Assembly (NCBI RefSeq): GCF_004138165.1
Contig: NZ_RYFF01000044.1
Span: forward strand, 1-43,228
DNA length: 43,228 nucleotides
Direction: 5' to 3'
Source: Candidatus Chloroploca sp. Khr17
Lineage (GTDB): Bacteria > Chloroflexota > Chloroflexia > Chloroflexales > Chloroflexaceae
Numbering within the stretch: position 1 is the stretch's first letter; the number at the start of each line of letters is the position of its first letter. Positions 1 to 43,228 of the stretch are shown here, piece after piece. The notes under the pieces are model-generated. The model was not told the origin of the DNA and ran no database searches. It saw only the letters and a list, made by a program, of their open reading frames with translations. The position numbers and the translations under genes were made by a program.

Positions 1-7
1 CCGCCGA

Positions 8-84
8 CCACGAATACTGATTACGAAGAAACGAATATGGGCTGCTCCATGCGCTCTTCGTTTCTTCGTGGCCCCAATTCGTGG
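8..84. repeat. Imperfect inverted repeat at left edge
   Basis: Two 28-base arms at 8-35 and 57-84 face each other around a 21-base loop. Both arms start or end with CCACGAAT and share ACGAAGAAACGAA; about six bases in the middle of the arm do not pair. It lies just past the stop of the SGNH hydrolase gene, so it could fold in the 3' end of that transcript, but there is no T-run. Such CACGAAT-rich units look like dispersed intergenic repeats rather than a gene. Confidence 0.6.
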
Positions 85-118
85 ACGGCTGACGACGCCA
101 GAAAACTTATTTCACAGC

Positions 119-934
119 CTACTCAAACCCCGAGGCAAGCCAGGCTGTTTCGGCGAGCCGGGCCTGGCCGCGGGCGCTCAGGTGAAAGTAGTCAACCGGC
201 GACACATCGGCGGCAGTCAACTCGCTCGCAAAGACAGCCCCGTTATCGTAGCGACACCGGGGCGTGCTCGCGCAGACCTCGCCGAGCACCGTGTTGTACT
301 CGGCGATGCGCTGGCGCACCCGCTCGCGCCGGGCGACATCTTCGGCGGCCTCCGAGCGCGGCTCGGCCAGGGCCGACGGGCAGATGGCAAAGGTCTCCCA
401 CACCAGGAGGGCACGACGGTCATTGCGAAAGAGGGGCAGCAAACGAGTCGGATCAGGGATGCTCATCACCAGGATGCTCGTCGCGGGCGACTGCTCGCCG
501 AGTTGCGCGAGCGCCGTGGCGAACTGGGTGCGAAAGGTCTCGACGGGCGTCATCGCCGCTTCGCTGGAGGCACAGGCATCATTGCCGCCCATCATCACCG
601 TCACATACTCGACCTCCAGGGCTGACGCAATGGACAACTGGGTTGGCAGATCGGCCATGCGTGCTCCCACGCGGGCCAGGTTATAGACATTGCCAGCCAG
701 GGCCGGGTTGCGGGTGGCCAGGCGGAGCGCCACGCTATTCACGGAAGGATGGCCGCCGGTTGCCCAGGCATAGGCCGTATTATCGCCAAAATAACGCGGC
801 CCCGCCCCAAAGCCCTGGCTCAACGAATCGCCCGTTGCGGCAAGTGAATTGGGGAGTTGCGTTTGCGCCTGTACCGCAACCGGAAGTTGCGCCAGGATGA
901 CAAAGACAATGATGATTAAGAAAAATCGAGACAA
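119..934 (-). CDS. Secreted SGNH/GDSL-family hydrolase
   Basis: A 271-aa exported esterase or lipase-like hydrolase. Residues 1-23 form a signal peptide with a hydrophobic core and a likely cut after VQA. The SGNH blocks are all present: GDSLSQG at 35-41 (nucleophile Ser37), a block II glycine at 90, GGND at 116-119 (Asn118), and DYFHLS at 248-253 giving the Asp248/His251 pair. The start is a TTG codon preceded by GGAGG at a 7-base spacing; no ATG fits as well. Such enzymes remove acyl or acetyl groups from sugars or lipids; lying at the end of a run of glycan-assembly genes, it may deacylate a surface polymer, but the substrate is a guess. It has its own promoter, so it need not be co-transcribed with the upstream glycosyltransferase. 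Confidence 0.87.
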   Translation of the reverse strand: MSRFFLIIIVFVILAQLPVAVQAQTQLPNSLAATGDSLSQGFGAGPRYFGDNTAYAWATGGHPSVNSVALRLATRNPALAGNVYNLARVGARMADLPTQLSIASALEVEYVTVMMGGNDACASSEAAMTPVETFRTQFATALAQLGEQSPATSILVMSIPDPTRLLPLFRNDRRALLVWETFAICPSALAEPRSEAAEDVARRERVRQRIAEYNTVLGEVCASTPRCRYDNGAVFASELTAADVSPVDYFHLSARGQARLAETAWLASGFE

Positions 935-948
935 AAGAGAGCCTCCTT

Positions 949-977
949 ATCATACTATGTACGCCGTGCTGTGTCAG
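949..977 (-). promoter_or_regulatory. Sigma-70-type promoter of the SGNH hydrolase gene
   Basis: Read on the minus strand, CTGACA (972-977) and TATGAT (949-954) are separated by exactly 17 bases. The ribosome-binding site AAGGAGG follows directly, so the leader would be short. This is one of the best promoter matches in the window. Confidence 0.6.
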
Positions 978-1005
978 CAGTGTGTCAACGAAGTTTTCCG
1001 ACCTT

Positions 1006-1086
1006 CCGCCCCCCACCCAACCTCCCCCGCTGGGGGGAGGCGTCCGGCTCCCTCCCCCAGCGGGGGAGGGCTGGGGAGGGGGCAAC
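1006..1086. repeat. G/C-run dispersed repeat, copy A
   Basis: An approximately 80-base repeat made of alternating C-runs and G-runs, nearly identical to the copy at 15727-15814 in the same orientation. The right end (1062-1082) has four G-runs of 5, 3, 4 and 5 separated by 1-2 bases, which is a canonical G-quadruplex pattern on the plus strand. The copy is itself flanked by a short inverted pair GAAGTTTTC / GAAAACTTC. It lies between the SGNH hydrolase promoter and the end of the GT4 gene. Confidence 0.8.
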
Positions 1087-1128
1087 ATGAGGATCGTACA
1101 ACATCAGAAAACTTCTTTCCCAGACGAG

Positions 1129-2238
1129 TCAGATCTTCCGATAGACGTCCTCGACGCGATCCGTCACGGCCGACCAGGCAAACTGGGCGGCCCAGGCCGG
1201 GGCTGCGGCGGCCATCGCCGTGCGGCGTGCCGGGTCGTCGAGCAGGCTCTGCACGGCGACGGCGAGTGCCTCGGGGTTGCGAGGGGTGACGAGCAAACCG
1301 GTGCGGCCTTCGTCCACCACTTCGGGAAAGCCCCCGAAACGCGAGGCGACCACAGGCAACCCGCACGCCTGCGCTTCGACCAGACCAATGCCAAAGGTCT
1401 CGCTGGCGTGACTGGTTGCCACCAGTAGATCGACGCTGCGGTAGAGTTGCGGCAAGGTCTGGCGTTCGAGGGCACCGAGAAAATGGACGCGGACCTGGAG
1501 CTTCAGTTCGTGGGCCAGATGTTCGAGCGCCTGGCGTTCTTCGCCGTCGCCGGCGATCAGCAGATGGGCCGTGGGCATCTGCGCGAGCGCACGGATGGCA
1601 GTGGCGACGCCTTTCCAGGGTTGCAGGCGCCCGACAAAGAGCAGCAGCGCTGCCCCGTTTGGAATGCCGAGGCGCTCGCGGAGCGCGGGATCGGCTGGCC
1701 CTGGCTGAAAGAGGTTCAGGTCAATGCCGTTGAAGATCACCTCGGGCATCTGGGCGTACCGACGAGCCACTGTTTTGGCATTGAAGTGCGAACACGAGAC
1801 CGCCCCGTCGAGGTGACGGGCGAGCAGCCGGTCGCCGCGATAGAAATCTTCGCCGTGACAGCCAAGCAAGACCCTGGCGCCGCTGAAGTGGCGGGCGAGC
1901 AGGGCTGGTCCCATGTCGTACGGTTTCTGCAGGTGAATGATATCGTAGCCGCCTCGGATCAGTTCGGGCAACGCGGCCACGGCCATGCTCAACCGCTCGA
2001 GCAACTTCGCCTCGGCATAGGCCCGTCGCAAAGGCGGCAAGGCCTGAAACCAGGCGCGGGGCACAAAAGGAAAGGTCAGCACGCGCACCCCCGGCGCAGG
2101 CTCGCGGCGTGTGCCGACGCCGCCAATGATCGTCACCGCGTGCCCGCGCTGCGCCAATTCGCGGGCAAGATCCCAGACAAAGCTCTCGACCCCACCAAAC
2201 TTGGTTGTCGTGGTTAAATTATAGAGCGCAATTCGCAT
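1129..2238 (-). CDS. Glycosyltransferase family 4 (GT-B fold)
   Basis: A 369-aa cytoplasmic, retaining GT-B glycosyltransferase that should move a sugar from a nucleotide-sugar donor to a glycan or lipid acceptor. Seen in the sequence: the N-terminal acceptor domain with the GGVE loop (residues 15-18), the inter-domain NGIDLNLF (170-177), the donor-domain start FVGRLQPWKG (201-210), and the EX7E motif of family 4 (Glu280 and Glu288 in ETFGIGLVE), followed by GLPVVAS and GGFPEVV. The length is normal for the family. ATG start, three bases after the stop of the upstream membrane protein, so the two are almost certainly in one operon. Donor and acceptor cannot be told from sequence. Confidence 0.93.
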   Translation of the reverse strand: MRIALYNLTTTTKFGGVESFVWDLARELAQRGHAVTIIGGVGTRREPAPGVRVLTFPFVPRAWFQALPPLRRAYAEAKLLERLSMAVAALPELIRGGYDIIHLQKPYDMGPALLARHFSGARVLLGCHGEDFYRGDRLLARHLDGAVSCSHFNAKTVARRYAQMPEVIFNGIDLNLFQPGPADPALRERLGIPNGAALLLFVGRLQPWKGVATAIRALAQMPTAHLLIAGDGEERQALEHLAHELKLQVRVHFLGALERQTLPQLYRSVDLLVATSHASETFGIGLVEAQACGLPVVASRFGGFPEVVDEGRTGLLVTPRNPEALAVAVQSLLDDPARRTAMAAAAPAWAAQFAWSAVTDRVEDVYRKI

Positions 2239-2241
2239 TGT

Positions 2242-4545
2242 TTACCACGCTGTATTCAAGAGCATTTTGATCACGGCACCCTGAGCAAAAAAGAGCAATG
2301 GAAAGAGCCATGCTCGCCATTGGCGTTGACGGGCATCGCCTTGCAGGGCATAGTGGGCCAGCACGACCGCCAGCAACGGATAGGTAAAGCCCCAGATCCG
2401 CTCGACTTCGCGGTTGAAGAGCCCGCCGACCCACATGCCAAGCACACAAAACGCTGTGCTGAGCAAGACCAGATCGAACGGGTTAAGCGGCTCGCGCCCC
2501 TGCAGCCGTCGGCTGCCCGCGATGATCAGCGCCGCAAAAGCCCCCATGCCCCACGGGGCCAGGTACCAGAAATAGGGGCCGATGTTTGCTCCAAGATACT
2601 TGACATAAAAAGCAAAGTTTGACGGCAAGAACGCCTGATCAACGGAGCCTTCGATCAACTGTTTGCCGACCACGGGCGCATTGATCGCCGTCGCCTCACG
2701 GGAAGCTTCGATGATGTTAAAACCTGAGACGAGGTAGATCAACAGGTAAAAACTGACGAGCACCACGCCGGCGAGCACACTCTGGCGGAGCATATGCCGC
2801 ACAAGTGGCCCAAGGGAGGGTCGCCCTTCGGCGTGCCAGGCGCGTATCAGGCTCAGGATCACCGCAGCGACGCCGAAAAAGAAGATCTGCGTTGCGACAT
2901 ACGAGAAGAAGACCCCGAGCGCCGCAAAGGCACCGGCCAGCAGCGCCGTCCACGGCTTTGCGCTGCGATCCAGGGCCACAAAGAAGGCCACCGCCGTCAA
3001 TGCATTCAGCGCATTGAAGACGCCGTCCATCGAGGTGACGCTGTAGACAAGGTGGCCTGGCATGGCTACAAAGATCGCCCCTGCGACCAGCGCCAGCCGT
3101 GGCCCCCCGAGCTTCCAGCCAAGCCAGAGCGCCGCAGCGGCGCTCAGCGCACTCAAGATGATCGCCAGCCAGCTCGTTGCCACCGCACCTGGCCCGAAGA
3201 TCTGCTCGACTCCCCAGAGCAACAGCACGCTCCCTGGGGGATGGTTGCTATTGTGGAGCGCCATGTCCGGCGCTTCTTCCACATAACGCCCGAGAAAGCC
3301 GATTGGATCACCGGCGACCCGCCAGGTATCCTGCTGATAGTCGTACTCGCTGTCGCGAAAGACCTCATAGAGCGAGTCGTGCCCGAGCACCGTCACTTCG
3401 AGGGCAACGGGTACCAGCACGGCCCCCAGCATCACCAGCGCTGCCCCGAGGCGGGCGGTCCGTGCGCCTTGCAGCGACAGGCGCATCACCAGCCAGAGCC
3501 AGCCAACAAAGAAGAGCGTCGGCAGGATCACCAGCCATGTCCAGTAGGGCTCGGGATAGACGCCGGCCTTGAGCGGCCAGACGCTATGGTGCCCATTGGC
3601 ACGTTGCACCAGATTGATGCCCCCCACCAGCATGATGCTCCAGAACGCCATGCCAAGCAGATCGCGTTGCAGCAGACTCAGCGTTGGTTTGGCACCAGTG
3701 ATGCTGCGCACACCAAGCAACCCGGCGACAGCCCCAGCCAGCCCCAGGGCTACTGGCACTTGCATGCGTACGACGCCCGGCCCGGCAGGGACAAGCCCGG
3801 TTGCCACGGCCATGCCATAGGCAACGATACCACCAGCGACGATCACCCCGGCGACCCAGGCAGGCGTTCGTAACAAGTGCATCAGCCAGAACGCGGCAAA
3901 AGCGAGCGCCAGATTGACGATGATCTGGCTGACAGCAGGCATCACCGGCCCTGCCATTGGCAGATGGATGCCCGTAAAGCTAAAAAACTGTACGCCCAGG
4001 GCACGGTTATTGTTTGGATCCAGGACAGTCGGACTCTCGATGGTCAGGCAGAGATCCGCGCCCGCTTGCTGGTCGCCGCCGGTGAGCAGCGTATAGTGGC
4101 GGGACTGGGGCGGCAGCGCAATCGTTACGCCAGGGCCAGTGCCGGGCCGCAGCGTCGCCGTTGCGATCCCCAGGGGCAACGCATACGCCCCCGAGATCTG
4201 CGTTGTGACCAGACTCCGCGCTGCGCTGCCAGCATGGGGCACACAGGCCTCACCGGCACCATCGGTCCAGCGAAACACACCCGCCTCGCTCTCCTCAAGG
4301 TTCTGGATGCCATTGTAGAACCCTGGCGTACTTGAGATCGCCGGAATGCGCATGGGCGTATCGGTCTGAAAGCCAGCCCACGAAAGCAAGATCACCAGGG
4401 CAACCAGGCCAGCCTGGATCAGCAGGGTCGCCAGATTGACGCGTAGCTTGCCTTTGGCGACAGACTGCGTCTGGCCCGACTCGCTTGCTTCGTTGCCTGC
4501 AGGATCGGTGTGCGGCGGGCGGCGCTTCTCAGAAAGAGACTGCAT
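2242..4545 (-). CDS. Many-pass membrane GT-C glycosyltransferase-like protein with N-terminal beta domain
   Basis: A 767-aa integral membrane protein. Residues 1-35 are polar and cytoplasmic; a first membrane helix lies at about 41-58; about 65-190 is an extracytoplasmic beta-rich domain with the pattern GFY...FRWT; then a dozen or so hydrophobic segments. The loop motif HNSNHPPGS (431-439), preceded by acidic residues, is like the HPP loops of GT39/GT-C enzymes that use polyprenyl-phosphate sugars. I infer a polyprenol-dependent glycosyltransferase acting outside the membrane; no activity is proven. Its ATG touches the stop of the upstream gene (TAA then ATG) and its own stop is 3 bases before the GT4 gene, so these three form one operon. 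Confidence 0.78.
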   Translation of the reverse strand: MQSLSEKRRPPHTDPAGNEASESGQTQSVAKGKLRVNLATLLIQAGLVALVILLSWAGFQTDTPMRIPAISSTPGFYNGIQNLEESEAGVFRWTDGAGEACVPHAGSAARSLVTTQISGAYALPLGIATATLRPGTGPGVTIALPPQSRHYTLLTGGDQQAGADLCLTIESPTVLDPNNNRALGVQFFSFTGIHLPMAGPVMPAVSQIIVNLALAFAAFWLMHLLRTPAWVAGVIVAGGIVAYGMAVATGLVPAGPGVVRMQVPVALGLAGAVAGLLGVRSITGAKPTLSLLQRDLLGMAFWSIMLVGGINLVQRANGHHSVWPLKAGVYPEPYWTWLVILPTLFFVGWLWLVMRLSLQGARTARLGAALVMLGAVLVPVALEVTVLGHDSLYEVFRDSEYDYQQDTWRVAGDPIGFLGRYVEEAPDMALHNSNHPPGSVLLLWGVEQIFGPGAVATSWLAIILSALSAAAALWLGWKLGGPRLALVAGAIFVAMPGHLVYSVTSMDGVFNALNALTAVAFFVALDRSAKPWTALLAGAFAALGVFFSYVATQIFFFGVAAVILSLIRAWHAEGRPSLGPLVRHMLRQSVLAGVVLVSFYLLIYLVSGFNIIEASREATAINAPVVGKQLIEGSVDQAFLPSNFAFYVKYLGANIGPYFWYLAPWGMGAFAALIIAGSRRLQGREPLNPFDLVLLSTAFCVLGMWVGGLFNREVERIWGFTYPLLAVVLAHYALQGDARQRQWRAWLFPLLFFAQGAVIKMLLNTAW

Positions 4546-6744
4546 TTATGGCATACTCCTGAACATCAGATCAACCTCTTCTGCCTGAAGTGCTCCGCTC
4601 GTCGTACTACGCAACACAACCTCAGTCTTGCCTGCCTCAAGGTCAAGGTCTACCTGCACCATCTGGCGACCCGCTTCGAGCGGGATCGTCGTGAGCGTCG
4701 TTGCGCCAATGGCAACCTGGAGACTCTCGGCGGCAGGTGCGGTCAGGGTCATGGTCAGCGTTACCTGGCGCGGTTTGGCACTATAGATCACGATAGTCGC
4801 AGCATCCGCTTGCATTGTCCGCACAATCTGCGCATCGTGTACCTCAGGTGCCTGCCAACCCTCACCGATGCCAAGAAAGGGCAGCGGATCGCTCGGTGGC
4901 ACAACGCGATAGGTCAGGACGGAGCCTGCAGGTTCTTGATCGCCCAGCGTGAACGAACGCAGCAACCCCGAGGCATAGCGTGCATCAGAGGCAATCACTG
5001 ATGAGGCTTCACGCCGCGGATCTATGCCGTTTGCTGCTGCCAGCGCTACTTCTTGCAGCGGGGCAAAGCGTGTTGCGCCGCCCGCCGAATGGATCATGAC
5101 ATACCGAATCTCAAAGTAGTCAAAGAGGCTCGCCGCAATCGTCGGCATATCTTGCGCAATGATATCTGGGGCAGGCTCGGCATAGGCGAACATCCGGATC
5201 AGTGGCAACTCATCAAGGATGGTATACGGCATCCGCCGCGATGTATAGCCCCCGACCAGCGGTTTTTCGTGGATGACTTGGTAGAGCATGTAAAACGGGC
5301 TGGTTGTATAGTAAAACGGGGCTTCAAGAATTGCAAAGTCGTCGGGATCAGCGGCCAGTTCGTGATAGATGCTGGGAATATAGATGCCAACGAGCGGAAA
5401 GGGCACCGTCAGATTATCGATCACCAGCAGCACGATTAGGGCCGGGATCAAAATCCACGCTGCGATCCCTGCCCGTCGTTGACCATTGCGCGGTCCGCTG
5501 CTTGTCGTCGTTGTGCCGTGCCTGCCGGTCAAGAGCCAGAGCGTGCCATAGGCGGCGAGCATCGCCAACGCCAGCATTGCCAGCGCCATAAAGCGCATTG
5601 GATAGCGAAAAATACCCACCAACGGCAACTCAAAGAGCAACGCACTCGGCAGCGGCACCCCGCTATTCCAGCCTGCAACCTGGAAGACCGGCCCCATCGC
5701 CAGGGCAATAAAAACTACCAGGCTCACCAACCAGAAACGGCTCTCACGCCCGCGCAGCCCCAACAGCGCCAGAATCAACGCGATCATCCCCAGATAGGCG
5801 GTCTTATTCTGGATATGGGTCTCGGCTTTGTACACCTGGGCTTGCTCGGCGAAGGTGCCCCAGACCGGGTGGATCTGGCTGGGAATGACGAGGTCGGCCA
5901 GGTCGACGGACTGTTCACGGCGAAAATCGGGGCCGCCTTCGGTCGCGGCAGTCGGCGTGACCGCAGCAGTGCGGGCCGTCGCGATGATCAGGGGCGAGGT
6001 CAGCACCAGTGCAACAACCACTGCCCCGACGATAGGGAGGATCGTACTGATCCGGCCCATAACGCCGCTGGCTCTGGACTGAGCTTGCATCTGGCTGGTA
6101 CCTGGGGCAAAGAGCATCCAGAGCGCGTACCAACCGGCCCAGATCAGGGCAAAGAGAAAATATTGCCAATCGGCGAGCATATTCAGCGCCAGCGCTGCTC
6201 CGGCCAACACGATCATCGCCAGGGTTGGCCTGCGATAGGCATAGCGTAGCGTCAACACCGCCAGCGGCAACGGCCATGCCGCCGTCATATGCGTATGCCC
6301 ACCGAGCACCTGCGCAAGCAGATAGCCACTCGTGGCAAAAACAACCCCGCCAATCAGCGCTGCCCGGCGATCTGCTGTGACATCTATAGCCAGCAGATAC
6401 GCAAAAAAACCACTTAGCGTGAGATTGAGCAGGATGGCAAAATTATAGGCCGCCGTCAAACCAAAGAAAAAATGCACTGGCAAGCTGGTCAGAAAATTGA
6501 TCGGATTCAATGTTTGCAAGAGCAGGCTCGTGCCTTGCGGATGGTAGAGCATCGGGGTGAAATAGGGATTGACCCCTTCGATCATGGCGGTACGCAACCA
6601 CCACATATTCCACATATTCTGCCAGCTATCAAATGCGTTGCCTGGCACAGCGGCGGTGAGATAGGCCGCAAGGGGCCAGGTAAGCAGGACCGCCAGCCCT
6701 GCATAGAGCGCAAAAGCGACAAGATGAAAGATCAAGCGACGCAT
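4546..6744 (-). CDS. YfhO/GT-C-like membrane protein with C-terminal beta module (paralogue 1)
   Basis: A 732-aa membrane protein with about 12 hydrophobic segments. Near the N-terminus it has the loop motif DSWQNMWNMWW, then YHPQG and LNPINF, shared with the paralogues at 6981-9029 and 11917-14025. This is typical of YfhO-like GT-C proteins of unknown exact reaction. The last 111 residues, beginning PFLGIGEGW at 622, form a soluble beta-rich domain, probably extracytoplasmic. The start ATG has AGGAG six bases upstream. The gene abuts the next one downstream. The likely role is sugar transfer or flipping-linked modification in surface glycan synthesis; this is inference from family and neighbours. 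Confidence 0.75.
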   Translation of the reverse strand: MRRLIFHLVAFALYAGLAVLLTWPLAAYLTAAVPGNAFDSWQNMWNMWWLRTAMIEGVNPYFTPMLYHPQGTSLLLQTLNPINFLTSLPVHFFFGLTAAYNFAILLNLTLSGFFAYLLAIDVTADRRAALIGGVVFATSGYLLAQVLGGHTHMTAAWPLPLAVLTLRYAYRRPTLAMIVLAGAALALNMLADWQYFLFALIWAGWYALWMLFAPGTSQMQAQSRASGVMGRISTILPIVGAVVVALVLTSPLIIATARTAAVTPTAATEGGPDFRREQSVDLADLVIPSQIHPVWGTFAEQAQVYKAETHIQNKTAYLGMIALILALLGLRGRESRFWLVSLVVFIALAMGPVFQVAGWNSGVPLPSALLFELPLVGIFRYPMRFMALAMLALAMLAAYGTLWLLTGRHGTTTTSSGPRNGQRRAGIAAWILIPALIVLLVIDNLTVPFPLVGIYIPSIYHELAADPDDFAILEAPFYYTTSPFYMLYQVIHEKPLVGGYTSRRMPYTILDELPLIRMFAYAEPAPDIIAQDMPTIAASLFDYFEIRYVMIHSAGGATRFAPLQEVALAAANGIDPRREASSVIASDARYASGLLRSFTLGDQEPAGSVLTYRVVPPSDPLPFLGIGEGWQAPEVHDAQIVRTMQADAATIVIYSAKPRQVTLTMTLTAPAAESLQVAIGATTLTTIPLEAGRQMVQVDLDLEAGKTEVVLRSTTSGALQAEEVDLMFRSMP

Positions 6745-6776
6745 GCGTTGCTCCTATAACCTGTGAATTACCCTAA

Positions 6777-6895
6777 GAGGCTGTCTGAAAAGGGTGTCAG
6801 CATCGTTCCCCACCACGTGGTGTGCCCTTGGAGTGCCGGCTTTAGCCGGCTAAAGCCGGCACTCCGAACCAACTCGTCGACTTTTCAGACAGCCG
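6777..6895 (+). mobile_element. MITE-like element A, copy 1
   Basis: A 119-base non-coding element with inverted ends GGCTGTCTGAAAAG (6779-6792) and its complement (6881-6894), flanked on both sides by CTAA (6773-6776 and 6896-6899), a 4-base target duplication. Inside are a perfect 36-base palindrome (6830-6865) and CACCACGTGGTG. A second copy in opposite orientation at 26856-26974 differs at only about eight places and has the same CTAA duplication. A CTAA (YTAR) duplication is what IS5-group transposases make, so an IS5-like enzyme elsewhere probably moves it. Confidence 0.85.
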
Positions 6896-6922
6896 CTAAC
6901 AGGTAGCGCACCTACGCTAAAA

Positions 6923-6983
6923 ACTTTGCGCCTTTGCGCCTTTGCGTCAAAACACCCGCCTTATTTGCAAGGTAGTGCTCCTA
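6923..6983 (-). repeat. CTTTGCG repeat with GCAAGGTAGTG tail, copy 1
   Basis: Begins with three units of the type CTTTGCGC followed by GTCAAAA, then a short spacer and the tail GCAAGGTAGTG...CCTA. The same head and tail are found at 41794-41856 and, diverged, at 39841-39893. The end of this copy supplies the TAG stop codon of the membrane protein gene 6981-9029. Confidence 0.6.
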
Positions 6984-9029
6984 AAACAGTTCTATCCGTC
7001 GCACGGTCAACGACTGCTCACTCTCCAACAGCAGATGAGTCTCGCCGGGGACGATCCGCAGCGGGATGCGTAGTAGTTGGACTCCAGGTTTTAAACTGAT
7101 CTGCTGCATACTATCTCCACCCAGGGTCAGGCGTAATGTGCCTGCTACCGGGCTGATGACGTCCATTTCAAGCACAACCTCGTGGGGCGCACTGCTATAG
7201 ACGATCAAAGAGGCCTGCTCGTGAAATTGGCGCTCTACGCTGGTCGTGCCAACTAGGTCGCTCCATCCTTCGCCAAGCCCGAGAAAGGGCACAGGGTTTG
7301 CCGGTTCGGCGAGGTGATACCGCAAAAATGAACTGCCCGGGATCTCAATCTGCTCAGGTGGTCCGTCGCTCGCGGCCTGGGCCACACGCACCAGGGTATT
7401 GTAACGCAATGCGCCACCTTCGCCGTGCAGCATCAGGTAGCGCACGTCAAAATAACCGAAAACACTTGGGGCAATCGCCGTCGGATCGGCGACGATGATG
7501 TCTGGCTCGGAGCGTGCATAGGCGAACATGCGCAACAGTGGGATCTGTTCAATGGTTGGGTAGGCTGGTTCTCGCGACAGATACCCGCCCATCAGCGGTT
7601 TCTGATGCACGGTCTGGTACAGCATATAGAGCGACCGTGTGCGCCAGTAGACGGGCACATGCATCACGGCGTAGGTCTCGGTATCTTCGCCCATCGCGGC
7701 GATCTGCGCTGGGATATAGACGCCCGTCAGCGGAAACGGCGCGCTCAGGTTCTCGAACACGATCAGCGCAATGAGGCTCGTCGTGATCAATCCCCTACCC
7801 CAGTTTGCCCTCGTTTGCCGCAGCAATACGCACACCCCGAAAGCCGCCGCGATGCTGAGCGCCAGCATCGTCACGCTGATAAACCTGATCGGGTAGCGCA
7901 CGATGTTGAGCAGCGGCAGTTCGGCCAGCAATGCCCCTGGCATCACCAACCCACTTGACCATCCGGCGATCTGCAAGACCGGCCCGAGCGCAAGCATGAT
8001 GAAGAAGGCCGCACTGACGATCCAGAAGCCATTCCGTCCTCGCCAGAGGCCCAATCCCGCCAGAACCAGGGTCACGAACCCGAGATACGCAACCTTGCTC
8101 TGCGTATGAATGGCTGCTTTGTAGCTCTGTAGTTGCGCTGCTGCCTGGCCCCAGAGCGGGTGCAACGGACTCGGTATCACCAGGTCAACCAGGTCGAGTG
8201 CGTGGTCACGTCGAAAGTTGACCCCTCCTTCGCTTACAACCGCCGGTGTCGCCGCGATTTCACGTGCCGTCAGGCTGATGGCAGGGGCGAGCAGGATCAG
8301 CGCCAGGCTGATGCTGATGACGAGCGGCATCACCACGCGTAGCTGCCGCCGCTGCCAGAGCATGACCAGGCTCTGCCAGCCCGCCCAGAGCAGCGCAAAA
8401 AGCGTGTAGTGCCAGTCAGCGAGGGCAGTTATCAGCAACCCCAGGCTCGCGAAGATGATCGTTGCCCTTCCAAGTTGGTCAACCACCCGATAAAACATCA
8501 AAATGGCTAGCGGCAGCGTCCATGCCGCCAGCAGATTGGTATGCGCCCCCATCGCCTGCGATACCAGATACCCACTCGACGCAAAGATGACCCCGCTGAT
8601 CAGCGCGGCCCCGTGCTGCATCTGGCTGCTTGCGCTGGTGTCTGGCTGGTGTGCCAGCACATACCGTGCCAGCGCATAGGTACACAGCCCGCTCAACGTC
8701 AGATTGATCAACACCGCGCTGTTAAACGCCACCACGAGCCCAAAAACAGCCTGAAGAGGCAACGTCAAGAGAAAATTGATCGGTGTCAGTGTATGCAACC
8801 AGAGGCTCGCGCCATCGGGATGAAAAAGCATTGCCGTATACCACGGCACCTGCCTGGTCAACAGCGCCGTCTTGAGCCACCAGAGATTCCAGAGGTGCTG
8901 CCAGCTATCGTAGACCTCGCCAGGAGCAGCCGCGCCAATCAACGCCGTCTGGAACTCACGTGCCAGCGGCCATGTCATCACTACCGCCAGCCCCGCATAG
9001 AGCAGCAACGCTGTCAGCCACCGTACCAT
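6981..9029 (-). CDS. YfhO/GT-C-like membrane protein with C-terminal beta module (paralogue 2)
   Basis: A 682-aa multi-pass membrane protein, clearly paralogous along its whole length to the one at 4546-6744: DSWQHLWNLWW near the N-terminus, FHPDG, LTPINF, and a C-terminal soluble module of 102 residues starting PFLGLGEGW at 581. The start ATG is preceded by AGAGGAG at a suitable distance. About 190 bases with a large hairpin separate it from the flippase gene upstream, and MITE A copy 1 separates it from its paralogue downstream. The pair looks like a gene duplication with later insertion of a MITE. Function as for paralogue 1: probably sugar handling at the outer face of the membrane. Confidence 0.75.
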   Translation of the reverse strand: MVRWLTALLLYAGLAVVMTWPLAREFQTALIGAAAPGEVYDSWQHLWNLWWLKTALLTRQVPWYTAMLFHPDGASLWLHTLTPINFLLTLPLQAVFGLVVAFNSAVLINLTLSGLCTYALARYVLAHQPDTSASSQMQHGAALISGVIFASSGYLVSQAMGAHTNLLAAWTLPLAILMFYRVVDQLGRATIIFASLGLLITALADWHYTLFALLWAGWQSLVMLWQRRQLRVVMPLVISISLALILLAPAISLTAREIAATPAVVSEGGVNFRRDHALDLVDLVIPSPLHPLWGQAAAQLQSYKAAIHTQSKVAYLGFVTLVLAGLGLWRGRNGFWIVSAAFFIMLALGPVLQIAGWSSGLVMPGALLAELPLLNIVRYPIRFISVTMLALSIAAAFGVCVLLRQTRANWGRGLITTSLIALIVFENLSAPFPLTGVYIPAQIAAMGEDTETYAVMHVPVYWRTRSLYMLYQTVHQKPLMGGYLSREPAYPTIEQIPLLRMFAYARSEPDIIVADPTAIAPSVFGYFDVRYLMLHGEGGALRYNTLVRVAQAASDGPPEQIEIPGSSFLRYHLAEPANPVPFLGLGEGWSDLVGTTSVERQFHEQASLIVYSSAPHEVVLEMDVISPVAGTLRLTLGGDSMQQISLKPGVQLLRIPLRIVPGETHLLLESEQSLTVRRIELF

Positions 9030-9090
9030 ACCAGAGACTCCTCTATCGCTCTATGCCTTGGGGTTGATCTGGGTAAGTGTTTACACTTCT

Positions 9091-9154
9091 CCTGGGAGCG
9101 CGGGCGGCTCGCCCGCATCCAGACCCGAGCGGGCGAGCCGCCCGCGCTCCCAGG
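9091..9154. repeat. Long GC-rich hairpin upstream of membrane protein gene
   Basis: Two perfect 26-base arms (9091-9116 and 9129-9154) with a 12-base loop, built of GGGCGGCTCGCCCG-type palindromes. There is no T-run for a classical terminator on the minus strand. A smaller inverted repeat AAGTGTTTACACTT precedes it at 9075-9088. It sits in the gap between the flippase gene and the next membrane protein gene. Confidence 0.75.
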
Positions 9155-9216
9155 GTGGTACGTTCCCCCAAGTCTGAACAGATCCTGATCTGGCAGGGTT
9201 TGCCAGATGAACCCCT

Positions 9217-10872
9217 CTACAATACACGCAGCAACCAGCGCTTGAGCGGCAGGCGCGTCTGCTCAAGCTGACGCCGATCTTGCGGGTCGAGGCCGCCGGT
9301 GAGCCGTAGTACAACCGCAAAGAGGGCGGCCCCGGCCACGACCACGCCGAGCACCCAGAGCCCCAGCCAGAGCCGGGTGGCAATCGTTGCATCGTCCGCG
9401 GGTATCGGCAGCCAGTCGCGCATCAGCAGCAGCCCTGCGCCCATCGCCCCGGTTGCCAGACTCACCCGCAGCGTGAAATTCCACGGCCAGCGTAGTCCCA
9501 GCAAACGATAGCCACTCGCCGTTGCCCAGAAGCCCGCCGCAACCCGTGCGCTGCCAAAGGCGAGGGCCACCCCGGTGATGCCCAGGATCGGTGGCAACCA
9601 GATCGCCATTGGCACAATGACGACCAGGGTCAACAGGCGTGAAACAATGATAATGCCCAGTTTTTCATGCACAATCAGCGCATTGTGCGCCGTCGTTAGC
9701 AGACACTCAAGAAAGAGGCACGGCACAAGCACCCACACAATCGGGGCCGCCGCGAGATACTGGGGCGACAATACTTTCAGCGCCGGTGCCGTTAAGAGCA
9801 CGAGTCCCACGCCGCCTGGTACCATCAGCAATACCTGGAGCCGCACGAGTGACTGGTAGGCTCCGTTCACGGTGCCGCCCTCGCCGGCACGAACGCGGGT
9901 AAAGAGGGGCACCTGCACACCGACCATCGGCGTGTAGAGGTAACTCAGCGCCATGCGTACCAGCGACGTGCCCGCCCAGAGCAGCGCCACATCGCTGACA
10001 TCTTGCGCCAGAAAGATCGCAAACCCGGCCCCCGCCACAAAATCGGTGATCGTCATTAAAAACGACACCCCCGAGTAACGAATAAAGCCTGGCGGCAAGG
10101 CTGCACGCAGGCTCACCGCGTCTTGTGGCCCACGCGCTGACTCTGGCCGCACGCGATCCTCCTCACGCCAGAGCGCGACAACCCGCCACAGCCCACTGAT
10201 GACCACCAGGGTCGGCGCAATGAGCATCGCCAGCAACACCCCCAGGATATCCCAGCCGGCCAGGAGCGCGGCGGCACTCAACAGGGGCGGCAAGAGGCGT
10301 GCCGCCAAGTCAATGCTATTCCAGGCTCGTTGACGAAAGAAGCTCGCCAGGTAGGCCATCAGCATATCATAGCAGACCCCAAGAAAGAGCAGCACCACCA
10401 CAGACGCAATAATCAGGGCGCTGTGATTTGTCAGAAAGTCTAGGGCCGCCGCCTGTGCGTTGATGTCCAGGCGCGTATCATTTGTCACCTGATCCTGCAA
10501 AAAGCCGAGGTACGGCCCACTCATCACGATCAGGCCGCCGCTAAAGAGCAAGAGTAGTGCCATTTGCGCGGCAAAGACGATTGTGAGCAGTCGCAAGACC
10601 GCCCGTGTGCCACCAGCCTGCATCGTCTCGGGGATATATTTGGGCAGGGCGCGTGATGTGCCAAGATCAATCGCCGTCCCTGCGCCATTATTCGTATTGC
10701 TAATCAAGGCCAGCAAGCCAAAACTTGCCGGCGACAGAATATTCAGCTTCAGCAGGTTGGTCACCACCTCGGCAACCATGCGCACCGGCACAAAGAGCGT
10801 ATTCCAGAAGACCGCATTCGAGACGCGGCTCGCCAGGGATGGTGGTTTGCTGGTGACAGGATCCGAGGCCAT
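9217..10872 (-). CDS. Wzx-like polysaccharide/oligosaccharide flippase (MOP superfamily)
   Basis: A 551-aa protein with about 14 hydrophobic segments, in the family that flips lipid-linked oligosaccharides to the outer face of the membrane. The N-terminus reads SNAVFWNTL...VRMVAEVV and then GLLALISNT...AIDLGTSRALPKYI, the usual first-helices pattern of Wzx/RfbX proteins. I place the start at the ATG 10872 (MASDPVTSK): it lies 4 bases after the methyltransferase stop, whereas a longer reading would overlap that gene by 20 codons. The close spacing implies co-transcription. Its presence is the strongest sign that this locus makes a lipid-linked glycan for export. Confidence 0.85.
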   Translation of the reverse strand: MASDPVTSKPPSLASRVSNAVFWNTLFVPVRMVAEVVTNLLKLNILSPASFGLLALISNTNNGAGTAIDLGTSRALPKYIPETMQAGGTRAVLRLLTIVFAAQMALLLLFSGGLIVMSGPYLGFLQDQVTNDTRLDINAQAAALDFLTNHSALIIASVVVLLFLGVCYDMLMAYLASFFRQRAWNSIDLAARLLPPLLSAAALLAGWDILGVLLAMLIAPTLVVISGLWRVVALWREEDRVRPESARGPQDAVSLRAALPPGFIRYSGVSFLMTITDFVAGAGFAIFLAQDVSDVALLWAGTSLVRMALSYLYTPMVGVQVPLFTRVRAGEGGTVNGAYQSLVRLQVLLMVPGGVGLVLLTAPALKVLSPQYLAAAPIVWVLVPCLFLECLLTTAHNALIVHEKLGIIIVSRLLTLVVIVPMAIWLPPILGITGVALAFGSARVAAGFWATASGYRLLGLRWPWNFTLRVSLATGAMGAGLLLMRDWLPIPADDATIATRLWLGLWVLGVVVAGAALFAVVLRLTGGLDPQDRRQLEQTRLPLKRWLLRVL

Positions 10873-10876
10873 ACGG

Positions 10877-11716
10877 TTAGTTTCCCTTTGTGAGGGCAAG
10901 TTCAAACATGCCCACATACCAGCGCCGTTGCGCACGATACGCTACCCCTTCGAGCCCGACTGCCCGCAGCGCCGTCCGCACTGCTCGTCGCGACGCCTTC
11001 CGGCTCACAAACGTACCGGCCTTCAATTGCGCCTCGCGCAGATCGTAGACGCGAAACCCATACTGGTTGCAAAGACGCACAAATTCGGGGTAATGAAAAT
11101 AGTGCATCGCTGACAGGCGCTGCATATCGCGGAAAGCCGCGCCCTGCTTGCTCCGCCCGCGCCAGCCAATGATCTGCTCGGCAACCGGGCGCGGCAGCCA
11201 GTTGATGCCTGCCAGATGGTAGTGCGGGTCGATCCAGGCGCGCCGATTGATCGCCGTCAGCAGAACCGTACCTCCGGGGCGCAGCACTCGCGCCAATTCA
11301 CCAAGCACCCGCGCCGGATCTTGCACATGCTCGATCACATCCCACGCCGTCACGGCCTCAAAATGGGCCTCAGGGAAGGGCAGCGTCTCGCCTGCCGCGT
11401 TGAGCACCGGCACATGCAAGTTATAGCGCGCCGCACGCAACGCGATAATCTGGCAATAGGCCGGATTATATTCACAAGCCGTCACCTGTGCCCCCTCACG
11501 TGCCGCCGCCACCGCAAACCCGCCCATCCCAGCCCCAAGATCAAGCAGACGCAACCCGCCAAGCTTCCCAACTGTATCGCGTAGCATCGCCAGCCGCTCG
11601 GCCTGGTACTGCTCCTGATGAAGCCGTCGCTCCCGCCACTGCGCATAATCACGCCGCCACTGCATATGCATCAACCACGGCTCGATGGCCGTCTCAAGTT
11701 CTTGCATGACCCCCAT
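10877..11716 (-). CDS. Class I SAM-dependent methyltransferase
   Basis: A 279-aa soluble enzyme of the Methyltransf_11/UbiE type. Motif I is DLGAGMGGFA (59-68), an acidic residue ends strand 2 (ACEYN), and the post-II region reads AWDVIEHVQDPARVL then LRPGGTVLLT. The C-terminal third (YHYPEFVRLCNQYGF and following) is a family-specific lid. The substrate is probably a sugar or lipid-linked glycan precursor because the flippase gene follows after only 4 bases. Two ATG codons, at 11716 and 11707, are both possible; neither has an ideal ribosome site. Upstream lie 200 bases of hairpins. Confidence 0.88.
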   Translation of the reverse strand: MGVMQELETAIEPWLMHMQWRRDYAQWRERRLHQEQYQAERLAMLRDTVGKLGGLRLLDLGAGMGGFAVAAAREGAQVTACEYNPAYCQIIALRAARYNLHVPVLNAAGETLPFPEAHFEAVTAWDVIEHVQDPARVLGELARVLRPGGTVLLTAINRRAWIDPHYHLAGINWLPRPVAEQIIGWRGRSKQGAAFRDMQRLSAMHYFHYPEFVRLCNQYGFRVYDLREAQLKAGTFVSRKASRRAVRTALRAVGLEGVAYRAQRRWYVGMFELALTKGN

Positions 11717-11755
11717 CCCCCGCTTCTCGTGTGTAGGGCTGTCGCCCTAACCCAT

Positions 11756-11808
11756 GCTTGTGCTGGCGAAAACGGCCAACTTCGCTGGCCGTTTTCGCCA
11801 GCACAAGC
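11756..11808. repeat. 23-bp-stem hairpin
   Basis: Arms at 11756-11778 and 11786-11808 pair perfectly around a 7-base loop. It stands between the membrane protein gene 11917-14025 and the methyltransferase start. Smaller hairpins flank it: GGGGCCGCAGGCCCC at about 11818-11832 and GCGCCTGAGGCGC at 11861-11873. Similar structure and length recur at 20527-20567 and 43069-43117, so this is probably a genome-wide hairpin class, some copies serving as terminators. Confidence 0.75.
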
Positions 11809-11889
11809 GAAATTCTTGGGGCCGCAGGCCCCAAACCCCCAGCCGGAGGCTTACGTTCATGCGCCTGAGGCGCACCCGCCCCCATCCCC

Positions 11890-11928
11890 CGCGTGGAGTG
11901 AGGGGTCGCAGACCCCTCACTCCACGCG
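11890..11928. repeat. 18-bp-stem hairpin overlapping the end of the membrane protein gene
   Basis: Perfect arms at 11890-11907 and 11911-11928 with loop GCA. The stop codon (11917-11919) and the last three codons of the minus-strand membrane protein lie in one arm, so this structure would form in the mRNA immediately at translation end. It may act in transcription termination or mRNA stability, although no U-run follows. Confidence 0.65.
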
Positions 11929-14025
11929 CAAAGCATACACCGCCATACCAAGCTCCCGCGGCGTGCCCTCTTCGGGGGTTACGCTGGTGCGTAGTTCAAA
12001 TTCATGCATTCCTGGCGGTACCTGGATGGTGAATTGATAGGCGCGCCTTGCCCGATAGAGTTCAAACGAGGCGAGCATCTTTTCATTGTTGATGGCCCAC
12101 AACTCCACCTGTTGACCGTCGCTCCGCCCTTCCGCCTGGATCGTCAGGGTCAACGTGGTCTCCTCGTTCGTTGGGTTGACCAGAAAGAACCCGGCCACGC
12201 CCTCACTCCAGCGCCACTGGTAGGCCTCGTTCTGCTCAAAGTCGTGCCATCCCTCACCCAGAAAGACAAAGGGTGCGCAGCGATCCTGGTGCAACGGCAG
12301 TTCATAGGCCCGAAACCGTCCATCATCATACCACGGTGTCAGGTCACTCCCGAGACGTGCCATCACCGCACGCGCCCGGTCTTCGCCCCCTTCACGCGTG
12401 AGCTTCGGCTCGATCACGACATACCGTAGTTGATAGTAACATTGCATCGCCGCCAGCGCATCGCCATCGAGGCTGATGATGTCGTCTTCCGGCAAGACCA
12501 GCATCCGTCCGAGGTGTTTTGGCAATGGGCTATAGAGCAGGGTTGGGTAATAGGGTGGACGCGCCACATAGCCGCGCAGGATCGGTTGCCCATGCACAAT
12601 CTGGTTGATCAGCGTGCGGCTGTTCGTATTGTTCTCGATCGGCAGATCCACCACCACACCCGGTTCCCGTGCGGCAAGCTGCTGGTAAACCTCGGCCCGC
12701 TCCATCGTCATTGTCGTGCGGATCGGCGGCAAGAGCTCGACAAAAGCGAGCACGCCAATGACGCCCAGGACGATCCCGAAGGTACGTGGGCGCATCCGTT
12801 CACGCATGCGCGCCACCGCGAGCGCCGCAAAGATCGTAAAGACCATGATCGTCAGCACCCCAAAGAGATTCGGTCGGCGCGCGGTGGAAAGACCGGGCAG
12901 CGCTTGCAGCAGTTGATAGGGCATCGGGATGCCCGTCTCGTTGCCGAGAATATAGAGGATCGGCCCCATCGCAAAGAGCCAGGCGATAAGCGCGACGACA
13001 ATCAGCCGCCAGTGCTGGCGGCCATACCAGACCATGCCCAGCAACCCCAGTATGCTCAGCACCCAGCCGGCTGCTGTGTATGCGCCTTCAACCAGGCCGT
13101 AGGGGGCCATATCCACCAGGAATTGCTCGGCTTGCATCGACCAGAAGGGATGGCGCCCCGACGGAAAAAAGAGCCCCAGCAGATCCGCCGAATAGCCCTG
13201 TGTATAGAGTGCCCAAAGATCCAGTGGCAGGTTCGGGTCGCTCAACTCGTTGCGCAGCATCAGGATCAAGGGGAGCGTGAACAGCAGGGCCAGGCCCCCA
13301 AAGAGGCCATAACGCATAATCACACCCAGCGGTTGCTCGGCGCGGATCAGGCTCACCACGGCCCACACCACCCCAAAGAGTACCGTGACCAGGGCCCAGT
13401 ACCAGTCGGTATAGAGCACCGCCCCGAAGGCGAGCGCCGTGATCGGAACCAACCACCAACTCGTCTTGCGACTGAGATAGATCAGCGCGACCACCGCGAA
13501 CACAAGCCATTGCATCGTCACAAAATTGAGTTGTCCCGAGTCAAGTTTGGCAACATGAAACGGACTTGCCGTCAGCAATACGCCAGCCACAAATGGCCCC
13601 AGTACCCCTGGCGCAAACGCCCGCGCCAGCAGAAAGCCGGCGTACCCCGTCAACATGATCGCCACGATTGCTGTCACATTGTAGGCCGCCACTGGCCCGA
13701 GCGTCAGCGTCACCGGCACGGCCGTCAAGACGGCCACCGGATTGATCGTCTGCAGCACCATCTGCAAACCCTCGGGATAGTAGAGCAGCGGCGTAAAGAA
13801 GGGATTCATCCCATGCTGGACCGCATACCCTGTCCACCAGAAATTCCAGATATTCTGTGGCGCATCGGGCGTCTTGATATAAAAATAGAGATTATTGCCC
13901 GCCGTGAAATAGTGACTCTGCAGCGACAGAATCGCCGGCCAGGTCAACCACAGCGCCAGCACAGCATACGCGGCGAGGATGCCAAGATGTGTGCGCAGGC
14001 GTAATCGTGTCGGTGCTACTTCCAT
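11917..14025 (-). CDS. YfhO/GT-C-like membrane protein with FLGEGW/WRWS C-terminal module (paralogue 3)
   Basis: A 702-aa multi-pass membrane protein related to the other two YfhO-like proteins: DAPQNIWNFWW near the N-terminus, YYPEG, INPVAVL, and later PFVFLGEGW followed by YQWRWSEGVAGFFLVNPT in a soluble beta-rich C-terminus. The reading frame stays open to 14118, but the extra 31 codons only translate CTTTGCG repeats (TQRRKDAK, TQRRKGAK), so I choose the ATG at 14025 (MEVAPTRLRLR). In that case the repeat itself supplies an AGG seven bases before the start. It follows the DUF2079 gene by 89 bases. Likely role: glycosyl transfer at the outer membrane face, inferred. Confidence 0.74.
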   Translation of the reverse strand: MEVAPTRLRLRTHLGILAAYAVLALWLTWPAILSLQSHYFTAGNNLYFYIKTPDAPQNIWNFWWTGYAVQHGMNPFFTPLLYYPEGLQMVLQTINPVAVLTAVPVTLTLGPVAAYNVTAIVAIMLTGYAGFLLARAFAPGVLGPFVAGVLLTASPFHVAKLDSGQLNFVTMQWLVFAVVALIYLSRKTSWWLVPITALAFGAVLYTDWYWALVTVLFGVVWAVVSLIRAEQPLGVIMRYGLFGGLALLFTLPLILMLRNELSDPNLPLDLWALYTQGYSADLLGLFFPSGRHPFWSMQAEQFLVDMAPYGLVEGAYTAAGWVLSILGLLGMVWYGRQHWRLIVVALIAWLFAMGPILYILGNETGIPMPYQLLQALPGLSTARRPNLFGVLTIMVFTIFAALAVARMRERMRPRTFGIVLGVIGVLAFVELLPPIRTTMTMERAEVYQQLAAREPGVVVDLPIENNTNSRTLINQIVHGQPILRGYVARPPYYPTLLYSPLPKHLGRMLVLPEDDIISLDGDALAAMQCYYQLRYVVIEPKLTREGGEDRARAVMARLGSDLTPWYDDGRFRAYELPLHQDRCAPFVFLGEGWHDFEQNEAYQWRWSEGVAGFFLVNPTNEETTLTLTIQAEGRSDGQQVELWAINNEKMLASFELYRARRAYQFTIQVPPGMHEFELRTSVTPEEGTPRELGMAVYALRVE

Positions 14026-14118
14026 CTTTGCGCCTTTGCGTCTTTGCGTCAAATTATCAGCCAACGTGGGCAAGCCGCCCTCCTCAACATCCTTTGCGTC
14101 TTTGCGCCTTTGCGTCAA
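14024..14118 (-). repeat. Two CTTTGCG repeat arrays between membrane protein genes
   Basis: Arrays at about 14024-14051 and 14090-14118, each of three to four TTTGCGC/T units ending in GTCAAA. On the minus strand the right one starts exactly at the TGA of the DUF2079 gene (14115-14117), and the left one ends at the ATG of the next gene, supplying its ribosome-binding AGG. They are related to the copies at 6923 and 41794. Confidence 0.7.
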
Positions 14119-15638
14119 AACCGGACGTGCCGAAACAAAATCAAATCATCTTCTTCGTGGATCACTTCCCAGTTCGGATCACTCCGCAATCGCCCAACAA
14201 TATCGTTGCCCTGGGCGGCTTGGTCGCGCAGGCCCGCCGCACGCAGATCCAGAAACGCATACTCGGCGGCCTCAATTGGGTGGTGCATCTGCCCGCCCGG
14301 GATGAAGTAGATCGCTTCGCGGGGCAACAGGTGCGGGGCTAGGAACGAGGTCGCGGCAACCGTCGCATCCGGCGGGAACATCGCCTTCATCGCCTCCATC
14401 AAGGCGACCCGCTCGGGCCGCTCGGGGTTGCGTACCGCCGAGATGACCGGGTTTTTCAGGGGCAGGTTGATCAGTCCAACGAGCAGCACCATGCCAACGA
14501 GCAATCCCGGGACCCAGCTTTGAACCCGCTTGCCCTGCCAGCGTTGGGCCTGCTCAAAGAGCCACGCTGCGCCGTAAATGGCTGCAATAATCATGCCAGG
14601 AACAACAAGAATTTGATACTGCTCGGTGATGACATACTGGTAAATCCGGTTCGAGAGCAGGTTGATGCCGAAGATCGGGGCGGCAAGCAAGAGCTCCCGT
14701 GGCGCAAAGAGGGGCAAAAAGAGCAAGCCCGCAAACATCAGCACCAGATACTTGATCTTGGCCGGTTCAAAGAGAAAGAAAAAGATCTCGACTGGGTGCG
14801 TGACAATATTGATGATAATATTCGGGATTCCGCTTCCCAGGTGCAGATAATAACATGCCTGTGGGCTGACCCCGCACGGCCACATAGCGTTGTAGTCGCG
14901 GTTCAGATCAAAAGGCACCTCGATCTTTTCTGGGGTAAAGCCTTCATTATAAAACTGCGGTGTGATATAGGTAATGGCAACATAAAAATAGATCAGCCCC
15001 GCAAGCATCGGCACCAGCGCGTAGGCCCACGGCATGCGGCGCAGCACGGCGTACATCCCAAAGGCGACCACCACCAGCGCGGCGTCGGTACGCGTCAACA
15101 TCGCCAACCCGAGCAGCAGCAGGTACGGCCAGAGTTGCCGCCGCGTCAGGAACCAGAAGGCCCAGATGAGCAAGACAAGCCCGGGGATGCGCGGCTGAAA
15201 GGGCGCGGCCATGCCCATAAATTGCGTCGTTGGGTAGAGCAGATAGACCGCCGCGAAGGCTACCCCCGCCCACGCATTGCTTAGGCGGTCACGGGCAATC
15301 AGATAGACCGGAATGGCCGCCGAGACGAGCAAGAGGCTCTGCACAACGATCAGGGTGTAGGCCGACGGCACCACCGCATAGAAGGGGATCGCCGGCAGAA
15401 AGCCCAAGGCGACATCAAGCCCCATGAAAGTATCAGTGAAATTGTAGCGTGAGACCAGTAAAAAACGACCCTGTGTCGTACCCCAGATCGGCATGTGAAA
15501 ATCTACCATGTCGAAGCCGTGGCCCCAGTAGGAATATTTATAGGCGCCTGCCCCAATCAGTGCGGCACTCACCAGCGCCATCAGCACGATCAGCACGATG
15601 ACTGCTTGTTTGCTCTTCATGCGCTCTTTCTGCCCCAT
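14115..15638 (-). CDS. DUF2079 family membrane protein
   Basis: A 507-aa multi-pass membrane protein. After the first membrane helix comes GHGFDMVDFHMPIW, matching the conserved acidic loop of DUF2079 (the FD-x-x-x-F-x-x-x-x-W pattern), and later HPVEIFFFLFEPAKIKYL and LSNRIYQ...QYQ, also usual for the family. DUF2079 proteins resemble GT-C enzymes but have no proven reaction. I took the ATG 15638, which has AGGA five bases upstream; the ATG 15620 is an alternative. A hairpin lies directly upstream. It belongs to the minus-strand glycan locus. Confidence 0.8.
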   Translation of the reverse strand: MGQKERMKSKQAVIVLIVLMALVSAALIGAGAYKYSYWGHGFDMVDFHMPIWGTTQGRFLLVSRYNFTDTFMGLDVALGFLPAIPFYAVVPSAYTLIVVQSLLLVSAAIPVYLIARDRLSNAWAGVAFAAVYLLYPTTQFMGMAAPFQPRIPGLVLLIWAFWFLTRRQLWPYLLLLGLAMLTRTDAALVVVAFGMYAVLRRMPWAYALVPMLAGLIYFYVAITYITPQFYNEGFTPEKIEVPFDLNRDYNAMWPCGVSPQACYYLHLGSGIPNIIINIVTHPVEIFFFLFEPAKIKYLVLMFAGLLFLPLFAPRELLLAAPIFGINLLSNRIYQYVITEQYQILVVPGMIIAAIYGAAWLFEQAQRWQGKRVQSWVPGLLVGMVLLVGLINLPLKNPVISAVRNPERPERVALMEAMKAMFPPDATVAATSFLAPHLLPREAIYFIPGGQMHHPIEAAEYAFLDLRAAGLRDQAAQGNDIVGRLRSDPNWEVIHEEDDLILFRHVRF

Positions 15639-15650
15639 CCCTATCCTGGG

Positions 15651-15673
15651 TGCGGGGGCCTCTGGCCCCCGCA
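15651..15673 (-). terminator. GC-rich hairpin between GT39/TPR gene and DUF2079 gene
   Basis: Perfect 10-base arms with loop TCT, just before the DUF2079 start and about 180 bases after the end of the GT39/TPR gene. On the minus strand TTTTT is upstream, not downstream, of the stem, so it is not a textbook intrinsic terminator; attenuation is equally possible. Confidence 0.4.
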
Positions 15674-15726
15674 CCTAAAAACTTTGGTCACAGGCTACTT
15701 GGTAGTCTGTAACGTAAATTTCATTG

Positions 15727-15814
15727 CCTTGCCGCCCCCCTCCCAACCTCCCCCCGTTGGGGGGAGGATTCCGGCTCCCTCCCCCAGCGGGGGAGGGCTG
15801 GGGAGGGGGCAACA
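15727..15814. repeat. G/C-run dispersed repeat, copy B
   Basis: Second copy of the repeat at 1006-1086, same orientation; the right half with four G-runs (15789-15809, runs of 5, 3, 4, 5) is identical, including the following GCAACA. It too is enclosed by a short inverted pair, here GTCTGTAACGT (about 15705) and ACGTTACAGAC (about 15840). It follows the stop of the GT39/TPR gene. Confidence 0.8.
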
Positions 15815-15852
15815 GGCTCGCAAAACATCACAAAACGTACGTTACAGACCAC

Positions 15853-18045
15853 TTACTTTGCCTCTACCAAGAATACCTGAACCCCAACCGCCCACGGTGC
15901 TTGCTCAAGGTCGAGCAGGCCCGTCGGGCTGCTAAGCGTTACTTCCCCAAGCATTGCTTCATCGCACGTCGCTGGATCTGGCGCAAGGCTCACCACCTGG
16001 AGGCTGCCGTCGAGGCGCATCTGCTGGCGTTCCCCGTCAGGGTGCAGGGCCACTTCAACCATGCGGCCCGCTGGCCCGCGCAGGCTCACCTCAACCGGGT
16101 TGCAGCCATGCGCAACGCGCACCGCCGCCTCGCCGAGGGTCCAGCGGCCCTCCGCGAGATCAAAGGTGGCCGGCGCAAACCCGCGGTAATGCCCAAAGGC
16201 TGCGGGTGCGCCTGGCACGACGCGGGTTGCCGCTGGCGTACGCCGGGCATCCCAGGCCCATACATAGAGATCATTGTTGTCGCGCCCGTAGCTTGCGATG
16301 CGCGCCAGGGATGCCTCGGCATCCGTGGGCCGCTCGGCGAGCACGGCGATCCATGCTCGCATCGCATGCGCATAGAGGCTCCGGTCTTCGAGGGCGACGG
16401 CGGCGGCAAAGTGGGTTTCGGCCTGCGCCAGGTCGCCCCGTTCAAATGCGAAGTCGCCCAGGGCGATCTGGCGATTCGCGTTGGTTGCATCGGTCTCCGC
16501 CGCCTGCAACAACGCCATTTCTGCCGTGGCCCAATCGCCCTGCGCCAGGGCCGCCCGTGCCGGCCACGCCGCTCGCTCGCCCTGGACCCAGGTGACGTAG
16601 CGTGTGCTGAAGATCAGGGCGAAAAAGATGAGCCACCCGATCACGACGATCGCCAATCGCCAGCGGCGCTCGCTCGAAGTCATGATCCGCCGCGTCGCTC
16701 GCCCCGTAAAGGGCAACAGCGTGGCATACGCGGCAAACGGCAGAAAAACGCTGATCAGCGGCAACCGCAAGCGATGATGCGCAACGGTGATCGCCGAGAG
16801 TGTTACCCCATAGGCAAACCAGGTCATCAACGGGACGCTGCGGCGCCAGTGGGGCGCGAACGCCAGCCCGACGATGCCGGCTAGCATCATAAAGATGTAC
16901 TGCGCATCGGCGATCAGACTCAGCCAGCGCGGATTTTCGCCGGCACTCAGGGCGATCTGTTCATCCTGGGGGCTGATCGTCACCACATCGCCCACAAAAA
17001 AACTTCGCGATTGCAACAGAAAGAGCGACGCAAGCTTGAGGCGTGTGCGCAACGCAAACCAGGCCGGGTCTTCCAGAATGCGCTCGACCGTCAACTCCAC
17101 GGCAATCTTCTGTCGGTCGGCCAGGTTTGGTTCCGCAAAGATCAGGGCTTCGCCGGCCTCGCGATCCTCTTCGCTGCGCACCATGCCGTACCACATGCTA
17201 ATGCCGCCGTTGGTATCGGCCAGGATCAGCCGCTCGTGCACAAGATAGTTGCGTAGCGCCCACGGCCCGATGATCAGGGCGGCCCCGAGCACCAGCACCA
17301 TGGCGACGGCCCACCGTTGGTCGGCCCGCAGGCGCATCCCGATGACGCCAACCAGCCCTTGCCAGCCTGTTCGATCCGCGAGTTGGGCCGCCTCGCTCTT
17401 CGCCAGGGGGGTCAACACCAGGGGCATTATCGCCGCCAGGGGAATGAAATAGAGCGCCGTAGCGCGGGTCAGTGCCGCAAGCCCAAAGATGATCCCGCCA
17501 GCGAGGGCGAGCCAGAGGCGTGGCTTCTCGATCAGATGCACCATCACCGTCAGCGCCATGGTCATCAGGATCACAAAGAGCGCCTCGGCAAAGAGCACGC
17601 TGCCAAAGCTTGCCAGCGGCACAAAACTCGCCGCAAAGAGGCCGCTCAGCAACGCAACATCGCGCCGCTGAAAGAGCGCCTGGCCCAGCGCCACAAACGC
17701 GAGCACGCCAACGCCCGACAGGATCGCCTGCCCAAGCAGCGCCTGCGCCACATCAAGCCCACCGACGGCAAAGAGCCCTGCCAGCAACACCGGATAGACC
17801 GGCGGACGCAGCCACTTGCCGGTATCGTGATAACCGCCCTGCAACAGATGCACCGCCGCCCGGTAGTACTCCTCGGGATCGCCCGGCTGCACCGCCCCAC
17901 TGGTCGCTTGCCAACTCCAGAACCAGACGCGCAGTGCGACGGCCATCGCGACGATGCCAAGCACCGCCAGCCCGTACCAAGGTGTAGATTGCCGTGTGGC
18001 TGTGACCGCCCCCTTGCCGCCCGCCGTCTGCTGCAATAGTGTCAT
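15853..18045 (-). CDS. GT39/ArnT-like membrane glycosyltransferase with TPR-like and C-terminal beta domains
   Basis: A 730-aa protein. The N-terminal two-thirds is a GT-C membrane domain: WSWQATSGAVQPGDPEEYY provides the acidic first loop and KWLRPPVYPVL the following loop, as in ArnT/PMT-type enzymes that use polyprenyl-phosphate sugars. After the last membrane helix, alanine-rich helical pairs (RAALAQGDWATAEMAL, ALGDFAFERGDLAQAE) look like TPR units. The final about 120 residues form a beta-rich module starting GRWTLGEAAVRV. I chose the ATG at 18045 because it overlaps the stop of the upstream gene by one base (TGATG), a sign of coupling; the frame is open 12 codons further. Likely transfers a sugar outside the membrane. 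Confidence 0.82.
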   Translation of the reverse strand: MTLLQQTAGGKGAVTATRQSTPWYGLAVLGIVAMAVALRVWFWSWQATSGAVQPGDPEEYYRAAVHLLQGGYHDTGKWLRPPVYPVLLAGLFAVGGLDVAQALLGQAILSGVGVLAFVALGQALFQRRDVALLSGLFAASFVPLASFGSVLFAEALFVILMTMALTVMVHLIEKPRLWLALAGGIIFGLAALTRATALYFIPLAAIMPLVLTPLAKSEAAQLADRTGWQGLVGVIGMRLRADQRWAVAMVLVLGAALIIGPWALRNYLVHERLILADTNGGISMWYGMVRSEEDREAGEALIFAEPNLADRQKIAVELTVERILEDPAWFALRTRLKLASLFLLQSRSFFVGDVVTISPQDEQIALSAGENPRWLSLIADAQYIFMMLAGIVGLAFAPHWRRSVPLMTWFAYGVTLSAITVAHHRLRLPLISVFLPFAAYATLLPFTGRATRRIMTSSERRWRLAIVVIGWLIFFALIFSTRYVTWVQGERAAWPARAALAQGDWATAEMALLQAAETDATNANRQIALGDFAFERGDLAQAETHFAAAVALEDRSLYAHAMRAWIAVLAERPTDAEASLARIASYGRDNNDLYVWAWDARRTPAATRVVPGAPAAFGHYRGFAPATFDLAEGRWTLGEAAVRVAHGCNPVEVSLRGPAGRMVEVALHPDGERQQMRLDGSLQVVSLAPDPATCDEAMLGEVTLSSPTGLLDLEQAPWAVGVQVFLVEAK

Positions 18046-20483
18046 CAGCTTAAGGGCGAAATTGCAATGCGGAAGAACCACTGGTCAAGCGCCGCCACCG
18101 CACTAATAAGATAGATCGCAACAATCATGATCTGCGCCCAGCGCCCACGTTGCCAGTAGCGCCCGGCATAGACGGCCCAGCAGATCGCGATGATCGGCAG
18201 AATATAGAAGAGTTGCTTGTCCACCATCGAAATGCGATAGCCAGCCAGCATAAAGACGACCGACACCGAGAACCAGGCCGCCAGGATGACCCCCGCGAGC
18301 GGGCGCTTCCAGAGATGCAAGAACCCCGGGATCGTAAAGAGCAGCGGGAAGGCCAACCCATAGAAGAGGTAGCGCCCCGGCCAGATCCGATAGTCAAAAG
18401 CCTGGAAGAACGACCACATATAGAGGTGGAAGGGTGCCCGCTCAACGCCGACACTGCTCGCACCCTGGCTAAAGACCGTCGCAAAATAGGGTATGCTCCG
18501 CTCGATAATCGGCAGGATATACTGCCCATAGTAGACAATCGTTACGACCAGAATCGCCATCCCGGTCGCCTGCCAGATCGGCTTGATCCGCGTCCGCAGC
18601 GCCGCCCACTCGTCACCCTGGGGTGCTGCCGCCAGCACAATCAGCGTGAGCAGCACCAGAAAGACCCCCATAAAGACCGCTGTCACGGTATAAATCAGGA
18701 ACGTAACGGTCAGCATCAGGCTAAAGATGACCATCGGCCCGCGCTCGTGGATCCGTTCCCAGGTACACACAAGGAAGGTCGTTGCTACCAGGGTCATCCA
18801 GAGCCCGAAGGTCGTCGGCACATTGCCCCAGGCATGCAAGAGAAACGTGACGGGCATCACTGCATACATCGCCGCCGCAAAGATGACATTGCGTGCGTTA
18901 AGCCCAAAGCGCCAGCCGAGCAGGCCGATCAGAATGATACGTGAGCTATCGGCCAGCGCACTCAGCATATTGATCGACAACGGCATCGGCCACGGCAACA
19001 AACCAAGCGGAGCCGCAAACATATGAAAATAGGGCGAATAGGGAATGACCGGGCGATTCTCGCCCCATTCTGCCGTTGGCATTGTGCTCTCATTGAGCGG
19101 ACTATTGAGCCCATAGAGCAAGGGCAGTTGTCCTTCAATGATCCAGCGGGCGCGATCCATATGCCACTGCACATCGATCGCGACAAAATAGGGATAGAGC
19201 ATGCCACCCGCTTTGAACCAGTAGCTCACAAAAAAGATGAGCAACAAACCACTCGTCAGGGGGGCGGGATGCAGCCAATGATTGTTTTGGTCTTCTTCAA
19301 CCGTGATGGCCCCAATCGACGCAAGCATCCAGTTGGTTGCGGGAATCAGCGCCAGCGCCAGCACGATGCTCCAGATCGCCAGGCCCGCCAGGCGTGGCAG
19401 GAAGAAATTGGTTGGGAACCGGTAGAACATCAACGCCCAGGCCCCCACCAGCAGTACCAGTAACCCGCCGATCAGAGGCACCAGTTCGCCCCATCGGTGC
19501 AGCGCTGCTCGTGCCATAAACCTAGTCGTGTCACCGATACGCAGCATGCTCAGACAGCCATAGACCCCCAGCACCATCGTCAGCATATAAAAGAGGTTTG
19601 CCCATGGAGGCACGGCACTGCGGATGATGCCTGTTCCGGCTGCCGGGGCGACCACGACCCGCGAGATCAGCACCCCAAGCTCACGCGGATCATTATAGAC
19701 ATTCGCTTGAAGCGCCAACTCAAGATCGCCATTGCTCATCAGACTCGCGGGAATATGCAGATGGATCATCCGCTCTTCGCCCCGGTCAGGAATGGCAATC
19801 ATCGGCACCCCATTCACCAGCAACGTCGCCTCAACCGGTTGTTGGTTTGGATGCGCCGCAATCAGTCGGATATGGGCTGTCCAGGCCCCCCGGCCCAGTC
19901 CTGGCATCACAATCTGGCTCTCGCCCTGGGTCCAGCGATAGGTGCGTGCCGGGGCAATGGTCAAGGTGCCAACCAGATCTGTGGGAGGTTCAGGATCGCC
20001 CACCAGCGGCGACACCGTCTGGATCGTGACCGTCTCGGCCTCAAGCAGATCGGGCGTCAGCTTGGCCACCAGTGTCCGCTCGCTCAGGCGGGGCATCTCG
20101 ACACGGATGCCATCAACAGCGATGGCCACCTGGCGCAACGCCCGATCAGGCTGAGCGGGGTTAGCCTCAAACGTCGCAATCCAGACCCCATCGCGTTGCC
20201 CGGGGATCGCCAACTCACGCTCGCCGGCAGGCCACGCAAACTGCTCACTCGCCCCACTTGCATCTATTTCGCGCCCGTTAAAATCCTGCAGAAACGCGAC
20301 ATCGCGATTAGTGCCGAGATCGATCACCACCGTAGGACGGGCGGTATACGCAACCGTCAAGAGCATGATCGTCAATAGGATGAGCAGGATATAGGGACGC
20401 AGATCGCCAATCCGTGGCACAGTCAAGGCCGAGCCCCTACTCTGTTGCCGTGAGATGGTACCCGGTGCGGTAGATCTCGCCAT
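18045..20483 (-). CDS. Large membrane protein with duplicated extracytoplasmic beta-sandwich and GT-C-like core
   Basis: An 812-aa protein, first gene of the minus-strand locus. A membrane helix at about 30-47 is followed by two similar extracytoplasmic beta domains, about 65-170 and 175-285: the first has FAWPAGERELAIPG and VAIAVDGIRV, the second YRWTQGESQIVMPG and ATLLVNGVPM, at matching positions. The C-terminal two-thirds is many-pass membrane with loops such as DVQWHMDRARWI, typical of GT-C or O-antigen ligase-like proteins. I do not recognise a named family. Its stop overlaps the next start by one base. The beta repeats may bind the growing glycan; this is inference. Confidence 0.75.
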   Translation of the reverse strand: MARSTAPGTISRQQSRGSALTVPRIGDLRPYILLILLTIMLLTVAYTARPTVVIDLGTNRDVAFLQDFNGREIDASGASEQFAWPAGERELAIPGQRDGVWIATFEANPAQPDRALRQVAIAVDGIRVEMPRLSERTLVAKLTPDLLEAETVTIQTVSPLVGDPEPPTDLVGTLTIAPARTYRWTQGESQIVMPGLGRGAWTAHIRLIAAHPNQQPVEATLLVNGVPMIAIPDRGEERMIHLHIPASLMSNGDLELALQANVYNDPRELGVLISRVVVAPAAGTGIIRSAVPPWANLFYMLTMVLGVYGCLSMLRIGDTTRFMARAALHRWGELVPLIGGLLVLLVGAWALMFYRFPTNFFLPRLAGLAIWSIVLALALIPATNWMLASIGAITVEEDQNNHWLHPAPLTSGLLLIFFVSYWFKAGGMLYPYFVAIDVQWHMDRARWIIEGQLPLLYGLNSPLNESTMPTAEWGENRPVIPYSPYFHMFAAPLGLLPWPMPLSINMLSALADSSRIILIGLLGWRFGLNARNVIFAAAMYAVMPVTFLLHAWGNVPTTFGLWMTLVATTFLVCTWERIHERGPMVIFSLMLTVTFLIYTVTAVFMGVFLVLLTLIVLAAAPQGDEWAALRTRIKPIWQATGMAILVVTIVYYGQYILPIIERSIPYFATVFSQGASSVGVERAPFHLYMWSFFQAFDYRIWPGRYLFYGLAFPLLFTIPGFLHLWKRPLAGVILAAWFSVSVVFMLAGYRISMVDKQLFYILPIIAICWAVYAGRYWQRGRWAQIMIVAIYLISAVAALDQWFFRIAISPLS

Positions 20484-20526
20484 ACGCTAACTCTTACTCC
20501 GTAGGGTTGTCTCAATACGATTGTGC

Positions 20527-20567
20527 CGCTGGTCAACAAGCCAGCTACGCTGGCTTGTTGACCAGCG
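20527..20567. repeat. 18-bp-stem hairpin in the divergent gap
   Basis: Arms 20527-20544 and 20550-20567 are perfect, loop CTACG. The gap 20484-20803 lies between the minus-strand glycan operon and a plus-strand cluster, so both start here; the hairpin would be in the leader of the minus-strand mRNA rather than at an end. I found no convincing promoter boxes in the remaining about 240 bases. Confidence 0.7.
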
Positions 20568-20803
20568 ACGAAAAAAAGCTTGAGGGTCGCGGACCCCCAG
20601 GGCAACGACAAGACACTTGATTGTACCAGAAATGCCAAGGCCCGCAACCCGTACGGGCGAAGCAGTCAGGGCTGATGCACGGATTGCACGACTGTGGTAG
20701 CATGATGCCACCCCGCCGCATGCCTCCGTTGAGAGGATCCTGGTCGTTTTGATCGCTAGGTGCCTTGCGGTGGCAGCGCAATCGAGAGGAAGGAAGCAAG
20801 TTG

Positions 20804-21049
20804 ATGACATCTCCAACCAAGCATTTTTTTGACATTGACCTCCAGCATGGCGTGTTGCCGGTCTCGAAAGCGGCCAGTTCGCTGGCATCAATGATCCGGC
20901 ACTCGGCCCAGAACCAGCGCCCCGTCGTGATTACGCAGAAGGGGAAACCAACGGCGGTTTTGCTCTCCATCGAGTTGTTTGACGCGCTGCGAGCCCGGGT
21001 GGCGGCAGCCAACAAGCCCGCTGCTCAGCCGCAGGAGGCGGAGGGCTAG
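20804..21049 (+). CDS. Orphan Phd/YefM-family antitoxin
   Basis: An 81-aa protein with the Phd/YefM N-terminal DNA-binding fold: VLPVSKAASSLASMI, then RPVVITQKGKPTAVLLS. In this family the N-terminus binds the operator and the C-terminus wraps a toxin such as Doc, YoeB or RelE. The C-terminal part here (RVAAANKPAAQPQEAEG) is short and alanine-rich. I chose the ATG at 20804, which has a GAGGAAGGAAG site eight bases upstream; a TTG 13 codons earlier is less likely. No toxin gene follows: the next gene, 75 bases on, is a pRiA4b-type protein. It could be a solitary regulator. Confidence 0.8.
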   Translation: MTSPTKHFFDIDLQHGVLPVSKAASSLASMIRHSAQNQRPVVITQKGKPTAVLLSIELFDALRARVAAANKPAAQPQEAEG

Positions 21050-21124
21050 GGGTCAGCCCCGCCCCTGGTGGCGCGAGCAGATTGATCAGCGCTGTTCTGC
21101 GCGAAGTTGCCTATGGAGGTTCAG

Positions 21125-21685
21125 ATGCCCCGTAAAGCCGCTGCGGTTCCGAGCCGCGTCTATCAACTGAAGATTACCCTCAAGGACATCAAGCCGCCGA
21201 TCTGGCGGCGGGTTGAGGTTGCCGACACTATTACGCTGGCAACGCTTCACACGATCATCCAGGCCGCAATGGGTTGGACAGACTCGCATCTGCATATGTT
21301 CAGTGTCGGACGGGTCGCCTACGGTGTGCCGCACCCGAACGATGACGAGGATGTCCGCGATGAGCGTCGGTTCAAGCTGAACGATGTGCTCACCGCGCCT
21401 AAGCAGAAGCTGAGCTACGAGTATGACTTTGGCGATAGTTGGACCCACGAGGTGCAACTTGAGAAGGTGCTTGCCCCTGAGCCGGGGGTGAGTTATCCGC
21501 GTTGCACGGCAGGGAAACGGGCCTGCCCGCCTGAGGATTGTGGCGGGGTCTGGGGTTACGCCAATTTCCTGGAGGCGATCAGCGACCCCGAGCACCCCGA
21601 ACACGAGGATCTGCTCGATTGGATTGGCGGTGAGTTCGACCCCGAGGCGTTTGACCTCGCTGCGGTCAATGCGATGTGGCGTTAG
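21125..21685 (+). CDS. pRiA4b ORF-3-like family protein
   Basis: A 186-aa protein matching the plasmid pRiA4b ORF-3 family: YQLKITLKDIKPPIWRRVEV at the N-terminus, TLATLHTIIQAAMGW, DSHLHMF, then YEYDFGDSWTHEV, CPPEDCGGVWGY and a C-terminal EFDPEAFD. The conserved Tyr/Asp/Gly/Asp/Trp block and the Cys/Asp-Cys-Gly-Gly block are intact. The family's biochemical role is unknown. The ATG at 21125 has GGAGG five bases upstream; two earlier start codons in frame lack this. The SWIM gene starts 20 bases after the stop, so they are probably co-transcribed. Confidence 0.9.
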   Translation: MPRKAAAVPSRVYQLKITLKDIKPPIWRRVEVADTITLATLHTIIQAAMGWTDSHLHMFSVGRVAYGVPHPNDDEDVRDERRFKLNDVLTAPKQKLSYEYDFGDSWTHEVQLEKVLAPEPGVSYPRCTAGKRACPPEDCGGVWGYANFLEAISDPEHPEHEDLLDWIGGEFDPEAFDLAAVNAMWR

Positions 21686-21705
21686 GTGAAACTGGGGAAG
21701 TGACG

Positions 21706-23556
21706 ATGGACGATAAGCCATCCAGAGGCGAGCCAGTTCAACGGCCTTCTTTGAGTGAGGCGCAGATCCGTCAATATGCGAGTGCCGAGTCGTTTGCGCG
21801 GGGCAGGCACTATGCAGAGGAGGGTGCGGTTGGCCCGCTGGTGTTGCGTGGCGATCTGCTGCGGGCCGAGGTTGAGGGCAGCGCATATGAGCCTTACCAG
21901 GTGACCGTCAGGATCGATGCTGGCGGGGTGCGTGCTGCCAGTTGTTCGTGCCCCTACGATTGGGGCGGCTGGTGCAAGCATATCGTGGCAACCTTGCTGG
22001 TGTATGCCAAGGCCGAGACAGACGCGATCGAGGTGCGTCCGCCGCTTGCCGTGCTGCTTGCCGGGCTCGAGCGCGACCAGCTTGAGGCCCTGGTGCTCCA
22101 TATGGCTGTCCACGATCCGGAACTGACCGAGCGCATCGATGCCATGATTGGTGCGTCGATCGCTGCCCCCGTTGCTTTGCCCAGTTCAGAGGTCGGTTCG
22201 GTCACAGGTCGGCGTACGACAGTTGATGTGCCGGCCTTCCTCAAGCAGATCCGTCGTATCTTCCGCGCCGAGCGCGCTGATGACTATCTGGCTTATGAGC
22301 GCATCCTGGAGAATCTGGATCCGCTGGTAGAAGAGATCCGCAGCTTGCTCGATGACAACGCTGCCCATGATGCGTTGCCATTGATCGAGGCGCTGACCGA
22401 TGAGTATACCGAGGCCTGGATCGCTTACGACGACTCCGACGGCGAGTTGGGAGCCTTCTTTTTCAATCTGGGCGAGCTCTGGGCCCTGGCGCTGCTCGGG
22501 GCTCCGCTCAAAAAGGCGGAGTTGAATAAGTGGCGCGAGCGGCTAGAGGGGTGGGCCGCGAGCGCCGAAGCGTATGGCTGCGATGGCTTGAACCTCGCGC
22601 TTCAGGCCGCAGATGAGGGCTGGAGTGAGCCGTGGATTGATGCGGCGATCCTCGGTGAGGCGAGGCCCGATGCCGTGCCGATCGTCCCTTACGATAGTGA
22701 CTTGTTGGCGATCCGCCTGCGCATCCTCGAGCGTAGCGGCCACGCCCAGGAGGCGCTGAATCTAGCGGCAGCGGTGGGGATGTATCGCGAGCAGGTGCTG
22801 CTGCTGGTGCGCATGGGCCGTGTCGCCGAAGCGGTCGCGTTGGGCCGCCAACACTTCACCAACGCAATGCAGGCGTTTAGCCTCGCCTCTGCGCTGCACG
22901 AGCGTGGCGAACGAGAGCAAGCACTGGCGATTGGTGAGCACGGGCTGAGCCTTGGTGGAACCGACACGAGCGACTACGCGGAGCAGCAGGCGCGGGCGCG
23001 TCTGGCCGCCTGGTTGGTCGATCTGGCCGCGAGCCAGGGGCGCATTGATCTCGCTCTGCATGCCGGGGCCGAGGCGCTGCGGGTCACGCCCGAGTTGGGC
23101 CTGTACCAGCGCCTGGCGGAACTCGCCGGTGCCCACCCCGAGGCCTGCGACGGAGGCTGGCCCGCGCTGCGCGAGCAACTCCTTGCGGCTCTACGCACCA
23201 GCAAGAGTTGGATGGTCGCGGGTAAGATCGACATCTTTCTTCACGAAGGACTGCTTGACCACGCGATTGCTGCCCTCGGAACCCACCCGAACAGCGACGA
23301 CCTGGTGCGAGTGATGGATGCCGCGACGCAAACCCATCCAGACTGGGTCATCAGAGCGGCGATCTCTCGTGCGACGGCGATCATGGATGCTGGCAAGGCC
23401 CAGCACTATGACGCGGCGGTCGAATGGCTCTGCCGGGCGCAGGCTGCCTACAAGGTGGCGGGCCGCCTGCCCGATTGGAAGGCCTATTTGCAGAGTTTGC
23501 GGCTGAAGCATGGGCGGAAGCGCAAGTTGATAGGGCTGCTGGATCGGCAATTTTGA
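21706..23556 (+). CDS. SWIM zinc-finger protein with long helical C-terminus
   Basis: A 616-aa cytoplasmic protein. Residues 80-92 (CSCPYDWGGWCKH) give the SWIM signature C-x-C-x7-C-x-H, preceded by the usual beta strands. SWIM domains bind zinc and mediate DNA or protein contacts. The remaining about 500 residues are alpha-helical with alanine-rich repeats (LALQAADEGWSEPW, AEQQARARLAAWLVDLAAS) resembling TPR-like hairpins, as in many bacterial SWIM proteins. I chose the ATG at 21706, after GGGGAAG; the earlier GTG overlaps the preceding gene. No enzymatic motif is seen. The neighbours suggest a regulatory or stress role, but nothing specific. Confidence 0.88.
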   Translation: MDDKPSRGEPVQRPSLSEAQIRQYASAESFARGRHYAEEGAVGPLVLRGDLLRAEVEGSAYEPYQVTVRIDAGGVRAASCSCPYDWGGWCKHIVATLLVYAKAETDAIEVRPPLAVLLAGLERDQLEALVLHMAVHDPELTERIDAMIGASIAAPVALPSSEVGSVTGRRTTVDVPAFLKQIRRIFRAERADDYLAYERILENLDPLVEEIRSLLDDNAAHDALPLIEALTDEYTEAWIAYDDSDGELGAFFFNLGELWALALLGAPLKKAELNKWRERLEGWAASAEAYGCDGLNLALQAADEGWSEPWIDAAILGEARPDAVPIVPYDSDLLAIRLRILERSGHAQEALNLAAAVGMYREQVLLLVRMGRVAEAVALGRQHFTNAMQAFSLASALHERGEREQALAIGEHGLSLGGTDTSDYAEQQARARLAAWLVDLAASQGRIDLALHAGAEALRVTPELGLYQRLAELAGAHPEACDGGWPALREQLLAALRTSKSWMVAGKIDIFLHEGLLDHAIAALGTHPNSDDLVRVMDAATQTHPDWVIRAAISRATAIMDAGKAQHYDAAVEWLCRAQAAYKVAGRLPDWKAYLQSLRLKHGRKRKLIGLLDRQF

Positions 23557-23583
23557 CGAGCTCCTGAGGCGAAAGACAGGAAA

Positions 23584-24489
23584 ATGAAACCCTTCCAAGT
23601 CTATGCTTATGGTGTCATCGCTTCCAGCGAACTGCATCTGCTGAGCATGGCGTTCCCTTCACCCGATAGTTACGCCGAGATTGCCGAAAGCCATTTCATG
23701 ACCGGAGGCGAGGCTCTGAATTCGGCCATTGTCTTGAGCCGCCTGGGGGTAAGTGTCCAACTCGACGGCAACTGGATCGGCGCTACGCCAATTGGCGAGC
23801 GCTTGCTGGCAACCATCGCTCGTTACGGCATTGACACGCAGCGCTTGCGGGTCGAGCCTGGCTTTGCCGGGGTGCGGGAAATCGTCTTTTCCGACGAGCG
23901 TACCCGAACGATCTTTGGCAACTACGTTGATCTCTTGTCCACGACGCGGAAGTGGAATATCCCCAGGAAAGACGATCTCGCCAAAGCGCGGCTCGTCTGT
24001 GTTGACCCGCCGTTTCAAGCCGAAAGCGCCCTGGTCGGGGCGTACGCCGTCGAGTTGGGCGTGCCCTTTGTCTCGATTGACTGCCCGTACGACCAGGCTT
24101 TGGCCAGTAGCGCCGCCGCCGTGATCATCTCGGGGGAATTTCGCAACCGAGCCTATCCCCAGGTCGCATTACCCGAATTGTTTGCCGCCTACCAGCAGCG
24201 TGCGCAAGGGTTGGTTGTGCTTACCGTGGGTGATGAAGCCATCTTGTATGGCCGCAAGGGGGCGCCTAGCAAGCAGTTCAAGCCCTATGCAGTCAACGTG
24301 ATCGACAGTGCCGGGGCCGGGGATTCATTTCGGGCCGGCGTCATCTATGGCATGTTGCAGCAGTGGAGCGACGAGCAAACCATCCAGTATGCGGCAGCCG
24401 TCGCAGGCATGGTGTGCGCCAGCTTCCCCGGCGTGCTCAACAGCCCCACCCATGCCGAAGTTATGCGCTTTATGCAAGGGGAGCGGTGA
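23584..24489 (+). CDS. PfkB-family carbohydrate kinase
   Basis: A 301-aa ribokinase-like enzyme. The N-terminal GGEALNSAIVLSRLG takes the place of the family's G-G-x-x-x-N-x-A sugar-binding motif and VIDSAGAGDSFRAGVIYG (from about 239) holds the catalytic Asp247 and anion hole. The N-terminus begins directly with the strand AYGVIASSELHL. Family members phosphorylate ribose, fructose, adenosine and related compounds; the exact substrate cannot be read. It follows the SWIM gene by 27 bases with no terminator between, so it may belong to that operon, and it ends convergently 49 bases before DUF389. Confidence 0.88.
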   Translation: MKPFQVYAYGVIASSELHLLSMAFPSPDSYAEIAESHFMTGGEALNSAIVLSRLGVSVQLDGNWIGATPIGERLLATIARYGIDTQRLRVEPGFAGVREIVFSDERTRTIFGNYVDLLSTTRKWNIPRKDDLAKARLVCVDPPFQAESALVGAYAVELGVPFVSIDCPYDQALASSAAAVIISGEFRNRAYPQVALPELFAAYQQRAQGLVVLTVGDEAILYGRKGAPSKQFKPYAVNVIDSAGAGDSFRAGVIYGMLQQWSDEQTIQYAAAVAGMVCASFPGVLNSPTHAEVMRFMQGER

Positions 24490-24538
24490 TCTATGGCTGC
24501 GATCTATCGATCATGCCTGGGTTGCGGCAGACACTCGC

Positions 24539-25552
24539 TCAAGGCCCTGGCGCACTGGCCTCTTTGGTGCTGATCTGACGTAACTTGAGATTGACCGGGC
24601 GACGGATCTCGTTCGCCAGTTCTTCAGCGAGCGACTGCGCCGGCAGAAGCGGATCATTTCCCTCGATAGTGGCATAGAACTGATCACCGCTGATGCTGAC
24701 CGCGATCACGTCATACGTCGTACCCTCCAGCCAAGCCCTGACGATATCCGTCGCGTTATTGATGGTCAGACGCCGATCAAGTGCCTCGTAGCTTGTAATG
24801 GTCAAGGGCAGGCTAACGATCAGAATGCCGACCGCAAAGATCATGAAGCCCTTGCGCCGTAGCTGGATCTGATTGGGGGCAGCGGCCAGTTTTCCGAGGC
24901 CAACCAGCCAGAGCACGACCCCCCCAGCGAGCAAAATGGCGAGACAGTTGGTCAGAAAGAGCACAAGCGCGCCCACAGCAGCGTTCAACTCACTCTGCTG
25001 GAGGGCGATCCCAACGACGCAGAGCGGGGGGACGAGCGAGATCGCGATGGCGACCCCACCAATCGAGTCGGCGATCTCATCGCGTGAAATAATGAAAGCC
25101 CCTGCCGCCCCCGAGCCCAGGGCGGTGAGCAGGGCGTAGAGGTCGGGCTGAATGCGCGACGTGATCTCACTATTGCTTGCAAAGGCAATTCCGCCGTCGG
25201 GGACCAACGTCGCGAGCAAAAAAGCCGTGAAGATTACGCTGAATACGCCCAGAATGACCAGGCCAGATGCCGCGAGCGCTCGCGGCAATGAACCCATCAC
25301 CACCGCAGCGGTGGTTGCCATAATTGGCCCCATCAACGGCGCCACGATCATCGCACCGATGACGGTTGCCGTCGAAGAGGAGAGCAGACCGTAGGTCGCG
25401 ATCAAGGTCGCCAGGAGCAGCAGCACGAAAAAGTTGAACAAACGCCGCTGGCGCAAAGGCCCTTCGATAAAGAGTTTGCTTTCAAACGTATCCAAGTACG
25501 CCGGGTCGAAACCAAAGCCGCTTGCTTGTCTGGTGGCTGAGGGTAAAGCCAT
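24539..25552 (-). CDS. DUF389 family membrane protein
   Basis: A 337-aa membrane protein of the DUF389 (TIGR00341-like) family. Residues 1-35 are cytoplasmic (FESKLFIEGPLRQRRL), then TYGLLSSSTATVIGAMIVAPLMGPIM, the family's signature helix with conserved Gly, Ala and Pro, and about five further hydrophobic segments including SIGGVAIAISLVPPLCVVGIAL. The soluble C-terminus of about 90 residues contains EALDRRLTINNATDIV. No function has been established for the family. The ATG has AGGAT upstream and a good promoter lies 57 bases before it. It converges with the PfkB gene. Confidence 0.92.
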   Translation of the reverse strand: MALPSATRQASGFGFDPAYLDTFESKLFIEGPLRQRRLFNFFVLLLLATLIATYGLLSSSTATVIGAMIVAPLMGPIMATTAAVVMGSLPRALAASGLVILGVFSVIFTAFLLATLVPDGGIAFASNSEITSRIQPDLYALLTALGSGAAGAFIISRDEIADSIGGVAIAISLVPPLCVVGIALQQSELNAAVGALVLFLTNCLAILLAGGVVLWLVGLGKLAAAPNQIQLRRKGFMIFAVGILIVSLPLTITSYEALDRRLTINNATDIVRAWLEGTTYDVIAVSISGDQFYATIEGNDPLLPAQSLAEELANEIRRPVNLKLRQISTKEASAPGP

Positions 25553-25608
25553 TGTTCACATCCTTAAGTTATCCCATCTCCGATGGCAGAATTTGGCTTG
25601 CAGATGGT

Positions 25609-25636
25609 ATTATACCAAGTCCCATAAAGCTCGCAA
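25609..25636 (-). promoter_or_regulatory. Promoter of the DUF389 gene
   Basis: On the minus strand TTGCGA (25631-25636) and TATAAT (25609-25614) are 16 bases apart, and TGG precedes the -10 box, making it an extended -10. Transcription would start near 25602, leaving a leader of about 50 bases. Confidence 0.6.
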
Positions 25637-25907
25637 CGCACCCGTAGGCGCAGCAGCCTATGTGCCTCCCTCATCGGTGACCACAAGTTCGACCATGGCG
25701 AATCGTCCCTTTACACTTGCATTTTGTTTGACTCTCTTCGCTTATTTTATCAAGGTAAGCCAGGAAGCCGTTGTCCGAGCCGAGGAGTCGATTTTTAATC
25801 CTGGGTTGAGTCATATTCAGGGATTGCATTTACCAAGAAGATGACTCGCTCGGGTTGCTGAGGTTGCTCAGCTTTGCTGAGGGGGGTGGACGATCACGGT
25901 TGCGCTC
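25637..25907. other. Intergenic stretch without recognised features
   Basis: Together with 25553-25636 this makes a 355-base gap between two divergent genes. It is noticeably AT-richer than the genes around it. An open frame runs across part of it (reaching back into DUF389 antisense) but its translation shows no family or domain. I see no repeat, RNA gene or clear plus-strand promoter here. Confidence 0.5.
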
Positions 25908-26855
25908 GTGGTGCTCTTTCTCCCATTGATTGCCCTGGCTGTGACGGCGCTTACGCTATTGGGCCTGTTCCTGGTTCGACGCTGGTTTGAACGACGCGAT
26001 GAACGCACTAAGGTTCCCTGTGCACATTGCCAGACCCCGATCTTCCCAACGGCCCTCTTCTGCCCACATTGTCGTCAAGCTAACGAGCATCCCCGTCAAG
26101 TGGGTGTCTTTGGTCAGGCACGCAATACACCTGCCCTGGATCGGACGGCTCACCGGGTGCAGTTGATTGGGCGCAAGCGCTGTCCAGTCTGCGCAACCCG
26201 TCTGCCTGCCAAAACCATCCGCCAGGGTTGCCCGAGTTGCCATACAGTCACATTTAACGATCTCAGTGAGGCCAATGTCTTCTTACGTTCGCTCGATCAG
26301 AAGCTTCCCCTTACCCTGGTTATCTGTAGTGTGCTCGGTTTCGTCCCGTTGCTTGGCCTGGTACCGGGAATTATCTACTATCGCGTGAGTCTGATCGCCA
26401 GCCTGCGTGCTTATATTCCCACTTCGATTGGTTGTTTCACCCGCTGGGGTTGGCGCTTCGCTGCAATGTTTTTGATTATGCTCCAACCCTTTTTCCTGGG
26501 GTGGTTGACTTTACCCGCCATGGCTCTGATGAACTACTTTGTCTATCGCCGGGTTTTGCAAAGCATGATGGGAGGTCTGCCCCAACCAGTAACGGTAGCG
26601 AGCGCTCCCGCAGGTATGTATACGGCCATGGCAGGAGGTGCAGGCAGCGCACCTATCCCGGTTTCTTTGCCGCCCGCAGCCTTGCCCGAGATAACACAAC
26701 CCGTCCCGCTGGCTGGAACAGATCCGCGTATAGCACTCAATCCGTCGCCCCCAAAGCGGGTGTGCGTTGCCTGTGGTCAAGCAAACCCGGCGACGTATCG
26801 TTTCTGTACAAGCTGTGGAGCCACCCTGGAGGCTGATCCACCTGAGCCAGTCTAA
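25908..26855 (+). CDS. Membrane protein with three zinc ribbons
   Basis: A 315-aa protein of mixed architecture. A membrane helix lies at about 3-23. Two zinc ribbons follow: Cys38/41/52/55 and Cys92/95/108/111. Residues about 135-215 contain two to three membrane helices (SVLGFVPLLGLVPGIIYY and following). After a proline/alanine linker the C-terminus has a third ribbon, Cys286/289/300/303 (VCVACGQ...FCTSCG). No enzyme motif is present. Ribbon-membrane proteins of this type are common and uncharacterised. The start is uncertain: the frame opens after a TGA at 25878 and the first start codon is GTG at 25908. Its stop codon lies within the target duplication of a MITE that follows immediately. 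Confidence 0.75.
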   Translation: MVLFLPLIALAVTALTLLGLFLVRRWFERRDERTKVPCAHCQTPIFPTALFCPHCRQANEHPRQVGVFGQARNTPALDRTAHRVQLIGRKRCPVCATRLPAKTIRQGCPSCHTVTFNDLSEANVFLRSLDQKLPLTLVICSVLGFVPLLGLVPGIIYYRVSLIASLRAYIPTSIGCFTRWGWRFAAMFLIMLQPFFLGWLTLPAMALMNYFVYRRVLQSMMGGLPQPVTVASAPAGMYTAMAGGAGSAPIPVSLPPAALPEITQPVPLAGTDPRIALNPSPPKRVCVACGQANPATYRFCTSCGATLEADPPEPV

Positions 26856-26974
26856 GTGGCTGTCTGAAAAGTCGACGGGATGCTCTGGAGTGCCGGCTTT
26901 AGCCGGCTAAAGTCGGCACTCCAAGGGCACACCACGTGGTGGCGAACGATGCTGACACCCTTTTCAGACAGCCT
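26856..26974 (-). mobile_element. MITE-like element A, copy 2 (inverted)
   Basis: Same 119-base element as at 6777-6895 but in reverse orientation, with ends GGCTGTCTGAAAAG (26858-26871) and complement (26960-26973), and again flanked by CTAA on both sides (26852-26855 and 26975-26978). The left CTAA contains the stop codon of the zinc-ribbon gene, so insertion occurred exactly at the gene end without harming it. Its internal palindrome has one mismatch. No transposase gene is present. Confidence 0.85.
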
Positions 26975-26980
26975 CTAATA

Positions 26981-27089
26981 CTACAGTTGTAGTTCGCAAA
27001 TTGCGGCTTCAGGAAGCCATCCGTAAAAGGCCCATCCGATAATGATTCGGCGTCCCAATCGGATAATTATCGGATAGCTACAACTGTAG
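26981..27089. mobile_element. MITE-like element B with TA flanks
   Basis: A 109-base element starting CTACAGTTGTAG (26981-26992) and ending in its complement CTACAACTGTAG (27078-27089), flanked by TA on both sides (26979-26980 and 27090-27091). TA duplication is the mark of IS630/Tc1-mariner-type transposition. An inner 10-base inverted pair ATCCGATAAT / ATTATCGGAT lies at 27034-27043 and 27066-27075. It starts 2 bases after the target duplication of element A, 120 bases upstream of the LuxR-type regulator gene. The ends also resemble BlaI/MecI-type operators (ACTACA-nn-TGTAG). Confidence 0.7.
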
Positions 27090-27099
27090 TACTAAGTGC

Positions 27100-27155
27100 G
27101 CGCAGCAGCGATAAGCTGCGCCGTAGGGCAACGGGTGGGCCATGGGCTGCTGCGC
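27100..27155. repeat. Inverted repeat upstream of regulator gene
   Basis: Arms GCGCAGCAGC (27100-27109) and GCTGCTGCGC (27146-27155), with a smaller internal pairing AGCTGCGC. It follows MITE B directly and ends about 40 bases before the promoter of the regulator gene. Confidence 0.5.
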
Positions 27156-27196
27156 TCCTACGATGCTGCCGTTCTTCTCACTACCCTGGCGTCGCC

Positions 27197-27205
27197 TGGT
27201 ATAAT
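27197..27205 (+). promoter_or_regulatory. Extended -10 promoter, probably leaderless transcript
   Basis: TGGTATAAT is a perfect extended -10 box, and its last base is only 6 bases before the ATG at 27212. Transcription would begin at or within a base or two of the start codon, so the mRNA would lack a ribosome-binding site. The -35 is weak (TTCTCA at 27175-27180). Confidence 0.6.
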
Positions 27206-27211
27206 ACTTCT

Positions 27212-29812
27212 ATGCTTACGCTCGCAGCGCCCTCACTGCTGATGCCCAAGTTTCACCGGCCCGCGCCGCCGAGCCGTGCCATCGCACGACCTGGATTGCT
27301 GGCGCACTTACACGCCGGTCTGGCCGCCAACCACCCACTGACGCTGATCGTCGCACCGGCTGGTTATGGCAAAACGACTCTGGCTGCACAGTGGATTGCG
27401 CACCTGAACTGTGCGGTCGCCTGGCTGTCGTTGGATGATGCCGATGATGATCCGGTGCGCTTCTGCACCTACCTGGTCGCCGCCCTCCAGCGGGTGCATC
27501 CAGCCATCGGTGCCGATCTGTTGCCCGTGCTGCGGGCAGGCCACCTGCCACCACAGGCGACGCTGGTCACAACGCTGCTCAACGATCTCGATGCTGCCCT
27601 CGCAGATCACGAGACCGCCGAGCCGTCGGTGATGCCTTTCGTCTGTGTGCTCGACGACTTCCATGTCATCCAGCGCCCGGCGATCCTGAGCATTGTGCAG
27701 GCGCTGTTGACCCACCCGCCTATCGGCTTCCATCTCGTGCTGGTGACACGCGAGGATCCCGCGTTGCCGCTGGCCCGGCTGCGCGCTCGCGCTCAACTGA
27801 CCGAGCTTCGTGCGGCTGACCTGCGCTTTAACGAGGCCGAAACTGCGCTCTTGCTCCAGACTGGCATGGGGCTGACTCTGACCGAAATGGATCTGGCCCG
27901 CCTGACCGAGCGCACCGAAGGGTGGGCCGTCGGTTTGCAGTTGGCTGGTCTCTCGCTGCAAGCACACGCCGACCCGACCGCCTTTGTCGCGACCCTTAGC
28001 GGCTCGCACCGCTTCATTCTGAGTTACCTGACCGAGGAGGTGCTAGCTCGTCAGCCCCCCGCGGTTCAGCACTTCTTGCGGGATACCGCGATCCTGACGC
28101 GGCTGAGCGGTGATCTCTGTGACGCTGTGACCGGGTGCAGCGATAGCGCCGATATGCTCGAGCGCCTCTTGGCCGCTAATTTGTTCATTATCCCGCTCGA
28201 CGACGAAGGACGCTGGTATCGCTACCATCACCTTTTTGCCGACTTGCTCCAACATACATTGCAGCGTGAACACGCCGCTAGCTTGCCTGGGTTGCATCAG
28301 CGTGCGAGTCAGTGGTATGCGCTCCATGATATGCCCGTTGCAAGCATCGAACATGCTTTGGCGGCGGACGATACGCAGCGCGTGGTGACTTTGTTGGAAG
28401 AGTGTGGCTGGCGTTTGCTCACGCGGGAAGACGCGCCGATGCTTCAGCAATGGATTCATGCCTTGCCTCAAGCGTTGCGCCAGCGCAGTCCGCGCCTCAA
28501 TACGCTCTTGGTGTGGGAGCATATCCTGCATGGCACGTATCAACAGGCTACCCCTTACCTTGCGGCTGCCCGCACTGCGCTCGCCAATCTGCCGCCGGAG
28601 GCGACTGAAACCCGTGCGCTCCAGGCCGATATCCTGGCGGCGGAGTCGTTCCTGGCGCAGGTGGAGGGCCAGATGTTGGAGGCGTTGGCGATGGCCCAGC
28701 AGGCCCGGTCGCTGGTGCCAGAAGCACAGCCACGGCTGGTCGGGTCTACAGCCCTGGCGTTGGGGGTGGCGTATCGTGTCGCCGGGCGTTTCGATGAGGC
28801 CGTTGCGTCTTTGGAAGAAGCACTGCACGCTGCGCAGGCCATTGATGACCATGTGACGGCGATGGTGGCAGTGGCCCATTTGGCGCTGGTCTGGTCACCG
28901 CAGGGCCGTTTGCATCGCCTGGTGGCAAGTGCCGAAGCTGTGCTCGAGCGTACCGAAGTCGCTGTGCAGATGGCTCCGTTGATGATTGGGACGGTGCATG
29001 CGGTGCTTGGGCAGGTCTATTACGAATGGAACCAGGTTGCCAAAGCCCGCGCTTTGTTGCAGCACGCGCTGCGGATGGCGCAACTGTCGAGCCAGCCGAC
29101 TGCGGCGATCTACGCGAGCCTCTCTCTGGCGCGTTTGTGTCATGAGACCGGTGAGGCAGAAGTTGCTGCACGCTATCTGCGTGACGCAGGTGACATGTTG
29201 GCCCAGGGCGCACCAGCCTGGGTGCGCCTAGATTGGGTCGCGCAGCAGGTGGCGTTGCTGATCGCGCAGGGCCAGGTGGCTGAAGCCGAAGCCAGTTTGA
29301 CCGCAACGGGTATTCCTGCTGAAGCCCCAGTCACGTATCGAACCGATGCGATCCACCTGGCCTGGCTGCGCTGGATGATCGCTCGACCCCATCCGCAGGC
29401 GCTCGCGCTGGCCGAACGCATCGTGCAGAGTGCCGAGACCGATGGGCGTATGGGCACTTTGATCTACGCTCTGGTGCTGGGTGCCAAGGCTGGCGGTGGA
29501 ACCGCGTGGCTGGCGCGTGCCCGGCAACTCGGCGCACCGGAAGGCTACCAGCGCGTTTTTATTGAAGCAGCCGGGACAAGGATGCCGACAGGTATTTATC
29601 CTTCATCCCTCCTCCTTCATCCCTCTTTAACCGAGCGCGAACTGGAAGTCTTGCGCCTGCTCGCCGAAGGTCTGACCTATGCGCAGATCGCGGAACGGCT
29701 GATTGTTAGCATTAATACGGTGCGCTATCACGTCAAGGGTGTCTACGGCAAACTGGGGGTCACAAAACAAGTCCAGGCCGTCGAGCGTGCGCGGGCGCTG
29801 GGCCTGATCTAA
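27212..29812 (+). CDS. MalT-like (LAL) LuxR-family transcriptional regulator
   Basis: An 866-aa large ATP-binding LuxR regulator. Residues 45-61 hold the Walker A motif APAGYGKTT; CVLDDFHVI is the Walker B/DDxH region; then an AAA/STAND domain to about 330, a helical TPR-like middle (ALAMAQQARSLVPEAQ and similar repeats), and at the C-terminus a LuxR-type HTH: LTERELEVLRLLAEGLTYAQ followed by NTVRYHVKGVYGKLGV. The size is standard for MalT relatives, which sense a small ligand with the central domain and activate transcription. The ligand is unknown. The ATG at 27212 seems to be the first transcribed base or nearly so. No obvious target gene lies next to it. Confidence 0.94.
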   Translation: MLTLAAPSLLMPKFHRPAPPSRAIARPGLLAHLHAGLAANHPLTLIVAPAGYGKTTLAAQWIAHLNCAVAWLSLDDADDDPVRFCTYLVAALQRVHPAIGADLLPVLRAGHLPPQATLVTTLLNDLDAALADHETAEPSVMPFVCVLDDFHVIQRPAILSIVQALLTHPPIGFHLVLVTREDPALPLARLRARAQLTELRAADLRFNEAETALLLQTGMGLTLTEMDLARLTERTEGWAVGLQLAGLSLQAHADPTAFVATLSGSHRFILSYLTEEVLARQPPAVQHFLRDTAILTRLSGDLCDAVTGCSDSADMLERLLAANLFIIPLDDEGRWYRYHHLFADLLQHTLQREHAASLPGLHQRASQWYALHDMPVASIEHALAADDTQRVVTLLEECGWRLLTREDAPMLQQWIHALPQALRQRSPRLNTLLVWEHILHGTYQQATPYLAAARTALANLPPEATETRALQADILAAESFLAQVEGQMLEALAMAQQARSLVPEAQPRLVGSTALALGVAYRVAGRFDEAVASLEEALHAAQAIDDHVTAMVAVAHLALVWSPQGRLHRLVASAEAVLERTEVAVQMAPLMIGTVHAVLGQVYYEWNQVAKARALLQHALRMAQLSSQPTAAIYASLSLARLCHETGEAEVAARYLRDAGDMLAQGAPAWVRLDWVAQQVALLIAQGQVAEAEASLTATGIPAEAPVTYRTDAIHLAWLRWMIARPHPQALALAERIVQSAETDGRMGTLIYALVLGAKAGGGTAWLARARQLGAPEGYQRVFIEAAGTRMPTGIYPSSLLLHPSLTERELEVLRLLAEGLTYAQIAERLIVSINTVRYHVKGVYGKLGVTKQVQAVERARALGLI

Positions 29813-29828
29813 CAGCACATTGCCCTAG

Positions 29829-30315
29829 AGAGGGGCCACCCGTCAAAGGGTTTCACCAGATGGCGTCATCAAACCGCCCTGAGGCCCAGGAAGGCGTCTG
29901 GGTGGCGGGCGGCTGCGTCGTGCCGCATCCCGGTGGCGGTGCGGGAAACCTGCCAGGTGTGCGCCGCCGCGATCCTGGGGGGAACGGAGCGGTGTCCCGG
30001 CGCACACCTGGCAGGTTTGCCCGGCGGTGAACCGTACGGGACCGCCCGTGTCTGCATAGGTGACACCCTTTGAGGGGGCCACCCTCGTCAAAGGGTGTCA
30101 CCTGCCCTCTGGAAGGCTGCCTGATGCCCCCCCCCACCGTAGCGGTGCGTGCCACGCCGTGGTTGGCGCAGCATAGCCCAGACCTGGGTTCCCGCGTGCG
30201 CGGGAACGACATGGTGGGCCGTCCCACCGGTCGTCATGCCCGCGCCCCATGTCATGCCCGCGCAGGCGGGCATCCAGCGGGCCATGGTGGTGACACCCTT
30301 TGACGGGCCACCCTC
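29829..30315. repeat. Nest of palindromic repeats in an 826-base non-coding stretch
   Basis: 29813-30638 has no convincing gene. Three copies of a unit with GACACCCTTTGA and GGGGCCACCC lie at 29829-29858 (diverged), 30058-30103 and 30289-30315. The middle copy is a hairpin with perfect 16-base arms (30058-30073, 30088-30103). Between copies 1 and 2 a further inverted pair of 20 bases (29946-29965 and 29999-30018) encloses a 33-base loop. At 30187-30262 are units with CCCGCGTGCGCGGG and CATGCCCGCGCAGGCGGG, resembling dispersed palindromes known from many bacterial genomes. Confidence 0.75.
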
Positions 30316-30413
30316 GCTAGAAACCCGCGCTTGCTTGGCTCCTTTGTCCTACAGCAAGCGCCGTGGTCTGTACCGTACGTTTGCTGATACCAACGGGGGT
30401 TTCGACACGCACA

Positions 30414-30484
30414 GGCTTCGACAAGCTCAGCCTCCGTCCGTTCACAACGCCCATCGTCCACCGTTGGCTGAGCTTGTCGAAGCC
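30414..30484. repeat. GGCTTCGACAAGCTCAGCC inverted repeat
   Basis: Arms of 19 bases at 30414-30432 and 30466-30484 are exact complements around a 33-base loop. This same palindrome core is found in intergenic regions of many unrelated bacteria, so it is probably a mobile or selfish repeat. No coding role. Confidence 0.75.
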
Positions 30485-30567
30485 AAGCCCGAGAGCAGAA
30501 AACTTTTGTTACAGACTACTAGTAGCTTGCAAGCAGGCAACCCGTGACTACATTGGGTGGGGCAAGC

Positions 30568-30589
30568 GGACTACATGAAGATGTAGTCC
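30568..30589 (+). promoter_or_regulatory. Perfect 9-bp-stem palindrome before the small-protein operon
   Basis: GGACTACAT-GAAG-ATGTAGTCC, followed by ATTTTGCTT. It ends 49 bases before the start of the 77-aa protein gene. It could be an operator for that operon, or a small terminator for transcription coming from the repeat region. The half-site ACTACA also occurs in the ends of MITE B. Confidence 0.45.
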
Positions 30590-30638
30590 ATTTTGCTTGG
30601 GTGCGACGTACAATTGGTGTAGAGATAAGGACAAGCCA

Positions 30639-30872
30639 ATGAACACAACGGCGGAGACACAACTCTATACCTTGCGTTTTTCTGGCAGCCCTGAGGCAAC
30701 CTTCCTGGCCGATTACTGCCCCGTCGGAACCACGCTAACCATTGAGCAACATACTTTCACCCTGGCCAACCTGCGTACCGACCAGGCCGGGCTAATTGGC
30801 CTTATACGCAGCCTGCACAACCTGGGGTGTACGCTTACCTCGCTTGCCACTGACTCTGGTGAAGACAAATGA
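30639..30872 (+). CDS. Small conserved-looking protein heading a membrane-protein operon
   Basis: A 77-aa protein with no signal peptide or membrane helix: MNTTAETQLYTLRFSGSPEA, a central TTLTIEQHTFTLANL and the end GLIGLIRSLHNLGCTLTSL. The pattern alternates short strands with one C-terminal helix-strand unit. I do not recognise the family. The ATG at 30639 has AAGGA about eight bases upstream; an earlier TTG is possible. Its TGA overlaps an ATG of the next frame, so it is likely translationally linked to the membrane protein that follows. A role as a cytoplasmic partner or regulator is a guess. Confidence 0.65.
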   Translation: MNTTAETQLYTLRFSGSPEATFLADYCPVGTTLTIEQHTFTLANLRTDQAGLIGLIRSLHNLGCTLTSLATDSGEDK

Positions 30873-30901
30873 AACCATCAAAATACTATAGGAGAACGAA
30901 A

Positions 30902-31774
30902 GTGAATCCTACCCTGAAATGGCTCATCCCGCTGATTGCCGTGCTGGCCCTCATCACGGCTGGCGTAGGACTGTTTTCACAAGGCGGGCCAGGCCCTTTC
31001 GTATTCGAGACCCTGCGCGGACAGCAGGTAGAGATGTTCGGACGCGGCCTTTATGCGAACGATTCGCTGTTCAGCGGTGCGGCGTTTCGCGGTACAGATG
31101 TCGTCACCTTGCTGATTGCGCTGCCGTTGCTGTTGGCGTGTTACTTTTTGTCTTTGCGCGGATCGCAAAATGCACCCATTGCCCAGCTTGGGGTCTTGTT
31201 TTATTTTCTGTATATCGGCGCTTCGATGGCGTTTGGGGCAGCCTTCAATGCCATGTTCCTTTTTTATGCGGCGCTCTTTTCGGCCAGTCTGTTTGCCGTC
31301 ATTACCGTCCTGGCGACCTTCGATCTGCAAGCGCTTACCATTCGTATCAAGCCAGGATTCCCGCATCGCAACCTGGCAATCTTCAACGTTGTCGCCGGGT
31401 TTGGCACGTTGTTCATTTGGTTGAGTGACCTCATTGGACCGCTTTTGAACGGCAGTGCGCCCGTATTGCTCGGCCCTTACACCACCATGTTCACGCACAG
31501 TTTTGACTCGGCCGTCATCACCCCGGCGGCCGTGATAACCGCTCTGTTTCTTCTGCAACGCAAGCCGCTTGGCTATTTGCTTGCTGCGCCAATGCTCATG
31601 CTGTGTACGTTGATTGGCGTTGTGGTCATTGCTCAGACCATCAGCCAGACCTTCGAAGGGATACGCTTCCCCATTGGTGTTTATCTTGGCATGATAGGTT
31701 CATGGGTGCTCATGGGCGCATTCGCTATCGGATTGACCCTTGCTTTCTTCCGCAATCTTTCCAACGAAAAATAG
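30902..31774 (+). CDS. Eight-helix membrane protein, tandem paralogue 1
   Basis: A 290-aa hydrophobic protein with about eight membrane segments. After the first helix an extracytoplasmic loop contains ETLRGQQVEMFGRGLYANDS then GTDVVTLLIALPLL; the neighbouring gene has the matching TFRGEEV...ARGLYYWDT...ANDLVTLVLGLPLL, so the two are paralogues. I chose the GTG at 30902 because AGGAG stands seven bases upstream and the resulting N-terminus aligns with the paralogue; an ATG at 30869 overlapping the preceding stop is the alternative. No known transporter or enzyme motif. I do not recognise the family. Confidence 0.7.
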   Translation: MNPTLKWLIPLIAVLALITAGVGLFSQGGPGPFVFETLRGQQVEMFGRGLYANDSLFSGAAFRGTDVVTLLIALPLLLACYFLSLRGSQNAPIAQLGVLFYFLYIGASMAFGAAFNAMFLFYAALFSASLFAVITVLATFDLQALTIRIKPGFPHRNLAIFNVVAGFGTLFIWLSDLIGPLLNGSAPVLLGPYTTMFTHSFDSAVITPAAVITALFLLQRKPLGYLLAAPMLMLCTLIGVVVIAQTISQTFEGIRFPIGVYLGMIGSWVLMGAFAIGLTLAFFRNLSNEK

Positions 31775-31780
31775 ACGGTC

Positions 31781-32632
31781 ATGAAATACCAAAACGCTCT
31801 CCAATGGCTCATTGCTCCGCTTTTCGTCCTGACTCTGGTCGCAACCCTGGCCGGTCTCTGGCCCGCCGAAGGGACATCCTTTCCGCTGACGACTTTCCGC
31901 GGCGAGGAGGTGACCATCAACGCCCGCGGCCTGTATTACTGGGATACTGTCAGCATGGTCGCCCAGATGCAAGCCAACGACCTGGTGACGCTGGTGCTGG
32001 GCCTGCCCCTGCTGGCGATCTCCTTCTGGCTGGCGCGGCGCGGCTCCCTGCGCGGGCGGCTGATGCTGGCTGGCACGCTCGGCTTCATCCTGTACACCTA
32101 CATCACCATGTGCTTTGGCGCGCATTACAACGCCCTCTTTCTGGTCTATGTCGCCCTGTTCAGTATGAGCCTGTTCGCGCTCGTATTGGTGCTGATGTCC
32201 ATTGATATCCCCACCCTGCCGGCGCATTTTTCCGCTACCCTGCCGCACGGCTGGATTGCCGGACTGCTCTTCTTCGCCGCTGCCTTTCTCTCATTGGCCT
32301 GGCTGGGGCGCATCGCCGCAACGTTTGCACCGGGAGCAATCCCCGCCCTGGAAAACACCACCAGCATGTTCATTCAGGCGATGGATCTGGGGCTGATCGT
32401 CCCGGTCTGCCTCGTATCGGGCATCCTGCTCCTGCGCCGCCATGCCTGGGGCTACCTGCTAGCCTCGGTCGGGCTGACCAAATTTCTAACGCTTGGCATC
32501 GCTGTCAGCCTGATGGGGCTGAACATGGCGCGGGTCGGCGTGCCCGTGAGCGTGGCCGAGTTGGTTATCTTCCCCGCGATGGCGCTCGCCGGGGTGGTGA
32601 TGACGGCCATTCTTCTCAAGCATATTCAGTAG
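31781..32632 (+). CDS. Eight-helix membrane protein, tandem paralogue 2
   Basis: A 283-aa multi-pass protein, paralogue of the preceding one, starting 7 bases after its stop. Shared features are the first-loop motif RGLY-x-x-D, the (A/T)ND-VTL segment entering helix 2, and MCFGAHYNALFLVY / AFGAAFNAMFLFYA in helix 4. Codon use here is richer in GC than in paralogue 1, so one copy may have come in separately or drifted. The two could form a heterodimer in the membrane with the 77-aa protein as a soluble partner; this is inference from gene order only. Confidence 0.72.
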   Translation: MKYQNALQWLIAPLFVLTLVATLAGLWPAEGTSFPLTTFRGEEVTINARGLYYWDTVSMVAQMQANDLVTLVLGLPLLAISFWLARRGSLRGRLMLAGTLGFILYTYITMCFGAHYNALFLVYVALFSMSLFALVLVLMSIDIPTLPAHFSATLPHGWIAGLLFFAAAFLSLAWLGRIAATFAPGAIPALENTTSMFIQAMDLGLIVPVCLVSGILLLRRHAWGYLLASVGLTKFLTLGIAVSLMGLNMARVGVPVSVAELVIFPAMALAGVVMTAILLKHIQ

Positions 32633-32696
32633 TCTGTGAACGCCGTTGCTTGATGATTGGACGCAAAGGCGCAAACGGTCGCACCCGGCAACAACG

Positions 32697-32767
32697 GGGC
32701 ACCCGCAAGGGGTGCCCGCACACCGGGTCCGGCCCCCGGCCGGTAGGGGCACCCCTTGCGGGTGCCC
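32697..32767. repeat. Inverted repeat with 20-bp arms
   Basis: Arms at 32697-32716 and 32748-32767 are exact complements (GGGCACCCGCAAGGGGTGCC type). It sits after the membrane-protein operon and before the CCA-transferase promoter. A CGCAAAGGCGCAAA fragment of the CTTTGCG family lies just upstream at about 32661-32675. It may help end the upstream transcript. Confidence 0.65.
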
Positions 32768-32843
32768 TGGTGGGGTGCATATACGGAAGATGCAATCGCC
32801 CTAGGCAAGGTGTTGATGCGAACGCCGCCTGTAGCTGAAGCGA

Positions 32844-32852
32844 TGGTAGAAT
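32844..32852 (+). promoter_or_regulatory. Extended -10 element before the CCA-transferase gene
   Basis: TGGTAGAAT matches the extended -10 form with one deviation (TAGAAT). No clear -35. Transcription would begin near 32859, giving a leader of about 65 bases. Confidence 0.4.
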
Positions 32853-32922
32853 AGAAAGCAGTGCCCAAGAACGAGGCGGCTTGCCTGTTTGACCAGTTTG
32901 AACCGGGGCGACGAGGACGGCG

Positions 32923-34218
32923 ATGCATAAGGGGCGGCCCAGGATCTTACGCGAGTTAGCGCATACGGCGTTGCCCACCGAGGTTGCGGATCTGTTGACG
33001 CTGGTTGCGCACTGCGCACAGGCCTGCAATGTGCCGGTCTGGCTGGTTGGTGGCGTGATCCGTGATCTCTTGCTTGATCAGCCGCTGAGCCGCGATCTTG
33101 ATCTGGCCGTCGAGGGTGAGGTGACGACACTGGCGACCCAGGTCGCTGAGGCAACCGGCGGAAGGGTGATGGCCCTCCACGCGGCGTTTGGCACGGCGAC
33201 GGTGCTGGTGCCCGGTCGCAGCGATGGTGCGTCGCTCGTCCTTGATTTTGCCCAGACGCGCGTCGAGACCTATGCTGCCCCGGCGGTGCTGCCCGACGTT
33301 TCGCCGGCCTCACTTGAGCATGATCTGGTGCGCCGCGATTTTAGTGTGAATGCGCTCGCCGTCGAGTTGCAACTGGTTGCGAGCGGTCTGCACTTTGGGC
33401 GGCGGCTCGATCTTTTTGGGGGCGAAGAGGATCTTGCCCAGGGCCGTCTCCGTCTCTTGCACGCGGCGAGTCTGCGTGACGATCCGACCCGTATGTTGCG
33501 CGGGCTGCGCCTTGCCAGTCGCCTCGGTCTCCACCCTGAACCAGCGACCCGGTACCTGGTGGCGGATGCGGTGGCCCAGCGCTATCTGATGCTGCTGAGC
33601 CCCGAACGGGTGTTGCATGAAGTCTGCCTGGCGCTTGCGGAGCCCGACCCGGCAGAGGTGGTGCGCCTGGCCGATCAGTGGGAGGTGACCCCGCAGATTC
33701 TGCCTGGGCTGACCTGGGACGCAACCCTGGCTGCGCGTTGTACGCAGGCAGCGGCGGCGGTCAGTTCCGATCTTCCCCTGACCCCTCTGGTCTGGGCGGG
33801 CCTGCTGCTCTATGGATGTTCGCAGGCGACCCTTGATGCGCTAGCGCAGCGCTATCCATTGCCCGGCGATGCGGCCACGCTGATCCGTCAACTTCCCGAG
33901 GTACGCAAGCTAACCGGCACGCTCGCCGGGATGAGCAATAGCGCCCTGGACGAAACGCTACGCCTCTGGCATGCCACGACGATCATGGTTCACCACTACG
34001 CCGTGCCTGCCGATCGTCTTGCAACGACGCGCTACCTCCGTGAACTGCGAACAATGCGTGCGCCACTTGATGGCAACGACCTGCAACGCCTTGGCGTTCT
34101 GCCGGGTCCCTTGATGGGCCAGATCTTGCATACCCTGCGCCAGGCAACGCTTGATGGCATCGTAGCAAGCCGTGAAGAAGCTGAAACATGGGTGCGTCGT
34201 TTTCTGCACCGCTTGTAA
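32923..34218 (+). CDS. CCA tRNA nucleotidyltransferase / poly(A) polymerase family
   Basis: A 431-aa class II nucleotidyltransferase. VWLVGGVIRDLLL (39-51) is the G-G-x-V-R-D signature and SRDLDLAVEG (56-65) carries the two metal-binding aspartates; VRRDFSVNALAVEL and RDDPTRMLRGLRLASRLG are the template-like motifs that read CTP and ATP. The head and neck are complete, followed by a helical body. It adds or repairs the 3' CCA end of tRNAs; a poly(A) polymerase or A-adding-only enzyme from the same family cannot be excluded. The ATG has GAGGA upstream. It ends about 100 bases before guaB, which has its own promoter. Confidence 0.92.
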   Translation: MHKGRPRILRELAHTALPTEVADLLTLVAHCAQACNVPVWLVGGVIRDLLLDQPLSRDLDLAVEGEVTTLATQVAEATGGRVMALHAAFGTATVLVPGRSDGASLVLDFAQTRVETYAAPAVLPDVSPASLEHDLVRRDFSVNALAVELQLVASGLHFGRRLDLFGGEEDLAQGRLRLLHAASLRDDPTRMLRGLRLASRLGLHPEPATRYLVADAVAQRYLMLLSPERVLHEVCLALAEPDPAEVVRLADQWEVTPQILPGLTWDATLAARCTQAAAAVSSDLPLTPLVWAGLLLYGCSQATLDALAQRYPLPGDAATLIRQLPEVRKLTGTLAGMSNSALDETLRLWHATTIMVHHYAVPADRLATTRYLRELRTMRAPLDGNDLQRLGVLPGPLMGQILHTLRQATLDGIVASREEAETWVRRFLHRL

Positions 34219-34261
34219 CTCTGCGCGCTACGCTGGCATAGTTACAAGTGCCGCAACGATC

Positions 34262-34267
34262 TATAAT
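34262..34267 (+). promoter_or_regulatory. -10 box of the guaB promoter
   Basis: A consensus TATAAT stands 48 bases before the guaB start; a -35 box is not clear. The short leader contains a small hairpin ACCACC-TTTATTCT-GGTGGT (about 34273-34292). I see no riboswitch-like structure. Confidence 0.5.
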
Positions 34268-34314
34268 GGAGCACCACCTTTATTCTGGTGGTCTTACGCC
34301 AATAAGGGGGCTTT

Positions 34315-35793
34315 ATGACGACACACTGGGACGAAAAATATGTCCGTGAAGGGTTGACGTTTGATGATGTGTTGCTGATCCCGGCGCATTCACAGGTCAT
34401 CCCTGCCGAAGTAGATGTGACCACCTGGTTGACCCGATCGATCCGGTTAGATATTCCGATTGTGAGTGCGGCGATGGATACGGTGACCGAGCATCGGTTG
34501 GCGATTGCGCTCGCTCGTCAGGGTGGCATCGGTTTTGTGCATAAGAATATGACCATCGAGCAGCAGGCCGAGAGTGTGCGCAAGGTGAAGCGTTCGGAAA
34601 GCGGGATGATTACCGATCCGATTACGCTGCCTCCCGACCGTACGATTGGTGATGCGCTCGATATTATGGCCGAGTATAAGATCTCGGGCGTGCCGATTGT
34701 GACCAATGAGGGCGATCTGGTCGGCATTATTACCAACCGCGATCTGCGTTTTGAGAATGACCGGACACGACCGATCCATGAATTGATGACCAGCAAGAAC
34801 CTTGTGACGGTGCCCGAAGGCACGACGCTTGAGCAGGCCAAGGAGCAGTTGCATCGCCATCGCATCGAGAAGGTGCTGGTGGTCAATAATCGCGGCAAGC
34901 TGACCGGGTTGATTACGGTCAAAGATATTATGAAGCAGATCGAGCATCCCTACGCCTGCAAAGATGATCAGGGCAGGTTGCGTGTCGGGGCGGCCATCGG
35001 GGCTGGCGGCGATTACCTTGAGCGTGCGGCGGCGCTGGTGCGCGCCGGGGTCGATGTGCTGACGATTGATACCGCTCACGGCCATTCGCAAGGCGTGCTT
35101 GATGCAGTGCTCACAGTGCGCGAGGCTTTTCCCCAGGTGCAGTTGATTGCCGGCAATGTCAGCACCGCCGCAGCGACTGTTGCCCTCGCCGAGCGTGGCG
35201 TTGATGCGGTGAAGGTCGGCCAGGGTCCTGGTTCGATCTGTACGACCCGGGTGGTGACCGGCTCGGGCATGCCTCAGGTGACGGCGATTACCGATTGCGC
35301 CCGCGCCGCCGAGCATTTTGGCATCCCCGTCATTGGCGATGGTGGTATTAAGTATTCCGGCGATATCGCCAAGGCCATCGCCGCCGGCGCCAATAGCGTC
35401 ATGATTGGCTCGCTCTTTGCCGGTACCGAAGAGAGCCCCGGCGAGACGATCCTCTATGAGGGGCGGTCGTATAAGACCTATCGTGGCATGGGTTCGATTG
35501 GGGCGATGTCGCGGGGCAGTGGCGATCGCTATTTCCAGACGAATGTCAATGAGACGCGCAAACTCGTCGCCGAAGGCATCGAGGGCATGGTGCCCTTCAA
35601 GGGTTCGCTGCAAGATACGGTCTTTCAACTGGTAGGCGGTCTCCGGGCCGGCATGGGCTATGTCGGTGCGCCCGATATCGAGACACTCCGCCGCGATGCG
35701 CGCCTGATCCGCGTGACCATGGCCGGTCAGATCGAGAGCCATCCGCACGATGTCGTGGTTACCAAAGAAGCCCCCAATTACGAACGACGCTGA
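34315..35793 (+). CDS. guaB: IMP dehydrogenase
   Basis: A 492-aa enzyme that oxidises IMP to XMP with NAD, the committed step of GTP synthesis, in the cytoplasm as a tetramer. The N-terminus [17 protein letters not shown] is typical. Two CBS domains lie at about 95-205. The active-site loop [15 protein letters not shown] has the catalytic Cys at residue 309; [15 protein letters not shown] binds phosphate, and [19 protein letters not shown] is the flap. All key parts are present and the length is normal. AAGGGGG lies before the ATG. The stop overlaps the next ATG by one base (TGATG), so the mevalonate-pathway gene is translated from the same mRNA, an unusual pairing. Confidence 0.98.
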
Positions 35794-36962
35794 TGAGACA
35801 CACAACGATTCCTGATGGCTTTGCCGAGCTTGTGCCCGCGATGGCGGTGTCGTATCGGCAAATTCTGCACGCCTTGCATGATCATGGGGTCGCGGTGGCC
35901 CCTTACCCTCGGCAGTTGCCGCCCGCGAACCTGCACGGGATCGCGGCGGCGCGGGCCTATCCGATGCAGGGGGTGCTGAAGTATCACGGCCTGGCCGATT
36001 GGCAGCAGCGCATTGCGTTTTTGCCGAGCATTTCGGTGAACAATGATGCCGCCCAGACGGTGACGATCGTCGAGTTTGATCCGTCCCTTGAGGCTGATAC
36101 GGCGCTCTTTGGCGACGCCCCGGCGGTTGGGCGCGAACTCGAACGCATCAGTCAAATCCTCGATGCCGTCCGCTCGCTTGCCGGGGTGCGGGTCGCCGCC
36201 CGGGTGACGACCCGTAATTTGCTCAAGAGCCGGGTGGCCGGCAAGGGCCTCGGCACGAGTGCCGCCGGCGCAGCGGCCCTCGCCGCTGCTGCCGTCGGTG
36301 CACTCTTTGGGCCAGAACTCGTCGCCAATACGCGCTTTCTCAGTTGCCTGGCGCGCTTGCTGGCTGGCTCGGGTTGCCGCGCTGCCGCTGGTGGCCTGGC
36401 GCTCTGGCTCAGCTACCCTGGCCTCGCGCACGAAGACAGTTTTGCGGTGCGTCTCGATGGCGAAGACCAGCTCGCGGACGTGCGTCTGATTACGGTGCCA
36501 ATCGACTCGCGGGTCGGGCTGAAGACCGAGCAGGCCCACCACGATGCGCCCCAGAGTAGCTTCTTCAAAGCGTGGATGCTTAGTCGTGGCGACGAGATTA
36601 TGGAGTGTCTTGCCGCCGTTCGCCGCGGTGACTGGCGTCTGGTCGGGCAGTTTGCCGAACTCGATAGCATGCGGCTGCACGGGGTCACGATGTCGGGGTC
36701 GCGTGAGCATAAACTGATCGGCTGGGAACCGGAAAATATTACGTTGTTTCGCATGTGTGATGACTTGCGCACCAGGGGCATCCCGGTCTATGCCAGCACC
36801 GACACGGGTCCGACCGTCGTCTTGCTGACCCATCGCGACCACGAAGACGCGGTGGTGGCCGCAGTGGAAGGTCTCGGCCTGGGGCTCGAGACGGTGCGCG
36901 GGCGCATTGCAGGCCCGGCGAGCTTGCTCGATCTCGATGCGGCCAGGGCGTTGTTGACATAA
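35793..36962 (+). CDS. Phosphomevalonate / diphosphomevalonate decarboxylase (GHMP family)
   Basis: A 389-aa enzyme of the mevalonate route to isoprenoids. GVLKYHGLADW aligns with the IKYWGK block of diphosphomevalonate decarboxylases and retains the Lys; KGLGTSAAGAAALA is the ATP loop; GSGCRAAAGGLALW keeps the conserved Arg; STDTGPTVVLLT holds the catalytic Asp of D-x-G-P. In Roseiflexus a relative of this type is known to decarboxylate 5-phosphomevalonate to isopentenyl phosphate, so the changed first block (H-G-L for W-G-K) makes the monophosphate substrate my preferred reading. The two substrates cannot be separated safely by eye. The ATG overlaps the guaB stop by one base. Confidence 0.85.
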   Translation: MRHTTIPDGFAELVPAMAVSYRQILHALHDHGVAVAPYPRQLPPANLHGIAAARAYPMQGVLKYHGLADWQQRIAFLPSISVNNDAAQTVTIVEFDPSLEADTALFGDAPAVGRELERISQILDAVRSLAGVRVAARVTTRNLLKSRVAGKGLGTSAAGAAALAAAAVGALFGPELVANTRFLSCLARLLAGSGCRAAAGGLALWLSYPGLAHEDSFAVRLDGEDQLADVRLITVPIDSRVGLKTEQAHHDAPQSSFFKAWMLSRGDEIMECLAAVRRGDWRLVGQFAELDSMRLHGVTMSGSREHKLIGWEPENITLFRMCDDLRTRGIPVYASTDTGPTVVLLTHRDHEDAVVAAVEGLGLGLETVRGRIAGPASLLDLDAARALLT

Positions 36963-37022
36963 AATTTGTATATCGAAGTCTGATCCGTTTCCGTCAGCGT
37001 AAACGCTTCGGCTAACGGTAGC

Positions 37023-37211
37023 AAAGGCCACCTCCGTGGCCTGTTTAGCCCGCGAAGGCGGGCTTTGCATCCCCTAGCCGAGGGCTTCAGCCCGACGGAG
37101 CGTGCTACGTGTGCCATGGTAGCGCGGGCTTCCAGCCCGCAAACCGTATGCGGGCTGGAAGCCCGCGCTACAATCTCCGCAAACCCTAGGCGGGCTGGAA
37201 GCCCGCGCTAC
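37023..37211. repeat. Cluster of hairpins and a 40-base tandem repeat
   Basis: 36963-37315 is non-coding. Small hairpins occur at about 37025-37042 (GGCCACCTCCGTGGCC) and 37047-37064 (AGCCCGCGAAGGCGGGCT). A 22-base palindrome core with GCGGGCTGGAAGCCCGCG occurs three times: inverted at 37119-37140 and direct at 37150-37171 and 37190-37211, the last two 40 bases apart with similar flanks (GCAAACC on the left, ATCTCCG/ATTTCCG on the right). It is a common type of dispersed bacterial repeat, not a CRISPR. Confidence 0.8.
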
Positions 37212-37315
37212 CATTTCCGCATGACACGGTCGCGAGCATGGCTGCCAACGTCGCCGCTCGCACTTCGTCCTCAAGACGTGCTCAAAGAAAAGCCTTTGCC
37301 TGGGAGAGTTCTGGT

Positions 37316-39040
37316 ATGCGTAGGAACGTGCTCATTCCATTTTTGCTTACGCTGCTTTGCCTCAGCCTGACTGGATGCGCGGCGAACCCGCAGGGTGCCG
37401 CGCCCACGGCGGCCCCATCGCTCGCCGCGAGTCCGCCGCCGCTGGCGACGACGGTCATCCTCGGTGATCAGCGCCCTTCTGAGTTGCCCGCAGTGGCGGC
37501 GCAGCGCGAACGCATTGCCGCTGCGCTGGCGATGCCGCCCTTTGTGCTGCTGCGCGACGACCTTGAACCGCGCCTTGGTGCAGCGCAGACCGCTGCTGTC
37601 AATGATGCCCGCGTACGCACCGCGATCCTCAGCCCCACCGGGCAGCCGCTGCGCAGCGAGGTAATGACGGTGGCCGATGCGCGGGCTGGCGATGTGCCCG
37701 CCGAGGCGGCGGCAACCTGTCCACCCGGGCGCTGCCTGCGCGTCGTGCTCTATGTCTATCCGACCAACAGCACGCTCACGGCGCTTGTTGATGACCGTTC
37801 GCAGGTCGTCAGTGTGCAGATCCTTGCCGATGCGCAGCCCGAAATCCCCCAGGATCTGGCGGAACTCGCGACCCAGATCGCTATTGCCGATCCCCAGCTT
37901 GCGTCTGCGTTTGAGGGTTTGACGCCAACTGAGGCGATGGCAACCATGCAGGCCACCAAAACTGCACTTGAGACAACAAGTTGTGAACGGAGCCGCCATC
38001 TCTGCGTGGCGCCGGTCTTTACCTGGGGCAGCCTGGCGCTCTGGACGATCGTTGATCTCACTGATTTTACGTTGGTGGCGGCGACCACTTGGACCGAGCA
38101 GGGGGCGAGTCAACGGCGCATTGTGGTCAGCGAGGCAACCCTGCAAGACGCTGCCTTGGCCCCGCTGTGCGAAACGCCGCAACGTCTCGATTACGCAGAT
38201 TGGCAGGCGGCCTATCTGTTGACCAGTTCTGATGGGCTCGAACTGCGGGATGTGACGTTTCAGGGGCGACCGGTGGTAACCTCAGTCAAGGTGGTGGACT
38301 GGCACATCGGGTACCAGGGCGTTGACGGGCAACGGGTTGGCTTCTCGGATGCCGTGGGCTGCCCGGTCTTCAGCGCCGCCGCCGTCATTCCCTACAGCTT
38401 GCCCGAACTGACCGAAGAACCCGACGGCAGCCTGCGGCTCGCCATGACCTTTCGCAGCCCCAACTGGCCCTTGCCCTGCAACTACCAATACAGCTTCACA
38501 GCGACCTTTGCCCCCGACGGCACCTTGAGCGTCCTCGTCGGCAACGAAGGGCGTGGCTGTGGCACCGAAGGCATCTATCACCCGGTGGTACGGATCGAAC
38601 CCCCGGTCACGCCCGAGCTAGCGCTGGTGGAGGAGGCCGGCCGCACCCTGTTGCAGCAGGAAGGCTTCGCCGTCTGGGAAGCGGGGAACACACAGCGTTT
38701 TGCCCTCGCGACCGAAGCGGGCGCACTCGCCGTTGCCCCGATCTGGGGCGACGCAGAACTGGCGTACCTCTACTGGACCCAGGCGCGCCCCGAAGAGGGC
38801 CAGGGCGACCTGCCGAGCATTGGCACTTGTTGCGGGCTTGACGAACGTCAAGGGCCAGAGCAATTCATCGGCCCTGGTACGCCTGAGCCACTTGGCACTG
38901 CGCCGATCCTCTGGTTTGTGCCACGCATCGCCAACGCCGAACGCGAACGCTGCTGGGCCGACACCACGATCATTGATGGCGCAACGGTTCCCGAGATCTG
39001 GCCGTGCAGCGCGGGGGTTGAGGTACGTTTCACAGAATAG
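37316..39040 (+). CDS. Lipoprotein resembling a degenerate copper amine oxidase
   Basis: A 574-aa lipoprotein. The signal peptide ends in LSLTGC, giving lipid-modified Cys21, then a proline/alanine linker. The middle region (DGLELRDVTFQGRPVVTSVK, WHIGYQ, GFSDAVGCPVFSA) follows the order of the copper amine oxidase catalytic domain, and CNYQY (Tyr390) stands where that family has its N-Y-(D/E)-Y topaquinone site. The copper H-x-H motif is not intact: only Tyr-His422-Pro is seen near the expected place. Therefore it may be an inactive relative with a binding or structural role. The start ATG at 37316 has GGGAGAG upstream; the frame is open 26 codons further. Family assignment by eye only. Confidence 0.65.
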   Translation: MRRNVLIPFLLTLLCLSLTGCAANPQGAAPTAAPSLAASPPPLATTVILGDQRPSELPAVAAQRERIAAALAMPPFVLLRDDLEPRLGAAQTAAVNDARVRTAILSPTGQPLRSEVMTVADARAGDVPAEAAATCPPGRCLRVVLYVYPTNSTLTALVDDRSQVVSVQILADAQPEIPQDLAELATQIAIADPQLASAFEGLTPTEAMATMQATKTALETTSCERSRHLCVAPVFTWGSLALWTIVDLTDFTLVAATTWTEQGASQRRIVVSEATLQDAALAPLCETPQRLDYADWQAAYLLTSSDGLELRDVTFQGRPVVTSVKVVDWHIGYQGVDGQRVGFSDAVGCPVFSAAAVIPYSLPELTEEPDGSLRLAMTFRSPNWPLPCNYQYSFTATFAPDGTLSVLVGNEGRGCGTEGIYHPVVRIEPPVTPELALVEEAGRTLLQQEGFAVWEAGNTQRFALATEAGALAVAPIWGDAELAYLYWTQARPEEGQGDLPSIGTCCGLDERQGPEQFIGPGTPEPLGTAPILWFVPRIANAERERCWADTTIIDGATVPEIWPCSAGVEVRFTE

Positions 39041-39079
39041 AGCCCGTTACCGCTGCCAGCGGCGCAGATGAAGCCCGGC

Positions 39080-39086
39080 GTTATGC
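39080..39086 (+). other. attC-like core (3' half-site) before the YdeI gene
   Basis: GTTATGC preceded by AAGCCCGGC resembles the 3' end of an integron attC site (GTTRRRY core, with one deviation). It lies 17 bases before the YdeI start. See the matching downstream half-site at 39747. Confidence 0.35.
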
Positions 39087-39102
39087 GTCTTGAGGTAAAC
39101 AT

Positions 39103-39729
39103 ATGGCCAAGGAACTCGGGAAGGTTGCGATTGAATCCGCTGCTGAACTTCGTGAGTGGTTATCCAAAAACCACTCCTCAAGCGACAGCGTTTGGCTCGT
39201 GACCTGGAAGAAGGACTCGGGTCACCCATACGTTAGCTACGATGAGATCGTCGATCAATGCCTGTGTTATGGATGGGTAGACAGCCTCCCTGGAAAGCTT
39301 GACGAATTGCGGACAATGCTCAGAATTTCACCGCGCGACCCCAAGAGCAATTGGTCCCGAGTCAACAAGGATCGGATCAGTCGTCTCGTCCAGGAAGGGC
39401 TGATGGAACCAGGGGGACTGGCCGTCGTCGAGCAGGCCAAGAAGAATGGTGCTTGGGATTTCCTCGATGATGTCGAACGATTGGAAGTGCCTGATGACCT
39501 CCGCCGTGAATTCGAAAAGCACCCGGGTTCACGGCGTCTCTTCGATCGCTTCCCGCCTTCTTCTAGAAGAGGAATTCTCGAGTGGATTAAGACTGCGAAG
39601 ACGGAGACTACGCGACGTAAACGAATTGTCGAGGCAGCGCGCAAAGCAGCCGCGAACAGGAAGGCCAATTTTCCAAAGGGCCGCGATGCCGGCCCAAAAG
39701 ACGAGTTGGCATCTGATAAGGCGGATTAA
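39103..39729 (+). CDS. YdeI/OmpD-associated (OmdA-like) family protein
   Basis: A 208-aa cytoplasmic protein. The YdeI pattern is clear: ESAAELREWLSKNHSSSDSV, then WKKDSG, SYDEIVDQCLCYGWVDS, RISPRDPKSNWSRVNKDRI and, near the C-terminus, FPPSSRRGILEWIKTAKTET followed by R-R-K-R-I. Family members have been linked to stress and peptide resistance, but the molecular role is unknown. Base composition is visibly lower in GC than neighbours, and the gene stands alone between half-sites that resemble integron attC cores, suggesting it came in by transfer. The start is ATG 39103. Confidence 0.9.
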   Translation: MAKELGKVAIESAAELREWLSKNHSSSDSVWLVTWKKDSGHPYVSYDEIVDQCLCYGWVDSLPGKLDELRTMLRISPRDPKSNWSRVNKDRISRLVQEGLMEPGGLAVVEQAKKNGAWDFLDDVERLEVPDDLRREFEKHPGSRRLFDRFPPSSRRGILEWIKTAKTETTRRKRIVEAARKAAANRKANFPKGRDAGPKDELASDKAD

Positions 39730-39746
39730 CTGTCTTGATAACGGGC

Positions 39747-39765
39747 GCATAACAAGGCGCTGCAC
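39747..39765 (+). other. attC-like core (5' half-site) after the YdeI gene
   Basis: GCATAAC followed by AAGGCGCTGCAC is the usual look of the 5' side of an attC site (R'' box then L'' box). GCATAAC is the exact complement of GTTATGC at 39080. No 3' half-site follows within 200 bases, so any site is incomplete. Confidence 0.35.
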
Positions 39766-39840
39766 TTGGCCGCTATTCTGCGCAACGAAGGCGGTTCTTG
39801 TGCCGCACAGGCGCACAGGTTTTCGGGTCGGTGCGCGACC

Positions 39841-39893
39841 CCTTCGCGGCTTCGCGGCTTCGCGTGAGCTTCTGTGCAAGGTAGTGCGTCTAG
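39841..39893 (+). repeat. Diverged copy of the repeat with GCAAGGTAGTG tail
   Basis: CTTCGCGG units (two and a half) followed by CGTGAG, a short spacer and GCAAGGTAGTGCGTCTA. The tail is the same as that of the copies at 6923 and 41794, while the head is CTTCGCGG rather than CTTTGCGC. It lies between the YdeI gene and the end of the second PfkB gene. Confidence 0.55.
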
Positions 39894-39955
39894 GGTCGGA
39901 ACCCCATACGCTGGCACGGTGGCAAGGCTGTGTCGCGAAGCATCGGATCTTTTCT

Positions 39956-40852
39956 TTACGCTGGCTCAAGCAAGGCTTCCACTTCGCTGACGGTGGGCAG
40001 GTTGCCGCGCCCGCCTAGCCCCTGGCAACTCAGGGCGGCGGCGGCACTGGCAAACCGTATCGCTAGGCGAATCGGGTCATCACGGAGCAACGCATAGAGC
40101 AGTGCGCCATGAAAGACGTCGCCAGCCCCTGTGGTGTCAAGTGGCTCGATCTCGAAAGCCGGGGTGTGAAAGAGTTCGCCTTTGTTGGCGCACCAGCTTC
40201 CCTCGGCCCCGCAGGTCACAAGCACCAGTTGTTCTTCGTAGCGACTGTGGAGGACGCGGGCGGCTTCCCAGGGTTCAACAACGCCGGTGGCCTGGCGGGC
40301 AAACTCGGCTGAGACAACGATCAGATTGCAGAGCGGCAGCAGGTCGAGCGTATGCTCACGGACGCGCTCGGCGTCGATCATGACGAGGCCCCCGGTGGCC
40401 TGCATCGTACGTGCGGCGTGCAACGCCACCTGGGGCATATGCGTGTCAATAAGCAGCGCCCGTGCCGAGCGGATCAATTCGCGCTCGAGCGGTACCTGTT
40501 CAAGCACCCTAGGATCATTGTGCCACCAGACGGTACGACGATCACGCCCTGGCTCGGCCAGCACAAAGCTGACGTGCGAAGTCCCCGGCCGGACATGCAT
40601 CGCCTGCGTGTCGATCCCGGCGGTTTGCAGATCGGCGAGAATCCGTTGCCCATACCCGTCATTGCCAACGGCCCCCGTCATTGCGACCCGGGCCCCCAGG
40701 CGCGCCAGCGTCGCCAGGGCCGTCGCAACCGGCCCCCCACCCATTTCGTGCCAACCGGTCAGCGACTGCTTTGCCCCAAAGAGCGGTTGCTCTTCAGTTA
40801 CACCAATCAGATCGAGTGAGGCAATGCCCAAGCCTACCACATCGTAGCGCAT
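39956..40852 (-). CDS. PfkB-family carbohydrate kinase (ribokinase-like)
   Basis: A 298-aa sugar kinase. The N-terminal GGGPVATALATLARLG, GAVGNDGYGQRIL and the C-terminal PLDTTGAGDVFHGALLYAL (catalytic Asp245) are standard for ribokinase relatives. The gene starts 21 bases after the LysZ stop, with AGAAGG before its ATG, so the two are likely one operon. It differs clearly from the other PfkB kinase at 23584, so they are not recent duplicates. The substrate cannot be deduced; a link to lysine synthesis is not expected, so pairing with LysZ may be only positional. Confidence 0.9.
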   Translation of the reverse strand: MRYDVVGLGIASLDLIGVTEEQPLFGAKQSLTGWHEMGGGPVATALATLARLGARVAMTGAVGNDGYGQRILADLQTAGIDTQAMHVRPGTSHVSFVLAEPGRDRRTVWWHNDPRVLEQVPLERELIRSARALLIDTHMPQVALHAARTMQATGGLVMIDAERVREHTLDLLPLCNLIVVSAEFARQATGVVEPWEAARVLHSRYEEQLVLVTCGAEGSWCANKGELFHTPAFEIEPLDTTGAGDVFHGALLYALLRDDPIRLAIRFASAAAALSCQGLGGRGNLPTVSEVEALLEPA

Positions 40853-40873
40853 ACTGATGCCTTCTCTCTTAGC

Positions 40874-41677
40874 TTACCCAATGACGGTGCCGTGTCCATC
40901 GAGTGCGAGCGAGACCGAATTGACTCGGCGCGCATCACCAATGATGACCCGTCCAACACCGGCGGCCAGGGCTTCCTGGGCCCCAAGGAGCTTCTTCTTC
41001 ATGCGCCCCTCGGCATAGGGAAGCACGGTTTCAATCTCATCGGGTGCAATCTGCGTGATGAGCGATGTTTCGTCGGGGAAATTGCGGAGCAGACCAGGGA
41101 TATTCGAGAGCAAAAGGAGGGTCGTTGCACCGAGGGCGGCAGCAATCGCAGCGGCGGCACGATCACCGTCAACATTCAGCGCCTCGCCTGCCTCAGAGCA
41201 CGCCAGGGGGGCAATCACCGGCAGATAGCCGCCTTCGAGCAGTGACCGCAGCAGGGTCACATTTGTCTGCTCGATGGTCCCGGTCCAGTCATCACGCAAG
41301 AGTTTCTGGCGTCCCTGTTCAAGAATCCGAATGGTCGCCTTGCGTCGCCCTTCAAGCAGGCGTCCATCGAGGCCACTCAGCCCAACGGCATTGCATCCAC
41401 GGGCTTGCAGGCGTTCGACCAACCCCTTGTTGACGAGGCCACCGGTCGCCATCATAAAGAGTTCGAGGGTGCGTCGGTCGGTATAGCGACTGGTGTATCC
41501 ACTCGGTGACGTGACAAAGCGGGCCGGATGGCCTACCGCATCGCCCAGGCGATTTGTCTCGTGGGAACCGCCGTGGACGAGCACAAGACTTTCGCCCTGC
41601 TTGTAGTGTGCGGCGAGATCATCACAGAGGGCATCGTAGTTATTGCCAGCACTTCCTCCAACTTTAATAACAATCAT
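40874..41677 (-). CDS. lysZ: [LysW]-aminoadipate kinase
   Basis: A 267-aa amino-acid kinase that phosphorylates alpha-aminoadipate carried on the protein LysW, a step of lysine synthesis by the AAA route (in some species also the arginine branch). It matches Thermus LysZ closely: MIVIKVGGSAGNNYDAL, LVHGGSHETN, SGYTSRYTDRRTLELFMM, GLSGLDGRLLEGRRK, LNVDGDRAAAAIAAALGA and GRMKKKLLGAQEAL. I chose the ATG 41677, preceded by GAGG at six bases and matching the family's N-terminus; an ATG 41689 and a TTG 41698 are also in frame. No other lys genes (lysW, lysX, lysY) are near. Isopentenyl phosphate kinase is a related fold, but the LysZ-specific motifs rule it out. Confidence 0.93.
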   Translation of the reverse strand: MIVIKVGGSAGNNYDALCDDLAAHYKQGESLVLVHGGSHETNRLGDAVGHPARFVTSPSGYTSRYTDRRTLELFMMATGGLVNKGLVERLQARGCNAVGLSGLDGRLLEGRRKATIRILEQGRQKLLRDDWTGTIEQTNVTLLRSLLEGGYLPVIAPLACSEAGEALNVDGDRAAAAIAAALGATTLLLLSNIPGLLRNFPDETSLITQIAPDEIETVLPYAEGRMKKKLLGAQEALAAGVGRVIIGDARRVNSVSLALDGHGTVIG

Positions 41678-41734
41678 CGAAATCCTCATCTTTTGCAAGG
41701 CTTTTGTGTGTTATAACCATTGTTATGGTACGCT

Positions 41735-41740
41735 ATTATA
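41735..41740 (-). promoter_or_regulatory. -10 box upstream of lysZ
   Basis: TATAAT on the minus strand, 58 bases before the chosen lysZ start. No convincing -35 hexamer. It would drive lysZ and the PfkB gene. Confidence 0.4.
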
Positions 41741-41793
41741 GCAGGCCTGCTTGGGTTGTATCCAGGAAGGTTGGCGTATGAAGCTTCATCAAA

Positions 41794-41856
41794 CCTTAGC
41801 GCCTCTGCGCCTTTGCGTCAAATAAGCCGTCTTCTTGGCAAGGTATTGATTCTAGT
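41794..41856 (+). repeat. CTTTGCG repeat with GCAAGGTATTG tail, copy 2
   Basis: Units of GCGCCTCT/GCGCCTTT followed by GCGTCAAA, a 19-base spacer and GGCAAGGTATTGATTCTA. Same layout as 6923-6983. It occupies the leader region just before the amidase start (41875). Confidence 0.6.
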
Positions 41857-41874
41857 CCGTGAAGGTTACGTAAG

Positions 41875-43053
41875 ATGCTTCTTTCTGCCCGTCTGTTACC
41901 GCTGCTGCTTCTTTCTCTCGTGCTCCTTGCGGCCTGTACACCCGTCTATGCGTTGGCCCCGACACCGACGGCCGTTGTGCCCGATCCCTCACCGGTGGCG
42001 CGTGCGGCGCCGATCCTTGCTGCGCCGACGCCGCTGCAAGCGGTGCGTTCGTTTGAGCAGGCTCCAACGAGTACGGCAGTTCCTTCACCGGTCTCCCCCA
42101 CGGCCGCTGATGAGCCAGCGCCGACTGAGCAAGCTGCGGAGGTGCCGACAATTGAGGTTGCGCCAGGCGCAATGGGTATCCCTACACCGACCCCACGCGA
42201 TCCCGCAACCCCGCCGCGGGTTGGTCTCCAGGTGGGCCACCTGCGTTCCAATGAATTGCCCGACGAACTGGCGCGTCTGCGCACGTCGACCGGCGCACGC
42301 TGGGGGAGGATCACCGAAGCCGAGTTGAATCTCGATATTGTCAATCGGATTACGCCCTTGCTTGAAGCTGAAGGCGTAGTCGTGGATATTATTCCTGCGA
42401 CGGTGCCACCCGGATATGATGCCGATGCGTTCCTTGCCATTCATGCCGATGGTTCGACCAGTGCCGGGCCGCGTGGCTGGAAACTCGCCACACCTTGGCG
42501 CGCTTCTGAGGCGAGCAAGAACCTGATGGCTGCTGTTGGGGCTGCGTATGGCCCAGGTACAGGGATGCCAGAAGATGTTGGCGGCGTGACCTTCAATATG
42601 AAGGGCTACTATGCGTTTAGTTGGCGGCGCTACACCCACGCGATCACGTCAACAACGCCAGCGATCATTGTCGAAATGGGCTTTATGACCAACGCCGCCG
42701 ACCGCGAGATCCTCTTTGGGCAACCCGATCGCCTTGCCAAAGCCATTGCCACCGGCATTCTCGACTATCTGAAGGCACGTGATCCCAATGATGGCGCGGC
42801 GCTCTTGCCGCCTGATTATCCCGTCATGCGGGCGCTTGCCGAAGGTACGATCATCCGGGCGATCCCACAGAATAACGGGCGTATTCTGGCCCGTGTTGGC
42901 CCCGACGCTCGCATCGTGCCCTTTGATCTTCAGGATGGCTGGTACCAGGTCTTTACCCGTGTCGGCGACCAACGTATCGTTGGCTGGGTACGCGAAGATC
43001 AGGTTGCGCCCACCGATGAACAATCCGTTTTTCCTACCCCCACCAACCCCTAA
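41875..43053 (+). CDS. N-acetylmuramoyl-L-alanine amidase lipoprotein with SH3-like tail
   Basis: A 392-aa cell-wall hydrolase of the Amidase_3 family, which cuts the bond between muramic acid and the stem peptide. The signal peptide ends in LLAAC (lipid-modified Cys21), followed by a long Pro/Thr/Ala-rich linker to about 114. The zinc ligands are His122 (LQVGH), Glu148 (TEAELNLD) and His190 (LAIHADG); the catalytic Glu267 lies in IIVEMGFMTN. The C-terminal about 75 residues (TIIRAIPQNNGRILARVGPD to VGWVREDQVA) look like a bacterial SH3 wall-binding domain. It is a monocistronic gene with a strong terminator after it. Confidence 0.92.
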   Translation: MLLSARLLPLLLLSLVLLAACTPVYALAPTPTAVVPDPSPVARAAPILAAPTPLQAVRSFEQAPTSTAVPSPVSPTAADEPAPTEQAAEVPTIEVAPGAMGIPTPTPRDPATPPRVGLQVGHLRSNELPDELARLRTSTGARWGRITEAELNLDIVNRITPLLEAEGVVVDIIPATVPPGYDADAFLAIHADGSTSAGPRGWKLATPWRASEASKNLMAAVGAAYGPGTGMPEDVGGVTFNMKGYYAFSWRRYTHAITSTTPAIIVEMGFMTNAADREILFGQPDRLAKAIATGILDYLKARDPNDGAALLPPDYPVMRALAEGTIIRAIPQNNGRILARVGPDARIVPFDLQDGWYQVFTRVGDQRIVGWVREDQVAPTDEQSVFPTPTNP

Positions 43054-43068
43054 CTTATCTCCCCAGTT

Positions 43069-43117
43069 GTTGTGTGCGCAAAAAAGCCAGCGTAGCTGGC
43101 TTTTTTGTGCACACAAC
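43069..43117 (+). terminator. Strong bidirectional intrinsic terminator
   Basis: A 23-base-pair stem (one mismatch) with loop GTA; arms 43069-43091 and 43095-43117. An A-run and T-run lie in the stem itself next to GCCAGC/GCTGGC, so either strand gives a GC hairpin followed by T6. It starts 15 bases after the amidase stop. Confidence 0.85.
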
Positions 43118-43151
43118 TTACAGAGACAGCCCGTAAAGCCCAGGTGCTTTA

Positions 43152-43228
43152 GAGACTGCTGAAAAAGTCCGGCCCACAACAGGGGAATCGATGGGAACCC
43201 ACATCCAACCAATGAGTCTCGTCTGCAC
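43152..43228 (+). mobile_element. Probable end of an insertion sequence, cut by the window edge
   Basis: GAGACTGCTGAAAAAGTCC closely resembles the terminal inverted repeats of several IS families (IS5, IS1182 and IS4-type ends begin GAG-x-CTG-x-TGAAAAA). About 75 bases are visible before the window stops, too few for a transposase frame. It may be a complete IS lying to the right. Confidence 0.45.

Follow-up and report, generated by a model that had tools for sequence, protein, structure and literature searches.

The two inverted repeats of the window (the whole 43,228-nucleotide contig NZ_RYFF01000044.1, C154 among the 171 contigs of the 6,376,501-base draft genome of Candidatus Chloroploca sp. 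Khr17) belong to a MITE family that was in all likelihood moved in trans by an insertion sequence (IS) of the IS1031 type. As part of this model, and with the same high confidence, we regard the pair itself as non-autonomous MITEs, which are short, have inverted ends and a target duplication, occur in many copies and hold no transposase. What was observed is the ends, the duplications and the copies, the presence and absence of elements between species, and an IS that agrees with the MITE in its ends and in its kind of duplication. The host is a green filamentous phototroph. The kind of element (a gene-less MITE with an IS5-type mover) is ordinary; its 36-bp palindromic core, shared with two repeat families of this genome that have different ends, is unusual.

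That the window holds two inverted copies was confirmed by a repeat search, which paired 6776-6897 with 26855-26976 in inverted orientation at 93%, and by direct comparison of the copies, which differ at 8 of 120 positions (93.3% alike). Their length, originally given as 119 bases (6777-6895 and 26856-26974), is corrected to 120 bp (Table 1). Both copies are bounded by ends that match the 16-bp consensus GAGGCTGTCTGAAAAG, and the 14-base end GGCTGTCTGAAAAG has four matches in the window, all of them exact despite the two mismatches permitted (shuffles: mean 0.33, maximum 2). A 120-bp element with such terminal inverted repeats has no room for a transposase. Copy 1 is flanked by the minus-strand ORFs 4546-6744 and 6981-9029; copy 2 starts directly after the TAA stop codon of ORF 25908-26855, so that its left duplication is that stop codon.

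Table 1. Positions in the window of the two MITE copies and of their parts.
Feature	Positions	Strand
MITE copy 1, 120 bp	6777..6896	+
Copy 1, left target duplication TAA	6774..6776	
Copy 1, right target duplication TAA	6897..6899	
Copy 1, terminal inverted repeat, GAGGCTGTCTGAAAAG	6777..6792	+
Copy 1, second terminal inverted repeat, 1 difference from the 16-bp consensus	6881..6896	-
Copy 1, shared core, a perfect 36-bp palindrome	6830..6865	
MITE copy 2, 120 bp, inverted relative to copy 1	26856..26975	-
Copy 2, left target duplication TAA, also the stop codon of ORF 25908-26855	26853..26855	
Copy 2, right target duplication TAA	26976..26978	
Copy 2, terminal inverted repeat, 1 difference from the 16-bp consensus	26856..26871	+
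Copy 2, second terminal inverted repeat	26960..26975	-
Copy 2, 36-bp core, one change from the perfect palindrome	26887..26922	

Further copies exist in the genome, as the original prediction had anticipated: with at most one mismatch the 14-base end gave 49 matches, versus 1 when the pattern was reversed as a control. In the loci fetched from this genome, 19 elements carry these ends on both sides; identical 3-bp flanks were present in 11 of them (2000 shuffles: mean 3.5, maximum 10) and absent in 8. Over all genomes loaded, identical 3-bp flanks were found in 46 of 73 elements (shuffles: mean 16.1, maximum 26), and TNA stood on the left in 64/73 and on the right in 64/73; the loci that hold them were retrieved by similarity or by end patterns, which makes the sample non-random, and of 77 rows the 4 of at least 300 bp had been dropped beforehand (an IS of 865 bp and three spurious pairs, of 871, 379 and 690 bp). 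The sampled stretches of Ca. Viridilinea mediisalina had identical 3-bp flanks in 21/24 and TNA on the left in 24/24. The 4-bp CTAA duplication first proposed does flank both copies on both sides, but the true duplication is the 3-bp TAA, following the TNA rule: the C is on the right side the last base of the element itself and on the left side a matter of target preference, and a fourth base agrees in only 29 of the 46 elements that have the 3-bp match. In three elements of this genome, 234-236 bp long, the core is interrupted by an additional sequence that has its own inverted ends.

An IS5-like transposase and a full-length IS with the same ends had been predicted as the source of movement. 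Such an IS was found in the sister species Ca. Chloroploca mongolica (locus L147); the Khr17 assembly shows IS ends only. The IS is 865 bp long, has the ends of the MITE with TTA on both sides, and holds a single intact ORF (260 aa from ATG) that scores above the Pfam cut-offs for the IS5-type DDE transposase domains DUF4096 (PF13340; 103.4 bits, cut-off 34.3), DDE_Tnp_1 (PF01609; 93.1, cut-off 23) and DDE_Tnp_1_2 (PF13586; 46.6, cut-off 29.2). Three-bp duplications are made by ISL2 elements too. To judge from its TNA duplication, length and ends, the IS probably fits the IS1031 subgroup, for which a 3-bp TNA duplication is the rule in the sections available of PMC12016507. ISLrh, an IS5-family element of this subgroup described there (857 bp, ends GAACCTGTCTAGTATCT, target TNA), resembles it in length, in the GA..CTGTCT ends and in the 3-bp TNA duplication, and the transposase domains of the C. 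mongolica IS are of the IS5 kind; unlike ISLrh, which has two overlapping ORFs according to the same sections, it has one continuous ORF.

In the Khr17 assembly such an IS is represented by a left end common to contigs C51 and C73 and by a right end common to C85 and C147, which can be read as a C-terminus resembling that of the C. mongolica transposase; all four ends lie at contig breaks. The body of a transposase of this type was not found in the assembly, where the best match was a different protein (25% identity, E 5e-7), nor in the two Viridilinea genomes with near-full-length copies (G013 and G024). Collapse and loss of the repeat during assembly would account for the absence from Khr17. 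Other transposases of this genome (1 match to PF13340 and 11 to PF01609) were rejected as partners: none of the 12 loci has the 16-bp end at three mismatches or fewer, and one of them (L086) has it at four. The transposase of an IS5-family, IS1031-type IS of about 865 bp would bind the 16-bp ends common to IS and MITE and would insert the 120-bp element at TNA, mostly inside CTNAG, duplicating 3 bp. That the transposase of this particular IS was the mover is suggested by 16 bp and the TNA, since MITE and IS have only their ends in common and the inside of the MITE is unrelated to the IS.

With copy 1 as query, matches were obtained in 10 of 80 genomes, Khr17 included. Among the matches listed, near-full-length relatives occur in Chloroploca and Viridilinea only, i.e., in Khr17, in the two sister species of the same genus, Ca. 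C. mongolica (G001) and Ca. C. asiatica (G002), in Ca. V. mediisalina (G013) and in a further Viridilinea (G024); the remaining genomes matched the core or one end. Copies may be missed in these searches, because 40 of 108 candidates were scored in one search and at most 10 matches were taken per genome in the other. A 27-base pattern scanned over GTDB contigs, a scan in which the Khr17 records were possibly not covered, gave 30 stretches in four species (17 in Ca. V. mediisalina, 6 in Ca. V. halotolerans, 5 in Ca. C. mongolica and 2 in Ca. C. asiatica). The end pattern was present in 21 of the 80 genomes, with 475 matches in Ca. V. mediisalina and 0 for the control, and additional genera of the family have elements that bear these ends but differ in length. 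The genome paper of Ca. Chloroploca asiatica does not contain the words "transpos", "insertion sequence" or "MITE" in its main text; no paper was found that links MITEs with IS1031 and the IS5 family; in the literature on Chloroploca, Chloroflexi MITEs, IS5 subgroups and mosaic or shared-core MITEs, taken mostly from outside subscription journals, no description of this MITE family was found, and 16 letters of the core had no match in the literature searched.

Recent movement of the window pair, which its high similarity had suggested, is not supported. Among 45 pairs of own copies (the 10 copies of 118-122 bp out of the 19, also used for regional divergence) the pair is tied second to third (median of all pairs 87.5%); the likeness of copy 1 to copies in both sister species is 93-94%, and the genes around, aligned to these species, are about 89-94% alike. 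The age of the window copies is probably close to that of the separation of the Chloroploca species. Later activity of the family is possible, given that another Khr17 copy (C1:77016) is 98% like a C. mongolica copy at another place on another contig. Both sister species have the matching flanks of C1:77016 but lack the copy between them; the site is not a base-exact empty site, because the short spacer in the sister species differs and the flanks in Khr17 are CAA, not TNA. At the insertion point of copy 2, the matching C. mongolica gene ends with CTAAGTG exactly there, and beyond it the sequences differ, which gives one half of an empty site. Where Khr17 has about 2.48 kb comprising copy 1 and ORF 6981-9029, both sister species have about 93 bases.

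The repeats could also be sites of structured RNA or DNA (terminator, mRNA end or protein site) kept by selection, instead of selfish elements, which we consider improbable. The predicted RNA folds are strong (z -7.4, -7.1 and -8.3 for three folds), copy 2 follows a stop codon directly, and the core changes somewhat less (15/360) than the arms (29/370 and 17/150); however, such folding is common to all elements that combine inverted ends with a palindrome, and the TNA duplications and the absence in sister species fit transposition. Rfam gave no match in the window at the gathering cut-off. The 700-base regions that surround the two copies gave no promoter-like site; each has one terminator-like site, located outside the element. 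As RNA, the elements would fold into a strong stem according to these predictions, and a slight effect of copy 2 on the 3' end of the upstream-gene transcript is possible because of this stem and of its position right after the stop codon.

It had further been suggested that the facing copies promote inversion of the 20-kb interval between them. The copies are indeed inverted, 120 bp long and 93% alike, but they are short and differ at eight positions, and no sign of inversion was seen in either sister species over the stretches aligned: C. mongolica matches the window from 119 to 20653 on one contig and in one direction, with gaps (25837-26858 is forward as well, on another contig), and C. 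asiatica matches from 119 to 20505 in one direction. On this synteny, which covers up to about 20.66 kb (contig breaks near 20.66 and 23.56 kb), we reject an inversion system as very improbable. That the inverted repeats and their CTAA borders arose by chance has a negligible probability and is refuted by the end counts (49 versus 1 in the control) and by the duplications, well above the shuffles (46/73 versus a mean of 16.1).

Transposition of a MITE family by an IS1031-type IS remains the preferred reading, and comparison with known short repeats places the family as follows, as far as the cited papers are covered by the extracts consulted. Correia/NEMIS elements of Neisseria (PMC10969869, PMC3733652) are likewise short and non-coding, with inverted ends, a target duplication and RNA folding; they differ in ends, host and size, and the centre here is a palindrome common to other repeat families. 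TIMEs and mosaic non-autonomous transposons (PMC4133298) are also small, non-autonomous and part of mosaic structures; unlike TIMEs, which have Tn3-derived ends, the elements here share the centre, not the ends. REPs (PMC3733652) are short palindromes in many copies per genome as well; they are not tied to the interior of a MITE, and the likeness is one of palindrome and copy number, apart from the GTAG/CGTC tag and the RAYT gene.

The loci loaded from Khr17 contain 29 distinct copies of the core, which by one recognisable end (two were not required) fall into this MITE family (A, 14 copies), family B (8; ends like CTATAGCAGTCCT, TA at the borders) and family C (7; putative ends near AACGTACGTTTTC), with none left over. 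The TA borders of family B presumably point to an IS630/Tc1-like mover. The exact 36 bases occur in 5/14, 5/8 and 1/7 copies of A, B and C, respectively. The 20-bp heart of the core has 17 distinct exact copies in these loci versus 21 counted in the genome, so at least four lie outside the loaded set and could stand outside the three families. Among own copies, symmetry was found in 19 to 26 of 26 at each pair over the 36 bp, and in 3 to 13 of 26 outside; in Ca. V. mediisalina it extends a few bases beyond the 36 bp. In genus g5, B-like ends lie beside 10 of 11 cores, and the core arms differ from those of Khr17 by matching changes on both sides (e.g., GGAGTCACGG with CCGTGACTCC); a further locus (L226), from an unlisted genus, has a B-type case as well. 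Cores that received no family label were 2/15 in the sister species, 1/40 in Ca. V. mediisalina and 1/11 in genus g5. Over 400 Chloroflexota genomes the heart was found in 6, from 3 of 224 genera (control pattern: 1 genome).

All four complete B elements found by their ends in Khr17 loci hold the core, and two elements with C-like ends (L300 at 6538 and the window at 30374) are without it. Similarly, the MITE ends occur without the core (e.g., L038, with TGA on both sides) and the core occurs without these ends, and therefore ends and centre have separate histories. We tentatively suggest, with rather more doubt than confidence, that MITE families with unrelated ends, and hence presumably unrelated transposases, have passed the 36-bp palindrome between them as a transferable module, perhaps via repair of hairpins cut at extruded palindromes. 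The exchange might proceed by insertion of a mobile palindrome or by conversion after hairpin cleavage.

The mobile elements of these phototrophs have hardly been described so far, and the family adds a lineage-restricted repeat to them. If the suggestion about the palindrome is true, the MITEs of these phototrophs would evolve by combining sets of ends with interchangeable palindromic centres, which would stay alike within a genome yet keep their symmetry, and they would offer a natural system for palindrome exchange and the upkeep of symmetry in bacteria.

The 36-bp palindrome at the centre of the MITE is also contained in two further repeat families of the same genome, the ends of which are unlike those of the MITE (loci L251-L266). 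In three MITE copies of ~235 bp (L072, L073 and L074), this core is interrupted by a sequence bearing inverted ends of its own, and similar ends flank different fillings at L033 and L267. An element of 135 bp in the window, with ends like those of the core-bearing family C, lacks the core and is filled by a different palindromic sequence.

MITE copy 2 is immediately adjoined by a second stretch with inverted ends. A region of ~2.5 kb, including an ORF for which the Pfam search returned no match, is absent from both sister species (Ca. Chloroploca mongolica and Ca. Chloroploca asiatica). Other short repeats were found in the window, several of them palindromic, and the sister genomes hold many copies of these; repeats of a CTTTGCGCC unit likewise occur at many sites there.

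Positions and inverted ends of the repeats and neighbouring features
Feature	Position	Inverted ends
36-bp MITE core	window 6830-6865 and 26887-26922	
Core-splitting sequence	L072, L073, L074	TGGTCTTYCAG and CTGGAAGACCA
Element without core	window 30374-30508	C-like
Stretch adjoining MITE copy 2	window 26979-27091	TACTACAGTTGTAG and CTACAACTGTAGTA
Region absent from sister species	window 6719-9200	
ORF in this region	window 6981-9029	
CTTTGCGCC-unit repeats	window 6920-6983, 14022-14121, 41791-41854	
Other short repeats	window 1009-1087 and 15736-15814; 9079-9181; 11734-11863; 32668-32803	

The Ca. C. asiatica copy of the IS (L149 960-6588, G002:C85), the presumed mover of the MITE, is broken by a stretch which encodes a 999-aa Tn3-type transposase and a second protein of 306 aa of the phage-integrase type (both by Pfam).
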